DNA of 64,000 bases from Neptuniibacter halophilus (lineage in GTDB: Bacteria; Pseudomonadota; Gammaproteobacteria; Pseudomonadales; Balneatricaceae), in assembly GCF_030295765.1 (NCBI RefSeq), contig NZ_AP027292.1, positions 3,286,001 through 3,350,000 of the forward strand, given 5' to 3'. How positions within the stretch are numbered: the stretch's first letter is position 1; each line of letters opens with the position of its first letter. Both the position numbers and the translations under genes were made by a program. Of this stretch, positions 1-64,000 are shown one piece after another. Under the pieces are notes generated by a model. That model saw only the letters and a list, made by a program, of their open reading frames with translations, did not search any database and was not told the origin of the DNA.

Positions 1-20
1 GGCGCATCCGGAGAAGTCCT

Positions 21-530
21 ATGAAAGTGTTTTTGACTCAACTGGATAAATGGTTCGCCGCCATCTTTGAAACGCTCACGCTGTTCACCAGTGCGGCAGT
101 GGCCGGACTGGTTTTCTTTCAGGTGATTACACGTTATGTCCTTGAAATATCCATTATTGGTCTGGACGAACTGGCGCTGATCGGTGCGATGTGGCTGTAC
201 ATGATGGGGGCATTAATCGCCAGCCGTCGGGCGGAGCATCTGGTTGTCGATTTTGTACCGCAACAGATTAAGTCATCGTTCTGGAAGAAGGTTCATCAGC
301 GGGTTATCGCGCTGATTATGGTGGGGACGTGCGCATTTTTTGTTTATCTCTCCTGGCGCATGTTGTCTTTCTCTTTGCGCAGACCGCAGTACACCGAAGG
401 TCTGGATATTCCGCAGTTGGTTGCTCAGTCGGCCATTATTCTGGCGAGTGTGGGGTGTCTTGTATATGCGCTGAGAGATCTGATCAGCGGTCGTGCTTGT
501 CATAATGTTAAAGAAGCAGAGGAAGAGTAA
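21..530 (+). CDS. dctQ: TRAP transporter small permease subunit (DctQ-type)
   Basis: Small inner-membrane subunit of a tripartite ATP-independent periplasmic transporter. The 169-residue product has four hydrophobic segments (about residues 20-40, 50-70, 95-115 and 135-155), the usual DctQ layout and length. The ATG follows GGAG at 11-14. Its stop overlaps the ATG of the large permease gene (TAATG), so the two are translationally coupled. The substrate-binding subunit (DctP) is not in the window and probably lies just upstream. The substrate cannot be read from the membrane subunits; the EutQ-like cupin downstream hints at an amine or amino-alcohol, but this is only a guess. Confidence 0.9.
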   Translation: MKVFLTQLDKWFAAIFETLTLFTSAAVAGLVFFQVITRYVLEISIIGLDELALIGAMWLYMMGALIASRRAEHLVVDFVPQQIKSSFWKKVHQRVIALIMVGTCAFFVYLSWRMLSFSLRRPQYTEGLDIPQLVAQSAIILASVGCLVYALRDLISGRACHNVKEAEEE

Positions 531-1816
531 TGGCTATCTGGGCTGTGTTTCTGTTGATTTTTTTGATGGCTATCGGGGTTCCTGTAGCCTGGTCCTTTGC
601 CGCTGTGCTTGGATATCTGGTTTTTGTTTTTGATGTAAAAATGACAACTCTGTTGTTGCAGGGGTTTCGCTCGCTAGACCATATCATTCTGCTGGCGCTA
701 CCGCTTTTCGTACTTACTGGGTATCTCATGAAGAGTGGCGGTATCGCCCGTCGGCTGGTCGATTTTATTGAATTGATTGTGATGGGGCGCAGAGGCGGTA
801 TGGGAGCCTCAATGGTTTTTGCCTCGGGCATCTTCGGCGCAATCTCCGGAACCGCGACCGCAGCCGTGGCGTCCATCGGAACCATTATGGTCGGTCCTCT
901 GGCTCAGCGGGGTTATCCCCGTGGGTATTCCAGTGCGCTGCTGGGTATGTCATCTTTGCTTGGCATTCTCATTCCTCCTTCAATTACGCTGATTCTGTTT
1001 GGTGTGGTCACCCGTCAGTCCATTACTGCGTTGTTTGCTGCCACAATCGGGCCAGGCCTGCTCCTGATTATCGGCCTGATTCTGTTTAACCGGTTTTGTG
1101 CCGGGCGCTTGTTTAAAGAGGAAGTGACCAACTTTAATCTGGGTGATCGTACCCGTGGCAAGATTTTCAAAAGTGCGATTCCGGCCCTGTCGATGCCGTT
1201 TATTATTCTTGGGGGTATCTACGGTGGGATCTTTACACCAACCGAAGCAGCTGCGGTTGCGGTTGTTACGGCAATCTTTATCGGATTCTTTGTCTACAAG
1301 GATCTGACACTGCGGCAGTTACGCGAAAGTGTAGTGTCTGCAGGCGAAACCACCGGAACGATTATTCTGATCCTGCTGTTCTCGTTCATGATCGGACGTA
1401 TTCTGACTGCAGAGCGGGTTCCTCAGGAGCTGACTGAAGCGATTACGACGCTGGTACAAAACCCGATACTGATTTTGCTGATGGTGAACGCCTTTCTGAT
1501 TTTTACCGGGGCAATTATGGACGATCTGTCGGTAACGGTCGTGATTGCGCCTCTGTTTATGCCATTGATCACCACCATTGGTGTCGATCCGGTGCATTAC
1601 GCCTCAATTGTCGCCTGTTCAGTCGTTATTGGGGCTAACAGCCCGCCGGTGGCGCCGATTCTTTATATGGCCTGCCGTATAGGTCAGGTGTCGATTCACA
1701 AATCGATAATGCCTGCCCTCTACCTGATTGGTGCTGTGGGTATTCCGGTGATGCTGGTAACCACCTTTGTACCTGAACTCTCGCTGTTTATTCCCCGAGC
1801 GCTTGGAGTGCTCTGA
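530..1816 (+). CDS. dctM: TRAP transporter large permease subunit (DctM-type)
   Basis: Main membrane channel of the TRAP transporter, driven by an ion gradient. The 428-residue product is hydrophobic throughout, with about 12 membrane segments and the family stretches around 'GGIARRLVDF' (residues 66-75) and 'GAISGTATA' (103-111). Length is typical of DctM. It overlaps dctQ by one base and is followed after 57 bases by a cupin gene on the same strand, so the three probably share a transcript. No substrate can be assigned. Confidence 0.93.
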   Translation: MAIWAVFLLIFLMAIGVPVAWSFAAVLGYLVFVFDVKMTTLLLQGFRSLDHIILLALPLFVLTGYLMKSGGIARRLVDFIELIVMGRRGGMGASMVFASGIFGAISGTATAAVASIGTIMVGPLAQRGYPRGYSSALLGMSSLLGILIPPSITLILFGVVTRQSITALFAATIGPGLLLIIGLILFNRFCAGRLFKEEVTNFNLGDRTRGKIFKSAIPALSMPFIILGGIYGGIFTPTEAAAVAVVTAIFIGFFVYKDLTLRQLRESVVSAGETTGTIILILLFSFMIGRILTAERVPQELTEAITTLVQNPILILLMVNAFLIFTGAIMDDLSVTVVIAPLFMPLITTIGVDPVHYASIVACSVVIGANSPPVAPILYMACRIGQVSIHKSIMPALYLIGAVGIPVMLVTTFVPELSLFIPRALGVL

Positions 1817-1873
1817 TCGCCTGTTCTCCAGCAGGTTTAACCCGGACAGGGAAGTCCACTTCTTGAGGTTGAT

Positions 1874-2221
1874 ATGTCTGTAAAACTAATTAAGTCGAAT
1901 TCCATCGAGTTTTATCATCGTGGTGGGCCGCCGGGCCATGCTGAAGTGGGCCGTGCAGTGTCTACGGATATCAGTTCCACCATGGGCGCAGGAATCGCCC
2001 GATTCGATCAGTGCTCCATCGCCTGGACCGTGCTCTATGATGAGGTTGTCTATGTGGTGGAAGGTTGTTTTCGGCTGGTCACCGCGGATGAGACTTTTGC
2101 TGCCGAGGCGGGAGATATTCTCTGGATCCCGGAAGGTACCGAGCTCAAATATGAAGGGGATAGCGCGACAATTTTTTATGCGGTTTATCCGGGTAACTGG
2201 AAAGAGATGCTGCAAGGCTGA
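1874..2221 (+). CDS. EutQ-like cupin protein
   Basis: Single-domain cupin of 115 residues resembling the C-terminal half of ethanolamine-utilization protein EutQ. The hallmark stretch 'YDEVVYVVEGCFRLVTAD' (about residues 55-72) followed by 'AGDILWIPEGTELKY' (80-94) gives the two cupin motifs. It sits between the TRAP permease genes and a LuxR regulator, all on the same strand with short gaps. No microcompartment or ethanolamine ammonia-lyase genes are present, so a role in classical ethanolamine use is not supported here. A small-molecule-binding or isomerising accessory of whatever the TRAP system imports is possible. Confidence 0.75.
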   Translation: MSVKLIKSNSIEFYHRGGPPGHAEVGRAVSTDISSTMGAGIARFDQCSIAWTVLYDEVVYVVEGCFRLVTADETFAAEAGDILWIPEGTELKYEGDSATIFYAVYPGNWKEMLQG

Positions 2222-2224
2222 TCG

Positions 2225-2815
2225 ATGATACATATTGTCTGTGATCAACCTCTTTTCAGTTATGGGCTTGCTATGTTGCTGAAGGAGATTGATCCCGGAC
2301 AGTATTGTAGCCAGCATCGCTGTGTTGACAGCCTGCCAAGGATTGACGCGGGTGATACCCTGATTCTGGTAAGCGTCAGACAGTGCTCCCTTAACTCGCT
2401 TAAAAGGCTCTGCGAACATGGTGTTACGCCGGGCCAGTTGATTCTCTTCTCTTCCGTATTCGGACGCTCCCATCAGCAACTGGCTGAATCCGGTGTGCGG
2501 GCAATTTTACCTATGTCTATAGGTGTGGCTAAAGCGAGGGTATACCTGAAGGCGTTACTCCGTGAAGAAGCGCCAGAGCCCGCCGTTGCTTCTGAATTAA
2601 TGCCGCTTTTTTTGCCCGATCTGAAAGATTTAACACGCTCCGAGCAGAAAATTTTGCGACATCTGGGGTGTGGCCGGGGCAATCAGGCGATCGCAGATAT
2701 CCTTGGTATCAAGAAAAGTACCGTGAAGGTTCATCTGGTTAACATATACAGCAAACTCAAGGTCCGGAACCGCACGGAACTGGTCAGTCGTTTTCTCTCG
2801 CTTTCGCTCCTCTAA
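2225..2815 (+). CDS. Orphan LuxR-family response regulator with degenerate receiver
   Basis: 196-residue protein with an N-terminal receiver-like half (residues 1-120) and a C-terminal LuxR/GerE helix-turn-helix ('LTRSEQKILRHLGCGRGNQA', about 136-155, then 'IKKSTVKVHLVNIYSKL'). The position expected to hold the phosphoacceptor Asp at the end of beta-3 reads 'LILVSVRQ', so phosphorylation is unlikely. It starts 3 bases after the cupin stop, so it is probably the last gene of the TRAP operon and may regulate it. A second protein of the same odd type is at 29263-29895. No sensor kinase is adjacent. Confidence 0.82.
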   Translation: MIHIVCDQPLFSYGLAMLLKEIDPGQYCSQHRCVDSLPRIDAGDTLILVSVRQCSLNSLKRLCEHGVTPGQLILFSSVFGRSHQQLAESGVRAILPMSIGVAKARVYLKALLREEAPEPAVASELMPLFLPDLKDLTRSEQKILRHLGCGRGNQAIADILGIKKSTVKVHLVNIYSKLKVRNRTELVSRFLSLSLL

Positions 2816-2952
2816 TCACGGTCTGGACAAAGGTCACGTGGCTGCGCTGATGCGACTGGCTTTATACTTTGCGCAACTTTATCCAATCAATCTATCTTGA
2901 AACGGTATATAACCTTACTCTGTTTTGAGACGCGTTCAGTTAAGGATTATCT

Positions 2953-3582
2953 GTGTTTATACCGAAGCGATTCCAGCAGGAAAATACCGCCGAGCTGCTG
3001 GCTTTAATGCAGCAGTATTCGTTTGCAACTCTGGTGACACCCACCGAATCAGGGATTGAGGCAACTCATCTGCCGATGCTGGTGGAGTCTGAAGGGGATC
3101 AGTTATATCTGCGGGCACACATTGCTAAGGCGAATCCGATCTGGAAGACGGTAGCGGCAGGTGCTGAGGTACTGGCTATATTCAATGGCCCTGACTGCTA
3201 TATCTCCCCGAGCCATTACCCCACCAAAAAAGAGCATGGTAAAGCGGTGCCCACCTGGAATTACGTGGTGGTGCATGTGAAGGGGGTGATTAAGTTTATC
3301 CAGGATGATCAGTGGAAGTACGGACTGGTCGATCGCTTAACCGCTCAGCATGAAGAGGGAGCCGCTGAGCCCTGGGCGATTACGGATGCGCCTGAGGCGT
3401 ATATTCAGAAGATGTTGCCTGCGATTATCGGGTTGGAGATTGAGGTCGCTGAGATCACAGGGCAGTGGAAACTGAGTCAGAATCAGCCTGAAATGAACCG
3501 GCAGGGGGTAGTCGATGGGCTTTCTGTGAGCCCGGATGATGCCGCCAGAGCGATAGCCCGGCTGGTTGATGCGCAAAGGTAA
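2953..3582 (+). CDS. PaiB-family FMN-binding protein
   Basis: 209-residue split-barrel flavin-binding protein of the PaiB family, annotated in other genomes as a negative transcriptional regulator although it has no helix-turn-helix. Family features are the N-terminal 'MFIPKRF' opening, 'FNGPDCYISPSHYP' (about residues 77-90) and 'VPTWNYVVVHVKG' (98-110). The GTG start at 2953 is supported by AAGGAT at 2942-2947. It stands alone with 137 bases upstream and faces the multihaem cytochrome genes tail to tail. It may bind FMN or haem; a regulatory role is family lore, not evident here. Confidence 0.85.
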   Translation: MFIPKRFQQENTAELLALMQQYSFATLVTPTESGIEATHLPMLVESEGDQLYLRAHIAKANPIWKTVAAGAEVLAIFNGPDCYISPSHYPTKKEHGKAVPTWNYVVVHVKGVIKFIQDDQWKYGLVDRLTAQHEEGAAEPWAITDAPEAYIQKMLPAIIGLEIEVAEITGQWKLSQNQPEMNRQGVVDGLSVSPDDAARAIARLVDAQR

Positions 3583-3591
3583 TGGGCAGGT

Positions 3592-3624
3592 TCCTCCCCG
3601 GCTCTGAGGGTGAGCCGGAGAGGA
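3592..3624. terminator. Hairpin between convergent genes
   Basis: A 13-base inverted repeat with one mismatch (arms 3592-3604 and 3612-3624) sits between the stops of the PaiB-like gene and the octahaem cytochrome gene. There is no long T-run, so it is a plausible but not classical bidirectional terminator. Confidence 0.45.
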
Positions 3625-3634
3625 GGGGCAGAGG

Positions 3635-4963
3635 TTACTCCTCGATTTTGCCGCTCTTGATCCGTTTTTCGTAGATCACTTCGAGTTTGTAAAGATCCTG
3701 TTGCAGCTCAAAGAAACCATGCCAGTGGGCATAGTCTGCTGCGCCCATCATCGCACCGTGACGTGCGCGACGGCCCTCATGGTGCCAGAGGTGGTAGAAG
3801 GTGATCTGGAACTCATCGATCCATGGGTTATCTGTCAGCAGGCCTTTCGCTTTCAGGTCATCCAGCATCTTCTTAGCCGGCGTATAGTACTCTTCGTTAT
3901 ACAGACGGACCGCTTTATCACCCTGAGCGAAGAAACCTTTGGTGTGGGTGCTGCTGTGGCAGGAGCTGCACACCTGTTCCATTTTCTGTCGCCCTGCAGG
4001 GCCGTCACCCAGCAGCGGGCTGAGCACATCGGTTGAGTTACGCACCTTGGATTCTTTCGCCCAGAGGTTCCAGAACAGGCGTTCGGTAATGTTATGGGTG
4101 GTATTGAGTTTGCCGATTCCGCTCATATGGCAGGTGGCGCAGGTCGGGGCACGGTAATCGCCCGGCTCCCAGCCATCGGACGGGGAATCCCACTTCCAGG
4201 TGTAGCCTTCGGCGTTAAAGACGTGGCCATGCTTACTGTTGTTGAACACCTCGATGTCCGGGTGGTCCGGCCCCAGATGGCAAGAGGCGCAGGCCGCGGG
4301 CTTACGTGCTTCTGCAATCGAGAACTTATGCCGGGTATGGCAGGTGGTACAGCTACCGGTCGCACCATCAGGGTAGATATTACCCATCCCGGCGTTAGGC
4401 CAGGTGGTCGGGTCCGGTTTGCCATCTGCGGTCAGTTTAATCTCGGTGCCGTGACACTGCATGCAGCCGGTTTCATTCGGGGCATTACCCAGCTCTTTGT
4501 TGTTGCGTCCTTCATGGACGGCAACCAGTGCATGCAGGCTGTCTTTCGGGATGATCTGACGATAGGCGCGGAAGTGGCCACTCTGGTTAAACTGTTCCTG
4601 CTCGGCTGAGTGGCAGCGTCCGCAGACATCCGGAGAGACCAGCGGGCTGATATAAACACCTTTCAGGTCGCCTTCATTGTGAAGCTGGGCATCGGGTGCA
4701 TCGGCGGTGCGCGCGTGACAGTCATTACAGCCGACCCCCACGTGACTGTGCCGGCTGGCTTTCCAGTCGGCTACCACGCCCGGTTGTTCATCCTGATGGC
4801 AGCCGATACAGGTCTTATCCAGTTCGGACAGGCCGCGTTTGAAATCCATCGTCTTAACCGCACTCAGGTCGAGACCTGATTGTTCCTGGGCCTGGCCTGT
4901 CAGGGGCAGAAGTATCAGCCCTACCAGCAGCAGGTACCTTTGTAATATCAGCTTATTTATCAT
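3635..4963 (-). CDS. Octahaem cytochrome c, hydroxylamine-oxidoreductase-like
   Basis: Periplasmic multihaem cytochrome of 442 residues with eight CXXCH sites (CIGCH, CNDCH, CGRCH, CMQCH, CTTCH, CASCH, CATCH, CSSCH in order) behind a signal peptide ('MINKLILQRYLLLVGLILL'). Number, spacing and the C-terminal 'ADYAHWHGF' place it in the HAO family, whose members oxidise hydroxylamine or, in epsilonproteobacterial forms, reduce nitrite. The start chosen is the ATG at 4963, which overlaps the stop of the tetrahaem gene (ATGA); a longer reading frame into that gene is unlikely. No ammonia monooxygenase or cytochrome c554/cM552 set is present, so nitrification is not implied. Direction of catalysis cannot be told from sequence. 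Confidence 0.85.
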   Translation of the reverse strand: MINKLILQRYLLLVGLILLPLTGQAQEQSGLDLSAVKTMDFKRGLSELDKTCIGCHQDEQPGVVADWKASRHSHVGVGCNDCHARTADAPDAQLHNEGDLKGVYISPLVSPDVCGRCHSAEQEQFNQSGHFRAYRQIIPKDSLHALVAVHEGRNNKELGNAPNETGCMQCHGTEIKLTADGKPDPTTWPNAGMGNIYPDGATGSCTTCHTRHKFSIAEARKPAACASCHLGPDHPDIEVFNNSKHGHVFNAEGYTWKWDSPSDGWEPGDYRAPTCATCHMSGIGKLNTTHNITERLFWNLWAKESKVRNSTDVLSPLLGDGPAGRQKMEQVCSSCHSSTHTKGFFAQGDKAVRLYNEEYYTPAKKMLDDLKAKGLLTDNPWIDEFQITFYHLWHHEGRRARHGAMMGAADYAHWHGFFELQQDLYKLEVIYEKRIKSGKIEE

Positions 4964-5526
4964 TTTGACTTCCCTACTTCCTGTAGATGAAACATCAGGT
5001 TTTTGTGCCCGACATCGTGGCAATCGATACAGCTTTTGCTGACCGTTTTCTGAAAATATGGCTTATGTGCAACGAACTGTTTGTTGTCCAGCTCGGAACC
5101 CTGCTCCAGGTTGTTATGACACTTCAGGCAACCGGAATCATAAACATAGCGGTTGGCGTGTTTACGTTTCTCAACCCAGTCTACGTCTTCGGCACCGGCG
5201 ATATACTCCTTGTAAACATCCCAGGCGCCGCTTTTAGCTTTGACGTAAAGGTAGTTAATGTAACTGTCATGGGGGAGGTGGCAATCTGTACACAGTGCCT
5301 GAACGCCAACAGTCGATTTCCCGCCATGCACATCATCGAGGAATGATGCCTGCATCGGCTTCATGCTGTGGCAGCTCCCGCAGAACGCCTGTCCGGAGGT
5401 CTGGTGAAGTGCAGTGTCCATACCCATCCAGACAAACACCGACCCCAGCCCCAGGAATCCCAGTACAACTACCAGTGCGCAGAGCCTGACTATGACGCTG
5501 CGACGTTTGCGCTTTTTAAACTGCAT
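4960..5526 (-). CDS. NapC/NirT/NrfH-type tetrahaem cytochrome c
   Basis: 188-residue membrane-anchored cytochrome that would pass electrons between the quinone pool and the octahaem partner. One N-terminal membrane helix (about residues 12-35, after a Lys/Arg-rich cytoplasmic tip) is followed by four CXXCH sites: CGSCH, CTDCH, CLKCH and CIDCH. The first, with 'CHSMKPM', is typical of NapC/NrfH. It is the first gene of a two-gene operon with 4 bases of overlap to the octahaem gene. The pairing of a NapC/NrfH-like donor with an HAO-like protein resembles the HaoC-HaoA arrangement of epsilonproteobacteria, which favours nitrite or hydroxylamine reduction as the role; this is inference. Confidence 0.87.
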   Translation of the reverse strand: MQFKKRKRRSVIVRLCALVVVLGFLGLGSVFVWMGMDTALHQTSGQAFCGSCHSMKPMQASFLDDVHGGKSTVGVQALCTDCHLPHDSYINYLYVKAKSGAWDVYKEYIAGAEDVDWVEKRKHANRYVYDSGCLKCHNNLEQGSELDNKQFVAHKPYFQKTVSKSCIDCHDVGHKNLMFHLQEVGKSK

Positions 5527-5862
5527 GTTGGTCCCTCATCAATACATCAACCTAGAATAGTCCAAATATCCTGATAGAAAAGAGGGACTTATAAAAAAAC
5601 ACAAAATATTTACAGACCGGGGTGTCGTTTACTCTGGCCCACCGGGGGCAGAGGGAGCCCGCTAAGGTTTAACTAAACACTTTATGCCGATTTGGTTATC
5701 ATGCGGGGAGAAGCAGCATGGCAGGTGGGAAGGCCTCTCCCGGTTCAATGTTTCCTACAGGGGGCATTTGCGCCACCGTCTGGCGGTTTATGCAGACGGA
5801 AATAATTACCATGTGGTAAAATAAGTTTCGAATGTTACTTTTTATTATTGGAATTGTTCAGC
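5527..5862. other. Intergenic region between divergent cytochrome and rutR-like genes
   Basis: 336 bases without a supportable gene. The right end carries the RutR-type palindrome at 5806-5819 next to the regulator start. The rest holds the promoter of the cytochrome operon on the minus strand, where no clear Fnr or Nar box was recognised. Confidence 0.6.
5806..5819. promoter_or_regulatory. RutR-type operator at the regulator's own gene
   Basis: Perfect 14-base palindrome TTACCATGTGGTAA, 44 bases before the regulator's ATG. It matches the E. coli RutR consensus TTGACCANNTGGTCAA except for A in place of G/C at the outer symmetric positions, the same change seen at most sites in this window. 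Its position predicts autoregulation. Confidence 0.75.
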
Positions 5863-6516
5863 ATGCCAAATTCAGTGGATGAAGCTGTAGTAAAGAAACC
5901 CCGTCGACGCTCCCGTATCCGGGAAGCGCATGAAGAGGGGATTCTCCGTGCCGCAGAGGATCTGTTTTCAGCCAATGGCTATAACGGTACGGCCATCGAA
6001 ACCATCGCCGAAAGGGCGGGGATGTCGAAGCAGAACCTGCTTTACTACTTTCCTTCAAAAGAGGTGCTTTATCAGCGGGTTCTGGAGAATATCCTGAACC
6101 TCTGGGTTGATAAGATGCAGTTACTGGAGCAGCAGGGTAAAGATCCTGCTGAGATGGTGCGCAACTATATCCGCGGAAAAGTGGAGCTCTCGCGCACCAA
6201 CCCGAATGCATCCAAGGTGTTCGCTATCGAAATTATTAATGGCGCACCTTATCTGAAAAATTATCTGAAGAACCATCTGGTTCCGGTTCTGGAAGAGGAT
6301 GTAAAGCTGGTTAAAAGCTGGATCAGCGAGGGGTTAATGGATCCGGTTGATCCTTATCATCTGTTCTTCCTGATCTGGTCCTCCACCCAGACCTATGCAG
6401 ATTTCTCCTCACAGATCAGCCTTTCTCTGGGCAAAAACGGTCTGGAGGATGAAGACTTTGAGAAGGCTACCGAGTTCCTGACCCATATGATCATCAAGGG
6501 GCTTGGTCTGCAATAA
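5863..6516 (+). CDS. rutR: RutR-like TetR-family pyrimidine-responsive regulator
   Basis: 217-residue TetR regulator closely resembling E. coli RutR, which releases DNA on binding uracil or thymine. The DNA-binding helix region reads 'NGYNGTAIETIAERAGMSKQ' followed by 'NLLYYFPSKEVLYQRVL', and the ligand domain keeps RutR-like stretches such as 'YIRGKVELSR' and 'HLFFLIWSSTQTYADF'. A TTG lies in frame at 5848, but the ATG at 5863 is preferred. It is divergent from the cytochrome operon and stands immediately before the F420 operon. Matching palindromes occur at nine or more promoters in the next 27 kb, so it is the likely master regulator of the island. Ligand identity is inferred from family likeness. 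Confidence 0.9.
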   Translation: MPNSVDEAVVKKPRRRSRIREAHEEGILRAAEDLFSANGYNGTAIETIAERAGMSKQNLLYYFPSKEVLYQRVLENILNLWVDKMQLLEQQGKDPAEMVRNYIRGKVELSRTNPNASKVFAIEIINGAPYLKNYLKNHLVPVLEEDVKLVKSWISEGLMDPVDPYHLFFLIWSSTQTYADFSSQISLSLGKNGLEDEDFEKATEFLTHMIIKGLGLQ

Positions 6517-6541
6517 GACCCGATTTTTACCTTTCTCTGAT

Positions 6542-6573
6542 AAAACCGCTGCCATCTGCGCAGCGGTTTTTTT
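6542..6573 (+). terminator. Rho-independent terminator of rutR-like gene
   Basis: 11-base-pair perfect stem (arms 6542-6552 and 6560-6570, 7-base loop) rich in GC at its core, followed by a run of T. It lies 25 bases after the regulator's stop. Confidence 0.9.
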
Positions 6574-6722
6574 ATGCGCTCGCTTAATCTTTTCAGTCAA
6601 TCGCGGCGTTTTTTGCCTCGCTCAATTCATCTCTTTTCTAAATTTAATCTTTTTTAAATCAATGGCTTGCCTTGTTTGGTTCTGGGCCGGTATTAGCCGA
6701 TAAATTCGTTCAGATATTTTTC

Positions 6723-6738
6723 TTGACCATCTGGTAAA
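6723..6738. promoter_or_regulatory. RutR-type operator 1 of the F420 operon, overlapping the -35 box
   Basis: TTGACCATCTGGTAAA differs from the RutR consensus at one base of the right half. The left half, TTGACC, is also a good -35 hexamer with TAGTAT 18 bases downstream (6747-6752) as a -10 candidate, so repressor binding would occlude RNA polymerase. Confidence 0.75.
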
Positions 6739-6754
6739 AGTTGATCTAGTATTA

Positions 6755-6772
6755 TTTTACCGTTTGGTAAAA
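6755..6772. promoter_or_regulatory. RutR-type operator 2 of the F420 operon
   Basis: TTTTACCGTTTGGTAAAA, an 18-base palindrome with 7-base perfect arms, lies just downstream of the putative -10 box at 6747-6752. Its centre is 33 bases (about three helical turns) from the centre of operator 1, which would allow co-operative binding on one face of the DNA. Confidence 0.75.
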
Positions 6773-6829
6773 AGTTTGTAGGCGCAAACCTGATACCGAG
6801 AATAAGAATAAATACGGAGAATGGATTTG

Positions 6830-7048
6830 ATGGATACGCGGCGTGTTTCCGTACCTCAACCAGCAATCATTTCAGGCTGCTATCGCGGTGGGTTTAAGGC
6901 CCCGGCGCTGGATTCTGTAAAGCCTGAGCCCCTGCTTCATTTCCCGATTGATTCAGATTCCCGATCAGTGAGTTCATTGCCAATGCCGCTTCAGGGCGTT
7001 GCGACAGGGCAGGAACGTTACGTCTTTTCTTATGGTTCAGCGAAATAG
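6830..7048 (+). CDS. Small hypothetical ORF leading the F420 operon
   Basis: Possible 72-residue protein; the ATG at 6830 has GGAG 10 bases upstream, better spaced than the ATG at 6821. It begins 'MDTRRVSVPQPAIISG' and contains no recognisable domain or membrane segment. It lies between the operators and cofH, ends 15 bases before the cofH ATG, and so would be the first reading frame of the operon transcript. It could be a leader peptide, a small accessory protein or a chance frame in a long 5' untranslated region. Confidence 0.35.
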   Translation: MDTRRVSVPQPAIISGCYRGGFKAPALDSVKPEPLLHFPIDSDSRSVSSLPMPLQGVATGQERYVFSYGSAK

Positions 7049-7063
7049 GTTAAGGAAAGAATT

Positions 7064-8332
7064 ATGAATGCTCCGAATATTTTGAGTCTGAAGAGTGATG
7101 CAGCGGCCCGCCGGCAGTTGCTGAAAGGGTTTGCTGCGGTCAGCCTGCCGGTGCGGGAGATTCTCAGCGCGGTGGTGGACGGCGAAGAACTGTCAGAAAC
7201 CGATGCGGTCACGCTGTTTTCGGCCGAAGGGCCGGATCTGGATGCATTGATCGCCACCGCAGACTTTATTCGTGAGCGTGCTGTTGGCAATCAGGCCAGC
7301 TTTGTGATTACCCGCAATATCAACTACACCAATGTGTGTTACATGGGCTGTAAGTTCTGCGGTTTTGCTAAACGAAAAGACGATGAAGATGCGGAGTTTC
7401 TGCGTCTGGAAGAGATCGCCAAACGGGCCGAGGAAGCCTGGAACCGTGGAGCGACTGAAGTTTGTATTCAGGGCGGTCTGCACCCGGATATCGATGGCAC
7501 GTTTTACCGTGAAATTCTGAAGGCGATCAAAGCCCGTGTACCGGCGATGCATATCCATGCGTTCTCTCCCTTTGAGATCTGGTTTGGTGCGCTCAAGAGT
7601 AAGGTGTCGGTTGCAGAATTTATTCAGGATCTGATCGATCATGGTCTGGGCTCCATGCCGGGAACCGCAGCGGAAATTCTCGATGTAGAGATCCGTCAGC
7701 AACTGACCCGCGACAAACTCACCACGGAGCAGTGGGTCGAAATTATCACCACGGCGCATCAACTCGGTCTGCCGACCACCGCCACGATTATGTATGGCCA
7801 TATCGACAGCCCGGAACACTGGGCGGCGCATATAGGAAAGATCCGCGACATTCAGAAACAGACCGGCGGTTTTACTGAGTTTGTTCCGCTGGGTTTTGTG
7901 CATTATGAATCTCCGCTCTATGTCGAAAACGGCGATGTACGTCCCGGTCCGACGCCTGAGGAAAATATTCGCATGCATGCGGTCTCCCGCCTGATGCTGA
8001 ACGGCTGGGTCGATAACATTCAGGCGTCATGGGTCAAGATGGGCCCTGAATATGCCCAGCAGATGCTGCGCTCCGGCGCCAACGACCTTGGTGGCACGCT
8101 GATGAACGAGAGTATCTCGCGTGCGGCGGGGGGCAAAAACGGTCAGGAGATCGTACCGGAAGATATGGTGCGGATGATTGCCGAAGCCGGCCGCCAGCCG
8201 GTTCGACGTAACACCCTCTACGATGTGGTGCAGGCCTATGATTATCAGCCAGCCCGGTCAGCACCAAATCTGATTGCCCGCGCTTCAGCCTGTTCGCTGG
8301 AGCTGATCGCGACCACGGGAGGGGCTGCATAA
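7064..8332 (+). CDS. cofH: F420 precursor (Fo) synthase subunit CofH
   Basis: Radical-SAM enzyme that, with CofG, joins tyrosine and 5-amino-6-ribitylaminouracil to make 7,8-didemethyl-8-hydroxy-5-deazariboflavin (Fo). The 422-residue protein carries the [4Fe-4S] motif CX3CX2C at Cys92, Cys96 and Cys99 ('VCYMGCKFCGF') and CofH-type stretches such as 'EVCIQGGLHPDI' and 'GLGSMPGTAAEI'. AAGGAAAG at 7053-7060 supports the ATG. It is the first recognised gene of the F420 operon and its stop overlaps the cofD start (TAATG). Its partner cofG is 22 kb away at 30021, unlike the fused fbiC of actinobacteria. Confidence 0.96.
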   Translation: MNAPNILSLKSDAAARRQLLKGFAAVSLPVREILSAVVDGEELSETDAVTLFSAEGPDLDALIATADFIRERAVGNQASFVITRNINYTNVCYMGCKFCGFAKRKDDEDAEFLRLEEIAKRAEEAWNRGATEVCIQGGLHPDIDGTFYREILKAIKARVPAMHIHAFSPFEIWFGALKSKVSVAEFIQDLIDHGLGSMPGTAAEILDVEIRQQLTRDKLTTEQWVEIITTAHQLGLPTTATIMYGHIDSPEHWAAHIGKIRDIQKQTGGFTEFVPLGFVHYESPLYVENGDVRPGPTPEENIRMHAVSRLMLNGWVDNIQASWVKMGPEYAQQMLRSGANDLGGTLMNESISRAAGGKNGQEIVPEDMVRMIAEAGRQPVRRNTLYDVVQAYDYQPARSAPNLIARASACSLELIATTGGAA

Positions 8333-9381
8333 TGAATGCTCAGACGCCCCTGAAAATCCTGCTCCTCAGCGGTGGAGTAGGTGGCGCCAAAATGGCTGAA
8401 GGGTTCGCCTACAGCCGGTATGCCGCAGCGTTCAGTGTGCTCGGTAATGTGGCCGATGATCAGATGTTTCATGGTCTCTGGGTCTCACCGGATATTGATA
8501 CTCTGACTTACACCCTGTCAGAACAGATCGACCGGGAGAAAGGCTGGGGGCTGAAAGGCGAAACCAATCGTGTGCTGGAGCAGTTAAAGAAACTGGGTTC
8601 TGATACCTGGATGTATCTGGGCGATCAGGATTTTGCCACCCATATCTTCCGCACTGAATTACGTCAGCAGGGGGTGCGAGCCAGCGAGATTGCCCGGAAA
8701 ATCGCGGCTTCGTTCGGTCTTGAACTGCCCATCCTGTTACCCACCGATGACACCATTCAGACCCGTGTGCGCACAACGGATGGTTGGATTCCCTTCCAGG
8801 ACTACTTTGTTAAACAGGGCTGTCAGCCCGAGGTACTCGAGGTGCGGATCGAAGGGATCAATGAGGCCCGGCCTACACCCGAAGCGATCAGCGCGATTGC
8901 CGAAGCCGATCTGATTGTGATTGCGCCGAGTAACCCGATCGTCAGTATCAACCCGATTCTCTCGGTTCCCGGCATCGCCGATGCACTGCTTGATTCGACT
9001 GCGTTTAAAGTGGCGGTATCGCCCATTGTTGCCGGTAAAACCGTTAAAGGGCCCGCAGACCGGATGATGCAGGTGGCCGGTCACAGCGCCGATGTGCTCG
9101 GCGTGGCGGATTATTACCGGGGCCTGATCGATGCGCTGATCATCGATCAGCAGGATCTGGAACATCTGCCCGCTCTGGATGAAAAAATCGCCAACGTGCT
9201 GGCCACCGATACGCTGATGTTCAGCCGGACCAACAAGGTGCGTCTGGCAGAAACCATCGTTCACCTGTATGAGGCGGTGGCGCAGCGTAAAGCGGCTAAG
9301 GCCCGGCAGCGACAGGCTGAAGTCACTCCATCTTTAATTGATGCGGTCGGCAGTCTCAATCCGGCTTTTCGGGAGGCGTGA
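8332..9381 (+). CDS. cofD: Phospho-lactate/phosphoenolpyruvyl transferase CofD
   Basis: Transfers the phospho-lactyl-type group from the activated donor made by CofC onto Fo, giving F420-0 or its dehydro form. The 349-residue protein has the CofD glycine-rich opening 'LLSGGVGGAKMAEGF' (residues 11-25), 'NVADDQMFHGLWVSPDIDT' (about 40-58) and 'APSNPIVSINPIL' (about 203-215). Length fits the family. It overlaps cofH by one base and precedes cofC by two. Which three-carbon donor is used (2-phospholactate, phosphoenolpyruvate or 3-phosphoglycerate) cannot be decided by eye. Confidence 0.95.
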   Translation: MNAQTPLKILLLSGGVGGAKMAEGFAYSRYAAAFSVLGNVADDQMFHGLWVSPDIDTLTYTLSEQIDREKGWGLKGETNRVLEQLKKLGSDTWMYLGDQDFATHIFRTELRQQGVRASEIARKIAASFGLELPILLPTDDTIQTRVRTTDGWIPFQDYFVKQGCQPEVLEVRIEGINEARPTPEAISAIAEADLIVIAPSNPIVSINPILSVPGIADALLDSTAFKVAVSPIVAGKTVKGPADRMMQVAGHSADVLGVADYYRGLIDALIIDQQDLEHLPALDEKIANVLATDTLMFSRTNKVRLAETIVHLYEAVAQRKAAKARQRQAEVTPSLIDAVGSLNPAFREA

Positions 9382-9383
9382 CC

Positions 9384-9995
9384 ATGAAACTGTCTATCGT
9401 GATTCCTATGAAAAGCCCGGAGCGCTCGAAGAAGCGGCTTTCCAAGGTACTGAACCGGCGTGAACGCAAAAAACTGGCAATCTCGCTGTTTGAGAAGAAC
9501 CTGCACTTTTTCCGCGAGCATTACCCCCAGCATAACCTGCTGGTAATCACCGGCTCCACGGTAATCAAAGAGATCTCGGAAGCCGCCGGCGCAGAGGTGC
9601 TGACTGAACATCGTGAGATGGCGGGGCTGAATAACGTCGCGCGAATTGCTGCGGAATATAACGCCGCTCGGGGGTACGACTCTCAGTTAATCGTCCCCGG
9701 CGATATTGAAACCCTGGAAAAGCATGAGGTTGAGCAACTGCTGAACCATCCGCGGGGTGAGCGCTCGGCGATTGTCTGTCCCTCATACGATGGCGGCACC
9801 AACGCTATTCTGACCACGCCGCCGGATGTGATGCCGTTCAGCTATGGCCCGAACTCCTGCCAGATTCATCTACTGACTGCGTTTCAGTTGGGGTTGCAGA
9901 CCAAGCGCCTGTATCTGGAGAAGCTCTCCTTTGATATCGACCGCCCCGGGGATCTGTTCCGGGTCGATTGCGGCTTAGACAAAAAATTTGCATAG
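9384..9995 (+). CDS. cofC: Guanylyltransferase CofC
   Basis: Activates the three-carbon phosphate with GTP to give the substrate of CofD. The 203-residue protein has the nucleotidyltransferase opening 'MKLSIVIPMKSPERSKKRL' and 'IVPGDIETL' in place of the metal-binding segment. A GTG at 9378 is in frame, but the ATG at 9384 with GGGAGG at 9371-9376 is the better start. Proteobacterial CofC enzymes are reported to accept 3-phosphoglycerate; whether that applies here needs comparison of the substrate-specificity residues. It lies between cofD and cofE in the operon. Confidence 0.88.
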   Translation: MKLSIVIPMKSPERSKKRLSKVLNRRERKKLAISLFEKNLHFFREHYPQHNLLVITGSTVIKEISEAAGAEVLTEHREMAGLNNVARIAAEYNAARGYDSQLIVPGDIETLEKHEVEQLLNHPRGERSAIVCPSYDGGTNAILTTPPDVMPFSYGPNSCQIHLLTAFQLGLQTKRLYLEKLSFDIDRPGDLFRVDCGLDKKFA

Positions 9996-10006
9996 GGGAT
10001 ATGAGC

Positions 10007-10783
10007 ATGGCTACGCAGGACGTTGTAATCAAAGTGCTGGAGGGGATTCCCGATATTAAACCGGGCGATCCGCTGGCACAGATCATCCTTCAGTCTCTCG
10101 ATCAGAACCGGGTCTCACTGGATGACGGTGACATTATCGTGATCGCCCACAAAGTGGTCTCCAAAGCGGAAGGCCGGATTGTTGATCTGGCAGACGTAAC
10201 CCCTTCGGCAGAAGCCGGAAAGCTGGCAGCGGAGCTGCATAAAGACCCGCGCAAAGTAGAAGTCGTGTTGTCTGAATCCAACCGTCTGGTGCGTACCTCA
10301 AAGCGTCCTGAGCAGGCCGAAGGCACCATCATTGCTGAGCATCGTCTGGGCTTTATCTGCGCCAATGCGGCGGTGGATGAATCCAATGTCGACGCAGCAG
10401 GCAAAGTGATTCTGCTGCCGGAAGACCCGGATCGCAGTGCCCGGCAGATCTGCGCTGAACTGGAACAGGCCAGCACGAAACGCCTTGGCGTAATTATTAC
10501 CGACACCTTTGGTCGCCCCTGGCGCATGGGGCTGGTCAATGTCGCGGTCGGTCTGGCCCATGTGCCGAGCAAGATCGATCTGGCCGGCGAAACCGATGCT
10601 TATGGCCGTCCGCTGATGGTGACCGTTCCGGCGCTGGCCGATGAGATCGCAGCGGCGTCCGGTCTGCTGATGAGTAAAGAGGGTAAGAAACCCGTACTGA
10701 TTTTTAAAGGCGTTGATTGGCAGAAGAGCGACAGCTCAGCACGCGATCTCGTCCGTCCACAACATGAGGATCTTTTCAGATGA
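10007..10783 (+). CDS. cofE: F420-0:L-glutamate ligase CofE
   Basis: Adds L-glutamate residues to F420-0 using GTP. The 258-residue protein shows CofE stretches '[18 protein letters not shown]' (about residues 42-59), '[13 protein letters not shown]' (116-128) and '[14 protein letters not shown]' (163-176). It corresponds to stand-alone CofE and lacks the C-terminal nitroreductase-like domain of actinobacterial FbiB, so reduction of a dehydro intermediate, if needed, must be done elsewhere. AGGGGA at 9994-9999 favours the ATG at 10007 over the one at 10001. Its stop overlaps the reductase gene start (ATGA). Confidence 0.94.
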
Positions 10784-11448
10784 AAATAGCAATTTTAGGT
10801 GGTACAGGCCCACAGGGTAAGGGGCTGGCTTTACGTTTCGCTGCGGCGGGTGTGGATGTGGTTCTGGGTTCCCGTGACGGTGCCCGTGCAGAGGAGATCG
10901 CTCAGGAACTGAATGGCCTGCAGCCGGATGTGAGCGGTGTGATCAGTGGAACAGATAACTCCGCTGCGACCTCGGCCGCAGATGAGCTGGTGATTCTCGC
11001 GGTACCGTTCTCTGCCCACAACGCCACGCTGGAAGCGATCAAGCCGGATCTGGCCGGCAAAGTGCTGGTGGATATTGTGGTTCCACTGGCAGATGGCGAT
11101 CCGAAAGCGCTGAACATGCCACCTGAAGGCTCTGCCACTGAGGCCGCACAGGCCCTGCTGGGTGAAGAGATTCCGGTGGTGGGCGCACTGCACAACGTAT
11201 CGGCCACCACGCTGAATAATCTGGAGCATTCCATTAACTGCGACATTCTGGTGTGTGGTAACGATCTGGCGGCGAAAGAGAAGGTGATCGACCTGATCAA
11301 TATGCTGGATATCAAAGCCTATAACGCGGGCCCGGCGGTTAATGCCCGCTGTATCGAGGCGATCACCCCGATTCTGATTCGACTGAATATTTCCAAGAAG
11401 GTGCCTTTCTCCCATGCGGGAGTGAAGATCTGGGCACCTGACCACTGA
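10780..11448 (+). CDS. fno: NADPH:F420 oxidoreductase
   Basis: Moves hydride between NADPH and F420. The 222-residue protein has the Rossmann loop 'GGTGPQGKG' at residues 7-15, '[13 protein letters not shown]' (about 27-39) with the Ser-Arg expected to contact the NADP phosphate, and '[11 protein letters not shown]' (about 132-142), all typical of Fno. It overlaps cofE by four bases and precedes the luciferase-fold oxidoreductase by 40 bases, so F420 synthesis, reduction and use are encoded in a row. In this context it should charge F420 with NADPH-derived electrons. Confidence 0.94.
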
Positions 11449-11488
11449 ACGACCCCCCGACTCAATACTGAAGATTAGGAGAATAATT

Positions 11489-12493
11489 ATGGATTTCGGT
11501 ATTACTTTTAAAGGCTTCATCAGCCCTGAGCGTGCGCGTAATCTGGCCAAACAGGCTGAAGAAGCGGGTTTCACCCACTGCTGGTTCTACGACTCCCATG
11601 TACTGTGGCGTGAGTGCTACCCGGCGATCGCTATGTGTATGGAGCACACCTCAAAAATCAGTTTCGGTCCCTGCGTAACGCACCCGAATGCCCGTGACTG
11701 GTCACAGGCGGCGAGCCTGTTTGGTAGCCTGGCGTTGCAGAGTAATGGTCGTTTCCACATCGGTCTGGGACGTGGTGACAGTGGCGTGCGTGTACTGGGT
11801 AAAAAACCGGCCAACCTGGCGCGTGTGGCGGAGTTCACCGAAAAAGTTAAAGCCATGGTTCGCGGTGAAGAAGTGATGTACGGCGATTGCCCGGCTCCGG
11901 TTAAATTCCCATGGGCAGAGGGTTATGACCTGCCGGTTTACATCGGTGCTTATGGCCCGAAAGCACTGCAGACTGCCGGTGAATACGGTGATGGTGTAGT
12001 GCTGCAGATCGCCTCACCATCGCTGGTGAAATGGTTCACCGATCAGGCGCTGGAAGCGGGTAAGGCTGCGGGTCGCGACATGAGTAACTATCAGGTAATC
12101 GCCTCAGCACCGGCTTACTTCGGTACCAAAGAGCGTTGTATCGAAGCCACTCGCTGGTTCCCGGCGATGGTCGGTAACCATGTGGCAGATATCGTTGAAA
12201 AATACGGTGCCCATAGCGGTCTGGTGCCGGAGAGTCTGACCTCTTATATCGAGAACCGTAAAGGCTACGACTACTCCAAACACGGTCAGAGCGATAACCC
12301 GTATTTGGACTTTATCACCGAAGATATTGTGAAAGACTTCTGTGTACTGGGCGGCGTAGATGAGCACATCGCTAAACTGCGTCATCTGGAAGAAGCAGGC
12401 ACAACCCAGTTCAACATCTATCTGGACAGTGGAGATGAAGAGAGCATCGTAGAGAAGTACGGCAAGCACATTATTCCTCACTTCACCAAGTAA
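11489..12493 (+). CDS. F420-type luciferase-fold (LLM) oxidoreductase; candidate pyrimidine reductase
   Basis: 334-residue TIM-barrel protein of the luciferase-like family, in the branch near methylene-tetrahydromethanopterin reductase rather than RutA. It opens 'MDFGITFKGFISPERA' and has 'HCWFYDSHVLWRECYPAIA' (about residues 30-48), 'GPCVTHPNARDW' (60-71), 'HIGLGRGDSGVR' (90-101) and 'PVYIGAYGPKALQTAGEYG' (about 148-166), the last being the typical F420-binding region of this branch. I recall this type as the CPS_4043 (TIGR03842) family. It is the last gene of the F420 operon, before a strong terminator. Because the island lacks dihydropyrimidine dehydrogenase, it is the best candidate for reducing uracil/thymine with F420H2. 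That activity is inferred, not known. Confidence 0.88.
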   Translation: MDFGITFKGFISPERARNLAKQAEEAGFTHCWFYDSHVLWRECYPAIAMCMEHTSKISFGPCVTHPNARDWSQAASLFGSLALQSNGRFHIGLGRGDSGVRVLGKKPANLARVAEFTEKVKAMVRGEEVMYGDCPAPVKFPWAEGYDLPVYIGAYGPKALQTAGEYGDGVVLQIASPSLVKWFTDQALEAGKAAGRDMSNYQVIASAPAYFGTKERCIEATRWFPAMVGNHVADIVEKYGAHSGLVPESLTSYIENRKGYDYSKHGQSDNPYLDFITEDIVKDFCVLGGVDEHIAKLRHLEEAGTTQFNIYLDSGDEESIVEKYGKHIIPHFTK

Positions 12494-12500
12494 TCCCCTT

Positions 12501-12537
12501 TCAGCACTCCGGCAGTAATGCCGGGGTGCTGACTTTT
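12501..12537 (+). terminator. Terminator of the F420 operon
   Basis: 14-base-pair stem with one G-T pair (arms 12501-12514 and 12519-12532, GTAA loop), GC-rich, followed by ACTTTTC. It lies 7 bases after the oxidoreductase stop and before ribA; read-through into ribA is possible because no clear promoter fits the 31-base gap. Confidence 0.8.
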
Positions 12538-12568
12538 CAACCGCAGACTGCTCAGGGGGAACGCTGTC

Positions 12569-13186
12569 ATGTCTGATCAAAATCAACAGCAACAACCCGA
12601 ACTGATCCGATCCGTAACCGTCCCTATGCCCACCGATTACGGTGACTTTGCCATGACCGTGTTTACAGAAGCCGAAACCGGTAAAGAGCACATGTTGCTG
12701 GTATTGGGTGATGTGGCCAGTGAAACCGCTCCGATGGTAAGAATCCACTCAGAATGTGCCACCGGCGATCTGTTTGCCTCCGAGCGCTGCGATTGTGGCG
12801 AGCAGTTGCAAGCCTCTTTGCGCATGATGAGCGAGCAGGGAAGCGGCGTGCTGCTCTACCTTCGGCAGGAGGGGCGGGGTATCGGTCTGGCGAATAAACT
12901 CAGGGCCTATCAGTTGCAGGATCAGGGGCTGGATACGGTGGATGCCAATCTGGCGCTGGGATTACCCGCAGACGGCCGGGATTACCGGATAGCAGCGATC
13001 ATGCTGGAAGAGCTCGGGATCAGCGAAATCCGCCTGCTGACCAACAACCCGGCTAAGCTGACCGGATTACAGGCACTGGGTATCAGGGTACGACAACGCC
13101 TGCCATTGCAGGTGCGCTACCGGACAAGAAACCTCGGATATATGAAAACCAAGCAGCAGCGAATGGGGCACCGGGTTCTGCTGTGA
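12569..13186 (+). CDS. ribA: GTP cyclohydrolase II (RibA-type)
   Basis: Opens GTP to 2,5-diamino-6-ribosylamino-pyrimidinone phosphate, the first step towards riboflavin and also towards 5-amino-6-ribitylaminouracil, the substrate of CofG/CofH. The 205-residue protein has the zinc cysteines at 63, 74 and 76 ('SECATGDLFASERCDCGEQL') and the catalytic 'RQEGRGIGLANKLRAYQLQD' (about residues 105-124). AGGGGGA at 12554-12560 supports the start. Placement directly after the F420 operon suggests a dedicated extra copy that raises precursor supply; a housekeeping ribA is expected elsewhere in the genome. Confidence 0.94.
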   Translation: MSDQNQQQQPELIRSVTVPMPTDYGDFAMTVFTEAETGKEHMLLVLGDVASETAPMVRIHSECATGDLFASERCDCGEQLQASLRMMSEQGSGVLLYLRQEGRGIGLANKLRAYQLQDQGLDTVDANLALGLPADGRDYRIAAIMLEELGISEIRLLTNNPAKLTGLQALGIRVRQRLPLQVRYRTRNLGYMKTKQQRMGHRVLL

Positions 13187-13290
13187 GCGAATGATACGCC
13201 GAATTTATTCGGATCAGCCTCGGATAAATAGCATTAACATACTCAAATTAAACGGGTTTTAAACGGCACAGTATTAATTTGAAATATTAT

Positions 13291-13306
13291 TTGACCATAT
13301 GGTAAA
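13291..13306. promoter_or_regulatory. RutR-type operator 1 before the carbamoylase gene
   Basis: TTGACCATATGGTAAA; the 14-base core is palindromic apart from the G/A difference in the outer half. TTGACC is also a -35-like hexamer with TAATTT 17 bases downstream (13314-13319). Confidence 0.72.
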
Positions 13307-13318
13307 AATATTCTAATT

Positions 13319-13334
13319 TTTACCATGTGGTTAA
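13319..13334. promoter_or_regulatory. RutR-type operator 2 before the carbamoylase gene
   Basis: TTTACCATGTGGTTAA, a near-palindrome 28 bases (centre to centre) from operator 1 and overlapping or just downstream of the putative -10 region. The paired arrangement repeats that of the F420 promoter. Confidence 0.7.
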
Positions 13335-13391
13335 TTTTTGGTCCTCCTTATTAGGCCATTGCCAAAACAACAAAACAGGAGCTTATCGGCG

Positions 13392-14621
13392 ATGAAAAAT
13401 ATAAAAACGAATCAGCAGAGACTCTGGGACAGCCTGATGCAGATGGGTGAGATCGGTGGCACGGAGAAGGGCGGTTGTTGCCGTCTGGCGCTGACCGACC
13501 TGGATAAGCAAGCCCGTGATCTGTTTATCAAGTGGTGTGAGGATGCCGGTTGCAGCATCCGTATCGATAAAATCGGCAATGTGTTCGCGCGTCGTCCGGG
13601 CAAAAACAATGACCTGCCACCGGTGGTGATGGGCAGCCACATCGACACCCAGCCAACCGGCGGTAAATTTGATGGTGTCTACGGTGTGCTTGCGGGTCTT
13701 GAAGTGATTCGTACCCTGAACGATAACAACATCGAAACCGAGCATCCTGTTGAAGCTTCTATCTGGACTAACGAAGAGGGTTCCCGTTTTGCGCCGGCAA
13801 TGGTGGCTTCGGGTGTGTTTGCCGGGGTGTTCGATCTGGAATATGGCCTCAGCCGTGCCGATCTGGATGGCAAAACCATGGGCGAAGAGCTGGAGCGGAT
13901 CGGTTATGCCGGTGAGCATGAAGTAGGCAGCCCGGTGAAAGCGTTCTTTGAAGCGCACATTGAGCAGGGGCCGATCCTTGAAGAGGAAGAGACCACGATT
14001 GGCGTAGTGACCGATGCTCAGGGCCAGCGCTGGTATGAAGTGACTCTGACCGGTCAGGAAGCACATGCAGGCCCTACGCCAATGCTGCGACGTAAAGATG
14101 CGCTGGTCGGTGCCGCGCAGATTATTGATGAAGTGAATCAGATCGGCCTGACTAACCAGCCAAACGCCTGTGCCACTGTAGGTTTGCTGCAGGTATTCCC
14201 GAACTCCCGTAACGTGATTCCGGGTGAAGTGTTCTTTACCGTTGATTTTCGTCATCCGGATGATGCGGTGCTGTCGAAAATGGATCATCAGCTGCGTGAG
14301 ATCAGCGCCAAGATCGCCGATGAGCTGCAGTTAGAGATGAAATTTGAGCAGATCTGGTACTCGCCACCGGTTCCATTCAATAAAGGCTGCGTGGAGTCAG
14401 TGCGTCAGGCGGCGATCGATGCAGGTTACAGCCATCGCGATATCGTCAGTGGTGCCGGACACGATGCCTGCTACATCTCGCGGGTAGCGCCGACCGGCAT
14501 GGTATTTGTGCCCTGTGAAAACGGCATCAGCCACAATGAAGAGGAAAATGCTAAACCGGAACATCTGCACGCCGGATGTAACGTGCTGCTGCAGGCTGTG
14601 ATCAACCAGGCCTGCAACTGA
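13392..14621 (+). CDS. Zn-dependent N-carbamoyl-beta-amino-acid hydrolase (beta-ureidopropionase-like)
   Basis: Expected to hydrolyse N-carbamoyl-beta-alanine (from uracil) or N-carbamoyl-beta-aminoisobutyrate (from thymine) to the beta-amino acid, CO2 and ammonia. The 409-residue protein is of the M20-like hydantoinase/carbamoylase family: 'GSHIDTQPTGGKFDG' (residues 81-95, metal His83 and Asp94), 'WTNEEGSRFAPA' (125-136, Glu pair), 'EAHIEQGPILEEE' (about 183-195) and 'SGAGHDACY' near the C-terminus. Allantoate amidohydrolases look alike, but the neighbours favour the pyrimidine reaction. A TTG-initiated extension from 13338 is rejected because AGGAG at 13377-13381 precedes the ATG at 13392 and the extension would overlap the operator. 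Confidence 0.9.
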   Translation: MKNIKTNQQRLWDSLMQMGEIGGTEKGGCCRLALTDLDKQARDLFIKWCEDAGCSIRIDKIGNVFARRPGKNNDLPPVVMGSHIDTQPTGGKFDGVYGVLAGLEVIRTLNDNNIETEHPVEASIWTNEEGSRFAPAMVASGVFAGVFDLEYGLSRADLDGKTMGEELERIGYAGEHEVGSPVKAFFEAHIEQGPILEEEETTIGVVTDAQGQRWYEVTLTGQEAHAGPTPMLRRKDALVGAAQIIDEVNQIGLTNQPNACATVGLLQVFPNSRNVIPGEVFFTVDFRHPDDAVLSKMDHQLREISAKIADELQLEMKFEQIWYSPPVPFNKGCVESVRQAAIDAGYSHRDIVSGAGHDACYISRVAPTGMVFVPCENGISHNEEENAKPEHLHAGCNVLLQAVINQACN

Positions 14622-14642
14622 TCCCATTCCATAACGACTCTG

Positions 14643-14711
14643 AGGCCCCGGCAAACACGTCTGCAACACACCCTGTGTTCACTGTAAGTCCTGGACAGGT
14701 TTGCGGGGCCT
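14643..14711. repeat. Long-loop inverted repeat before pnt genes
   Basis: Arms 14643-14656 and 14699-14711 are complementary apart from one unpaired base. There is no T-run directly after, so it may be an mRNA structure that shapes read-through from the carbamoylase gene into pnt, not a classical terminator. No RutR-type palindrome was found in the 218-base gap. Confidence 0.4.
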
Positions 14712-14839
14712 GACAATAAATCTAAAAAAAGCTGAGTCCGTTCCTCACATAGTTTCAGTCAGTCATTCCTGTCTGTGCGTGATTTTCACGCGCATGGACA
14801 GCTATTGCCTGAAATAAGGACGGCTCGGGGAGTGTAAAA

Positions 14840-16024
14840 ATGAAAATAGGACTACCTAAAGCGCGTCAGGCCGGTGAAAACCGGGTGGCGCTGATTCCGG
14901 AAAATGTACAGCGCCTGACAGAGCGCGGCATTGATATTGTGGTTGAACGCGGAGCCGGTAGCTCTGCCGGGTTCAGCGATGAAGCCTATCAGCAGGCGGG
15001 AGCAGAACTGGTCGGTTCTGCCGGTGCCTGCTGTGCCAGCGCAGATATTGTCGTGGCTGTGAATCTGGCGGGTGAGGCCCTCACCGAAACCGCTTCCTTG
15101 CTTGACGAGGGGCAACTGCTGCTCGGCATGATGGACCCGTTGAGTGATCAGGAACGCTTCACGGCACTGGCGCAACAGGGGATTACCAGTGTGGCTCTCG
15201 AGCTTGTGCCGCGGATCAGCCGGGCTCAAAGCATGGATGTGCTCTCTTCAATGGCAACACTGGCCGGATATAAGGCAGTCCTGCTGGCGGCCAATGCCAG
15301 CAAACGAATCTATCCGATGATGATGACGGCCGCCGGTAATCTCAGCCCGGCGCGGGTCTTCATTATGGGGGCGGGGGTTGCGGGCCTGCAGGCGGCGGCC
15401 ACCGCAAAACGCATGGGTGCGGTGGTTGAAGCCTACGATGTGCGACCTGCCGCGCGGGAACAGATTCTCTCGGTCGGGGCTAAACCGGTGGAGCTGGAAC
15501 TGGAGGCTGAAGCCACGGAAGGTCAGGGCGGGTACGCCCGGCAGCAGAGCGAGGCGTTTTTGCAGCGCCAGCGGGAGCAGATGACGAACATACTGGCTGA
15601 ACAGGATATCGTGATCACCACAGCCGCGGTGCCGGGGGCAAAATCGCCGGTGCTGATCACCGCCGATATGCTGGCGCAGATGAAACCGGGGGCAGTGATT
15701 GTTGATCTGGCATCTGAACGGGGCGGTAACTGCGAGCTGACCTGTCACGGTGAAACCCGTGTGGTCAACGAAGTCACTCTGATCGGCCCGGACAATATCG
15801 CCTCAACGCTGGCAAATCATGCCAGCCAGATGTTCGCGAATAATATCGAGAACTTCCTCAACAACATCCTCAACGAAGAGGGCGGTTATCAGCTCGACTT
15901 TGATGACGAGATCATTCAGGCCTCGGTGATCACCCATCAGGGGGAACTGGTTAACAGCCGTATTCGCGATCAGCTTGGATTGTCTCCGTTGCTGAATGAG
16001 CCGGTTATGGAGGAGGTCGCCTGA
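14840..16024 (+). CDS. pntAA: NAD(P) transhydrogenase alpha subunit part 1
   Basis: NAD(H)-binding domain I of proton-translocating transhydrogenase, which uses the proton gradient to drive NADH + NADP+ to NADPH. The 394-residue protein starts 'MKIGLPKARQAGENRVALIP' and has the GxGxxG-type loop 'FIMGAGVAGLQAAATAKRMG' (about residues 174-193), then 'YDVRPAAREQ'. It stops before the membrane part, which is encoded separately in the next gene (ATGA overlap), as in Rhodospirillum and many marine bacteria. With Fno it forms a plausible electron route NADH to NADPH to F420H2. Confidence 0.94.
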   Translation: MKIGLPKARQAGENRVALIPENVQRLTERGIDIVVERGAGSSAGFSDEAYQQAGAELVGSAGACCASADIVVAVNLAGEALTETASLLDEGQLLLGMMDPLSDQERFTALAQQGITSVALELVPRISRAQSMDVLSSMATLAGYKAVLLAANASKRIYPMMMTAAGNLSPARVFIMGAGVAGLQAAATAKRMGAVVEAYDVRPAAREQILSVGAKPVELELEAEATEGQGGYARQQSEAFLQRQREQMTNILAEQDIVITTAAVPGAKSPVLITADMLAQMKPGAVIVDLASERGGNCELTCHGETRVVNEVTLIGPDNIASTLANHASQMFANNIENFLNNILNEEGGYQLDFDDEIIQASVITHQGELVNSRIRDQLGLSPLLNEPVMEEVA

Positions 16025-16311
16025 TGGAAAGTTTCGTGATTTTACTGTCGCTGTTTGCGCTGGCAGTGTTCCTCGGCGTTGAGCTGATTACCAAAGTACC
16101 ACCGACATTGCATACGCCGCTGATGTCCGGCAGTAACGCAATTTCCGGTATCACCGTGGTGGGTGCGATCCTTGCTGCCGGCTCCGGGCCGGATTCCGGT
16201 GCATTGGTACAGGCACTGGGTTTTATCGCCATTGTCTTTGCCACCATCAACGTGGTCGGCGGATTCTGGGTGACCAACCGCATGCTCAGTATGTTTAAGC
16301 GGAGGGGCTGA
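16024..16311 (+). CDS. pntAB: NAD(P) transhydrogenase alpha subunit part 2
   Basis: Small membrane subunit of 95 residues with three hydrophobic segments (about residues 3-20, 35-55 and 62-85) and the family stretch 'KVPPTLHTPLMSGSNAISG' (about 24-42). It overlaps pntAA by one base and precedes pntB by two bases. Confidence 0.93.
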   Translation: MESFVILLSLFALAVFLGVELITKVPPTLHTPLMSGSNAISGITVVGAILAAGSGPDSGALVQALGFIAIVFATINVVGGFWVTNRMLSMFKRRG

Positions 16312-16313
16312 AG

Positions 16314-17720
16314 ATGAATAGTATGGTAATCAATCTGTTCTACCTGCTTTCCGCACTGCTGTTTGTGGTGGGCATTAAAGGGCTGACCCGGCCAAAAACC
16401 GCCACGCGGGGGAACCGTCTTGCGGCACTGGGTATGTTGCTGGCGATTGTGGTCACCCTGCTGGATAAGCAGGTGATTCGTTATGAACTGGTCGCTGCTG
16501 GCCTGCTGTTGGGCGCTGTGATCGGTGGTGTACTGGCGGTTAAAGTCCAGATGACCTCGATGCCACAGATGGTGGCCATCCTTAACGGTCTGGGTGGGGG
16601 CGCGTCACTTGGCGTGGCGGCTGCCAGTTATTTCAGCCTGCTGGCGCAGGGCAGTGAACTCTCCGGTTCAGCCATGCTGGTGGCCAACGCATCTATGATG
16701 CTGACGGTACTGATCGGCACCCTTACCTTCTCCGGCAGCGCGGTAGCCTTCGGCAAGCTTCAGGAAATTCTGCCCGGGCAGCCGATGGGCTTCAGCGGCA
16801 TAAAGTACATCAACCTGATGCTGCTGGTTGTTGCAGTCGCTACAGGCTGGATGCTGACCACCGGCCAGCTTGGCAGCGGGGGTTTTGTGTTGCTGGTGGC
16901 TGTGGCGCTGGTGCTGGGCGTCACGCTGGTAATGCCGATTGGTGGTGCGGATATGCCGGTGGTAATCGCCCTGCTGAACTCCTACTCAGGTATTGCGGCA
17001 GCCGCGGCCGGTTTCATCATGGGCAACAATGTCCTGATCGTTTCCGGCGCACTGGTCGGAGCCTCCGGAATTATCCTGACCCGGATTATGTGTGTGGCGA
17101 TGAACCGGTCACTGGCCAATGTACTGTTTGGCAAAATGGCCGAAGCGGATGGCAATACGATCGACGCCGATGAGGTCTACGCCGGAAAGGTGACCTCCTC
17201 AACACCGGATGAGGTGAGCATGCTGCTGGAAGATGCCGGGCGGGTGGTTATTGTACCGGGCTTTGGCATGGCGATGGCGCAGGCGCAGCACGCGGTGCGT
17301 GAACTGGCGGACACCCTGCAGAGTCGCGGTACGGTGGTGGAGTTTGCTATTCACCCGGTGGCCGGACGCATGCCGGGCCATATGAACGTACTGCTCGCGG
17401 AAGCAGAGGTGGAATATGACGCCATGAAGACCATGGAACAGTCCAACCCCAACTTCAGCAAAACCGATGTGGCGATCGTCATTGGTGCTAACGACGTGAC
17501 CAATCCAATGGCGCGCGAGGATAAAGGCAGCCCGATCTATGGTATGCCGATACTCGATGTGGATCAGGCGAGGAATGTAGTGATCGTCAAACGCAGCCTC
17601 AGCCCCGGCTTTGCCGGCCTGCCCAATCCGCTGTTCGCCAGAGATAATGCAGTGATGCTGTTTGGCGATGGTAAGCAGGCGATTATGGATCTGACTGCAG
17701 CGCTGCACGAAGCGGCCTGA
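16314..17720 (+). CDS. pntB: NAD(P) transhydrogenase beta subunit
   Basis: 468-residue subunit with an N-terminal membrane half (about nine helices, residues 5-265) and a C-terminal NADP(H)-binding domain III. Domain III shows 'VVIVPGFGMAMAQAQHAV' (about residues 309-326), 'FAIHPVAGRMPGHMNVLLAEA' broken over 344-364, and 'VIGANDVTNPMA' (about 390-401). It ends the pnt operon at a terminator. Confidence 0.95.
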   Translation: MNSMVINLFYLLSALLFVVGIKGLTRPKTATRGNRLAALGMLLAIVVTLLDKQVIRYELVAAGLLLGAVIGGVLAVKVQMTSMPQMVAILNGLGGGASLGVAAASYFSLLAQGSELSGSAMLVANASMMLTVLIGTLTFSGSAVAFGKLQEILPGQPMGFSGIKYINLMLLVVAVATGWMLTTGQLGSGGFVLLVAVALVLGVTLVMPIGGADMPVVIALLNSYSGIAAAAAGFIMGNNVLIVSGALVGASGIILTRIMCVAMNRSLANVLFGKMAEADGNTIDADEVYAGKVTSSTPDEVSMLLEDAGRVVIVPGFGMAMAQAQHAVRELADTLQSRGTVVEFAIHPVAGRMPGHMNVLLAEAEVEYDAMKTMEQSNPNFSKTDVAIVIGANDVTNPMAREDKGSPIYGMPILDVDQARNVVIVKRSLSPGFAGLPNPLFARDNAVMLFGDGKQAIMDLTAALHEAA

Positions 17721-17737
17721 ACAGGCAGAACGCAACT

Positions 17738-17775
17738 GCCCGGTTGGTGTGTACCGGCCGGGCTTTCCTGTTTTT
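17738..17775 (+). terminator. Terminator of the pnt operon
   Basis: 11-base-pair GC-rich stem with two G-T pairs (arms 17738-17748 and 17753-17763, GTGT loop) followed by TTTCCTGTTTTT. Confidence 0.7.
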
Positions 17776-17794
17776 AAAATGGGCAGATAAGACC

Positions 17795-18685
17795 ATGGAA
17801 ACGCAGCAGATCCGCGGAATCATCTACATGCTTCTGGCCATGCTACTGATCTCTGTGCAGGAAGCACTGGCGAAATATCTGGGTGAGCGTCTCCCGGTAG
17901 GGCAGGTGGTCTGGGCGCGCTACGTGGGGCACCTGTTTTTGATCTTCTGCTGGCTATGGCCCCGCTATGGCCGCAGTCTGATCCGCGCCGTTCAGCACCG
18001 GGTGCAGATCGGCCGCTCGCTGATCCTGCTGTTAGATACCTTACTGTTTTTCTATGGGCTGACGCTGCTCGGGCTGGCCGAAGCGACCGCGATCTTCTTT
18101 ACGGTTCCACTGCTGGTACTGCTGTTATCTGTCCCGCTGCTGGGAGAGCGTGTTACTGGCGGCGCGTTGCTGGCGATCCTGATCGGATTCGCCGGCACAC
18201 TGATCATTGTCCGGCCCGGCGGTTCCGCTACGCTGGATTCAACAGCATTGTCAGGCGCGCTCTGTATCTTCGGCTCTGCCTGCTGTGCTGCACTTTATAA
18301 CGTGACCACCCGTAAACTGGCCGAGCAGGACCCGGTGCAGGTTACGCTGTTTTTTACGGCGCTGGTAGGCACGCTGGCAACCACGCTTTATGTCCCTTTC
18401 ATCTGGGTGACGCCAACAGGAACCCTTGTCTGGTTGGCACTGACCTGCATCGGTTTTTTTGGTGGTATGGCCCATAGCCTGATGATTATCGCCCACAAAC
18501 ACGCCCGCGCTACCGCACTGGCCCCGTTTATGTATTCACAGATTATCTGGGCGCTGGCGCTCGGCTGGCTGCTGTTTAATGAACTACCCGATAAGCTCGC
18601 CTGGCTCGGTGGCAGCATCGTGATTCTCAGTGGTCTCTACCTGTTCTGGCAGGACTGGAGGCGGGTGAGGAAACAGCATGCTTAA
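17795..18685 (+). CDS. EamA/DMT-family transporter
   Basis: 296-residue inner-membrane protein with ten predicted helices forming the two EamA repeats (about residues 5-135 and 150-285). A GTG-initiated extension from 17744 would run through the pnt terminator and is rejected in favour of the ATG at 17795. Substrate unknown; family members export amino acids or other metabolites. It has its own strand-mate position after pnt but no RutR-type site before it, so its membership of the pyrimidine regulon is uncertain. Confidence 0.85.
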   Translation: METQQIRGIIYMLLAMLLISVQEALAKYLGERLPVGQVVWARYVGHLFLIFCWLWPRYGRSLIRAVQHRVQIGRSLILLLDTLLFFYGLTLLGLAEATAIFFTVPLLVLLLSVPLLGERVTGGALLAILIGFAGTLIIVRPGGSATLDSTALSGALCIFGSACCAALYNVTTRKLAEQDPVQVTLFFTALVGTLATTLYVPFIWVTPTGTLVWLALTCIGFFGGMAHSLMIIAHKHARATALAPFMYSQIIWALALGWLLFNELPDKLAWLGGSIVILSGLYLFWQDWRRVRKQHA

Positions 18686-18803
18686 CCCCCACTGTTTATT
18701 GACCTTTAAATAACCCTTGATGCGCCGGACGTATGGTAGGCGAGGGATTGATGAAGACGGTTCGTTAACTGACAAACCTGTTGGAAACGGTGTGGGGTAG
18801 AAG

Positions 18804-18830
18804 AATAAAAAAACAGCCCGGAGGCTGTTT
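18804..18830 (-). terminator. Terminator of NCS1 permease gene 1
   Basis: On the minus strand an 8-base-pair stem (arms 18811-18818 and 18823-18830, 4-base loop) is followed by seven T, 30 bases after the permease stop. Confidence 0.85.
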
Positions 18831-18860
18831 GAGATAAACCTGTGGTGAAGAACCCGGTCG

Positions 18861-20369
18861 TTAAGGGTTCTCGGCCACTAGCTGACTGCGCTCAACGGAA
18901 TAAGGTACGGTGCGGGTGCTGAGCCAGTAGATCAGCCCGCCGAGCAGTGAGCCGGTGAACCAGCCGTACTGGTAGAACCAGTTGAGTTCGCCGGTGAGCA
19001 GGGCAAACAGGGTCAGGGTGACCGGAACAAAGAACGCAGTCAGGCCGTGACGGTTAAAACCGCTGTAGGCACCGTGAGTCGAGTAGAGTTCGACCAGTTC
19101 AAACTGCTGTCGGCGTACCACAAAATAATCGGTAATCATAATGCCCGCGATGGGGCCCAGCAGCGAGGAGTAGCCCAGCAGCCAGCCACTGTACATCGCT
19201 TCTACACTGACATCGGATTCGATCATGCCCAGCTTTTTGAGCAGCTCCCAGCCCATCAGCAGAATACCGATCAGGCCGGTCAGCAATACACCACGGGTCT
19301 GGTTGATCTTCCTGGGCGCAATATTCTGAAAGTCATTGGTGGGGGAAACGATATTCGCCGCTGTGTTGGTCGAGAGGGTCGCAACAATGATGATCAGCAT
19401 AGCGATCACCACCCAGACCGGGCTGTCGATTTTGCCGATCAGGGTAACCGGATCAGAGATGGTCTCGCCAACCAGTGCCGGGGACGCGGCAGTCATTACT
19501 ACACCCAGTGCCGCAAAAAAGAACATGGTCAGAGGCAGACCGATGGTCTGGCCGATAATCTGGTCTTTCTGCGAACGAACGTAACGGCTGAAATCAGGAA
19601 TGTTCAGCGAGAGGGTCGCCCAGAACCCCACCATCGCGGTCACACCGGCAAAGAAGTAACCCCAGAAGGAGGCTTCTTCCGGGCGGTTGGCGGGAATTGC
19701 CAACAGCGCTTCGTAGGAGATTTTCGGGCTGGCCCAGAGCATCAGGCCGATACCGACACCCAGTAAGAGCGGGGCGGCCAGGGTTTCCATCAGTTTGATC
19801 GACTCAGCTCCGCGGATCACGATATACAGGTTGAGTGCCAGAAACAGAAAGAAACCGATCACCTCGCCGGTGCCTCCGAGACTTTCCCAGCCCGGCAGGA
19901 TATTCGACAGCAGGATATGGATCGCCAGCCCGCCAAACAGGGTCTGAATACCAAACCAGCCGCAGGCAACCAGCGCCCTGATCAGACAGGGGATATTCGA
20001 GCCCAGAACGCCGAAAGAGGAGCGAAGAACCACCGGGAACGGCACGCCAAATTTGGTGCCGGGAAAAGCGTTCAGGGTCAGAGGAATCAGAACAATAATG
20101 TTGGCAATCAGAATTGCCATCAACGCTTCCATGACTGACAGGCCGAAATAGGCAGTCAGCACGCCTCCCAGCGTGTAAGTCGGGACACAGATCGCCATGC
20201 CAACCCAGAGGGCCGCGACATTCCACAGGTTCCAGTTCCGTTCTTGTACCCGCGTCGGGGCGATATCCGCATTATAGTGCTGGCTCTGTTCCAGATCGGA
20301 GCCGGGGCTGAGTTCGTAGAACTCACCCATCTTCAGCATGGTTGAGGGTTGGTTAGTGGCGTGCGTCAT
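18861..20369 (-). CDS. NCS1-family permease, copy 1 (uracil/hydantoin-type)
   Basis: 502-residue membrane protein with 12 helices of the nucleobase:cation symporter 1 family (allantoin, hydantoin, uracil or dihydropyrimidine). Family marks include 'WNVAALWVGMAICVPTYTLG' (about residues 48-67), 'GTKFGVPFPVVLRSSFG' and 'NIPDFSRYVRSQKD'. It is nearly the same protein as copy 2 at 23409-24911, differing mainly in the first 40 and last 90 residues. The ATG at 20369 has AGAGGATC just upstream. A degenerate RutR-type site lies 63 bases upstream. It should import pyrimidine bases or their reduced or ring-opened products; two copies may differ in specificity or affinity. Confidence 0.92.
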   Translation of the reverse strand: MTHATNQPSTMLKMGEFYELSPGSDLEQSQHYNADIAPTRVQERNWNLWNVAALWVGMAICVPTYTLGGVLTAYFGLSVMEALMAILIANIIVLIPLTLNAFPGTKFGVPFPVVLRSSFGVLGSNIPCLIRALVACGWFGIQTLFGGLAIHILLSNILPGWESLGGTGEVIGFFLFLALNLYIVIRGAESIKLMETLAAPLLLGVGIGLMLWASPKISYEALLAIPANRPEEASFWGYFFAGVTAMVGFWATLSLNIPDFSRYVRSQKDQIIGQTIGLPLTMFFFAALGVVMTAASPALVGETISDPVTLIGKIDSPVWVVIAMLIIIVATLSTNTAANIVSPTNDFQNIAPRKINQTRGVLLTGLIGILLMGWELLKKLGMIESDVSVEAMYSGWLLGYSSLLGPIAGIMITDYFVVRRQQFELVELYSTHGAYSGFNRHGLTAFFVPVTLTLFALLTGELNWFYQYGWFTGSLLGGLIYWLSTRTVPYSVERSQLVAENP

Positions 20370-20431
20370 AAATGATCCTCTGAAGCAGTCTCAACAAAGT
20401 TTCCTTAGCATCTGCAGGGGATATGCCAAAA

Positions 20432-20449
20432 TTTTACCTAATGGAAAAA
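20432..20449. promoter_or_regulatory. Degenerate RutR-type operator before NCS1 copy 1
   Basis: TTTTACCTAATGGAAAAA has a perfect left half and one mismatch (GGAAAA for GGTAAA) in the right half. It is 63 bases before the permease start on the minus strand. The left part is close to the site at 32386-32403 (TTTTACCTAATGG in both). Confidence 0.55.
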
Positions 20450-20598
20450 TTAATGATCTTTATGAAGTTAATTCATTGTTTTATATGGGTTAATAAAATT
20501 GGTTAGGGTGGGGTGGAGCTGAAGTATGCTCCCGGAGCCGGTAGCAGATGAACCGTTTAAGGGCGAAATGCATCAGGCTGGTGCGTGCAGTATTGTTA

Positions 20599-20620
20599 AT
20601 TGTATCCTTTGGGATACAAT
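20599..20620. promoter_or_regulatory. Operator of the higBA-like toxin-antitoxin operon
   Basis: Perfect inverted repeat with 9-base arms ATTGTATCC and GGATACAAT around TTTG, six bases before the toxin ATG. The arm sequence with TGTATCC/GGATACA is the kind of site bound by HigA-like antitoxins to repress their own operon. Confidence 0.75.
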
Positions 20621-20626
20621 TGATGT

Positions 20627-20920
20627 ATGTCTGACCTGATGATTACAGTGAATGAATACGTTGATGAAAATGGCAGAAGCCCTTATGCCGATTGGTTGGG
20701 GAGCTTACGCGATGTCAGAGCCAAGGCTCGTATCATTCTGCAGATAGATAAAATGGAGCTCGGTTTATTCGGAGATGTGCAGCCTGTTGGTGATGGGCTT
20801 AGTGAGTTACGTATTCACTATGGCCCGGGCTACAGGGTGTACTTCGCCAAAGAAGGTCAAACAATTTATTTGTTACTCTGTGGCGGTAATAAATCCAGCC
20901 AGTCCAGAGATATAAAGTAA
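20627..20920 (+). CDS. higB: RelE/HigB-type toxin
   Basis: 97-residue RelE/ParE-fold protein of the 'putative addiction module killer' group, probably a ribosome-dependent mRNA nuclease. Visible family marks are 'SPYADWLGSLRD' (about residues 19-30), 'GLSELRIHYGPGYRVYF' (about 58-74) and 'LLLCGGNKSSQSRDI' at the end. The toxin gene precedes the antitoxin gene, the HigBA order. The pair sits between the two near-identical permease genes. No RNA-cleavage activity can be proven from sequence. Confidence 0.87.
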   Translation: MSDLMITVNEYVDENGRSPYADWLGSLRDVRAKARIILQIDKMELGLFGDVQPVGDGLSELRIHYGPGYRVYFAKEGQTIYLLLCGGNKSSQSRDIK

Positions 20921-20960
20921 GCCAAAAAGTTCTGGAAAGACCATAAACGGAGAAGTAGGT

Positions 20961-21269
20961 ATGGCGCGTAATGTGAGAACTACACACAATGAGCAGTTGC
21001 GTGACCCGGATATTGCGGCTGAATATTTAAACGAAGCCCTGCGTGATGGGGATGCTGCTGTCATTCTGATGGCACTTAGAAATCTGGCAGAGGCTCAGGA
21101 AGATGGTATTTCAGGTCTCGCAAAGCGCTCGAGTTTAGGGCGTGAAAGTATGTATAAGATGCTTTCGGCTAACGGAAATCCGAAGCTGTCTAGTTTTACT
21201 CAGTTAATACATGGGCTGGGGCTTCGTCTGAAGGTTGAATCAATTAGCGATCAAAGAACGGTGAGCTGA
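20961..21269 (+). CDS. higA: HigA-like antitoxin (XRE-type)
   Basis: 102-residue antitoxin with a helix-turn-helix around 'GISGLAKRSSLGRESMYKML' (about residues 50-69). Its N-terminal 'HNEQLRDPDIAAEYLNEAL' matches the addiction-module antidote family. AGAAGTAGG lies just upstream of the ATG. It follows the toxin after 40 bases and probably binds the palindrome at 20599-20620. Confidence 0.86.
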   Translation: MARNVRTTHNEQLRDPDIAAEYLNEALRDGDAAVILMALRNLAEAQEDGISGLAKRSSLGRESMYKMLSANGNPKLSSFTQLIHGLGLRLKVESISDQRTVS

Positions 21270-21294
21270 AAACCAGCCTGTGTTGTTGATGTTA

Positions 21295-21320
21295 CTTCCC
21301 CCCGACAATACCGGGGGAAG
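21295..21320. terminator. Hairpin between convergent higA and DMT gene
   Basis: 8-base-pair stem (arms 21295-21302 and 21313-21320) between convergent genes. No T-run on either side, so terminator function is moderate. Confidence 0.45.
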
Positions 21321-21351
21321 CCCAGGGATGAGTTCATATAGAGCTGTCTGA

Positions 21352-21795
21352 TCAGAACCGGTGGGTCAGATACGCGCCGACGCCGACCAGAACCAGCCCG
21401 GCAATGCGCGTCAGGCTGGTTTCGGACACTTCATAACCCGCCAGACCGAAGTGATCCAGCAGGACTGCTGTGACCAGTTGACCGCCGATCACCAGCGCGA
21501 CCAGCGTGGAGGCACCGAGTTTTGGCGCGAACATCGCCATGGCGGTAACAAAGAATGCGCCCAGCAGGCCGCCTATCCAGGCCCAGGCGGGTGCGTCTTT
21601 CAACTGAATCATGCTGGGTGTGGTGGTACGCAGGGCCATGTTCACGGCGATCAGAGCCACACAACCAATCATAAACGAGATAGCGGAGGCCCAGAGTGCG
21701 CTGCCGCTGAATCGTGCGAGGTGGGAGTTGATACCCGCCTGCAGTGGCAGCATTGCACCTGCCAGAAGAACCACACAGACACCGATCAGATACAT
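21352..21795 (-). CDS. DMT-family membrane protein (YdcZ/DUF606 type)
   Basis: 147-residue inner-membrane protein with five helices, half the size of a full EamA transporter, typical of the DUF606 group ('LPLQAGINSHLARFSGSALW', about residues 17-36). It lies downstream of hydA on the same strand but beyond a strong terminator (21811-21840). Substrate unknown. Confidence 0.82.
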   Translation of the reverse strand: MYLIGVCVVLLAGAMLPLQAGINSHLARFSGSALWASAISFMIGCVALIAVNMALRTTTPSMIQLKDAPAWAWIGGLLGAFFVTAMAMFAPKLGASTLVALVIGGQLVTAVLLDHFGLAGYEVSETSLTRIAGLVLVGVGAYLTHRF

Positions 21796-21810
21796 TATCC
21801 CACTCCTTGA

Positions 21811-21840
21811 ATTTAAAAAGGGGTCAGCGTAGACCCCTTT
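21811..21840 (-). terminator. Terminator of hydA
   Basis: Perfect 9-base-pair stem (arms 21817-21825 and 21832-21840, 6-base loop); on the minus strand it continues into TTTTTAAAT. It is 22 bases past the hydA stop. Confidence 0.85.
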
Positions 21841-21861
21841 ATCTTGCTTATGTCAGAACAT

Positions 21862-23340
<1,479 letters not shown>

Positions 23341-23375
23341 TCACTGTCTGCAGATAGGGTAATTAACAGGGTATG

Positions 23376-23397
23376 GGCCCCGTGCTGGCACGGGGCC
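23376..23397. other. Strong hairpin between NCS1 copy 2 and hydA
   Basis: Perfect 10-base complementary arms (23376-23385 and 23388-23397) with a minimal loop, all GC-rich, between two genes of the same probable transcript. There is no T-run, so an mRNA-processing or partial-termination role that sets the ratio of permease to hydA is more likely than a full stop. Confidence 0.6.
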
Positions 23398-23408
23398 GGG
23401 CAGAGCGG

Positions 23409-24911
23409 TCAGTCGTTCTGCGGTACCAGTTGAGACACCGGTACGCTGCTGGTGCGGGCGATCAGCCAGTAGATCAGGCCACCGGCAATGGAACCGGTAA
23501 ACCAGCCATACTGATAGAACCAGTTCAGTTCACCGGTCAGCAGGGAAAAGACGGTCAGGGCAACCGGCAGGGCGAAGGCGATCATGCCGTTCATATTAAA
23601 GCCGGAATAGCAGCCGTTGGTCAGATACAGGTCGGGCAGACTCAGGTGCTGACGTTTGATAACAAAGTAATCGACGATCATGATTCCGGCGATCGGCCCC
23701 AGCAGGGAGGAATAGCCAAGTAACCAGCCGCTGTACATCGCTTCAACACTGACATCGGATTCGATCATGCCCAGCTTTTTCAGCAGCTCCCAGCCCATCA
23801 GCAGGACACCGATCAGACCGGTGAGCAAAACACCACGGGTCTGGTTGATCTTTTTCGGTGCGATGTTCTGGAAGTCATTGGTAGGGGAAACGATGTTCGC
23901 TGCGGTGTTGGTGGAGAGGGTCGCGATGATAATCAGGATCATAGCGATCACTACCCAGAACGGGCTGTCGATCTTACCGATCAGCGTGACCGGATCAGAA
24001 ATCGTTTCACCAACCAGCGAGGTCGATGCGGCGGTCAGCACGACACCCAGCGCAGCAAAGAAAAACATGGTCAGGGGCAGGCCGATGATCTGTCCGGAGA
24101 TCTGATCTTTCTGCGAACGCACGTAACGGCTGAAGTCGGGAATATTCAGGGACAACGTTGCCCAGAAGCCGACCATCGCGGTAACGCCAGCGGCAAAGTA
24201 GCCGAAGAATGAAGCGCCTTCCGGACGGTTAGCCGGCATGGCCAGCAGGGCTTCGTAGGAGATTTTCGGGCTGGCCCACATCATCAGGCCAATACCGACT
24301 GCCAGCAGCAGAGGGGCGGCCAGTGTCTCCAGAATCTTGATCGATTCTGCACCCTTGATCACGATATACAGGTTCAGGACGAGGAAGATGAAGAAACCGA
24401 TCACCTCGCCGGTACCGCCGAGGGATTCCCATCCCGGCAGCAGATTAGAGAACAGTATATGAATCGCCAGACCACCAAACATGGTCTGAATACCAAACCA
24501 GCCGCAGGCGACCAGCGCACGGATCAGACAGGGGATATTGGAGCCGATCATGCCAAAGGATGAGCGCAGCAATACCGGGAAGGGGATACCAAATTTAGTG
24601 CCAGGGAAGGCGTTCAGCGTGAGGGGGATAAGGACGATGATATTGGCGATCAGAATCGCCATCAGGGCTTCAACAACCGATAATCCGAAGTAGGCGGTCA
24701 GTACACCACCAAGGGTGTAGGTCGGTACGCAGATGGCCATGCCCACCCAAAGGGCTGCTACGTTCCATACATTCCAGGTTCGCTCTTTTACTTGGGTAGG
24801 CGCGATGTCATCGTTGTAATGACTGCTGTTCTGTATGGTTGAATCGGTTCTGAGTTCGTAGAACTCCCCCACTTTCACCGCGGATGCAGAGTCTGCTGAT
24901 CCAGTCTTCAT
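23409..24911 (-). CDS. NCS1-family permease, copy 2 (uracil/hydantoin-type)
   Basis: 500-residue, 12-helix nucleobase:cation symporter 1 protein, closely similar over almost its whole length to copy 1 at 18861-20369. The core from 'WNVWNVAALWVGMAICVPTY' to 'GELNWFYQYGWFTGS' is nearly unchanged. It is directly upstream of hydA, and two RutR-type sites lie 85 and 134 bases upstream. It is therefore the permease most clearly tied to dihydropyrimidinase expression. Substrate may be uracil, thymine, dihydropyrimidines or hydantoin; sequence does not decide. Confidence 0.93.
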   Translation of the reverse strand: MKTGSADSASAVKVGEFYELRTDSTIQNSSHYNDDIAPTQVKERTWNVWNVAALWVGMAICVPTYTLGGVLTAYFGLSVVEALMAILIANIIVLIPLTLNAFPGTKFGIPFPVLLRSSFGMIGSNIPCLIRALVACGWFGIQTMFGGLAIHILFSNLLPGWESLGGTGEVIGFFIFLVLNLYIVIKGAESIKILETLAAPLLLAVGIGLMMWASPKISYEALLAMPANRPEGASFFGYFAAGVTAMVGFWATLSLNIPDFSRYVRSQKDQISGQIIGLPLTMFFFAALGVVLTAASTSLVGETISDPVTLIGKIDSPFWVVIAMILIIIATLSTNTAANIVSPTNDFQNIAPKKINQTRGVLLTGLIGVLLMGWELLKKLGMIESDVSVEAMYSGWLLGYSSLLGPIAGIMIVDYFVIKRQHLSLPDLYLTNGCYSGFNMNGMIAFALPVALTVFSLLTGELNWFYQYGWFTGSIAGGLIYWLIARTSSVPVSQLVPQND

Positions 24912-24995
24912 TTTACTTCCTCTTATTCTTATTCTGGCGAAGCTCGGTGAGAACTTCTGAGTTTATTAAGAGTGCTGTTAACGGTTTATTAAATT

Positions 24996-25011
24996 TTTAC
25001 CGTGTGGTCAA
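24996..25011. promoter_or_regulatory. RutR-type operator 1 before NCS1 copy 2-hydA
   Basis: Reads TTGACCACACGGTAAA on the minus strand, the direction of the permease gene, so the TTGACC half is on the upstream side where a -35 box would be. Confidence 0.65.
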
Positions 25012-25044
25012 TATAAAGCGACATTTTTGCCTTGGCAAATATTT

Positions 25045-25060
25045 TTGTCCATTTGGTAAA
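25045..25060. promoter_or_regulatory. RutR-type operator 2 before NCS1 copy 2-hydA
   Basis: TTGTCCATTTGGTAAA on the plus strand, one mismatch in the left half. It lies 49 bases from the first site. Confidence 0.6.
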
Positions 25061-25173
25061 AATAAATTCATTCTCCTTTTACATAAATAATTCGGGCATA
25101 AATGTTGCTATTTTCTATAAAAGTGGCGCATTCCGTAATGGGCGAATAAGTCAGGGTGCGCTGTCAGTTTTAT

Positions 25174-26097
25174 TCAGGCGGCCTGTAGCTGGATCTGCAA
25201 TACATCAAGAAAATTCGCCAGAATCAGGTTCGGTGCCAGGTCTTTCCGGGTGATGGCCGCGTAGGGCGTGACAAAATTAAACCGTTCCGGCTGAAGCGGT
25301 TTCATCATCCCGCGGTCGACCCACTTCTGTGCAAAATGAGTGGGCAGATAGCCGATATAACAGCCTGTTAAAATCAGAAATGCGACCCCTTCCCGGTCGG
25401 AGGCTTTGGCCCCTTTCTGAAACGGCTGGAAGTGACTTTTGACCTCCGCTGATTGCTGGTAGGAGGGGAATACCACATCACACTGGGCGATCAGTTCTTC
25501 GGAGAGCTCATCAGGGGTGTAGTGGAAGAGGGGATGTTCGCGGCTGCAGTAGAGGTGAGATTGTTCGTCGTAGAGGTGTATGTAGCGGAGGTTGGGATTA
25601 TGGCCGACCACCGGGGCGACGCCGGTTTGTATTCTGCCATCGAGCGTGGCTTTGATGACATCGATCGCTGGTATCATCTCGATGTTGATATTTACCTCCG
25701 GCGCCCGGGCTTTAAGCTGCTTCAGTGAATCGGTGATAAACATACCGGGCAGGGTCACCAGGCAATCGGTGATGCCGATATCGAGATCGCCTTTCAGCTC
25801 CGAGTGAATACTGTTGATCTGCCGCTGAAACTCCTGATGGGAGGAGAGCAGTTGCAGCGTGGCCAGATAGACCTGCTCGCCCTCATCGGTCAGTGAAAAG
25901 CCACTGCGCCCCCGGTTACAGAGTTTGAGCGACAGTCTTTGCTCCAGATCTGATATCGCCAGACTGATCGCTGCGCGGCTGATGTTGAGTTCTGACTCGG
26001 CAGCCGAGAACCCCCCACAACTGACCACCGCTCTGAATATTTTCAGCATGCGGATATCAGCGCCCGCAATATGTCCCACAATCTTTTTTTTCGTCAT
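25174..26097 (-). CDS. LysR-family transcriptional regulator
   Basis: 307-residue LysR regulator with an N-terminal winged helix ('MLKIFRAVVSCGGFSAAESE' region, about residues 17-36, then 'NISRAAISLAISDLEQRL') and a C-terminal co-inducer domain. The ATG at 26097 has GAGG three to eight bases upstream; a GTG at 26103 overlaps that site. It is divergent from the aminotransferase gene, with the shared 210-base region carrying RutR-type sites, so it probably controls beta-alanine breakdown. The natural inducer might be beta-alanine or a semialdehyde, which is a guess from position. Confidence 0.87.
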   Translation of the reverse strand: MTKKKIVGHIAGADIRMLKIFRAVVSCGGFSAAESELNISRAAISLAISDLEQRLSLKLCNRGRSGFSLTDEGEQVYLATLQLLSSHQEFQRQINSIHSELKGDLDIGITDCLVTLPGMFITDSLKQLKARAPEVNINIEMIPAIDVIKATLDGRIQTGVAPVVGHNPNLRYIHLYDEQSHLYCSREHPLFHYTPDELSEELIAQCDVVFPSYQQSAEVKSHFQPFQKGAKASDREGVAFLILTGCYIGYLPTHFAQKWVDRGMMKPLQPERFNFVTPYAAITRKDLAPNLILANFLDVLQIQLQAA

Positions 26098-26156
26098 ATG
26101 CACCTCACTCGCCCGTTCGGGCCGGAATTACAAACTGATCACAGAATATACTTAAT

Positions 26157-26195
26157 TTTACCGTTTGGTAAGTATTTGCTTGACTGAAGGTAAGA
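26157..26195. promoter_or_regulatory. RutR-type operators between LysR and aminotransferase genes
   Basis: TTTACCGTTTGGTAAG (26157-26172) is a near-perfect site. A second, one-mismatch version, TTGACTGAAGGTAA, follows at 26180-26193. Both lie in the divergent promoter region and could affect either gene. Confidence 0.65.
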
Positions 26196-26307
26196 TCTTT
26201 TGGATTTATTCACCCTGAGGCGTAACCGAAGATGAAATTCATGAATGCTCATTAGCGAACACTGAAAACCGCCACGGGCATACCTGACATCGACTGAGGA
26301 ACAAGCC

Positions 26308-27651
26308 ATGTTTGATTTAGATAAACCTGATTTTGCCGGCATGAGCCGGGAGCAACTGGAAGCCTACTGGATGCCTTACACGGCTAACCGCCAGTTCAAG
26401 GATGATCCGCGCATCTTCACCGAGGCGAGTGGTGCCTACCTGACAGACAGCCGCGGGCGTAAAGTGTTTGATGGTCTGTCCGGTCTGTGGACCTGTGGTG
26501 CCGGTCACTGCCGGCCTGAAATTGCAGAAGCGGTGGCGCAACAGCTTAAACAACTCGATTACGCCCCGGCCTTCCAGTACGGGCACCCTAAAGCGTTTGA
26601 GCTGGCAAACCGGATCAAATCCGTGACGCCTGAAGGTCTCGACTATGTGTTCTTCACCGGTTCCGGCTCAGAGAGTGCCGACACCTCGCTGAAGCTGGCC
26701 CGTGCCTATTGGCGCAAGAAGGGGATGCCGGGCAAAACTAAACTGATCGGCCGCAGCAAAGGCTATCACGGGGTCAACTTCGGTGGTTTCAGTCTGGGTG
26801 GTATCGGTGCCAACCGGGCACTTTATGGTCAGGGTGTGGATGCGGATCACCTGCCGCACACACTGCTGAAAGAGAATGCCTTCTCTCAGGGGATGCCGGA
26901 GAACGGCATTGAGAAAGCGGACGAGCTGCTGGAGCTGATTGCACTGCACGATGCCTCGAATATTGCTGCGGTCATTGTCGAGCCGATGGCGGGTTCTGCC
27001 GGGGTGATCCCACCACCGAAAGGCTACCTGCAGCGTCTGCGTGAGATCTGTGATCAGCACAATATCCTGCTGATTTTTGATGAGGTGATCACCGGTTTTG
27101 GTCGCATGGGCTCCTGGACCGGAGCTGAAGAGTTTGGCGTAACGCCAGATATGATCAACGTGGCTAAACAGCTCACCAACGGTGCTGTGCCAATGGGCGC
27201 AGTGATTGCCAAAGGCGAGATCTACCAGACCTTTATGGAAAACGGCGGCCCGGATTACATGATGGAGATTCCGCACGGCTACACCTATTCCGGTCACCCG
27301 GTAGCCTGCGCGGCGGCGCTGGCGTCTCTGGATATTCTGGAAAACGACAAGCTGATTCCCCGGGTTAAAGAGATGAGTCCGATCTTCGAGCAGGCGTTCC
27401 ACGGCCTGAAAGGCACGAAGTATGTGAGTGATATCCGTAACTACGGTCTGGCCGGAGGTATCACCATCGAGTCTGCACCGGGTGAGCCTGCGTTGCGTCC
27501 TTACCAGATTGCGATGAAGTGCTGGGAGAAAGGCTTCTACGTGCGTTACGGCGGAGACACGATTCAGCTTGGCCTGCCATTTATCGTTGAGCGTGAAGAG
27601 ATCGATAACGTGGTTAACGCGATAGGCGAATCCATCATGGAGCTGGACTGA
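26308..27651 (+). CDS. Beta-alanine (omega-amino acid):pyruvate aminotransferase
   Basis: Class III PLP aminotransferase of 447 residues that should convert beta-alanine to malonate semialdehyde and beta-aminoisobutyrate to methylmalonate semialdehyde, with pyruvate as acceptor. It shows 'GLSGLWTCGAGHCRPEI' (about residues 56-72), 'VFFTGSGSESADTSLKLARA' (114-133), 'LIFDEVITGFGRMG' (255-268) and the PLP lysine Lys287 in 'NVAKQLTNG'. Its opening 'YWMPYTANRQFKDDPRI' is typical of the Pseudomonas beta-alanine:pyruvate enzyme. Start supported by GAGGAACAAGCC before the ATG. It forms an operon with the dehydrogenase 57 bases downstream. Confidence 0.94.
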   Translation: MFDLDKPDFAGMSREQLEAYWMPYTANRQFKDDPRIFTEASGAYLTDSRGRKVFDGLSGLWTCGAGHCRPEIAEAVAQQLKQLDYAPAFQYGHPKAFELANRIKSVTPEGLDYVFFTGSGSESADTSLKLARAYWRKKGMPGKTKLIGRSKGYHGVNFGGFSLGGIGANRALYGQGVDADHLPHTLLKENAFSQGMPENGIEKADELLELIALHDASNIAAVIVEPMAGSAGVIPPPKGYLQRLREICDQHNILLIFDEVITGFGRMGSWTGAEEFGVTPDMINVAKQLTNGAVPMGAVIAKGEIYQTFMENGGPDYMMEIPHGYTYSGHPVACAAALASLDILENDKLIPRVKEMSPIFEQAFHGLKGTKYVSDIRNYGLAGGITIESAPGEPALRPYQIAMKCWEKGFYVRYGGDTIQLGLPFIVEREEIDNVVNAIGESIMELD

Positions 27652-27707
27652 TCCGGCTCCACACAGATTAAACATTCCTTTTGAATAAGAATAATGAGAG
27701 GTCACCC

Positions 27708-29198
27708 ATGACAATGATCGGACATCTGATTAATGGCGAGATCCGCACTGATGCGGCGCGCACCCAGGACGTTTTTAACCCATCTACCGGTGCCGCAGAT
27801 AAGCAGGTTGCACTGGCAAGCGTTGCAACCGTAGAAGAGGCGATTGCAGCAGCAGAAGCCGCTTTCCCGGCATGGCGCAACACGCCACCGGCGAAACGTG
27901 CACAGGTGATGTACCGCTTCAAACACCTGCTGGAACAGCATGCAGACAAAATCTGCGAATTGATCGGTGAAGAACACGGTAAGATCCACCACGATGCGAT
28001 GGGCGAACTGCAGCGCGGTATCGAAAACGTTGAGTATGCCTGCGGTGCGCCTGAGCTGCTCAAAGGCGAGCACAGCCGTAACGTCGGTCCGGGTATCGAT
28101 TCCTGGAGTGAGTTCCAGCCACTGGGTGTGGTGGCCGGTATTACGCCGTTCAACTTCCCGGCGATGGTACCGCTGTGGATGTACCCGATGGCGATCGTTT
28201 GCGGTAACACGTTCGTTCTGAAACCATCTGAGCGTGATCCTTCCTCCACTATGTTCATTGCTGAACTGCTGGAAGAAGCGGGTCTGCCAAAAGGCGTGAT
28301 CAACGTCGTTAACGGTGACAAAGAAGCAGTTGATGTACTGCTGACCGACGAGCGTGTTAAAGCGGTCAGCTTTGTTGGTTCTACACCGATTGCTGAGTAC
28401 ATCTACAGCACGGCGAACGCGCACGGTAAGCGTTGTCAGGCACTGGGTGGCGCGAAAAACCACGCCATCGTGATGCCGGATGCGGATATGGATAACGCCG
28501 TAAACCAACTGCTCGGTGCGGCTTTCGGCTCCTCCGGTGAGCGCTGCATGGCCCTGTCTGTTGCCGTTGCCGTGGGTGATGAAGCCGCGGATACGCTGGT
28601 CGCTAAGTTGAAAGAAGCGATGGCACCACTGAAAGTAGGTGCGTTCAGCAACCGCGAAAACGACTTTGGCCCGGTGATCACCCGTGCTCATCAGGAGAAA
28701 GTGAACGGTTATATCAGCAGTGCGGAAGCCGATGGTGCGAGCGTGGTGGTTGATGGCCGTAACCCGCAGGTTGCCGGCTATGAAGAAGGTTTCTATGTGG
28801 GCGCAACGCTGATCGACAACGTCACAGCAGAGATGCAGAGCTATCAGGAAGAGATCTTCGGCCCGGTGCTGCAGGTAGTGCGTGCTGATTCAATGGAGGC
28901 GGCGATGCAACTGATCAACGATCACGAATACGGTAACGGTACCTGTATCTTTACCCGTGACGGCGAAGCGGCGCGTTACTTCTCTGATCACATTCAGGTG
29001 GGCATGGTCGGTATCAACGTACCGCTGCCAGTACCGGTTTCCTACCACAGCTTTGGTGGCTGGAAGCGCTCCCTGTTCGGTGACCTGCATGCGTATGGCC
29101 CTGACTCAGTTCGCTTCTACACCAAGCGCAAGACGATTACCCAGCGCTGGCCATCCAGCGGTGTGCGTGAAGGGGTAAGCTTCTCCTTCCCGAGTTAA
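27708..29198 (+). CDS. mmsA: (Methyl)malonate-semialdehyde dehydrogenase, CoA-acylating
   Basis: Oxidises malonate semialdehyde to acetyl-CoA + CO2, or methylmalonate semialdehyde to propionyl-CoA + CO2, with NAD+ and CoA. The 496-residue aldehyde dehydrogenase has 'QPLGVVAGITPFNFPAMVPL' (137-156), 'VKAVSFVGSTPIAEYIY' (218-234) and the catalytic Cys280 in 'GSSGERCMALS'. The ATG at 27708 follows GAGAGG; an upstream TTG frame from 27681 is rejected. It completes the chain from uracil or thymine to central metabolism and ends at a strong terminator. Confidence 0.95.
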   Translation: MTMIGHLINGEIRTDAARTQDVFNPSTGAADKQVALASVATVEEAIAAAEAAFPAWRNTPPAKRAQVMYRFKHLLEQHADKICELIGEEHGKIHHDAMGELQRGIENVEYACGAPELLKGEHSRNVGPGIDSWSEFQPLGVVAGITPFNFPAMVPLWMYPMAIVCGNTFVLKPSERDPSSTMFIAELLEEAGLPKGVINVVNGDKEAVDVLLTDERVKAVSFVGSTPIAEYIYSTANAHGKRCQALGGAKNHAIVMPDADMDNAVNQLLGAAFGSSGERCMALSVAVAVGDEAADTLVAKLKEAMAPLKVGAFSNRENDFGPVITRAHQEKVNGYISSAEADGASVVVDGRNPQVAGYEEGFYVGATLIDNVTAEMQSYQEEIFGPVLQVVRADSMEAAMQLINDHEYGNGTCIFTRDGEAARYFSDHIQVGMVGINVPLPVPVSYHSFGGWKRSLFGDLHAYGPDSVRFYTKRKTITQRWPSSGVREGVSFSFPS

Positions 29199-29205
29199 TC
29201 TCTTT

Positions 29206-29241
29206 GCATAACCCCCGGTCACCGACCGGGGGTTATGCTTT
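29206..29241 (+). terminator. Terminator of the aminotransferase-mmsA operon
   Basis: Perfect 15-base-pair stem (arms 29206-29220 and 29224-29238, 3-base loop) followed by TTT, beginning 8 bases after the mmsA stop. Confidence 0.9.
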
Positions 29242-29262
29242 CAGCAGTAGAGGAATGATCTT

Positions 29263-29895
29263 ATGCGGTTTAAGAAAGTTCTGCTCGCTGATCCCAGCGG
29301 GTTGTCCCGGGAGGGGCTGAAATCAATTCTCGGCGGGCTGGATCTCTCATTGGTATTTTCCGAAGCAGCCAATGAAGAGCAGTTTGCCAAAGCGATTCGT
29401 CAAAGACAGTGTTTTGATCTGATTCTGGTTCATGAAAGCCTGTTGTCTGTCGGCGAGTGCCCGCAGGTGACCTCCTACCTGTACAGCACATCCAGCCCGA
29501 TTCTCATCCTCTGCGGTGAACTGACACCGGGCCTTAATCTTAAAATTAAATGTTTTGGCGCAGAGGGAGTGATTCGTTGTAACGACCCGTTGCGGCAGAT
29601 TGAAGCGCGTCTGTTCACCGCATTAGCGCCAGATGGGATTGCCGGCGTGGAATCACTCTCCGGCGTGGATATGAGTGATGCGCAGGATCTGAAGTCGGGT
29701 GCACAAACCCGGATGGAATACCTGACCGATAAACAGAGCGCGGTGCTGCACTATCTCAGGGCGGGTCTGATGAATAAAGAGATTGCCTATGAGATGGGAA
29801 TCCAGGAGTGCACAGTGAAACGGCACGTTTCGGATATCCTGAAAAAACTCCAGATGAAGAACCGCATTCAACTAATAGCGTCGTTAACTTATTGA
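29263..29895 (+). CDS. Orphan LuxR-family response regulator with degenerate receiver
   Basis: 210-residue protein with a receiver-like N-terminal half and a C-terminal LuxR/GerE helix-turn-helix ('LTDKQSAVLHYLRAGLMNKE' about residues 152-171, then 'IQECTVKRHVSDILKKL'). The phosphoacceptor position at the end of beta-3 reads 'FDLILVHESLL', with His where Asp is expected, so it is probably not phosphorylated. It lies between mmsA and cofG on the same strand. Its sister at 2225-2815 shows the same loss. Role in pyrimidine or F420 control is possible but unsupported beyond location. Confidence 0.83.
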   Translation: MRFKKVLLADPSGLSREGLKSILGGLDLSLVFSEAANEEQFAKAIRQRQCFDLILVHESLLSVGECPQVTSYLYSTSSPILILCGELTPGLNLKIKCFGAEGVIRCNDPLRQIEARLFTALAPDGIAGVESLSGVDMSDAQDLKSGAQTRMEYLTDKQSAVLHYLRAGLMNKEIAYEMGIQECTVKRHVSDILKKLQMKNRIQLIASLTY

Positions 29896-29918
29896 TAAAA
29901 ATGCCTAAAATTATTTAT

Positions 29919-29934
29919 TTGACCGTTTGGTAAA
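29919..29934. promoter_or_regulatory. RutR-type operator overlapping the cofG promoter
   Basis: TTGACCGTTTGGTAAA. Its left half is a -35 hexamer with TATATT (29942-29947) exactly 17 bases downstream as a -10 box, a well-formed sigma-70 promoter. This ties cofG to the same regulator as the distant F420 operon. Confidence 0.78.
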
Positions 29935-30020
29935 ATAAACATATATTGAATATCAACGCTTCAACGCGGCAGTAAGACACGTATACCGAACAGAAAAATA
30001 AATAACCGGGAGGCTGAGCG

Positions 30021-31139
30021 ATGTTGTCAGTTGAGCAAGCATACAAACTGGAAAATGCCGACAGTGATCAGATACTGGCGCTGCGCAGACAAGCGTCTGC
30101 ACTGCGCGATATGCACTGGGGCGATGTGGTGACCTATTCACGTAAGGTCTTTGTACCCCTGACCAATATGTGTCGGGATACCTGCGGCTACTGCACCTTT
30201 GTTAAAGCACCGGGTTCGCCTGACGCGCATATCATGAGCCCGGAAGAGGTGATGGATGTGGTGCGTAAGGGGGAGGCGCTGGGCTGCAAAGAGGTGCTGT
30301 TCAGCCTCGGTGAAAAGCCGGAGAAAAAATACCCGGAAGCGCGTCAGCGTCTTGCTGAACTGGGTTACAGCACTATGGTCGATTACCTGCAGGCCATGTG
30401 TCAGATGGTAATTGAACACACCTCCATGCTGCCCCATGTCAATGCCGGGACACTCTCGGAGGAGGACGTCATTAAATTGCGTCCGGTATCTGCCAGCATG
30501 GGGATGATGCTGGAGAACGTCAGCCGGCGTCTGATGGAGAAAGGGCAGGCGCACTATGCCTGTCCGGACAAAGTCCCGGTACAGCGTCTGCGAACGCTGG
30601 AGCTGACCGGCAAACACAATGTGCCTTTTACCACCGGTATCCTGATCGGTATTGGCGAGACCTGGCAGGAGCGTGTCGACAGCCTGCTGGCGATCAACGA
30701 AATCCATCAGCGCTACGGCCATATTCAGGAGGTCATTGTGCAGAACTTCCGCGCCAAACCGGGTACGGCGATGGCAGACTGGCCGGAGCCGGATCAGCAG
30801 GATATGCTGAAGACGCTGGCGGTTGCCCGCCTGATTCTCGACCCTACCATCAGCCTGCAGGCACCGCCGAATCTGCAGGAGCATTATAAGGACTACATCT
30901 TCTCCGGGATCAATGACTGGGGTGGGGTATCGCCACTGACCATCGATCATATTAATCCGGAGCGGGCCTGGCCAAAGATCAAGGCACTGGAGTTTAAAAC
31001 CTCTGAGTCCGGGTATCGCTTGCAGGAGCGGCTGGCGATCTACCCGCAATATAAAAACCTGCCGGAGAAATATCTGGCCCAGCAGATTGCAACCCGGGTG
31101 GATTCTATCGAGTCCCAGCTTTTCTCCAACTTTATATAA
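30021..31139 (+). CDS. cofG: F420 precursor (Fo) synthase subunit CofG
   Basis: Radical-SAM partner of CofH that completes deazaflavin ring formation. The 372-residue protein has CX3CX2C at Cys51, Cys55 and Cys58 ('MCRDTCGYCTF') and CofG stretches 'EVLFSLGEKPEKKYP' (about residues 92-106), 'GMMLENVSRRLMEKG' (about 156-170) and 'NFRAKPGTAMADWPEP' (about 243-258). GGGAGG at 30008-30013 supports the start. It is transcribed alone between two terminators behind its own RutR-type operator, 19 kb from the end of the cofH-cofE operon. Confidence 0.95.
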   Translation: MLSVEQAYKLENADSDQILALRRQASALRDMHWGDVVTYSRKVFVPLTNMCRDTCGYCTFVKAPGSPDAHIMSPEEVMDVVRKGEALGCKEVLFSLGEKPEKKYPEARQRLAELGYSTMVDYLQAMCQMVIEHTSMLPHVNAGTLSEEDVIKLRPVSASMGMMLENVSRRLMEKGQAHYACPDKVPVQRLRTLELTGKHNVPFTTGILIGIGETWQERVDSLLAINEIHQRYGHIQEVIVQNFRAKPGTAMADWPEPDQQDMLKTLAVARLILDPTISLQAPPNLQEHYKDYIFSGINDWGGVSPLTIDHINPERAWPKIKALEFKTSESGYRLQERLAIYPQYKNLPEKYLAQQIATRVDSIESQLFSNFI

Positions 31140-31249
31140 GGGAACCTGCGCATAAGTCCTGTTAGTGCTCTGTAAGCCAGAGGGCTACACGACTGATTCG
31201 CAGATTCCAGAGTTTCTTCTTAGTTCTCTTCGGAAGCTATAAACCTCTT

Positions 31250-31275
31250 ACCGCCTTATTAAAGGCGGTTTTTTT
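31250..31275 (+). terminator. Terminator of cofG
   Basis: 8-base-pair perfect stem (31250-31257 and 31262-31269, ATTA loop) with a run of seven T. Confidence 0.9.
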
Positions 31276-31397
31276 ATGCACTTAAAAAGGTCATAAATAA
31301 TAAACGGATGCACCGCTTTGAATCAGTTTTTTAACGTTAGTTAAATAAATTCAAAACTAAATGTTTTTTATAGATAAAGACTGGGTATAAGGTTTAG

Positions 31398-31413
31398 TTG
31401 ACCATATGGTAAA
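31398..31413. promoter_or_regulatory. RutR-type operator overlapping the tsx-like promoter
   Basis: TTGACCATATGGTAAA. TTGACC doubles as a -35 box, with TAATAT (31420-31425) 16 bases downstream. Confidence 0.75.
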
Positions 31414-31480
31414 AAAATTTAATATCCTTAGGAGCGGCATTAACGCTAACACTTGTGGGTTATTAAAACAGAGGTCGACA

Positions 31481-32197
31481 ATGAATATAAAAACAAAACA
31501 TATGGTTTGCGCACTCAGTCTTGCTCTTGCCTCTTCTGCTGCCAGTGCAAAGCAGGAGTGGAGTGATTTCAGTATCAGTTATCTTAACGGTACTGACTAC
31601 GAGCTGGGCGACGAAGACCGGCAGTACTTCACCTTTGAACATGCCAGCGGTCATAGCTGGGGCGACACCTTCTTCTTCATCGATCGTGAGATGGGAGAAA
31701 ACGATACCGATTCGCTGTACTTCGAGTTCTCTCCGCGTCTGAGTCTGGGTAAGCTCACCGGCAATGATCTCTCCTTCGGTCCGGTGAAGGATGTCCTGAT
31801 TGCCGGTACCTGGGAGGGTGGAGACGGCTTTGACAACGTCATGGCGGGTATTGGTTTTGCCCTCGATGTACCGGGTTTCCAGTACTTCAATGCTAACCTC
31901 TACCGGGTTAAGAACGAGCTCTGGGATGACGATACCATGGTCACTCTGACCTGGGGTCTGCCATTCAATATCGGCAATGCTGAATTCCTTTACGATGGTT
32001 TTGTTGACTGGTCTACATCCACCTCGACTAACAATGAAGAGGTTAACTTCACTTCGCAGTTGAAGTGGAACGCCGGCAAACTGATGGGTACCTCGTCTCC
32101 GCTGTATGTGGGCATCGAGTATGCGCACTGGACTAACAAGTTTGGTACCGATGTAGATGAGCGCAGCCCGTCACTGCTGGTTAAGTGGCACTTCTGA
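31481..32197 (+). CDS. Tsx-like nucleoside-specific outer-membrane channel
   Basis: 238-residue outer-membrane beta-barrel of the Tsx/OmpK family, expected to let nucleosides or bases through the outer membrane. It has a signal peptide ('MNIKTKHMVCALSLALAS', cleavage after 'ASA' near residue 23), alternating hydrophobic strands such as 'FTFEHASGHSWGDTFFFIDR', and a C-terminal 'LLVKWHF' ending in Phe. The ATG at 31481 follows GAGG; an upstream frame from 31406 would start inside the operator and is rejected. Its RutR-type promoter makes it the outer-membrane entry point of the pyrimidine system. Confidence 0.88.
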   Translation: MNIKTKHMVCALSLALASSAASAKQEWSDFSISYLNGTDYELGDEDRQYFTFEHASGHSWGDTFFFIDREMGENDTDSLYFEFSPRLSLGKLTGNDLSFGPVKDVLIAGTWEGGDGFDNVMAGIGFALDVPGFQYFNANLYRVKNELWDDDTMVTLTWGLPFNIGNAEFLYDGFVDWSTSTSTNNEEVNFTSQLKWNAGKLMGTSSPLYVGIEYAHWTNKFGTDVDERSPSLLVKWHF

Positions 32198-32300
32198 TAT
32201 CTGGCTGTGGCAGCATTGCCCGGTCTGAGTTCCCCTTCACTGACCGGGTAGTCGCTGCTGAGTCACATTGTTTGTGAAGGTGCTGAGCGCCACCATTCAG

Positions 32301-32334
32301 GCCACTTTGAGCTTCAGTCTAAAGTGGCTTTTTT
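32301..32334 (+). terminator. Terminator of tsx-like gene
   Basis: 8-base-pair stem (arms 32301-32308 and 32321-32328) followed by TTTTTT, 104 bases after the stop. Confidence 0.8.
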
Positions 32335-32359
32335 AATTCTGAAATGAACGATAAATAAT

Positions 32360-32375
32360 TTGACCTGACGGTAAA
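32360..32375. promoter_or_regulatory. RutR-type operator 1 before the 110-residue unknown gene
   Basis: TTGACCTGACGGTAAA. TTGACC is a -35 hexamer with TATATT (32382-32387) 16 bases downstream. Confidence 0.72.
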
Positions 32376-32385
32376 ATGGCCTATA

Positions 32386-32403
32386 TTTTACCTAATGGTA
32401 AAA
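32386..32403. promoter_or_regulatory. RutR-type operator 2 before the 110-residue unknown gene
   Basis: TTTTACCTAATGGTAAAA, with 7-base perfect arms, starts in the -10 box of the promoter. The paired layout (site on -35, site on or after -10) equals that of the F420 operon. Confidence 0.75.
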
Positions 32404-32431
32404 TAAACATAACAACATCAGGTTCAGGCCT

Positions 32432-32764
32432 ATGTCTGCGATTCATCAATCAGCCCGGTTACTCAGGGAAAACCAGGTGTATGCTGCCAGCGGAGGCGTC
32501 AGTGCCGGCAACCGGCATTGCGGTTTTCGCCCGGCCTTCATGGATTCACTGACCGGTGAGACAGTGCTCTGCTGCTTTGCTGACGGGCGTCCATCGCCTT
32601 GCCACTATCTTGAGACGGTGCCCGCTGACTGGGTGACCCGGCGCGATGAACAGGGCAGGGTGACTGAAATAAGGGAGAGTATTGTTTCTGGCTTTGTCAG
32701 TCAGGGGCAGTTTTACACCCGGCAGGAAGCGGCTGATTTCGTGGCCGCCACAGAGTCACAGTAA
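32432..32764 (+). CDS. Hypothetical 110-residue protein in the pyrimidine regulon
   Basis: Not recognised. The product has no signal peptide or membrane helix. It contains the stretches 'SGGVSAGNRHCGFRPAFMDS', 'GETVLCCFADGRPSPCHYLE' and 'DWVTRRDEQGRVTEIRESIV', with four cysteines (about residues 30, 47, 48 and 57) that could bind a metal. Two strong RutR-type operators and a good promoter lie directly upstream, so it is expressed with the pyrimidine genes and is unlikely to be a chance frame. Possible roles include a small accessory of base catabolism; none can be asserted. Confidence 0.75.
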   Translation: MSAIHQSARLLRENQVYAASGGVSAGNRHCGFRPAFMDSLTGETVLCCFADGRPSPCHYLETVPADWVTRRDEQGRVTEIRESIVSGFVSQGQFYTRQEAADFVAATESQ

Positions 32765-33250
32765 ACGGAAAAAAGTGTTGACCTTAAACCCGCCTGAGCG
32801 TAGTTTTTAAACAGGTATTTAACCCTGATAAATGACGAGCAGGGTATTAATAATAATTCCGGTATCCGGCAATGCAGATTAAATTAATCAGACAGCAGGT
32901 TTTATCAGGCTTAACCATGGCGGAGCACATCATTGCTCTGTTCTGGATGAGCTTCCTCTGTTTAATTAAATCAAAACTGCACTCTCTGAAAATGTTTTTT
33001 AATATATCGGCTGTTCGATCCGGATCGTTTAAATACCCTCCCTGTCTGCCTTCTATCTACCTTTATAACCTTAAGCAAACCAAAATCTTTGCGTTTGTGA
33101 TCATCTGATATCTCTTCTGTTTTTCTCAATAACAGGCTGTTCGTCTGTCTGAGAACGCTTATCTGTAACCGACATTAGTGCCTTTAATCAGTGCCGTCAG
33201 GTGTGGGTTATGTCAGCTATTTCATCTTCCAGATAATTCAGGAGCGTAGC
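32765..33250. other. Intergenic region before codA
   Basis: 486 AT-rich bases. A 78-codon open frame at 32872-33108 lacks a ribosome-binding site and protein-like composition and is not called. No full RutR-type palindrome was found, so codA-codB may be controlled differently or by read-through. CAGGAGCG at 33239-33246 is the codA ribosome-binding site. Confidence 0.55.
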
Positions 33251-34531
33251 ATGTTAGATATGCTGGTTCGTAATGCCACTCTGCCCGATGGCCGTAAAGG
33301 GATCGATATTGCGGTAGAGAACGGCAAAATCAGTGCCATTGGTGAGTCGATTCAGACGCCGGCAAAACAACAGATCGACGCGGCGGGCTGTTTGGTCACT
33401 CCGCCTTTTGTCGACAGCCACTTTCATATGGATTCTGCCCTCAGCCTCGGACAACCGAGACTGAACCAGTCCGGCACTTTGCTGGAGGGGATTCAGATCT
33501 GGGGCGAGCTCAAGCCCGATCTGACGGTGGAAGCGATCAAACAGCGGGCATTGCAGATGTGTCGCTGGTCAATTGCCCGCGGCACACTCTGTATCCGCAG
33601 TCACGTGGATATCTGCGATGACCGGTTACTGGCGGTACAGGCATTGCTGGAAGTACGTGAAGAGATGAAGCCCTACCTTGATCTGCAACTGGTGGCCTTC
33701 CCTCAGGATGGTTTCCTGCGTTATGGCCGCTCCCGCGAAAACCTGCTCAGAGCGCTGGATATGGGCGTTGATGTGGTGGGGGGCATCCCGCATTTTGAGC
33801 GCACTATGGACGAGGGTGCCAGTGCTGTACGCCAGTTATGTGAGATCGCCGAACAGCGTGGGTTGCAGGTTGATATGCACTGCGATGAAAGTGATGACCC
33901 GCACTCCCGGCATATCGAAACCCTGGCGTTTGAGACTCAGCGCCTCGGATTACAGGGCCGGGTTACTGGCTCCCACCTGACTTCAATGCACTCCATGGAT
34001 AATTACTATGTCAGTAAGCTGCTGCCGCTGATGCGTGAGGCGGGTCTTCATGTGGTGGCTAATCCACTGATCAATATCACCTTGCAGGGACGGCATGACA
34101 GCTATCCGAAACGCCGCGGTATGACCCGGGTTCCTGAACTGATCCAGGCCGGGATCAATGTAGCCTTTGGCCATGATTGTGTGATGGACCCCTGGTACAG
34201 CCTGGGCAGCCACGACATGCTGGAGGTGGCGAATATGGGGCTGCATGTGGCACAGATGACCGGACTTGAGCAGATGCGACAGGCCTTTGCTGCGGTCACA
34301 GAAAATGGTGCCCGGGTACTGGGGCTGGAAGGCTATGGACTCGACGTTGGCTGCCATGCGGATTTTGTGGTGCTGCAGGCGCAGAGCCCGGTGGAGGCAC
34401 TGCAACTGAAACCAAACCGGCTGTTTGTGGTGCGGCGTGGTCAGGTGATCGCGCGAACCCCGGCTCAGGAAAACTTTGTCTCGCTGGGCGCGGGAGAGGA
34501 ATCACTGAGCTTCTCTACCGGGCGCTTCTGA
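33251..34531 (+). CDS. codA: Cytosine deaminase
   Basis: Converts cytosine to uracil and ammonia, feeding the pyrimidine pathway. The 426-residue amidohydrolase has the metal pair in 'VDSHFHMD' (His57, His59), 'VDMHCDESDD' with catalytic Glu, 'GSHLTSMHSM' and 'AFGHDCVMDPWYSLGS' with the last metal Asp. These match E. coli CodA in order and spacing. The in-frame upstream start at 33191 lacks a ribosome-binding site; the ATG at 33251 is used. It is followed after 48 bases by the permease gene, here in the order codA-codB, the reverse of E. coli. Confidence 0.94.
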   Translation: MLDMLVRNATLPDGRKGIDIAVENGKISAIGESIQTPAKQQIDAAGCLVTPPFVDSHFHMDSALSLGQPRLNQSGTLLEGIQIWGELKPDLTVEAIKQRALQMCRWSIARGTLCIRSHVDICDDRLLAVQALLEVREEMKPYLDLQLVAFPQDGFLRYGRSRENLLRALDMGVDVVGGIPHFERTMDEGASAVRQLCEIAEQRGLQVDMHCDESDDPHSRHIETLAFETQRLGLQGRVTGSHLTSMHSMDNYYVSKLLPLMREAGLHVVANPLINITLQGRHDSYPKRRGMTRVPELIQAGINVAFGHDCVMDPWYSLGSHDMLEVANMGLHVAQMTGLEQMRQAFAAVTENGARVLGLEGYGLDVGCHADFVVLQAQSPVEALQLKPNRLFVVRRGQVIARTPAQENFVSLGAGEESLSFSTGRF

Positions 34532-34579
34532 GCCCGGAAATTTTCTCAATACGAATAAAAACAAGACAGGAGAAATACA

Positions 34580-35878
34580 ATGTCTGACCGGCAAAACTCT
34601 GAGAACTACGCTGCTGTGCACGAGGACTATGCGCTATCCCCGGTCCCCGAAAGCGCACGGCGTGGTCTGCTTTCCATGTCTGCGGTGATGCTTGGCTTTA
34701 CCTTTTTTGCCGCCAGTATGTGGACCGGAGGCACATTGGGTCAGGGCTTCAGGCTGTGGCCGGATCTGTTTATCGTGATCTTTGGTGGTAACCTGATTCT
34801 CGGGCTGTATGGCGCGTTGCTGGGCTACGCCGCAGCCAAAACCAACCTTTCCACGCATATTCTGGCGCGTTACGCCTTTGGTAAAAATGGCTCTAAGTTA
34901 CCCTCGATGATGCTGGCGATTACCCAGATCGGCTGGTTTGGTGTGGGGGTGGCGATGTTTGCCTATCCGATCAACAAGTTTCTCGATATTCCCAATCTGC
35001 CACTGATTATCGGCGGCGGGATTCTGATGACCTACACCGTAGTCATCGGCTTCAAAGCGATCGAATGGCTGAGTACGATTGCAGTGCCGGCCATCCTGAT
35101 ACTGGGGTGTATGTCGGTGTACACCGCAATCTCTGATACTCAGGGGGGGCTGGATGCACTGTTGGCGGTGGCGCCGGCTGAACAGCTCACCTTTGCGGTA
35201 GGGATCTCGCTGGCGGTTGGTTCGTTTATCAGTGGTGCTACATTGACGCCGGATTTCGTTCGCTATGCGAAAAGCCGCAAAGTCGGGGTCTGGGCAACCA
35301 TCATCGGTTTTACTTTTGGTAACAGCCTGATGTTTATCTTCGGTGCATTCGGCGCGGCGTCTACCGGGCTTTCAGATATTGCCGAGGTGTTGGCACAACA
35401 GGGGCTGCTGGGCGCAGGGATCGCACTGCTGGTGCTGAATATCTGGACTACCAATGATAATGCGCTGTATGCCTCGGGTCTGGGGCTGGCAAACATCACC
35501 GGTCTGAAGCGGGTACACTTGGTGATTGTCGCCGGTGCGATCGGGACGATTTTCGCGGAGTTCCTCTACAACAACTTTGTCAGTTGGCTGGTGTTTCTCA
35601 GCGTGTCGCTGCCGCCAATCGGCGGGGTGATCATTGCTGATTTCTATCTGCGCTGTAAAACCTGTTACGCGCAGCCGGATCAGCATCAGTTCAAATCAGT
35701 TAACTGGGCGGCGATTATCGCCTGGGCAATCGCCATCGGTGTTTCGTTTGCATCACCGGAGCGTGGTCTGTTCAGCGTCGCACCCCTGAACGCCATTATC
35801 AGTGCGATGCTGGGTTACTGCCTGCTGTATCGTCTGATCTACGGTGCCAATCAGCAAGAGCAGTCTGCCGTAGCCTGA
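34580..35878 (+). CDS. codB: Cytosine permease
   Basis: 432-residue, 12-helix NCS1 transporter for cytosine. It is clearly different from the two other NCS1 proteins in the window and shows CodB-like stretches: 'FTFFAASMWTGGTLGQGF' (about residues 40-57), 'SGATLTPDFVRYAKS' (about 220-234) and 'NIWTTNDNALYASGLGLAN' (about 285-303). AGGAG lies upstream of the ATG. It is transcribed with codA and ends at a strong terminator. Confidence 0.93.
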   Translation: MSDRQNSENYAAVHEDYALSPVPESARRGLLSMSAVMLGFTFFAASMWTGGTLGQGFRLWPDLFIVIFGGNLILGLYGALLGYAAAKTNLSTHILARYAFGKNGSKLPSMMLAITQIGWFGVGVAMFAYPINKFLDIPNLPLIIGGGILMTYTVVIGFKAIEWLSTIAVPAILILGCMSVYTAISDTQGGLDALLAVAPAEQLTFAVGISLAVGSFISGATLTPDFVRYAKSRKVGVWATIIGFTFGNSLMFIFGAFGAASTGLSDIAEVLAQQGLLGAGIALLVLNIWTTNDNALYASGLGLANITGLKRVHLVIVAGAIGTIFAEFLYNNFVSWLVFLSVSLPPIGGVIIADFYLRCKTCYAQPDQHQFKSVNWAAIIAWAIAIGVSFASPERGLFSVAPLNAIISAMLGYCLLYRLIYGANQQEQSAVA

Positions 35879-35913
35879 TCTGTAAAAAATAGCCTCTGAG
35901 TGCTGTAAACCTT

Positions 35914-35945
35914 GCCGCTACCTGTTCAGGTGGCGGCTTTTTTTT
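35914..35945 (+). terminator. Terminator of codAB
   Basis: 11-base-pair stem with one G-T pair (arms 35914-35924 and 35927-35937) followed by eight T. Confidence 0.9.
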
Positions 35946-36005
35946 GGCGCAACGGGTGTGCATGGAATAGGCTGAAGGGCAGGCAAACATAAAGGAGTAT
36001 TCAAT

Positions 36006-36329
36006 ATGCCGGTTTATGCCCTGAACCTTTTTGATATTTCAGATCGTGATGAATATCTTGCTTATGCTAGGCGCTCGGTTGATGCGGTGGCACGGCATGG
36101 TGGCAAGGTGATCTCGCTGGGTAAATTCCGTGAGTCCGTGCAGGGGGATATGCTGCCGCGCACGGTGATGATTCTGGTGGAGTGGAAATCTAAGGAGTCG
36201 TTCGAAAGCTATCGTTTTGATCCTGAACTGGCGGATCTGCACCCCCACCGGGAGAACGGTACTGAACATTATATCTGGCATCTGTTTGATAAACTGGATG
36301 ACCTGCGGCCGATTTTGAAAGAAGATTGA
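36006..36329 (+). CDS. DUF1330-family small protein
   Basis: 107-residue protein with the dimeric alpha-beta barrel pattern of the DUF1330 family ('GGKVISLGKFRESVQGD', about residues 32-48, then 'VMILVEWKSKESFESY'). Function of the family is unknown. AAAGGAG at 35991-35997 supports the start. It is followed by a second small dimeric-barrel gene after 30 bases, suggesting a two-gene operon. Confidence 0.82.
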   Translation: MPVYALNLFDISDRDEYLAYARRSVDAVARHGGKVISLGKFRESVQGDMLPRTVMILVEWKSKESFESYRFDPELADLHPHRENGTEHYIWHLFDKLDDLRPILKED

Positions 36330-36359
36330 GCCTTAACATGACAGTTTAAGGACAAAATA

Positions 36360-36668
36360 GTGGTTACCTGTTATCTGCGTTACGTGATTGACCCTTACAA
36401 ACTGGCCGAGTTTGAACAGTATGCTCAGATGTGGATTCCGCTGGTGAACAAGTTCGGCGGTCAGCATCATGGCTACTTCCTGCCTTCTGAAGGGGCCAGT
36501 AATATCGCGCTGGCGCTGTTCAGCTTTCCGTCACTGGCTGAATATGAACAATACCGCAAAGACTCCATGCAGGATGAGGCTTGCCTTGCGGCTTTTCGCT
36601 TCGCAGAAGAAACCCGTTGTGTAATCAGCTACGAACGTAGCTTTATGCGTCCGCTGTTACCGGCCTGA
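36360..36668 (+). CDS. NIPSNAP-family protein
   Basis: 102-residue protein of the NIPSNAP family, recognised from 'VTCYLRYVIDPYKLAEFEQY' (residues 2-21) and 'GGQHHGYFLPSEGASNIALA' (about 36-55). It starts with GTG behind AAGGA. The fold is a ferredoxin-like dimeric barrel; biochemical role unknown. It pairs with the DUF1330 gene upstream. Confidence 0.85.
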   Translation: MVTCYLRYVIDPYKLAEFEQYAQMWIPLVNKFGGQHHGYFLPSEGASNIALALFSFPSLAEYEQYRKDSMQDEACLAAFRFAEETRCVISYERSFMRPLLPA

Positions 36669-36706
36669 ACGGTTCCGGGCCATTGATATACAGGCTTCGT
36701 CACACG

Positions 36707-37495
36707 ATGAGACGTTATTCAGTCGTTCTGTGCATCCTCCTGATGCTGCCTCTTTCAGTGCTGGCAGACCCGATCCGTCTGACGGCGGATGTCTGGCCGC
36801 CATACACCATGGACCCGCGACAGGGACGCGAAGGCTACCTGATTGAACTGGCCCGGGCGGTGTTTGAGGTGGCGGGTTATCAGGTGAGTTATGAGATCCG
36901 GCCCTATGCCCGGGGCATCCAGCAGACTCAGAATGGACAGATGGACGGGGTCGTGGGCATCTACCGCGAGGATGCACTGGCACGTGATCTTCTGGTGCCG
37001 GGCGAAATACTCGGCGTCAGCGAGAATGTGTTTTTTGTCAGAAAGGGGGACCGCTGGCAATATGATCCTGATGATTCAGAACGCTCTCTGCAGCGGCGTA
37101 AAATAGGCGTGATCAAAGATTACGTGTTTGCCGAGATTCAGACTTATCTGCAGCAGCATAAACACAGTCCGAAGGTTCAGTATGTTCATGGCGAAGCGCC
37201 GCTGGAAAAAAACCTGAAAAAACTGCGTAAAGATCGTATCGATACCCTGATTGATGACCGGATTGTGGTGTTATACACCGCCACAAAGCTGGGAATGGCG
37301 CAGGAGATTGCAGCAGCAGGGAGTCTGCATGCGCTCAACCCGGTGGTCATCGGCTTCTCCAGAGCCAACCCGGATAGCCCGGATTATGCCCGGATTCTTT
37401 CTGAAGGAATCCGCGCGATGCGGGCAAACGGGCAGTTGCAGTTGATACTGGATCGCTATGCTATTGACGACTGGCAGGGCGCTGTGAGCGAATAG
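36707..37495 (+). CDS. Periplasmic amino-acid-type solute-binding protein
   Basis: 262-residue type 3 solute-binding-fold protein with a signal peptide ('MRRYSVVLCILLMLPLSVLA'). The opening of the mature part, 'IRLTADVWPPYTMDPRQGRE', and 'GQMDGVVGIYREDALARD' are typical of orphan SBP_bac_3 proteins in marine gammaproteobacteria. The ATG at 36707 is used because a TTG frame from 36683 would spoil the signal peptide. No ABC permease or ATPase gene is adjacent, so it may act as a sensor partner or work with a distant transporter. Confidence 0.82.
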   Translation: MRRYSVVLCILLMLPLSVLADPIRLTADVWPPYTMDPRQGREGYLIELARAVFEVAGYQVSYEIRPYARGIQQTQNGQMDGVVGIYREDALARDLLVPGEILGVSENVFFVRKGDRWQYDPDDSERSLQRRKIGVIKDYVFAEIQTYLQQHKHSPKVQYVHGEAPLEKNLKKLRKDRIDTLIDDRIVVLYTATKLGMAQEIAAAGSLHALNPVVIGFSRANPDSPDYARILSEGIRAMRANGQLQLILDRYAIDDWQGAVSE

Positions 37496-37507
37496 CCGGG
37501 TAACAAA

Positions 37508-37546
37508 AGCGGGAATGGGCCTCGGTTAAGAAACGCCATCCCCGCT
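37508..37546. terminator. Hairpin between convergent genes
   Basis: 11-base arms with one mismatch (37508-37518 and 37536-37546) between the stops of the solute-binding protein gene and katG. T-rich on the plus-strand side (TGTTTCGG). Probably bidirectional. Confidence 0.5.
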
Positions 37547-37563
37547 GTTTCGGTTGTGCAGAA

Positions 37564-39834
<2,271 letters not shown>

Positions 39835-39939
39835 CTAGTCTCACCGGTTCACTTATAGAAATATCAATTTCCAATACCGTTGATAGTGACTGGCAATCAC
39901 AGCCGTTACGCAGTTAGCCCCATTTCAGATGTGTATGGA

Positions 39940-39956
39940 TGCACCGGGATAGGGCA
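39940..39956. promoter_or_regulatory. Candidate NtrC-binding site
   Basis: TGCACC-N5-AGGGCA matches the NtrC dyad TGCACC-N5-GGTGCA at 10 of 12 arm positions and lies about 65 bases upstream of the candidate sigma-54 promoter. Confidence 0.4.
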
Positions 39957-40004
39957 GGCTCGGCTGCGCAGGCCCATAAATATAGCGGTCGCTGTGCGCA
40001 AAAA

Positions 40005-40020
40005 TGGCAATTCTTTAGCT
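40005..40020 (+). promoter_or_regulatory. Candidate sigma-54 promoter of glnK-amtB
   Basis: TGGCAATTCTTTAGCT has the required GG-N10-GC spacing of -24/-12 elements, with a good TGGCA and a weaker -12. It is 91 bases before the glnK start. Control by NtrC and sigma-54 is the rule for glnK-amtB. Confidence 0.45.
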
Positions 40021-40110
40021 AACCATCTGATTAATAAGGTTTTTTCATAGTTGGTACGATTCTTCGATATTCCTATTAAGAAATAAATATTCTTAACGGG
40101 AGTTTCAAAG

Positions 40111-40449
40111 ATGAAGTTGATAAGCGCGATCATACGCCCCCACAAGCTGGAGGACGTTCGTGAAGCCCTGCAGGAGGTGGGGGTCAAAGGAATTACGGTG
40201 TCTGAGGTCAGGGGTTATGGCCGCCAGTCAGGCCACACCGAGCTTTATCGTGGTGCCGAGTACAAGATTGAGTTCCAGCCCAAGATAAAACTTGAGGTAG
40301 CCGTTTCCGGGGATCAGGAAGAGGCTGTTGCAGAGGCGATCTGCAATGCAGGCGCCACCGGCAAGGTGGGCGATGGAAAGATTTTTGTTTTTGATCTGGA
40401 ACAGGTCGTCCGTATCAGAACGGCAGAATCCGGCGAAATGGCGTTGTAA
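40111..40449 (+). CDS. glnK: PII nitrogen regulatory protein GlnK
   Basis: 112-residue trimeric signal protein that senses 2-oxoglutarate, ATP/ADP and (by uridylylation) glutamine, and blocks AmtB when nitrogen is plentiful. The T-loop carries the uridylylated Tyr51 in 'TELYRGAEYKIEF', and the PII marks 'TVSEVRGYGRQ' (29-39) and 'GKVGDGKIFV' (about 84-93) are present. It precedes amtB by 10 bases, the classical pair. Confidence 0.95.
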   Translation: MKLISAIIRPHKLEDVREALQEVGVKGITVSEVRGYGRQSGHTELYRGAEYKIEFQPKIKLEVAVSGDQEEAVAEAICNAGATGKVGDGKIFVFDLEQVVRIRTAESGEMAL

Positions 40450-40459
40450 GGAGTAAACC

Positions 40460-41713
40460 ATGGAAAACCTTTCTTTAGAGCTGGCCTATGCGCTGGACAC
40501 CTTTTACTTTCTGATGTGCACCGTACTGGTGATGTGGATGGCCGCAGGCTTTGCCATGCTCGAGGCCGGTCTGGTTCGGGCTAAAAACACCGTTGAGATT
40601 CTCAACAAGAATGCGCTGCTTTACGGTATCGCCTGTATTGTTTATCTGCTGGTCGGCTACAACGTCATGTACCCGGCTAATCCGGTGAGCAGTTTTATTC
40701 CGGGCCTCGACTTTATGCTGGGCGCGGATAACAGTGCGGAATCTGTGCTGGCGGGCGGTGACGATGCGCCGTACTACTCCGGTATGGCTGACTTTATCTT
40801 CCAGGCAGTATTCGCGGCAGCGACCATGTCGATTGTATCCGGCGCGGTGGCTGAGCGGATGCGCCTCTGGCCGTTCCTCACCTTCGCCATCTTTATGGTC
40901 GCTTTTATCTACCCGGTAGAGGGTTACTGGAAGTGGGGCGGTGGTTTCCTCGACCAGTTGGGCTTCCAGGATTTTGCCGGATCTGTTGTGGTGCATATGG
41001 CGGGTGCTGCGGCGGCGCTGGCGGCTGTGATTCTGGTGGGGCCACGTAAAGGCCGTTACGGAAAACAGGGCGAAGTGAATGCAATTCCGGGTGCGAACCT
41101 GCCCATGGCGACACTGGGCATGTTTATCCTCTGGATGGGCTGGTTTGGCTTCAACGGTGGCTCTGAGCTCAAGATCGCCAACGTGGATGAAGCCAATGCG
41201 GTTGCGAAAATCTTTGTCAATACCAATGCGGCCGCGGCTGCGGGTATGGTGGCTGCGGCGCTGCTGGCTCGGGCACTGTTTGGCAAAACCGACCTGACTA
41301 TGACCATTAACGGTGCGTTGGCAGGTCTGGTGGCGATCACCGCTGAACCGCTGGCACCTACGGCGGGGCTGGCGACCGTTATAGGCGCTATTGGCGGCCT
41401 GGTTGTGGTGGGTTCTGTGCTGATGCTGGATAAGCTGAAGCTCGATGACCCGGTCGGGGCGATCTCCGTTCATGGCTCTGCCGGTATCTGGGGGATCTTC
41501 GCGGTACTGTTAAGTAACCCCGATGCGACCTTTGCCGGTCAGTTGATCGGTACGGTGGCGACCTTTGTCTGGATGTTTGCCGCTTCCTTTGTGGTGCTGC
41601 TGATCATTAAAAAGACCATGGGTCTGCGGGTCAGTGATGAGGAAGAGATGGAAGGTATGGATGTGTACGAATGTGGTATGACGGCTTATCCGGAATTCAC
41701 CAAAGATAAATAA
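40460..41713 (+). CDS. amtB: Ammonium transporter AmtB
   Basis: 417-residue ammonium channel with 11 membrane segments. Visible family marks are 'GFAMLEAGLVRAKNTVEIL' (about residues 31-49), 'GFLDQLGFQDFAGSVVVHMAGA' shortened here to the 'DFAGS-VVH-AGA' signature (about 173-185) with the first pore His, and 'ISVHGSAGIWG' (about 335-345) with the second. Both pore histidines are therefore present. It complements the ammonia-releasing pyrimidine and methylamine pathways on either side. Confidence 0.95.
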   Translation: MENLSLELAYALDTFYFLMCTVLVMWMAAGFAMLEAGLVRAKNTVEILNKNALLYGIACIVYLLVGYNVMYPANPVSSFIPGLDFMLGADNSAESVLAGGDDAPYYSGMADFIFQAVFAAATMSIVSGAVAERMRLWPFLTFAIFMVAFIYPVEGYWKWGGGFLDQLGFQDFAGSVVVHMAGAAAALAAVILVGPRKGRYGKQGEVNAIPGANLPMATLGMFILWMGWFGFNGGSELKIANVDEANAVAKIFVNTNAAAAAGMVAAALLARALFGKTDLTMTINGALAGLVAITAEPLAPTAGLATVIGAIGGLVVVGSVLMLDKLKLDDPVGAISVHGSAGIWGIFAVLLSNPDATFAGQLIGTVATFVWMFAASFVVLLIIKKTMGLRVSDEEEMEGMDVYECGMTAYPEFTKDK

Positions 41714-41728
41714 ACACCTTCGCCGACA

Positions 41729-41761
41729 AAAAAACACCGGCCCTGTGCCGGTGTTTTTTTT
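41729..41761. terminator. Bidirectional terminator of amtB and the XRE-cupin gene
   Basis: 12-base-pair stem (arms 41729-41740 and 41748-41759) with A-run before and T-run after, between convergent genes. Confidence 0.9.
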
Positions 41762-41788
41762 GTGCCGTGGCGCTGAACAGTGAGCGTT

Positions 41789-42382
41789 TTATTCGTTGTC
41801 GTAGTGAATGATCGAGAGCAGCTTGATAGGGACTTCAACCAGCCGCTCCGGGCCGTGAGGAACTTCGGCATCGAAGGTCAGGCTGTCGCCGGCTTCCATC
41901 TCATAAAGGTGGTTGCCGTGGCGGTAAACCAGACTACCGGAAACCAGATAGATAAACTCCTCACCCGGATGGGAGAAGGTGGGAAATACCTCTGAGAGAT
42001 CGTCCATGCTCACCATAAACGGCTCAAAGTTGGTTTTTCCGCCGCGTTTGTATGTGAGTAGCTGGTAGGTGTGACCCTTCTCGGTGCCGCGCCGGACCAC
42101 TTCCAGCCCTTCACCGGCCTTGGTGAACTGGGCTCCGCCATCGGGACGATCATAGTCGGTAAACAGTTTCGAAATCGGCAGGCCAATCGCGTTACACAGT
42201 CGGCTCAGGGTTTCCAGACTGGTTGAGACCTGAGCGTTCTCTATCTTACTCACCATCCCCTGACTGATACCGGATATCCGTGCTACATCGACCAGTTTCA
42301 GCCCCTCATCAAGACGGGCTTTTTTGACCTTCATGCCGATGTACTGGTCAAGATCAAACTTGGTGTCCTTTGTGTCGTTCAT
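41789..42382 (-). CDS. XRE-cupin regulator of the methylamine operon
   Basis: 197-residue regulator with an N-terminal XRE helix-turn-helix (about residues 16-72, 'VDVARISGISQGMVSKIENA') and a C-terminal cupin ligand domain (about 120-190, 'HPGEEFIYLVSGSLVYRHGN'). It is divergent from gmaS, with a strong inverted repeat in the shared promoter region, so it very likely controls the methylamine genes. The ligand could be methylamine, gamma-glutamylmethylamide or N-methylglutamate. Similar XRE-cupin genes are commonly next to amine or glutamine-synthetase-like pathways. Confidence 0.87.
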   Translation of the reverse strand: MNDTKDTKFDLDQYIGMKVKKARLDEGLKLVDVARISGISQGMVSKIENAQVSTSLETLSRLCNAIGLPISKLFTDYDRPDGGAQFTKAGEGLEVVRRGTEKGHTYQLLTYKRGGKTNFEPFMVSMDDLSEVFPTFSHPGEEFIYLVSGSLVYRHGNHLYEMEAGDSLTFDAEVPHGPERLVEVPIKLLSIIHYDNE

Positions 42383-42523
42383 CGCGAAACGTGCCTCTAT
42401 CTGGTGCCATGTGTGCTAAACCGGTGCGCTTTATCGGTGTGCAAACGGGTGTCGCTGAATCCTCATAATATTCCCACAAAGAAAATAATTTTACCAATTC
42501 TTTGTAAATCAACGGCTTATCGC

Positions 42524-42546
42524 ATTGGGAAATAAATATTCCCAAT
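42524..42546. promoter_or_regulatory. Inverted repeat, probable XRE-cupin operator
   Basis: Perfect 8-base arms ATTGGGAA and TTCCCAAT separated by 7 bases, ending 10 bases before the -24 element of the sigma-54 promoter. Half-sites of the same type (AATATTCCCA at 42465-42474, TTCCTATTAGG at 42574-42584) are nearby. Confidence 0.6.
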
Positions 42547-42556
42547 AGGAAATTCG

Positions 42557-42573
42557 TTGGCACGCTCTGTGCT
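42557..42573 (+). promoter_or_regulatory. Sigma-54 promoter of gmaS-mgs-mgd cluster
   Basis: TTGGCACGCTCTGTGCT matches the consensus TGGCACG-N4-TTGCW nearly fully, with GG-N10-GC spacing, 88 bases before the gmaS start. It predicts nitrogen-limitation control, apt for a pathway that also yields ammonia nitrogen. Confidence 0.7.
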
Positions 42574-42660
42574 TTCCTATTAGGTAAATAAATTTACTGA
42601 AATGAAAGTGCCTGATTCTGGCCCAGCAAGCGGCAGGTACGAAAAGCATGGAGTAAGGAA

Positions 42661-43992
42661 ATGTCCAAAGATATAGATAAGTTCATCAGTGACAATGAGA
42701 TCAAATATATCCTGGCTCAATTTGTGGATATTCATGGTGTTGCCAAGACTAAATCAGTGCCGGCTCACTGTCTGATGGACGTGGTTGAAAGCGGTGCGGG
42801 TTTTGCCGGGTTTGCGGTCTGGGGTCTGGGAATGGAGCCGCATGGTCCTGACTTCATGGCACGCGGTGATCTGGATACCCTGTCGATTGTTCCCTGGCAG
42901 CCGGGTTATGCACGTATTGTCTGCGATGGTCATGTGAATGGCGAACCCTACCCATATGACAGCCGGGTGGTTCTGAAGAAGCAGTTGAAAAAGCTGGCCG
43001 ATAAAGGCTGGACTCTGAACACCGGTCTGGAACCTGAGTTCTCTCTGTTCAGCCGCGCCGAAGATGGCAGTCTGGCCCCGGTTGATGAGACCGACCAACT
43101 CGATAAGCCCTGCTACGACTATAAAGGCCTGTCCCGTTCCCGCGAGTTTCTGGAAACGCTGGTGGAGTCTCTGCAGAAGCTGGACTTCGATGTCTATCAG
43201 ATCGATCACGAGGACGCTAACGGCCAGTTCGAGATCAACTACACCTACGGAAATGCGCTGGAGTCTGCGGACCGTTTCACCATGGTGCGGATGGCGGCCG
43301 GTGAGATCGCCAATGATCTGGGCATGATCTGCTCCTTTATGCCTAAACCGGCTTCCGACCGCACCGGTAACGGCATGCACTTCCATCTCTCCATTACCGA
43401 TAAAGATGGCAAAAACCTGTTTAACGATGACAGTGATGTGAACGGTATGGGCCTGTCGAAGATGGCGTACCACTTCACCGCCGGTCTGCTGCATCACGCC
43501 AAAGCGCTGTGCGCCTTCTCTGCACCGACCGTGAATTCATATAAACGACTGGTTGTTGGCGGTTCGGCTTCCGGCGCCACCTGGGCACCGGCCTATATCG
43601 CTTACGGTGACAATAACCGTTCCGCCATGGTGCGGGTGCCTTATGGCCGACTCGAGTTCCGCCTGCCGGATTCCGGCTGCAACCCGTATCTGGTTCACGC
43701 TGCGCTGATTGCGGCCGGTCTGGACGGGATCGAGCGGGAGCTGGACCCGGGCGCGCCGAAAAATATCAATCTCTATGCCCTGAGCGAAGCGGAACGCGAA
43801 GCCGAAGGGATCGAAATTCTGCCGCAGAACCTGAACGAAGCACTGGATGCGCTGGAAGCAGACAGCGTACTTAAAGAGCGTCTGGGCAGTGAAATTGTTG
43901 ATGAGTTCCTGAAAGTGAAACGCGCGGAGTGGATCGATTACAGCCGCCATGTTTCCGACTGGGAACTGAAGCGTTACGCCGAATTTTTCTAA
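42661..43992 (+). CDS. gmaS: Gamma-glutamylmethylamide synthetase (GlnT-like)
   Basis: Ligates methylamine to glutamate with ATP, giving gamma-glutamylmethylamide. The 443-residue protein belongs to the glutamine synthetase fold, type III/GlnT group: '[20 protein letters not shown]' (residues 15-34), 'GLEPEFSLF' (about 122-130), '[20 protein letters not shown]' (about 182-201) and '[14 protein letters not shown]' (about 238-251). By sequence alone it could be called a glutamine synthetase; the next genes (mgsABC, mgdABCD) fix the methylamine role. AAGGAA precedes the ATG. Confidence 0.93.
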
Positions 43993-44022
43993 TTTACCTG
44001 GCTGAGAAGAGTTGAGGTTTTT

Positions 44023-44925
44023 ATGTGTGGAATAGTGGGTCTTTATCTTAAAAACAAAGCACTGGAGAGCCAGCTGGGTGAACTATTTACTCCCATGCTG
44101 ATTGCGATGACGGACCGTGGTCCTGACAGTGCCGGGTTCGCCATTTATGGTGATGAAGTGGCAGAGGATGCAACCAAGCTGACCCTGCGCCATAGCGATG
44201 AATCTTATGACTGGGATCAGTTGGCGATCGCACTGCAGGACAGCCTTGGCTGCGGTGTTGAGTGGTTCAAGAACAGCAAAGTCGCTGTGTTTAAAGTACA
44301 GACCGATGCGGATCAGGCGCTGGCAATGGTGCGCTCGGTAGCACCGGATGTGCTGGTGCTGAGTGCCGGCCAGTCGATCGAAATCCTCAAAGAGGTGGGG
44401 CTGCCGGAGAATATCGCCGGAACCTTTAACCTCTCTGGAATGAAGGGCAGCCATATCATCGGCCATACCCGCATGGCGACAGAATCTGCGGTCACCATGG
44501 AGGGCAGTCACCCGTTCTCAACCGGAATGGATCTGTGTCTGGTGCACAACGGCTCCCTCTCTAATCACAACCGACTGCGTGAAGAGCTGAAACGTGCAGG
44601 TGTTGAGTTCCAGACTGAGAACGATTCCGAAGTTGCAGCAGGTTACCTGACCTGGCGTCTGCAGGAAGGCGACACGCTGAATCAGGCACTGGAAAACGCG
44701 CTTAAGGATCTGGATGGTTTCTTTACCTTCACCATCGGCACCCGCGACGGCTTTGCCGTGGTACGCGATCCGATCGCCTGTAAGCCTGCGGTTCTGGCGG
44801 AAACGGATGACTACGTGGCGATGGCTTCAGAGTATCAGGCGCTGACAACCCTGCCGGGAATCGAGAATGCCAGAGTCTGGGAGCCGGAGCCGGCCACCAT
44901 CTATGTCTGGGAACGTGATCAGTAA
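44023..44925 (+). CDS. mgsA: N-methylglutamate synthase subunit A (glutaminase-like)
   Basis: Class II glutamine amidotransferase domain protein of 300 residues, with the catalytic Cys2 directly after Met ('MCGIVGLYL') and 'MTDRGPDSAGFAIYG' (about residues 26-40). It resembles the glutaminase domain of glutamate synthase and would release methylamine from gamma-glutamylmethylamide. It follows gmaS by 30 bases and precedes mgsB by 22. Confidence 0.92.
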   Translation: MCGIVGLYLKNKALESQLGELFTPMLIAMTDRGPDSAGFAIYGDEVAEDATKLTLRHSDESYDWDQLAIALQDSLGCGVEWFKNSKVAVFKVQTDADQALAMVRSVAPDVLVLSAGQSIEILKEVGLPENIAGTFNLSGMKGSHIIGHTRMATESAVTMEGSHPFSTGMDLCLVHNGSLSNHNRLREELKRAGVEFQTENDSEVAAGYLTWRLQEGDTLNQALENALKDLDGFFTFTIGTRDGFAVVRDPIACKPAVLAETDDYVAMASEYQALTTLPGIENARVWEPEPATIYVWERDQ

Positions 44926-44947
44926 GAGCTTAGTGAAGGATAGAACG

Positions 44948-45631
44948 ATGAAATCGATCAATTTAGCAGAAAAGACAGTTCGTGACCTGAATCAGGCTCT
45001 GCATGAACAGGCAGTTGAGTGTACCGAACGGGAGTGGGAAGTGCTGGAGCCGAAAGGGCAGCACAACCTGGCCTGCGGTCTTGACCAGAATCTGTCCGTC
45101 GATATTAAGGGGCACGCCGGTTACTTCTGTGCCGGTATGAACAAAAAAGCCCATGTTACGGTGCACGGCAATGCCGGTCAGGGTGTGGCAGAGAACATGA
45201 TGTCCGGTACCGTCCGGGTCAAAGGCGATGCGTCTCAGGCGGCAGGTGCTACCGCTCACGGTGGCCTGCTGGTCATCGAAGGCAATGCCGGTGCGCGCTG
45301 CGGTATCTCCATGAAAGGGGTCGATATCGTGGTTAAAGGCAACGTCGGTCATATGAGCTGCTTTATGGGCCAGGCGGGTTCGCTGGTGGTTTGCGGCGAT
45401 GCGGGTGATGCGCTGGGCGATTCCCTCTACGAGGTGCATATCTACGTGAAGGGCAGCGTGAAATCACTGGGTGCCGACTGCGTTGAGAAAGAGATGCGCG
45501 ATGAGCACATTGAGGAGCTGACCGCATTGCTGAACCGCGCCGGGGTCGATGAAGATCCGGCTCAGTTCAAGCGCTACGGCTCCGCCCGTGGTCTCTATAA
45601 CTTTAAAGTTGATAACGCATCAGCCTATTAA
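44948..45631 (+). CDS. mgsB: N-methylglutamate synthase subunit B (GXGXG domain)
   Basis: 227-residue protein with the beta-helix of the glutamate synthase C-terminal domain, seen as repeated Gly-x-x-Gly turns: 'HAGYFCAGMNKKAHVTVHGN', 'GQGVAENMMSGTVRVKGDAS', 'GHMSCFMGQAGSLVVCGDAG'. The ATG at 44948 follows AAGGA; an extension to 44867 would overlap mgsA and is rejected. Structural and channelling subunit of N-methylglutamate synthase. Confidence 0.91.
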   Translation: MKSINLAEKTVRDLNQALHEQAVECTEREWEVLEPKGQHNLACGLDQNLSVDIKGHAGYFCAGMNKKAHVTVHGNAGQGVAENMMSGTVRVKGDASQAAGATAHGGLLVIEGNAGARCGISMKGVDIVVKGNVGHMSCFMGQAGSLVVCGDAGDALGDSLYEVHIYVKGSVKSLGADCVEKEMRDEHIEELTALLNRAGVDEDPAQFKRYGSARGLYNFKVDNASAY

Positions 45632-45654
45632 TGCTGGATCTTGAGGACAGAACA

Positions 45655-46983
45655 ATGAGTGAAGATATTAATGTGAAAGATGGCCTGCGGGAATCAGCAA
45701 CCTTTGACCGCACAACGATGGCCGAAATCCGTCGCGCTGCCGACACCGGTATTTACGATATCCGTGGCTTTGGTGCAAAACGTAAACTGCCGCACTTTGA
45801 TGACCTGCTGTTTCTGGGCGCAAGCATGTCGCGCTACCCGCTGGAGGGTTACCGCGAGAAGTGCAACACCTCCGTTACACTGGGTACCCGCTTCGCGAAG
45901 AAGCCGATTGTGCTGGATATTCCGGTCACTATCGCCGGCATGAGTTTTGGTGCGCTGTCGGCAAACGCCAAAGAGGCGCTGGGGCGTGGCGCCTCTCTGA
46001 TGGGCACCTCCACCACCACCGGTGATGGTGGTATGACACCGGAAGAGCGCGGTCAGTCGAGCAAACTGGTGTATCAGTACCTGCCATCGCGCTACGGCAT
46101 GAACCCGGATGATCTGCGCAAAGCGGATGCGATCGAAGTCGTACTCGGACAGGGCGCGAAACCCGGTGGCGGCGGCATGCTGCTGGGGCAGAAGATCACC
46201 GATCGTGTGGCACAGATGCGTACCCTGCCAAAAGGCGTGGATCAGCGTTCTGCCTGCCGTCACCCGGACTGGACCGGCCCGGATGATCTGGCGATCAAAA
46301 TTCAGGAACTGCGCGAAATTACCGACTGGCAGGTACCGATCTACATTAAAGTCGGTGCTACCCGTACCTACTACGATGTGAAGCTGGCGGTGAAAGCCGG
46401 TGCCGATGTGATCGTGGTGGATGGTATGCAGGGCGGTACTGCCGCGACTCAGGATGTGTTTATCGAACACGTGGGTATTCCAACGCTGGCCGCGATTCCT
46501 CAGGCGGTACAGGCACTGCAGGAGATGGGCATGCACCGTAAGGTACAGCTTATTGTCTCCGGTGGTATCCGTAACGGTGCCGATGTAGCCAAGTGTATGG
46601 CACTGGGAGCCGATGCGGTGGCGATTGGTACCGCAGCGCTGGTGGCGCTGGGTTGTAACCACCCGATGTACGATGAAGAGTTCAAAAAGATCGGTTCCGC
46701 CGCAGGTTTTTACGATGATTACCACGAAGGTAAAGACCCGGCCGGTATCTCCACGCAGGACCCGGAGCTGATGAAACGGCTCGATCCGGTGGTGGCGGGT
46801 CGTAAACTGGCAAACTACCTGAATGTACTGACGCTGGAAGCACAGACCCTGGCCCGCGCCTGCGGTAAAAATGATCTGCGTAACCTGGAACCGGAAGATC
46901 TGGTCGCGCTGACGGTTGAATCCGCAGCGATGGCGCGTGTGCCACTGGCCGGTACTACCTGGATTCCCGGTCAGCAATTCTAA
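45655..46983 (+). CDS. mgsC: N-methylglutamate synthase subunit C (FMN synthase domain)
   Basis: 442-residue protein related to the FMN-binding synthase domain of glutamate synthase. It condenses the released methylamine with 2-oxoglutarate to give N-methylglutamate. Visible are 'IAGMSFGALSANAKEALGRG' (about residues 95-114), 'KPGGGGMLLGQKI' (about 169-181), 'VIVVDGMQGGTAATQDVF' (about 252-269) and 'VSGGIRNGADVAKCMALGAD' (about 300-319). The ATG at 45655 with GAGGAC upstream is preferred to an ATG at 45631. Confidence 0.93.
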   Translation: MSEDINVKDGLRESATFDRTTMAEIRRAADTGIYDIRGFGAKRKLPHFDDLLFLGASMSRYPLEGYREKCNTSVTLGTRFAKKPIVLDIPVTIAGMSFGALSANAKEALGRGASLMGTSTTTGDGGMTPEERGQSSKLVYQYLPSRYGMNPDDLRKADAIEVVLGQGAKPGGGGMLLGQKITDRVAQMRTLPKGVDQRSACRHPDWTGPDDLAIKIQELREITDWQVPIYIKVGATRTYYDVKLAVKAGADVIVVDGMQGGTAATQDVFIEHVGIPTLAAIPQAVQALQEMGMHRKVQLIVSGGIRNGADVAKCMALGADAVAIGTAALVALGCNHPMYDEEFKKIGSAAGFYDDYHEGKDPAGISTQDPELMKRLDPVVAGRKLANYLNVLTLEAQTLARACGKNDLRNLEPEDLVALTVESAAMARVPLAGTTWIPGQQF

Positions 46984-47008
46984 TTAATTAATCGAATCAA
47001 TATGTTAC

Positions 47009-47041
47009 GCGAGGTGCGTGGCGCCTCGCCGGGGTTCTTTT
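47009..47041 (+). other. Hairpin between mgsC and purU
   Basis: 9-base-pair stem (arms 47009-47017 and 47021-47029) followed by CGGGGTTCTTTTG. It may be a weak terminator or attenuator that lowers purU-folD-mgd expression relative to mgs. Confidence 0.45.
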
Positions 47042-47093
47042 GTCTCGAAAAACCCGGACATAGCCAATCAGGGGGGCCGTAGGGGCTGCTGTT

Positions 47094-47963
47094 ATGACAA
47101 ACGAGAGTACAAACAAAGAATACATTCTGAAGGTGAGCTGCCCGGCGCGCAGCGGCATTGTGTCAGCTATGAGCGTGTTTCTGGCGGATCGGGGCTGCTA
47201 CATCAGTGAGATGAGCCAGTACGATGATCCGGACAGCCATACCTTCTTTACCCGTTGCCGCTTTCATGTGGAGCAGGGCGCCTATGGTCTGAGTGACCTG
47301 CGCGGCGAGTTCGAAGCGATCGCGGAACAGTTTGATATGGACTGGAAACTGGTGGCAGCCGATCAGCCGACCAAAGTGCTGATCATGGTCAGCAAGTTCG
47401 ACCACTGTCTGGATGATCTTCTGTACCGCCTGCACAAAGGCGAAATCAACATGGAGATCACCGCGATTGTCTCCAACCACAAAGATCTGCGGCCCATGGC
47501 CGAGCGTGAGGGGATTCGCTTTATCCACCTGCCGGTGAATAAAGAGAACAAACGCGATCAGGAAAACGCGCTGCTGGAGATTGTTGAGGAATCCGGTACC
47601 GAGCTGGTGGTGCTGGCGCGCTACATGCAGATCCTCTCCGACAACCTGTGTGCTGAGTTGAGCGGTCGTGCGATCAATATTCACCACTCCTTCCTGCCCG
47701 GTTTCAAAGGTGCCAAGCCTTACCATCAGGCCCATGAGCGCGGTGTGAAACTGATCGGTGCCACGTCGCACTATGTGACCTCCGATCTGGATGAAGGCCC
47801 GATCATCGAGCAGGCGGTTCAGCCGGTGGATCACACCTACAGCCCTGAAGCGCTGGTTGCGGTGGGCCGGGATACTGAAACCGTGGCGCTGGCCAAGGCG
47901 GTGAAGATGCATGTGGAGCACAGGGTATTTCTCGACGGCAACAAGACGGTTGTCTTCAAGTAG
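47094..47963 (+). CDS. purU: Formyltetrahydrofolate deformylase
   Basis: Hydrolyses 10-formyl-tetrahydrofolate to formate and tetrahydrofolate. The 289-residue protein has an N-terminal ACT domain (about residues 8-85) and a C-terminal formyltransferase-fold catalytic domain with 'LARYMQILS' , '[20 protein letters not shown]' (about 198-217) and '[19 protein letters not shown]' (about 223-241); the Asn-His-Asp set of the active site is present. In this operon it ends the oxidation of methyl-derived C1 units. Confidence 0.95.
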
Positions 47964-47974
47964 GGGTGATTGCA

Positions 47975-48862
47975 ATGGCATCGTTAATAGACGGCAAGCA
48001 GATATCACAGCAGGTGATCGATGAGGTGGCCCTTGGGGTCACCGCATTCAGACAACACTATGCACGTACACCGGGCCTCGCCGTGGTGCTGGTGGGGGAA
48101 GACCCCGCCAGCCAGGTGTATGTCCGTAACAAGGTGAAGCGGGCCGGTGAAGTGGGGATGAACTCCATCGAGCACAAGCTGCCGGCGGACTGCTCGCAGG
48201 AGACACTTAACCAACTGATTGCTGAGCTGAATGCGAACCCGGCAGTCGACGGCATTCTGGTGCAGTTGCCTCTGCCAGATCATCTCAACGAGGCGGAAGT
48301 GATCGCAGCGATCTCACCACAGAAAGATGTGGATGGCTTTCACCCGATGAATGTCGGTGCGCTGGCCTGTGGCGAACCTGCGCTGGTGCCCTGCACCCCA
48401 CTGGGTTGCATGATCATGCTGCGTCAGGTCTGTGACGATCTGAGTGGAAAACATGCCGTGGTGATCGGTCGTTCCAACATCGTCGGTAAACCGATGGCGG
48501 CACTGCTGCTGCAGGCGAACTGCAGTGTCACGGTGGTGCACTCCCGCACCCGCAATATCGAAGCGATCTGTTCTCAGGCGGATATCGTCGTTGCGGCAAT
48601 CGGTCGCCCGGAGCAGGTCAAATCGAGCTGGATCAAACCGGGCGCGATTGTGATTGATGTGGGTATCAATGCCATCGAGCGGGACGGTCGCCGGCGTCTG
48701 GTCGGGGATGTGGACTTTGCCAACGCAGAGCCACTTGCCAGCGCGATTACCCCGGTTCCGGGGGGCGTGGGGCCAATGACCATCGCCTGCCTTATGCAGA
48801 ACACACTGACCGCAGCCCGGGCAATCGAAGCACAACGGGAAGCCCGGCTGAAAGCCGGTTAA
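47975..48862 (+). CDS. folD: Methylene-THF dehydrogenase/cyclohydrolase
   Basis: Bifunctional enzyme taking 5,10-methylene-THF to 10-formyl-THF with NADP+. The 295-residue protein shows '[20 protein letters not shown]' (about residues 31-50), '[12 protein letters not shown]' (about 92-103) and '[20 protein letters not shown]' (about 153-172). The ATG at 47975 behind AGGGGTG is chosen over GTG at 47966. With PurU it oxidises the C1 unit released by MgdABCD; NADPH from this step could also serve elsewhere. Confidence 0.95.
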
Positions 48863-48907
48863 TCATTCAGTTTTATCTATCTGAAATAGATTATGGAGGC
48901 AGGGCTT

Positions 48908-50155
48908 ATGCCTTTCTCATTACTTAAGTATGGTCTGAATAAAGACTATCCATTTGAAAAACACGCCGATCTGCCGGCGCCTGCGGAGCTGAAATCCAGC
49001 TACGATGTGGTCATCATCGGTGCTGGCGGCCACGGGGTTGCCACCGCCTACTATCTGGCAAAGTACCATGGCATTACCAATGTTGCGGTGTTAGAGAAAG
49101 GCTATCTGGGCGGCGGCAACACCGCACGTAACACGGCGGTGATCCGTTCCAACTACCTGACTCCGGAAGGGGTAAAGTTCTATACCGAATCGGTCAGACT
49201 GTTTGAAGGCTTATCCAACGAGTTTGATTTCAACATCATGTATTCGAAGCGGGGTCAGCTTACGCTGGCGCATACCGATGCGGCAGTGCGCGGATTCCGC
49301 CAGCGGGCGGAGATCAACCGTCACTATGGCGGTAAAACCGAGCTGATCGATCCGCAGCAGATCAAAGAGCTGGTGCCAACGCTGAATATGAACCCGGGGC
49401 ATCTGCCGGTTCTGGCCGGGCTATGGCACATGGACGGGGCGACCGCACGGCATGATGCGGTGGCCTGGGGCTACGCCAAAGGCGCTACCCAGCGCGGGGT
49501 TGAGCTGCACCAACTGACCGAAGTCACGGATATTGTGGTGACCAATAACCGGGTAACGGCGGTGAAAACCAACCGTGGCACGATTCAGTGTGGCTGCGCC
49601 ATTCAGGCCGTGGCCGGACACAGTTCACTGCTGGCAGCTAAAGCCGGATTCCGCATGCCGATTCAGTCCTATCCGCTGCAGGCGATGGTGACCCAGCCGG
49701 TGAAACCCTTCCTTGATCCACTGGTCAGCTCGCCCTCGCTGCACTGCTATGTGCAGCAGACCGGGCGCGGAGAGCTGGTGTTTGGCGGCGGCTCTGATCC
49801 CTATCCGCTGTATAACACCCGCTCCACCATGGATCTGAAAGAGAGCCTGCTGGCCCATGCGATTGAGCTGTTCCCGTTTATGGCGAACATGCGCCTGATG
49901 CGGCAGTGGGCGGGCCTGACCGACATGACCTCGGACTACAGTCCGATTATGGGGCTGAGCCCGGTTGAAAATTACTATCTGGATGCCGGCTGGGGCACCT
50001 GGGGCTTTAAGTCCACCCCAATCTGCGGCAAGACCATGGCTGAACTGGTCTCCAGCGGGGGCAAGGTGCCTGAGCTGATCCAGCCGTTCTCTATGGCCCG
50101 CTTTGACAGTTTCCGTCAGGTCAACGAGATGGGCGCTACGGCTGCCAGTCACTAA
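48908..50155 (+). CDS. mgdA: N-methylglutamate dehydrogenase subunit A (sarcosine oxidase beta-like)
   Basis: FAD-dependent amine-oxidising subunit of 415 residues. The dinucleotide-binding loop is 'VVIIGAGGHGVATAYYLAKY' (about residues 35-54), followed by 'GGNTARNTAVIRSNYLTPEG' (about 70-89). It resembles the beta subunit of heterotetrameric sarcosine oxidase. GGAGG at 48896-48900 fixes the ATG at 48908. First of four genes mgdABCD that convert N-methylglutamate to glutamate and methylene-THF. Confidence 0.93.
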   Translation: MPFSLLKYGLNKDYPFEKHADLPAPAELKSSYDVVIIGAGGHGVATAYYLAKYHGITNVAVLEKGYLGGGNTARNTAVIRSNYLTPEGVKFYTESVRLFEGLSNEFDFNIMYSKRGQLTLAHTDAAVRGFRQRAEINRHYGGKTELIDPQQIKELVPTLNMNPGHLPVLAGLWHMDGATARHDAVAWGYAKGATQRGVELHQLTEVTDIVVTNNRVTAVKTNRGTIQCGCAIQAVAGHSSLLAAKAGFRMPIQSYPLQAMVTQPVKPFLDPLVSSPSLHCYVQQTGRGELVFGGGSDPYPLYNTRSTMDLKESLLAHAIELFPFMANMRLMRQWAGLTDMTSDYSPIMGLSPVENYYLDAGWGTWGFKSTPICGKTMAELVSSGGKVPELIQPFSMARFDSFRQVNEMGATAASH

Positions 50156-50165
50156 GGGGGATGTG

Positions 50166-50468
50166 ATGAAAATTATGAACTGTCCGATGAACGGACCCCG
50201 CAATATCAGTGAATTTGTCCACGGGGGTGAGGTGCGTGAAATGCCTGATCCGAATCGCTGCAGCGATAAAGAGTGGGCGGAGTATGTGTTTTATCACGAT
50301 AACGCCGTTACGGTGATGCGCGAATGGTGGCTGCATGCACCCTCCGGTTACTGGTTTATTGCCGAGCGGCATACCGCGACCGACGAGATTATCCGTACCT
50401 ATGACCCAGCAGAGATTTTCAGCCAACGGGTTGAGTTCAGTTCGCCAGTCGAGGAGTCTGTGGCATGA
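50166..50468 (+). CDS. mgdB: N-methylglutamate dehydrogenase subunit B (sarcosine oxidase delta-like)
   Basis: 100-residue small subunit with the family pattern 'MNCPMNGPRNISEFVHGGEV' (about residues 4-23) and 'HDNAVTVMREWWLHAPSGYW' (about 44-63). Sarcosine oxidase delta subunits bind zinc with Cys and His residues; a single Cys (CPMNGP) with nearby His residues is seen here, so the zinc site may be incomplete. The frame could extend to 50103, but GGGGGA before 50166 fixes the start. It overlaps mgdC by four bases. Confidence 0.9.
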   Translation: MKIMNCPMNGPRNISEFVHGGEVREMPDPNRCSDKEWAEYVFYHDNAVTVMREWWLHAPSGYWFIAERHTATDEIIRTYDPAEIFSQRVEFSSPVEESVA

Positions 50469-53365
50469 AACAGTCAAGGTTAAACGCCCCGATGGGGCTG
50501 CTGATCGATCGCGATAAACCGGTCAGCTTCAGTTTTGAGGGCCAGCGCTTCAGCGGTTATGAGGGCGATTCCATCGCCAGTGCACTGCTGGCCAATGAGC
50601 AGTGGTTGCTCTCCCGTTCTTTTAAATATCACCGTCCCCGCGGGCCGCTGACTATGGCGGGTCAGGATGCCAACACGCTGGTACAGCTGGGTGGCGAGCC
50701 GAATGTGCTGGCCGACCGGGAGAACATCCGTGAAGGGATTCAGGTTGAGGGCCAGAACTACAACGGCTCACTGGAAAACGATCGCGATGCCTATCTGGGC
50801 TACTTTGGCCGCTTTATGCCGGTCGGTTTCTACTACCGCTCCTTCTTTAAACCGATGGGGGTGTGGGATAAGTGGGAAGGCTTTATCCGCGAGAAAGCGG
50901 GGCTCGGTAAACTGGATCTGGAATTCACACCGGAATACTACGACAAGCAGTACCGTTTTTATGATCTGGTGGTGGTCGGCAGTGGCCCTGCCGGGCTGAG
51001 TGCGGCACTGACCGCTGCCGAAGCCGGAGCCAGTGTGCTGATTGTTGAGGAGCAGCCGATTGCCGGTGGGGCGCTGAGCTATCATCGCTTTGACCGTAGC
51101 GGCCGACAGGCCAGCGAACTGCGTGAGGATTTGCTGGCCCGTGTTGAGGCAGAACCCAGAATTGAGCTGATGACGGAGGCGGTGTGTAACGCCTGGTTCA
51201 GTGATAACTACCTGCCGGTGATTAAGGGCAAACGGATGTACAAAGTTCGTGCTGCCGAGTGCATTGTGGCATCGGGCGCCTTCGAACAGCATGTGGTGTT
51301 CCGCAATAACGACCTGCCGGGCATTATGCTCTGCAGTGCGGCGCAGCGTCTGATGAAGTGGTACGCGGTCAAACCGGGGAACCGGGCGGTGGTCCTGACC
51401 GGTAACGATGAGGGTTACCTGACGGCACTGGATCTGCTGGAACAGGGAGTGAAGCTGGAAGCACTGGTGGATATGCGCAGCGATGGCGCTGCACCGGAGC
51501 TGGCAGCGGCCCTGCGCGATCATGGAGTACGGATTATCGAAGGCAGCACCGTTTATGAAGCGCTGCCGACCCGGGGTAACCGCAAGCTGCGCGGTGTGGA
51601 AGTTCGTCGAATTGCCGGGCAGGGCAAGGTGGCGGAACACGCCCAGCAGATCGACTGTGATCTGCTCTGCATGAGTTCAGGTTTTATGCCGGCTTACCAG
51701 TTACTTTGTCAGGCGGGGGCACAACTCAGTTACAGCGATGAGGCAGCAGCCTTCAGCCTAAGCGGTTTGCCTGAGCACCTGCACATCGCCGGTTCGGTTA
51801 ACGGGGTTTATGAGCTTGAAGCGGTGCTGGCCGATGGTCAGCGTGCCGCACTGCGCGCACTGAAAAATCTGGGGCATCCGGTCGATGAACCCGGCAAGGT
51901 GAGCTGTCAGCGTCAGGTGAACTATCACTGGCCGATCTTCAGCCACCCGAAAGGCAAAGATTTTGTCGACTACGATGAGGATCTGCAGGCCAAAGATATC
52001 GTTAACGCCACCCGTCTGGGTTACCGCGATGTGCAGTTGGTGAAGCGTTTTTCTACGGTCGGTATGGGGCCTTCTCAGGGGCGTCACTCGGCGCTGCCAA
52101 CCGCGCGTCTGGTGGCGAATGCAACCGATCGCAGCGTGACCGAAACCGGTGTAACCACAGCACGACCACCCTTTGCGCCGGAAAAACTCGCCCATGTGGC
52201 CGGTCGTATCTTTGATCCGTACCGACGCACCGCGATGCATCGTCGTCACCTGGCGCTGGGTGCAAAAATGATACCTGCCGGTAACTGGCAGCGCCCGGCG
52301 TTTTACGGCCCGGCCGATCAGCGGGATCAGTGTATTCATGCCGAAGCCAGCCATGTGCGCAACAAGGTCGGTCTGATAGACGTCAGTACCCTGGGCGGCA
52401 TCGAGATTCGTGGCCCGGATGCGGCCGAGTTTATGAACCGTATCTACACCTTTGCGTTTCTGAAACAGCCGGTGGGTAAAACTCGTTACGCCGTGCTGAC
52501 CAATGATCACGGGGTGGTGATTGACGACGGGGTGGCCTGCCGGATCAGCGATGATCATTTTTATGTCACCGCGACCACCAGTGGCGTTGACCGGGTTTAC
52601 CGCGATATGACTCAGTGGAATGCCCAGTGGCGTCTTGATGTTGATATCTACAACGTGACTTCGGCGTTTGCGGCGGTCAATCTCGCCGGACCGGACGCGC
52701 GTAAGGTATTAGAGAAACTGATCAATGATCTGGATCTCAGCTCGGAAGGGTTCCCTTATCTTGCTTATCGCGAAGGGCAGTTGCACGGCATACCGGTGCG
52801 CCTGCTGCGGGTCGGTTTTGTTGGCGAGCTGGGTTATGAGCTGCATGTGCCATCCTCCTATGGCGAAGCCCTCTGGGATCTGCTGATGGAGGCGGGCGCA
52901 GAGTTTGATATCCGGCCGTTTGGGGTTGAAACCCAGCGTCTGCTGCGGCTGGAAAAGGGGCATATTATCGTCAGTCAGGATACCGATGGCATGAGTCATC
53001 CCGGCGAGCTGGATCTGGGCTGGGCGATCAACCGCAAGAAGCCGTTTTTCGTCGGCTGCCGCTCGGTGGATATCATGATGGCACAACCTCTGAGCCGCAA
53101 GCTGGTGGGCTTTACTCTGCCGGCCGAAAGCCGCAAACCGGAGGAGGGGCATCTGGTGATCAAAGGTGATGATGTCAGTGGCAACGTCACCTCATGTGAG
53201 TATTCGCCGGCGGCGGGCTGCATTATCGGAATGGCCTACGCTGCGGCCGATGATGCCGAGCCCGGCAAGCAGATTTCGATTCGGGTAGATGGCGGTGAAA
53301 TGGTACAGGCCGATGTGGTCAGCCTGCCATTCTATGATCCGGATAACCTCAGACAGGAGTTGTGA
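50465..53365 (+). CDS. mgdC: N-methylglutamate dehydrogenase subunit C (sarcosine oxidase alpha-like)
   Basis: 966-residue large subunit. The N-terminal part has a 2Fe-2S-like Fer2_4 fold ('FSGYEGDSIASALLANEQW', about residues 28-46), then an NAD/FAD-binding loop 'VVVGSGPAGLSAALTAAEAG' (about 169-188). The last 380 residues form a GcvT/aminomethyltransferase domain that binds tetrahydrofolate ('RFSTVGMGPSQGRHSALPTA' before it, and 'GVETQRLLRLEKGHIIVSQD' within it). It couples demethylation to methylene-THF formation and channels electrons from MgdA. Confidence 0.94.
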   Translation: MKQSRLNAPMGLLIDRDKPVSFSFEGQRFSGYEGDSIASALLANEQWLLSRSFKYHRPRGPLTMAGQDANTLVQLGGEPNVLADRENIREGIQVEGQNYNGSLENDRDAYLGYFGRFMPVGFYYRSFFKPMGVWDKWEGFIREKAGLGKLDLEFTPEYYDKQYRFYDLVVVGSGPAGLSAALTAAEAGASVLIVEEQPIAGGALSYHRFDRSGRQASELREDLLARVEAEPRIELMTEAVCNAWFSDNYLPVIKGKRMYKVRAAECIVASGAFEQHVVFRNNDLPGIMLCSAAQRLMKWYAVKPGNRAVVLTGNDEGYLTALDLLEQGVKLEALVDMRSDGAAPELAAALRDHGVRIIEGSTVYEALPTRGNRKLRGVEVRRIAGQGKVAEHAQQIDCDLLCMSSGFMPAYQLLCQAGAQLSYSDEAAAFSLSGLPEHLHIAGSVNGVYELEAVLADGQRAALRALKNLGHPVDEPGKVSCQRQVNYHWPIFSHPKGKDFVDYDEDLQAKDIVNATRLGYRDVQLVKRFSTVGMGPSQGRHSALPTARLVANATDRSVTETGVTTARPPFAPEKLAHVAGRIFDPYRRTAMHRRHLALGAKMIPAGNWQRPAFYGPADQRDQCIHAEASHVRNKVGLIDVSTLGGIEIRGPDAAEFMNRIYTFAFLKQPVGKTRYAVLTNDHGVVIDDGVACRISDDHFYVTATTSGVDRVYRDMTQWNAQWRLDVDIYNVTSAFAAVNLAGPDARKVLEKLINDLDLSSEGFPYLAYREGQLHGIPVRLLRVGFVGELGYELHVPSSYGEALWDLLMEAGAEFDIRPFGVETQRLLRLEKGHIIVSQDTDGMSHPGELDLGWAINRKKPFFVGCRSVDIMMAQPLSRKLVGFTLPAESRKPEEGHLVIKGDDVSGNVTSCEYSPAAGCIIGMAYAAADDAEPGKQISIRVDGGEMVQADVVSLPFYDPDNLRQEL

Positions 53366-53367
53366 AG

Positions 53368-54048
53368 ATGAACCCAAATAGACCTGAGTCCTATGCCCGG
53401 CGCAGCCAGACCTATCACCTGCACCCGGCCACAGCGTATGAAGTGCACGAAGATGCGGCCGTAATTACGCAGTATTCAGCACAGGACAGTCTGCAGCAAC
53501 TGCAGGCGTGTGCGCTGCTCGATCTGTCTGAGCTGAGTCGGTTCGGTGTTCGTGGCCCGCAGGCGGAAAAAATCCTGACGAGCGAGGGGCTGCCGTTTCC
53601 TGCCGCGATCAATCAGGCGGTGGTGAGTGAGCCGCGCAGTCTGGTGGCCCGGTTGGGTAAAACCGAATGCTGGGTGCTGGCAGACCCGCTGGCCGATAAG
53701 CCGGCACAGGGGATGCTGGATATCCGGGTGATGAACGAATCCGGGTGTTATCCGCTTTATTGTCAGGATTCCCATGCCTGGTTTGCCCTGACAGGACGGC
53801 ATCTGCCGGACCTGATGGCCAAACTCTGTGGTGTCGATCTGCGACCGGATCAGTTCCCGCCGGGAGCCGTAGTGCAGAGCTCGGTGGCCAGAGTCAGTGC
53901 CATTATCATCCACCATGAGCTGGAAGGTATTCCGGTGTTCTATCTGCTGAGTGACAGCAGCAGCGCCGAGTATCTGTGGAAGGCACTGCAGGATGCGATG
54001 CAGGAGTATGCCGGGCAACCGTCCGGGCTTGCCGCTTTCACCTCCTGA
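53368..54048 (+). CDS. mgdD: N-methylglutamate dehydrogenase subunit D (sarcosine oxidase gamma-like)
   Basis: 226-residue subunit of the sarcosine oxidase gamma family, a shortened GcvT-like fold ('LLDLSELSRFGVRGPQAEKI', about residues 50-69; 'FALTGRHLPDLMAKLCGVDL', about 138-157). AGGAG at 53354-53358 supports the ATG at 53368 over the overlapping GTG at 53362. Last gene of the mgd group, ended by a strong terminator. Confidence 0.91.
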   Translation: MNPNRPESYARRSQTYHLHPATAYEVHEDAAVITQYSAQDSLQQLQACALLDLSELSRFGVRGPQAEKILTSEGLPFPAAINQAVVSEPRSLVARLGKTECWVLADPLADKPAQGMLDIRVMNESGCYPLYCQDSHAWFALTGRHLPDLMAKLCGVDLRPDQFPPGAVVQSSVARVSAIIIHHELEGIPVFYLLSDSSSAEYLWKALQDAMQEYAGQPSGLAAFTS

Positions 54049-54092
54049 ACCGTCTGAATCTGTACCCGTCCGGGTTCTACCCGGGCCTAATC

Positions 54093-54124
54093 AAGCCAGC
54101 TACCCGAAGGTAGCTGGCTTTTTT
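54093..54124 (+). terminator. Terminator of the gmaS-mgd gene cluster
   Basis: Perfect 12-base-pair stem (arms 54093-54104 and 54109-54120) with a CGAA tetraloop and a T-run. Confidence 0.93.
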
Positions 54125-54148
54125 ACGCGTTATGTTCTTACGGGTTTC

Positions 54149-54265
54149 GTAGGAGCGGTGTCCTCACCGCGATTGTCCGGTTGGTTCATAAGGAGTTCGC
54201 AGGGTCGGTATCCCCACCGCGATTGGCTGTGCTCAATAATTCGCGGTGAGACACCGCTCCTACAA
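54149..54265. repeat. REP/BIME-like palindromic cluster
   Basis: Three related units. Unit 1 (54149-54172, starting GTAGGAGCGGTGT) and unit 3 (54241-54264, ending ACACCGCTCCTAC) are inverted copies differing by one base; unit 2 (54199-54224) is a diverged direct copy in between. Each holds an internal GCGGTG/CACCGC hairpin. The form GTAGGAGCGG...CCGCGA is close to the well-known REP elements of Pseudomonas and relatives. It lies between the mgd and dmm operons, outside any gene. Confidence 0.8.
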
Positions 54266-54345
54266 CAGACAGGCGCAGGATGAATTACTCCATTCCTGAA
54301 CGCACATCAGGCGATACCATCGCTCAGGTTGCCTGTTTCAATGCA

Positions 54346-54362
54346 TTACCCAAAACAGGGTA
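54346..54362. promoter_or_regulatory. Candidate operator of the dimethylamine monooxygenase operon
   Basis: TTACCCAAAACAGGGTA, an inverted repeat of TACCC around six bases. It shares TTACCCAA-N4-GGG with a site in the tmm promoter at 63530-63546. It is 100 bases before the first dmm gene. Confidence 0.4.
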
Positions 54363-54461
54363 CCCCTTCCAGAGGATTGTTAATAAAACCTCAGGAAATA
54401 GTATTTCTCTATAGGAATTTTTTGATCAGGCAAAGTGATCTGAACGCTTAGGAGGGGTGCT

Positions 54462-54992
54462 ATGCAACCTGAAGATATATCTGCGGTGATGAGCCGCCCG
54501 GTTTACCAGCCCGTGGTTAAAAACAGCCGTGCTGCCCGGCATCTGTTTATCGTACAGGCGCAGATGACGGAGGAGCTGGCGCTGGCTTTTGAGAGCTGCC
54601 GGGAGGAGCAGCGCTCGCTGCTGACGCTGGCCGATCAGGCCGAGGTCGAAACCCGACTGAATGGGCAGATCAGCGAGCTGCCACTCTCCAGTATGGTCTA
54701 TGTGGCGGGTGATGAAGCCTATCTCTGGGGCGTGTTTGAGTACCTGCGCAGTGCCGGCATGCTGGCGGAACAGATTCGTCTGAGCCAGCCAGTGGTATCA
54801 GCACGACAGATTTTCTGCTGCCACTGCTACAGCATTACCGGAGGCGTTACGCGCAGCCCGGCAGTATGCGTTGGGTGTCAGCGGCATCTTGCGGTGACTG
54901 ATCATTTTGCGCGAAAACACGGGGCTTACTTTGCCTATCAGGCGAACGCTGAAGATCCTCAGGATCTTCCTGAACAGATGGAGTTGAGCTAA
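54462..54992 (+). CDS. Dimethylamine monooxygenase small subunit (DmmA-family in current databases)
   Basis: 176-residue protein with a C-terminal zinc-ribbon-like set of cysteines ('FCCHCYSITGG' about residues 117-127 and 'AVCVGCQRHL' about 133-142). It is recognised mainly by context: it lies directly before a ferredoxin-reductase-like gene and the DUF3445 haem enzyme, the three parts of dimethylamine monooxygenase. It overlaps the next gene by one base. Subunit letters differ between publications and databases, so no symbol is assigned. TAGGAGGGG precedes the ATG. Function within the complex is not clear; it may hold the haem subunit and reductase together. Confidence 0.82.
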   Translation: MQPEDISAVMSRPVYQPVVKNSRAARHLFIVQAQMTEELALAFESCREEQRSLLTLADQAEVETRLNGQISELPLSSMVYVAGDEAYLWGVFEYLRSAGMLAEQIRLSQPVVSARQIFCCHCYSITGGVTRSPAVCVGCQRHLAVTDHFARKHGAYFAYQANAEDPQDLPEQMELS

Positions 54993-55948
54993 TGAATATT
55001 GAACAGATCAGTGTTCGGGTCAGCGCAGTGGAGCAGGTAGCACCGACCATCCGCGAGTTTACCCTGCGTCCGCTCTCAGGTGAGTTACCGCCTTTTTCTT
55101 CGGGCTCCCATGTGGTGGTGGAGATGCCAGGTGCGCAGAAAATACATCGCAATGCCTACTCCCTGATGAGCGATCCCTGGGATACCTCGGAATACCGCAT
55201 TGCGGTGCGCCTGCAAGAGGATTCGCGGGGCGGTTCGCGGTTTATGCATCAATCGGTTGCGGTGGGTGATCGGCTGAACATTACCCCGCCGGCGAATATG
55301 TTCGCGCCACAGTGGGAAGCGAAGAAACATATTCTGATCGCCGGTGGTGTGGGGATCACGCCATTCCTCTCGTACCTGCCGGAGCTGATGCGCCGCGATG
55401 CGGACTTCGAACTGCACTATCTCTATCGGGGCAGTCAGACCGGTGCTTACCGCAAGGAGCTGGCGGCTGAATTAGGCGCGCGTTACTTCGCCTATGACTC
55501 CGATGCCGCTGAGCGCTGTGAACTGACCGAGCTGTTTCAGCAGCGCCCGTTAGGCACCCATTTTTATATCTGCGGGCCGCTGTCTCTGATCGAGGGGATG
55601 ACCGGTCTGGCAGCAGAATTCGGCATCCCGGCCAGCGCGATCCATTACGAGGAGTTCGCTGCACCGCAGCCGGGCAAACCGTTTGAGATTGAGATCCGGC
55701 ACAGCGGTCAGGTGATCCGGGTCGGCGAAGAGGAAAGCATGCTGGAAGCGCTGGAAGCGGCGCAGATCAACGTGCCAAACCTCTGTCGCGGCGGTGTATG
55801 TGGCCAGTGTGTCTGCAGTGTAGAGAGCGGTGAAGTCGATCACCGGGATAATTTCCTGTCGGCAGAAGAAAAAGCCTCAGGACGGGTCGTTATGCCTTGT
55901 GTATCACGGGCGAAATCCGAACGACTGATTGTTGATATTCAGGAGTAG
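54992..55948 (+). CDS. Dimethylamine monooxygenase reductase subunit (PDR/VanB type)
   Basis: 318-residue phthalate-dioxygenase-reductase-like protein: an FMN/FAD domain (residues 1-105, 'RNAYSLMSDPWDTSEYRIAV'), an NAD(P)H domain ('ILIAGGVGITPFLSYL', about 113-128) and a C-terminal plant-type 2Fe-2S ferredoxin with four cysteines ('NLCRGGVCGQCVC', about 262-274, then a Cys near 301). It supplies electrons to the haem subunit. Overlaps the small-subunit gene (TAATG). Confidence 0.91.
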   Translation: MNIEQISVRVSAVEQVAPTIREFTLRPLSGELPPFSSGSHVVVEMPGAQKIHRNAYSLMSDPWDTSEYRIAVRLQEDSRGGSRFMHQSVAVGDRLNITPPANMFAPQWEAKKHILIAGGVGITPFLSYLPELMRRDADFELHYLYRGSQTGAYRKELAAELGARYFAYDSDAAERCELTELFQQRPLGTHFYICGPLSLIEGMTGLAAEFGIPASAIHYEEFAAPQPGKPFEIEIRHSGQVIRVGEEESMLEALEAAQINVPNLCRGGVCGQCVCSVESGEVDHRDNFLSAEEKASGRVVMPCVSRAKSERLIVDIQE

Positions 55949-55952
55949 AGCC

Positions 55953-56972
55953 ATGCGAGTAGCACCTAAAGAGATTCAGACATTCCGAAACGATTTTACC
56001 TACAGCAACAGTCCCGATGCGATAAAGCGCTTCCCGTTTCCCTTTCCGGAAGATGACTACCGATACTCGGTGAACATGGAGCCGCACCTGCCCAAAGGCG
56101 GCGAAGGCTCGGCCTATGAGAAGTTCCTCGATATTGATGAACACTACCTCTCGGAGATGGAAGAGCGGGCGCTGGTGCTGAAAGATATGCCGCACCGCTG
56201 TCTGGCCATGGAGCATATGGATCTGGCCTGCTGGGATATGATCGAGCGGTGTATGGTCTCGTTGGCAGAAGACTACCCGGAGCATTTCAGCCTGACCCGG
56301 GAGGGCGACCAATGGCGCTGGCAGAACCACCTGCTGGATATTGATGATCAGTTTACCTTTGCCGACAGCAGCTCACTGCCGATGCCGCCACTGGAATACA
56401 TGGGCCGTCAGTTGCAGGGGGATTTTGCCCTGCTCGATCAGCGGGATGGTGACCTGTTTCTGGATGCCGGCATTATCACCTGTCCGGCAGACTGGTCGCT
56501 GGCGTTCGATGCCGGCATGAGCTTCACCGAGTGGCACGGCCCGGTACCGATGGCTCACAGCGAAGGGATCTTCGAGCGGGCACTGAAGTACCTGACCGCC
56601 ATTCCGGTGGGCAAACCGGTACGCCGTCTCAACTGGACGCTGACGGTGAATGCCCGGATGGACACCTCCCCCGAGACCTACCACGAATGGGGCCATGAGC
56701 GGACATCCGTAACCCCGGAGAATGTTGGCAGCAAGGTGTACCTGCGGGTTGAATTACAGGTGCTGGACCGGATGCCACGCAGTAATGCGCTGATGTTCAG
56801 TATCCGTACCTACCTGATGAGTCTGGAAGATATAGTAACCAACCCGGAGTGGGCGAAACGGATGCACCGGGTGATGAAAACCCTGCCCGCACCCTTGATC
56901 GACTATAAAGGCTTAACCCGCTATCACAGCACGGTGGTGGATTATCTGGCCCAGTTCGATCCGGCTAACTGA
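55953..56972 (+). CDS. Dimethylamine monooxygenase catalytic subunit (DUF3445 haem N-demethylase)
   Basis: 339-residue protein of the DUF3445 / haem-dependent oxidative N-demethylase family, which converts dimethylamine to methylamine and formaldehyde with O2. Family-like stretches are 'FPFPFPEDDYRYSVNMEPH' (about residues 26-44), 'ITCPADWSLAFDAGMSF' (about 178-194) and 'VPMAHSEGIFERALKYL' (about 202-218). AGGAGTAGAG supports the ATG at 55953. Its product methylamine is the substrate of GmaS encoded 13 kb upstream. Confidence 0.9.
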   Translation: MRVAPKEIQTFRNDFTYSNSPDAIKRFPFPFPEDDYRYSVNMEPHLPKGGEGSAYEKFLDIDEHYLSEMEERALVLKDMPHRCLAMEHMDLACWDMIERCMVSLAEDYPEHFSLTREGDQWRWQNHLLDIDDQFTFADSSSLPMPPLEYMGRQLQGDFALLDQRDGDLFLDAGIITCPADWSLAFDAGMSFTEWHGPVPMAHSEGIFERALKYLTAIPVGKPVRRLNWTLTVNARMDTSPETYHEWGHERTSVTPENVGSKVYLRVELQVLDRMPRSNALMFSIRTYLMSLEDIVTNPEWAKRMHRVMKTLPAPLIDYKGLTRYHSTVVDYLAQFDPAN

Positions 56973-56994
56973 AACCGCGTAGTGAGGTGAAACC

Positions 56995-57309
56995 ATGGGT
57001 TGGATCTATCTCTGCATCGCCGGGGTTCTGGAGTGTTTCTGGGCCATAGGCCTGAAATACAGCGACGGTTTTACCCGGCTCTGGCCGTCGCTGATCAGCG
57101 GGGTGTTGATTGTCGTCAGTCTGGGCCTCCTCTCGCTGGCGATGCGTACCATCCCGGTCGGCACCGCTTACGCGATCTGGACCGGCATCGGCGCGGCCAT
57201 GCTGGCCAGTTACGGCATCCTGTTTCTCGGTGAATCCGCAGCACTGCTGCGGATCAGCTGTATCTTTCTGATTATTGCCGGTGTGGCGGGGCTTAAGTAT
57301 TTTGCTTAG
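56995..57309 (+). CDS. SMR-family exporter (SugE/Gdx-like)
   Basis: 104-residue small multidrug resistance protein with four helices and the conserved membrane Glu13 in '[17 protein letters not shown]'. The '[10 protein letters not shown]' and '[12 protein letters not shown]' stretches are of the SugE/Gdx subgroup, whose known members export guanidinium. It follows the dmm genes by 22 bases, so it is probably in the same transcript and may export guanidinium or small amine cations. No guanidine riboswitch was seen. Confidence 0.88.
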
Positions 57310-57531
57310 AGGGTAATAGCTATTCTATTGATGGAGAGGTTCTTAGTGATTCGTTATGGACGTGCTCAGTCTTTGTCGAACGACAATGTGCCAATAGCAG
57401 ACTTGCCTGAGCTGGAGCAGTGCTTTTTGTAGACAGACTTAAATACCTTTTCTGGGGTGATTAGCGTTTAATCGAGGTTATGCCGCAGAGTGAGGTCTTA
57501 TTTTTCGATTCCGCTTTCGCCTTGCTGGCGA

Positions 57532-57563
57532 GTCAGGGTATTTGGGCGTCCAAATACCCTGAC
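57532..57563. repeat. Perfect 14-base inverted repeat
   Basis: Arms 57532-57545 and 57550-57563 are exact complements with a GCGT loop. There is no T-run after it on either side, so it is not an ordinary terminator; a REP-type or recombination-related palindrome is possible. Confidence 0.7.
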
Positions 57564-57803
57564 AACCCAAAACCGCCCAAAACCGCCCCTGCTGTTTGGT
57601 TGGCTGCGCCAACTTCCCTGCGCGTTTCAGTTTTCAAATGGCGCTGTGACAAGCTTTGCTTGAACAGCTTCAGCTGGCCCGGAGGGCCGACACACAGTGT
57701 CGGTAAACTCGGTCGCAAGCGACCTCAAACAGTGCTCGCGCTTTTTCATTTGAAATCTGAAATGCTCGGCTGCACAGAAGGGGAATGGGGTGCCACTTTC
57801 ACC

Positions 57804-58118
57804 TCAGTGCCAGTTGATTCGGTAATCCTTCCACGATCCGGGGCCAGTAAATGCAGCCATTTCAATGCTCACCGTCAGCTTATACGCTGTAGCAATCAAT
57901 CCGCGAGGGCGATATAGTTCAAGGCGGTGGGTAACTGGAGTACCCGAATAAAAGTCTGTGATTTCGATCACCCTGCAAAGTGCAGGTAGTTCAGGCGGAT
58001 AAATCAGGATGATGACCACACTCCTAAATTCTTTTCCTTTCTTTTGCCGTCCGTGCTCTCGCCATGTGATCGATTTGATCCAGATACTTCCGTTCTTCGG
58101 TAAATAAAAATTACCCAC
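57804..58118 (-). CDS. Hypothetical protein (uncertain ORF)
   Basis: Possible 104-residue basic protein starting at a GTG ('MGNFYLPKNGSIWIKSITWR'). Composition is protein-like, but no ribosome-binding site is evident and no domain was recognised. It lies alone in an accessory region, and its frame overlaps the 3' end of another open frame on the plus strand. Confidence 0.3.
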   Translation of the reverse strand: MGNFYLPKNGSIWIKSITWREHGRQKKGKEFRSVVIILIYPPELPALCRVIEITDFYSGTPVTHRLELYRPRGLIATAYKLTVSIEMAAFTGPGSWKDYRINWH

Positions 58119-58183
58119 CCTTGGATAAAAAAACTGGAAGCTTGCAGGGCCCGATTATTAAAATCTTATAAGTCTTAATCAGC

Positions 58184-58588
58184 ATGGAGCACAAAATGAC
58201 AGAATCATGTATTTGCGGTGACAAAGCTGAAGTCGGTGCAACAGTCGAATTTCAATGTAAGACCTGTGAAAATGTTATAGAGAAATTTACTGTTAAGAAA
58301 CCACTTAAAGCAGCTGGTATAGCCGCCATACTAGCTTATGGTGGAAGTCAATTTATAGACTACGCAATCACCGATAATCGTTATCCGTTGGCCGTCGAAT
58401 ATGCAGTTTTGGAAGCGTGCTCTAGCTCATATGAGGAACCATTATCGTATAGCAGTTATGGCTCTAAGAAGAAACTGTGTCTTTGTGCCCTAGAAGACAC
58501 GATGAACGAAATTTCGTATATACGTTATAAGATAAATGAAGAAGGTTTTTTGAAAGCCTTTGAGCAGAATGCAAAGTCATGTAAGTAG
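58184..58588 (+). CDS. Hypothetical protein with N-terminal Cys pairs and one hydrophobic segment
   Basis: 134-residue protein, not recognised. Cys pairs CIC (about residues 9-11) and CKTC (about 25-28) may form a small zinc ribbon; 'AAGIAAILAYGGSQFIDYAI' (about 43-62) could span or touch the membrane; four more cysteines occur in the C-terminal half. Codons are AT-rich compared with the neighbours, suggesting transfer. The stop lies inside a strong terminator stem, which supports it as a real transcription unit. A second ATG at 58196 is an alternative start. Confidence 0.65.
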   Translation: MEHKMTESCICGDKAEVGATVEFQCKTCENVIEKFTVKKPLKAAGIAAILAYGGSQFIDYAITDNRYPLAVEYAVLEACSSSYEEPLSYSSYGSKKKLCLCALEDTMNEISYIRYKINEEGFLKAFEQNAKSCK

Positions 58589-58612
58589 CTTGGGCAAGCC
58601 CAAGCTACTTTT
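58583..58612. terminator. Terminator of the 134-residue protein gene
   Basis: Perfect 13-base-pair stem (arms 58583-58595 and 58598-58610) with a minimal loop, followed by TTTT. The gene's stop codon TAG lies within the left arm. It can also serve the convergent small gene on the minus strand. Confidence 0.85.
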
Positions 58613-58615
58613 GGG

Positions 58616-58750
58616 TTAATCCTCCAAATAATCGTCGTTGTTTGGATTATGGGCATCGGCCCAGTCATCCATATCCGCATCATTATTCGGATTGTTGATG
58701 TCTGACCAAAGATCTAACTCATCATCAGACATTGTAGAGGTATCAGGCAT
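58616..58750 (-). CDS. Acidic 44-residue miniprotein with internal repeat
   Basis: Very acidic protein, 44 residues, starting 'MPDTSTMSDDELDLWSD'. It contains two copies of a short unit: 'WSDINNPNNDADMDD' and 'WADAHNPNNDDYLED'. A strong ribosome-binding site (TAGGAGGA on the minus strand) precedes the ATG, and the start lies 8 bases after the stop of the basic miniprotein gene upstream, so the two are a likely operon. Function unknown; the opposite charge of the pair suggests they might interact. Confidence 0.6.
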   Translation of the reverse strand: MPDTSTMSDDELDLWSDINNPNNDADMDDWADAHNPNNDDYLED

Positions 58751-58758
58751 AAATCCTC

Positions 58759-58971
58759 CTATTTACTTTTTGGTGGATTGTTGCCTCGACCACCACCAGA
58801 CGGATTGCCGGTTTTACTTGGCCCATTAGGCGGTGGTGTTGATCCCGATTGACTTGCTGCGGATTGCGCTCTTGCGGCAAATGATCCTTTAGGGACAGCT
58901 CCACCGTTTGCTTTTGCTGTAGCTGACTGAATTCGAGCAGCAGCGGCTTTTGACATTGAGTTTTTAGACAT
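58759..58971 (-). CDS. Basic miniprotein with SMP/LEA-like motif
   Basis: 70-residue protein with the seed-maturation-protein-like pattern 'AAARIQSATAKANGGAVPKG' followed by 'SFAARAQSAA', then a Gly/Pro/Ser-rich tail ending 'PPKSK'. The SMP domain is known from plant late-embryogenesis proteins and occurs in scattered bacterial small proteins. Hydrophilic, no membrane segment. It is the first gene of a two-gene minus-strand operon, divergent from the 112-residue hypothetical gene. Confidence 0.65.
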   Translation of the reverse strand: MSKNSMSKAAAARIQSATAKANGGAVPKGSFAARAQSAASQSGSTPPPNGPSKTGNPSGGGRGNNPPKSK

Positions 58972-59048
58972 AATTTACTCCAATTGAATTTAAAATTACT
59001 GTCCCCGCTGGGACAGCAAATTAAAGGTAACAGAGGTATAAGAGACAA

Positions 59049-59387
59049 ATGGGGACAGCGGAGCTTCAGGAAGAGATTAAAAGGGTGCTAGGTAAGTTAA
59101 AGTGGTCGCAAAAAAGGCTTGGCCGTGAATTTTATTATGCAAAACATGATGACGATGACTCTGTTGAAATTAGTCGTTATGAAGAAAAGGCGAAAAAAGA
59201 CCTTTCACGACAAAGTACAAGGCCTGAGGTGTTGCAATCCTATCTAGATCTCATTGTGCAGCATAATGAATTTAAGAAACTTGATATTATTGTCCCTATA
59301 TACCGAAGAAGTGATGTACTAAGTGAAGGCATGGAGCGTGGTATGGTAAAAATATCAAAGCTTATTAGCGAGCTAGCTTCTGAGTAA
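59049..59387 (+). CDS. Hypothetical protein, possible small DNA-binding protein
   Basis: 112-residue charged protein, not firmly recognised. The N-terminal half ('LKWSQKRLGREFYYAKHDDD') loosely resembles a helix-turn-helix of phage-type regulators, and no membrane segment is present. It is divergent from the SMP-like miniprotein operon with 77 bases between, the usual position for a local regulator. AT-rich codon use fits the accessory region. Confidence 0.55.
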   Translation: MGTAELQEEIKRVLGKLKWSQKRLGREFYYAKHDDDDSVEISRYEEKAKKDLSRQSTRPEVLQSYLDLIVQHNEFKKLDIIVPIYRRSDVLSEGMERGMVKISKLISELASE

Positions 59388-59390
59388 GCG

Positions 59391-59476
59391 ACTTATTAAC
59401 AAGGCGCTGTTGCCGGGCAGTTTTTCCGCTGCGCTTCAAGTTTGCCGCAGAGCTAGGCGTTCAAATTTTAAGGGAG
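59391..59476. other. Possible attC-like (gene cassette) boundary
   Basis: After the stop of the 112-residue gene comes TTAACAAGGCGCTG, then GC-rich imperfect inverted repeats, then CTAGGCGTT about 30 bases before the next start. Layout and the AAC...GTT ends resemble integron attC sites, but the R boxes do not match the RYYYAAC/GTTRRRY rule exactly and no integrase gene is in the window. Confidence 0.25.
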
Positions 59477-59480
59477 TACT

Positions 59481-60404
59481 ATGCCATACCCAATTGAAAG
59501 AAAGCTGGTTGTAGCGGTATCCTCAAGCGCCTTATTTAATTTGTCTGAGTCACATTCGGTTTTTGTCGAGCAAGGGCCGAATGCTTATAAGAAATTTCAA
59601 GAAGAGAATCTGGATAAGGTGCTTGAAAAAGGCGTTGCCTTTCCTTTTATTAAGAAGTTCTTGAAAATTAATCAGCGTTTTCCTGAAAAACTACCAGTCG
59701 AAGTAGTGTTATTGTCAAGGAACTCGGCGGCTACGGGTAAAAGGGTTTTTAGGTCAATAAAACATTATGATCTTGATATTTCCCGAGCCGCATTTGTGGA
59801 GGGAAAGTCGCCATTTGAGTATATCCCGGCATTTAACGCATCATTATTTTTATCGGCAAACGAGGAAGATGTTCAAAATGCAATTGACGCTGGTTATCCT
59901 GGTGGATTGGTTTTACCTAGCAAGAATATTAGTGATGATGAAAGCGATGAACTAAGAATTGCATTCGACTTTGACGGAGTTATCGCTGATGACGAAGCCG
60001 AGGCAGTATTCAAGGGGGGAGACCTTCCAGAGTTTCACGCTTATGAGGTGGCAAATTCTGAAATACCTCACAAGCCCGGGCCATTAGCAGATCTTTTTAA
60101 AAAGCTCGCTTTCCTCCAAAAACTTGAAGATCGTGAAATAGAAAGAGATCGGGATTATAAACGGGTTCTAACTACCGCAATCGTTACGGCTAGAAATGCA
60201 CCAGCTCATGAGCGTGTTATCACAACCCTTGAGGACTGGGGTGTAAGTGCAAATGAGATGTTTTTTCTAGGAGGAATGGAAAAAAATAGGATATTGTCGA
60301 AGCTGAAGCCTCATATGTTTTTTGATGACCAGAGAAGCCATTTGGAATCAAAAGCAGGTGATATTCCAATGGTACACATACCATTTGGTATCGCGAACAA
60401 ATAA
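59481..60404 (+). CDS. 5'-nucleotidase (cytosolic type I family)
   Basis: 307-residue HAD-related 5'-nucleotidase of the PF06189 family, expected to remove phosphate from nucleoside monophosphates. Family marks are 'LVVAVSSSALFNLSESHSVF' (about residues 9-28), 'RAAFVEGKSPFEYI' (about 102-115), the metal-binding 'IAFDFDGVIADDEAE' (about 160-174) and 'MFFDDQRSHLESKAG' near the C-terminus. GGGAG precedes the ATG. AT-rich codons mark it as part of the transferred segment. It could feed nucleosides to the pyrimidine pathway, but it has no RutR-type site. Confidence 0.85.
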   Translation: MPYPIERKLVVAVSSSALFNLSESHSVFVEQGPNAYKKFQEENLDKVLEKGVAFPFIKKFLKINQRFPEKLPVEVVLLSRNSAATGKRVFRSIKHYDLDISRAAFVEGKSPFEYIPAFNASLFLSANEEDVQNAIDAGYPGGLVLPSKNISDDESDELRIAFDFDGVIADDEAEAVFKGGDLPEFHAYEVANSEIPHKPGPLADLFKKLAFLQKLEDREIERDRDYKRVLTTAIVTARNAPAHERVITTLEDWGVSANEMFFLGGMEKNRILSKLKPHMFFDDQRSHLESKAGDIPMVHIPFGIANK

Positions 60405-60510
60405 ACTGAGCAAGCGAAGGCACCGGCAGCTAACGCTGCGTGTTGCTTTGGGAGTTAATGACCGCTGAGCGTCGTTAGCCACCCCAGCAACAGACACAAA
60501 GATACAAAAA

Positions 60511-60536
60511 AACGCCGCATTGAGCGGCGTTTTTCA
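60511..60536. terminator. Bidirectional terminator at the end of the accessory region
   Basis: 8-base-pair GC-rich stem (60511-60518 and 60524-60531) with A-run before and T-run after; on the minus strand it ends the DHH phosphoesterase gene. Confidence 0.88.
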
Positions 60537-60551
60537 TTGGGGCAAAGCGGC

Positions 60552-61484
60552 TTAGCCGTCGGCTGTGATTTTGTCGATGAGTTGTTGCAGGCTTGCTTCG
60601 GCTTTGTCGTTTTCAACTTGGCAGGTGCCGGCTGCGTGGTGTCCGCCGCCGCCGTATTGCAGCATCAGTTCGCCGACGTTGGTTTTGGAGCTGCGATCGA
60701 AGATCGACTTACCGGTGGCGAATACGGTGTTTTGCTGTTTCAGGCCCCAGAGTACGTGGATGGAGATGTTGCACTCAGGGAACATGGCGTAGATCACGAA
60801 GCGGTTGCCGGCGTAGATGACCTCTTCGTTGCGCAGGTCGAGGACGACCAGATTGCCGTGTACGGTGGCGCAGCGTTTGATCTGGTCTTTGAATTTCACT
60901 TCCTGTTCAAAGTAGAGTTCTACACGCTCCTGTACATCCGGCAGTTGCAGGATCTCTTCGATGCTGTGGTTTTTACAGTAATCGATCAGATCCATCATCA
61001 GGTTGTAGTTGGAGATGCGGAACTCGCGGAAACGGCCCAGACCGGTTCGAGCATCCATCAGGAAGTTGAGCAGTTCCCAGTTTTTCGGGTTCAGCACTTC
61101 TTCGCGGTTGTACTGGGCGGAGTCGCCTTTGTCGACCGCCTCCATCATCTCATCCCACTCGGCCGGGAAGGCATCGTGGCCGCCGTAGTGGCGCCATACC
61201 ACACGTGCCGCTGAGGGTGCGTCCGGGTCGATAATATGGTTGTCAGGCTGGCCGCTGTTACGCAGGGTTTCAGACAGGTGGTGGTCGAACACCAGATGGG
61301 CACTGGCTACGTAGGGCAGGTTGGTGGTGATATCGGCAGATGTGATGTCGATCGAGCCATCCTGCATATCCTTGGGATGGACAAACTTGATGTCGTCGAT
61401 CAGATCAAGGTGTTTCAATAAGACCGCACACACCAGGCCATCAAAGTCGCTTCGGGTAACCAGGCGGAATTTTTCTACTGACAT
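60552..61484 (-). CDS. DHH-family phosphoesterase
   Basis: 310-residue protein of the DHH/DHHA1 superfamily. It shows the first metal motif 'VTRSDFDGLVCAVLLKHLDL' (about residues 9-28), the signature 'LVFDHHLSET' (about 64-73), a third Asp in 'MMEAVDKGDS', and the DHHA1 element 'MLQYGGGGHHAAGTCQV' near the C-terminus. Members cleave cyclic dinucleotides, nano-RNA, pAp or polyphosphate; which one applies is not clear from sequence. The gene stands alone. Confidence 0.88.
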   Translation of the reverse strand: MSVEKFRLVTRSDFDGLVCAVLLKHLDLIDDIKFVHPKDMQDGSIDITSADITTNLPYVASAHLVFDHHLSETLRNSGQPDNHIIDPDAPSAARVVWRHYGGHDAFPAEWDEMMEAVDKGDSAQYNREEVLNPKNWELLNFLMDARTGLGRFREFRISNYNLMMDLIDYCKNHSIEEILQLPDVQERVELYFEQEVKFKDQIKRCATVHGNLVVLDLRNEEVIYAGNRFVIYAMFPECNISIHVLWGLKQQNTVFATGKSIFDRSSKTNVGELMLQYGGGGHHAAGTCQVENDKAEASLQQLIDKITADG

Positions 61485-61660
61485 ACATCTATTCCTTTAA
61501 TTCTGAATTCTGAGGGTCTTCCAGCGCTACTGCATAGATAGAAAAGTATAGTAGAGAGAGGACAAGGGCAAGGGCAATTGACCGGTGACAATGGATGGTC
61601 TGATTCAGTGGCGTCGTGCGGGCACAGAAAAGGTGCAGGGCGCGCGGGCCCTGCCTCTGG

Positions 61661-62011
61661 TTACTTCAGTTTGATGGCAAAATGCTTAAAGATTTTTTGT
61701 TTAATCTCCCAGGTGCCAACAAAGTCCGCTTCCAGCATCAGCGCATCGCCGGCTTTGATGGTTTTGGGCTCGCCGCCATCGGGGGTGATGACCGCTTCAC
61801 CTTCAATAATATGGATAAACTCCCAACTGGCGTAGGTGGCATGGTAGGTGCCGGGGGTGGCTTCCCAGCAACCGGTGATCATCGATTCGTCGGGGCTGGT
61901 GTACTCAATCCAGGTTTTCATGCCGGGGTTACCGGCGATGACTTTCCAGCCATCCAGATCGGCAGTCATGGGTTCAACAGAACAGTCTGTCATTGTGGTG
62001 AGTGTAGTCAT
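61661..62011 (-). CDS. Cupin protein of the tmm operon
   Basis: 116-residue single cupin of the Cupin_3/DUF861 group: 'YASWEFIHIIEGEAVITPDG' (about residues 60-79) and 'IKAGDALMLEADFVGTWEI' (about 85-103). AGGAGC lies at the right distance before the ATG at 62011; an extension to 62068 would touch tmm and is rejected. It follows tmm by 57 bases on the same strand. It may sense or bind a methylated amine or scavenge formaldehyde-derived adducts; no activity can be assigned. Confidence 0.8.
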   Translation of the reverse strand: MTTLTTMTDCSVEPMTADLDGWKVIAGNPGMKTWIEYTSPDESMITGCWEATPGTYHATYASWEFIHIIEGEAVITPDGGEPKTIKAGDALMLEADFVGTWEIKQKIFKHFAIKLK

Positions 62012-62068
62012 TAGGTTCAGTGCTCCTGAAAGTAAACGCTCCCGCCGGGTGACGGGAGCGTGAGGCAT

Positions 62069-63436
62069 TTAACCGGCTGCGGAAATTTCGCTTTTATCGG
62101 AGAGGTAGGCTTCCAGTGAGTCGTCCAGCGCATCGATCCATGGCGTGTGGTGCGGTGGCGACATGGTGCCGGTCATCAGTGAGCGGTAGGAGTGATCACG
62201 GAAGGTCATAATGTTTTCCTTCTTGTGATGTTTCCACTCAAGGAAGGTCTGGTTAACGGCGGCGATATCGAAGCTCGGGTAATCGGTGGCATCAATCAGT
62301 TCCTGAATGTAATCACCCTGATAGGTGTACATCTCTTCCGCGGTTTCCAGCTCCAGTTCACGTTCGCGCCACTGCATGCTGTGAGCGGTCATCTCGGCTT
62401 TGGTCTCGGGTAATTGAATCCGGCCGAGGATGATGTCGCGCACATACCAGGCCTGAGCATCAAACATGTTGAAGGTGTACCACTGATCCTGCATGCCCAG
62501 ATAGAACAGTTTAGGGTTGTGCTCCCAGACTACCCCTTTGTAGAGGTCGAGCGGCCAGAGGCGGTTATCGGTCTTCAGGCGCAGGCTCTCGTCAAGGAAC
62601 GGGAAGTGGTGCAAGTAACCGGTGCAGAGAATGATGGCGTCGACTTTGCGGCTGGTGCCATCGGCAAAGTAGGCGGTGTCGGTATCCACCCGCAGCAGGT
62701 TGGGTTTTTCATCCCAGTTTTCCGGCCATTTGTAGCCCATCGGGCTGCTGCGATAACAGCTGATCAGGCTGCGTGCGCCGTATTTATAACACTGGGAACC
62801 GATATCTTCCGCCGAATAGCTGCTGCCAACCAGCAACACGTCTTTATCTTTAAACTCCAGCGCATCGCGGAAATCATGGGCATGCAGAATGCGCCCGCCA
62901 AAGCCTTCGAAGCCTTCAAAGTAAGGGACGTTGGGGGTGGAGAAGTGGCCGGAGGCGCAGATAACGTAATCAAACTCTTCGGCGTATACGGTGTCGTTGC
63001 TGTGATCGTGTACGGTTACGGTGAACATCTCAGTGTCGGCATCGTACTCCACATTTCGCACCGGGGTGTTGAAGCGGATGTAATCGCGGACACCGGCTTT
63101 CTCTACCCGGCCCTTGATGTAATCCCAGAGCACTTCGCGAGGCGGGTAGGAGGCGATCGGTTTACCGAAATGTTCATCGAAACTGTAATCTGCAAACTCC
63201 AGACACTCTTTAGGTCCGTTGGACCAGAGGTAGCGGTACATGCTGCAATGAACCGGTTCGCCGTTTTCATCCAGCCCGGTGCGCCAGGTATAGTTCCACA
63301 GGCCGCCCCAGTCCGATTGTTTTTCAAAGCAGACCAGTTCAGGAATTTCAGCGCCTTTAGCCTGGGCTGACTGGAAAGCGCGCAGTTGAGCAAGCCCGCT
63401 GGGGCCGGCACCGATAATCGCGATACGTGTAGTCAT
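62069..63436 (-). CDS. tmm: Trimethylamine monooxygenase (FMO type)
   Basis: Oxidises trimethylamine to trimethylamine N-oxide with NADPH and O2. The 455-residue flavin monooxygenase has the FAD loop '[15 protein letters not shown]' (about residues 7-21), the FMO fingerprint '[11 protein letters not shown]' (FxGxxxHxxxF, about 178-188), and the NADPH loop '[15 protein letters not shown]' (about 200-214). The match to bacterial Tmm is close in order and length. Its product TMAO needs a demethylase (Tdm) that is not in the window; the later steps (dmm, gmaS, mgs, mgd) are. Confidence 0.94.
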
Positions 63437-63529
63437 AGGTCACTCCATAATTGTTTTTCTAAATCAATCAGGAAGCTGCGTATAGCAGCGTTATGACCTA
63501 ACGGTAGAGGGCTTTACCCGGTAGAAAAA

Positions 63530-63546
63530 TTCCCATGATTGGGTAA
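63530..63546. promoter_or_regulatory. Candidate operator upstream of tmm
   Basis: On the minus strand TTACCCAATCATGGGAA, sharing TTACCCAA-N4-GGG with the site before the dmm operon at 54346-54362. It is 94 bases before the tmm start. Confidence 0.4.
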
Positions 63547-63576
63547 GCAAAACGGGGTAATCCGGTTACCCCGGGC

Positions 63577-64000
63577 TTAATGACACTCCAGAATGATGCC
63601 TTCAACGCCAAGCACCATGCCGCTTTCAGAGTAGAGGCCGCAGCCTTTATCACGCACCCGGATCTGTACCCCGTCTGCTCGGGTCAGGCGATATTCCAGA
63701 TCAAAACTCTGTTGTGATTGCAGCGCGGCCTGTACCGCTTCCCAGACATAATCGGCATCGTTCGGGTGAATCATGGAACCGAGGCTGATCTGAGACTGAT
63801 TCAGCAGGCTTTCTGCCGGGTAGCCGGTGAGCAGTTCGCAGCCGCTGCTGACATATTCCATAGTCCAACTGGCGTTATTACGTGAGCGATAGAGCATCGC
63901 CGGGAGACGATCGACCAGGCTCTGCAGGCTGCGGTGGCTGGCATCACGGGTCTGCTCATTACGTACCTGAGGCGTTATATCGCAAAGGGTGGCTGATAGA
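63577..64000 (-). CDS. PAS-domain sensor protein, 3' part (truncated by window end)
   Basis: The frame is open from the window edge to the stop at 63577, giving at least 141 residues, so the gene starts outside the window. The last domain is a PAS_3-type fold ('WTMEYVSSGCELLTGYPAES', 'MIHPNDADYVWEAVQAALQS', then 'IILECH' at the end). The residues before it ('LSATLCDITPQVRNEQTRDA') look like the end of a preceding PAS domain. The visible C-terminus carries no kinase or GGDEF domain, so output domains, if any, lie N-terminal. Confidence 0.75.
   Translation of the reverse strand, partial: LSATLCDITPQVRNEQTRDASHRSLQSLVDRLPAMLYRSRNNASWTMEYVSSGCELLTGYPAESLLNQSQISLGSMIHPNDADYVWEAVQAALQSQQSFDLEYRLTRADGVQIRVRDKGCGLYSESGMVLGVEGIILECH

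Follow-up and report, generated by a model that had tools for sequence, protein, structure and literature searches.

A predicted F420-dependent first step in the reductive pyrimidine pathway of Neptuniibacter halophilus

We describe a locus of Neptuniibacter halophilus that very probably encodes, to judge from genome comparison, the full reductive pyrimidine (Pyd) pathway, with coenzyme F420 driving its first step. F420 appears to be made here mainly to feed one proposed luciferase-family uracil/thymine reductase, and is likely to be a dedicated catabolic cofactor. We hold with somewhat less confidence, though still as the probable case, that F420 is single-purpose, with its synthesis, its reductase and the pyrimidine reductase forming one RutR-controlled cassette that has traded places with dihydropyrimidine dehydrogenase more than once, including on plasmids. 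A review (PMC8498797) counts the purpose of F420 in newly identified producers such as Proteobacteria among the unanswered questions, and the locus likely offers a concrete answer for one set of lineages.

Gene content of the locus

The window is the whole 64,000-nt stretch analysed (GCF_030295765.1, contig NZ_AP027292.1, 3,286,001–3,350,000, forward strand), and all positions follow its numbering, with position 1 as its first letter. Families were assigned by NCBIfam profile scores against curated cut-offs, with Pfam domains in addition (Table 1). The genes cofH-cofD-cofC-cofE-npdG-LLM-ribA follow one another in unbroken order, the LLM oxidoreductase being a TIGR03842 protein, and are surrounded by cofG and by genes for dihydropyrimidinase, N-carbamoyl amidohydrolase, beta-alanine transaminase, semialdehyde dehydrogenase, nucleobase permeases and cytosine deaminase. 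The F420 biosynthesis set CofG, CofH, CofD, CofC and CofE is present in full (5/5 above NCBIfam cut-offs), and the genes named in the first-pass annotation are present at their stated positions.

Table 1. Genes and predicted operators of the locus, in window numbering
Feature	Position	Strand	Evidence
Predicted operator before tetR	5805..5820	.	1 mismatch to TTKACCNNNTGGTMAA
RutR-like TetR regulator (PydR/RutR type)	5848..6516	+	TIGR03613 196.2 bits, below cut-off 368
2 predicted operators before cofH-D-C-E-npdG-LLM-ribA run	6723..6771	.	exact at 6723 and 6756, 33 bp apart
cofH	7064..8332	+	TIGR03551 520.6 bits, cut-off 374.1
cofD	8332..9381	+	TIGR01819 287.3 bits, cut-off 257.45
cofC	9378..9995	+	TIGR03552 127.1 bits, cut-off 105
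cofE, ligase domain alone	9968..10783	+	TIGR01916 260.3 bits, cut-off 180.65; PF01996 only
npdG, NADPH:F420 oxidoreductase	10780..11448	+	TIGR01915 198.5 bits, cut-off 149.8
LLM oxidoreductase, proposed F420H2-dependent uracil/thymine reductase	11489..12493	+	TIGR03842 483.6 bits, cut-off 295.45
ribA, GTP cyclohydrolase II	12569..13186	+	NF001591 264.9 bits, cut-off 148
2 predicted operators before carbamoylase	13291..13334	.	13291 exact, 13319 one mismatch
Carbamoylase, PydC-like	13338..14621	+	TIGR01879 438.7 bits, cut-off 204
pntA/pntB transhydrogenase	14840..17720	+	PntA NF006942 386.6 (cut-off 383); PntB NF006974 431.1 (cut-off 689)
NCS1 nucleobase permease	18861..20369	-	TIGR00800 322.6 bits, below cut-off 353.1
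Predicted operator of NCS1 permease 18861..20369	20433	.	one mismatch
Dihydropyrimidinase (PydB)	21862..23325	-	TIGR02033 621.2 bits, cut-off 393.25; 5e5c 812.6 bits
NCS1 nucleobase permease	23409..24911	- (strand as dihydropyrimidinase)	TIGR00800 323 bits, below cut-off 353.1
2 predicted operators before NCS1-dihydropyrimidinase unit	24996..25060	.	24996 exact, 25045 one mismatch
Predicted operator between lysR and aptA	26157..26172	.	one mismatch
Beta-alanine transaminase, PydD-like	26308..27651	+	omega-aminotransferase AptA 717.8 bits, cut-off 500
CoA-acylating (methyl)malonate-semialdehyde dehydrogenase (MMSDH)	27681..29198	+	TIGR01722 676.8 bits, cut-off 448.5
Predicted operator before displaced cofG	29919..29934	.	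exact, 86 bp ahead of start codon
cofG, displaced from cof run	30021..31139	+	TIGR03550 480.4 bits, cut-off 213.35
Predicted operator at Tsx-like gene start	31398..31413	.	exact, overlaps listed start codon
Tsx-like nucleoside channel	31406..32197	+	PF03502 57.4 bits, cut-off 27.2
2 predicted operators ~0.8 kb before codA	32360..32402	.	32360 one mismatch, 32387 exact
Cytosine deaminase and cytosine permease	33191..35878	+	NF005748 775.4 (cut-off 438); NF008241 515.4 (cut-off 326)

In the proposed route, nucleobases would enter through the Tsx channel and the NCS1 and CodB permeases, and cytosine would be converted to uracil by the deaminase assigned by family. NADPH, possibly topped up by PntAB, would reduce F420 through NpdG, and the TIGR03842 luciferase-fold enzyme would then reduce uracil to dihydrouracil, or thymine to dihydrothymine, by hydride transfer from F420H2. 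By family assignment, dihydropyrimidinase, carbamoylase, transaminase and semialdehyde dehydrogenase may carry out the later steps.

Several of these assignments call for comment. The solved structure 5e5c, matched by the dihydropyrimidinase, is one we take to be the P. aeruginosa D-hydantoinase/dihydropyrimidinase, and the transaminase scores 642.7 bits against the beta-alanine-pyruvate transaminase 4b98. At family level the carbamoylase is probably an N-carbamoyl-beta-alanine amidohydrolase (476.7 bits to 8c46, which bears that name, and 642.2 to 5thw, 'Deacylase'); its substrate is a prediction, since its top NCBIfam name is 'allantoate amidohydrolase' (NF006769, 684.1). The Tsx-like protein reaches 27.9 bits with NCBIfam, below the cut-off of 311, and the listed start of its gene is probably too early. 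PntB falls below its NF006974 cut-off, yet scores 583.5 bits with Pfam PF02233. PntAB likely supplies NADPH for NpdG, and the ribA copy immediately 3' of the LLM gene likely feeds the deazaflavin precursor. A small gene ahead of cofH (6821–7048), suspected to be conserved, went unmatched at E<=1e-3 across the loci that were searched, and its comparison with CofG gave no meaningful match.

A shared predicted operator

The regulator is RutR-like rather than RutR proper: a second RutR model scores it at 190 of 230 bits, and the nearest solved structures are those of E. coli RutR at 169.6 bits, with the next family at 50.1. Searching with TTKACCNNNTGGTMAA, taken as the consensus of the RutR-type palindromic site, gives 13 predicted operators, all intergenic, that precede nine genes or units including the displaced cofG. 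A RutR-like repressor may use a single operator to govern F420 synthesis together with the pathway genes. The ribA copy, PntA/PntB and these 13 sites are additions to the first-pass annotation.

Among 73 related loci, 69 have an operator ahead of their first cof gene, and many relatives show twin sites there. Weighing against this reading, relatives carry operators at one mismatch before other genes in varying numbers (dihydropyrimidinase 1/24, aptA 0/17, mmsdh 1/20, NCS1 3/42, carbamoylase 18/65); several of the pathway genes without one are probably not first in their operon. The operator before cofG was missed in two of three loci titled as alphaproteobacteria (L081 and L082), Leisingera and Paracoccus plasmids have sites with two mismatches, and in PreA loci the operator before preT is weak (1/15 at one mismatch, 5/15 at two).

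Absence of PreA/PydA and RutA, and apparent exchange with preTA

The first-pass annotation had reported neither PreA/PydA nor RutA in the window, and both absences extend to the genome, which is 99.73% complete. A DHO_dh domain search for PreA/PydA returned one full-length match, the quinone-dependent dihydroorotate dehydrogenase, and two further weak ones, a FabK-like protein and a HisF protein; the PreA profile found none at E<=1e-90 among the 5 of 14 first-look candidates scored. RutA, which oxidises the pyrimidine ring with flavin and oxygen, had no match in a search in which the E. coli control matched. The RutA route differs in any case, as the downstream enzymes of this locus require a reduced ring. 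The reading of the LLM protein as the missing reductase has thus survived the genome-wide check.

We also surveyed 293 genomes of the same order for dihydropyrimidinase, the LLM protein and PreA, scoring the best 5 to 7 first-look candidates per genome. PF01180 was too unspecific a proxy for PreA, with matches in at least 290 of the 293, and the PreA model NF006183 took its place; G173, G230, G248 and G089 enter the survey counts and are left out of locus comparisons. Dihydropyrimidinase is present in 35 genomes, of which 14 have the LLM protein, 16 have PreA, none has both and five have neither, counts that are not independent because 7 of the 14 LLM genomes share a genus and all 80 loci stem from close relatives. 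The five have distant hydantoinases only, and the LLM/PreA distribution amounts to four changes on the tree. Against a strict exclusion, Ruegeria has PreA in addition, and a PreA-like protein of Motiliproteus lies below threshold (219 of 335 bits).

The exchange extends to gene order. The cof-npdG-LLM block occupies the slot of preT-preA in relatives, the cluster arrangement is found again in 55 of 56 full-flank loci, and Ruegeria atlantica has two versions of one cluster, an LLM type and a PreA type. The block would be an interchangeable, unrelated substitute for preT-preA. An actinobacterial pairing mentioned in the first-pass annotation is borne out by Streptomyces sp. BHT-5-2, the single example inspected, in which a TIGR02033 dihydropyrimidinase lies directly upstream of TIGR03842.

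It is unlikely that the LLM protein acts on some other ring (for example that of a modified pyrimidine, of a hydantoin or of a compound from purine breakdown) while an unrecognised enzyme reduces uracil. TIGR03842 does occur outside the pathway cluster in G094 (43% identical, with no dihydropyrimidinase at the survey threshold) and in Paracoccus (cof-npdG-LLM present, with no pathway genes detected within 14 kb), and one study puts forward an F420-dependent LLM of Chloroflexota uric acid clusters as a putative reductase of yanthine (PMC12507026). Yet the LLM gene takes the slot of preTA, and the RutR-type operators, the cytosine deaminase and permease, and the dihydropyrimidinase, with its score to 5e5c, all indicate uracil or thymine.

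The luciferase-fold protein and known enzymes

Our best reading, resting on the protein's fold, its gene neighbourhood and its mutual exclusion with PreA, is that the LLM protein reduces uracil and thymine with F420H2. The genome has no second match to TIGR03842, and that model, of kind hypoth_equivalog, has no substrate in its name. A homologue in Marinobacterium stanieri is 95% identical. The 334-residue protein contains PF00296 alone, with no DHO_dh (PyrD-type) domain, and its structure model (pLDDT 89.7) has F420-dependent enzymes as all 15 of its best-matching solved entries.

With PydA and PreT-PreA it shares the proposed reaction, the place in the pathway, the downstream genes and the cluster slot. 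Those enzymes belong to the PyrD family and are FMN/Fe-S proteins (PMC7332683). They use NADPH, NADH or, in PydAc, ferredoxin, whereas F420 is expected for the luciferase fold; the LLM protein may work alike but is no family member. The Chloroflexota enzyme (PMC12507026) is also of the luciferase family, a presumed F420-dependent reductase of a nucleobase-derived ring proposed from gene context, but it belongs to a purine (yanthine) pathway. No report of F420-dependent pyrimidine reduction turned up in the literature searched, which covered few subscription papers and preprints and does not prove absence. If true, the proposal adds an unrelated enzyme class to uracil/thymine reduction and provides a substrate hypothesis for the TIGR03842 family. 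In addition, an entire cofactor pathway would here be governed by one catabolic regulator.

The predicted fold resembles F420-dependent Mer, and the protein might be a Mer-like methylene-tetrahydrofolate/pterin reductase merely travelling with F420 genes, which we consider highly improbable. It scores far under the Mer cut-offs (TIGR03555, 109.8 of 348.7; NF002619, 120.2 of 276), its context is pyrimidine rather than C1 metabolism, and such a role would leave the exclusion with PreA unexplained. Furthermore, the catalytic Glu6 of Mer is replaced in all 95 family sequences (91 distinct; T in 66, C in 27, V in 2), and a Glu6 to Gln change in Mer leaves 0.4% of kcat, according to one paper (PMC11094777).

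A search for PF04075 (FDOR), a possible alternative F420 user, found no match in the genome, and shows little because no control genome matched either. That the genes are chance neighbours or a general nitrogen-scavenging island, with F420 serving another enzyme, is nevertheless very hard to credit, as the arrangement recurs across the full-flank loci, the predicted operators connect the F420 and pyrimidine gene sets, and the sole further LLM-family protein found in the genome belongs to the MsnO8 family and not to TIGR03842.

A reductive pyrimidine pathway and its proposed first enzyme

Profile matches place every gene reported in the first-pass annotation where it was described (see table), within a 4.11 Mb genome that is 99.73% complete (window, G000:C1:3286001-3350000). 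The closest named relative found is Marinobacterium stanieri (Oceanospirillaceae, a gammaproteobacterium), whose luciferase-fold TIGR03842 protein (LLM) is 95% identical.

Genes of the F420 and pyrimidine locus in window coordinates
Feature	Position	Remark
cofH, cofD, cofC, cofE, npdG		successive genes overlap end to start
cofE	9968-10783	ligase domain alone
LLM gene	11489-12493	40 bases after npdG
ribA	12569-13186	next after LLM gene
carbamoylase gene	13338-14621	
PntA/PntB	14840-17720	
NCS1 permeases		two copies, downstream of PntA/PntB
dihydropyrimidinase	21862-23325	minus strand
transaminase and semialdehyde dehydrogenase (MMSDH)	26308-29198	
cofG	30021-31139	apart from other cof genes
Tsx-like channel, cytosine deaminase, cytosine permease		after cofG

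The absence of PreA/PydA and RutA, claimed earlier for the window, extends to the whole genome: no PreA was found at E<=1e-90 and no RutA in a search in which the E. coli control was positive. A DHO_dh domain search returned a quinone-dependent dihydroorotate dehydrogenase as its one full-length match; a FabK-like protein and HisF matched weakly (34.4 and 21.2 bits). The later enzymes match solved structures: dihydropyrimidinase (5e5c, 812.6 bits), beta-alanine-pyruvate transaminase (4b98, 642.7 bits) and N-carbamoyl-beta-alanine amidohydrolase (8c46, 476.7 bits); entries named deacylase or amidase score higher against the carbamoylase, and its substrate is therefore putative. A domain search found no C-terminal reductase domain in CofE, of the kind that FbiB carries beside its CofE-type ligase.

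Alternation of LLM and PreA

In one set of 293 genomes from the order, searched for each of four proteins, LLM was over the cut-off in 15, PreA (E<=1e-90) was found in 23, dihydropyrimidinase (E<=1e-110) in 35 and CofH (E<=1e-80) in 77. No genome holds both LLM and PreA, which alone is unremarkable, as about one would be expected by chance; it is the split among dihydropyrimidinase genomes, rather than this overall zero, that carries the weight. Dihydropyrimidinase accompanies 14 of the 15 LLM genomes and 16 of the 23 PreA genomes (Fisher p = 6.9e-9 for 14 versus 16 without overlap, ignoring kinship, with 7 of the 14 from one genus), and CofH occurs in 15/15 and 0/23, respectively. The five dihydropyrimidinase genomes with neither each encode one hydantoinase 36-40% identical to the window's dihydropyrimidinase; identity is 65-83% in 25 of the 29 other LLM or PreA genomes, the 25 being the loci examined.

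LLM-linked and PreA-linked copies are intermixed in a tree of 57 dihydropyrimidinases, where G123 (LLM) and G276 (PreA), two genomes of one genus, are sisters with support 100/99. Four changes of state are required over 46 rows, a count that leaves out distant dihydropyrimidinases and Streptomyces and labels Ruegeria as LLM. Among 48 genomes checked for PreA, from 50 of the 80 named LLM loci, one is over the cut-off (Ruegeria atlantica) and in one, Motiliproteus, a relative of PreA scores below it (219 of 335 bits); tblastn found no preA or preT at E<=1e-10 in loci L001-L084. PreA is present with no dihydropyrimidinase at the threshold used in G006, G075, G136, G146, G166, G186 and G242, resembling the situation described for E. 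coli PreAT in PMC7332683.

The two gene sets also exchange in one slot. G139, from the window's family, has the order dhp-carbamoylase-tetR-preT-preA-codB-codA (dhp, dihydropyrimidinase gene; tetR, RutR-like regulator gene), shared by G065 across dhp to preA, and G123 has dhp-carbamoylase-tetR-cofGHDCE-npdG-LLM, as do G086 and G058 but with an NCS1 gene after dhp. The orientation of tetR and carbamoylase is opposite between the PreA and LLM versions. A closer match is the pair of clusters in Ruegeria, where cofGHDCE-npdG-LLM in one place and preT-preA in the other are followed by tetR(-), carbamoylase(+) and dihydropyrimidinase(+) in identical orientations, with carbamoylases 84% and dihydropyrimidinases 62% identical. 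On a Leisingera aquaemixtae plasmid (L131), NCS1-hydA-carbamoylase-aminotransferase-pntB-pntA lies back to back with cofGHDCE-npdG-LLM-tetR, all within ~16 kb of 176 kb, possibly a mobile cassette.

Conserved neighbourhood and shared operator

Among the best 80 of 394 relatives, at least four cof genes lie near LLM in 74 loci, with npdG in 75, tetR in 69, carbamoylase in 65, NCS1 in 46 and dihydropyrimidinase in 29. The 56 full-flank loci hold at least four cof genes in 55 and at least one pathway gene in all 56, dihydropyrimidinase or carbamoylase in 48 and dihydropyrimidinase itself in 23; in G086 and G058 it lies ~10 kb from LLM, the edge of the full-flank range. In G253, G118 and G218 LLM sits amid pathway genes and CofH elsewhere, its reading frame of 836-841 residues fitting an FbiC-like fusion. 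G094 (L124) encodes a TIGR03842 protein only 43% identical, adjoining an MMSDH-like gene, with no dihydropyrimidinase at threshold, and perhaps acting on another substrate. No pyrimidine pathway gene was detected within 14 kb of cofGHDCE-npdG-LLM on a Paracoccus alcaliphilus plasmid (L132), where ABC transporter and formate dehydrogenase genes follow. The LLM of Vibrio sp. S9_S30 (L011) is 84% identical to the window's, versus 74-75% in four other Vibrio loci, and its cofG is displaced as in the window, which suggests transfer.

With the RutR consensus, allowing <=3 mismatches, the window has 13 matches against 2.49 expected (0 of 100 shuffles reach 13); two of the 13, at 9730 (inside cofC) and 49713, appear to be chance matches. 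A pattern derived from these sites has seven exact matches genome-wide, all at window 6723-32402. Because deriving it this way introduces some circularity, and because the reversed-pattern control exceeds it genome-wide when one mismatch is allowed (40 and 33 versus 19 and 17 matches), the clustering carries weight, not the count. At one mismatch the window has a slightly different set of 13 sites; none lies inside a gene, in spite of a coding fraction of 83% across 5848-35878. Predicted operators precede tetR, cofH, carbamoylase, both NCS1 genes, aptA/lysR, cofG and Tsx, and lie 0.8 kb upstream of codA.

In the relatives, at <=1 mismatch, a site precedes the first cof gene in 69 of 73 promoters related by descent (exact in 46; single-base shuffling predicts 0.25). 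Within the operon the counts are cofD 0/74, cofE 1/75, npdG 0/75 and LLM 0/77; elsewhere they are tetR 29/69, carbamoylase 18/65, pntA 3/17, NCS1 3/42, dhp 1/24, mmsdh 1/20 and aptA 0/17. The operator is thus found more consistently at F420 synthesis than at the later pathway genes. At PreA loci a site precedes preT in 1/15 at one mismatch and 5/15 at two. The solved structures closest to the window's regulator are of E. coli RutR, a uracil/thymine sensor according to a title cited in PMC10891134.

Proposed route and the role of F420

The observed basis comprises the genes, the absences at the thresholds used, LLM/PreA exclusion, slot exchange and operator sites. In the route we propose, PntAB would supply NADPH and NpdG F420H2, from which LLM would transfer hydride to C6 of uracil or thymine; uracil would lift repression of the locus, and RibA may feed the deazaflavin precursor. 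Besides LLM itself, a single member of the LLM family was found in the genome, an MsnO8-family protein, so F420 is probably dedicated to pyrimidine reduction in this organism, other users being possible. Across the order, 62 of the 77 CofH genomes have no TIGR03842 protein over the cut-off; F420 is common there and must have other uses. The CofH frame is at least 700 residues long in 64 of the 77, fitting a CofG-CofH fusion.

We regard the locus as a new version of the known reductive pyrimidine pathway, with an unrelated first enzyme. According to PMC7332683, PydA, PreAT and PydAc use NADPH, NADH and ferredoxin, respectively, and all belong to the PyrD family. No report of an F420-dependent version was found in the literature searched; an analogous idea is found in PMC12507026, which proposes that an F420-dependent LLM acts on yanthine in Chloroflexota.

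At window 40460-46983, consecutive genes for a marine-subtype ammonium transporter, type III glutamine synthetase, and glutamine amidotransferase-like, FwdC-like and glutamate-synthase-like domain proteins look like a nitrogen-assimilation cluster adjoining the pyrimidine locus.
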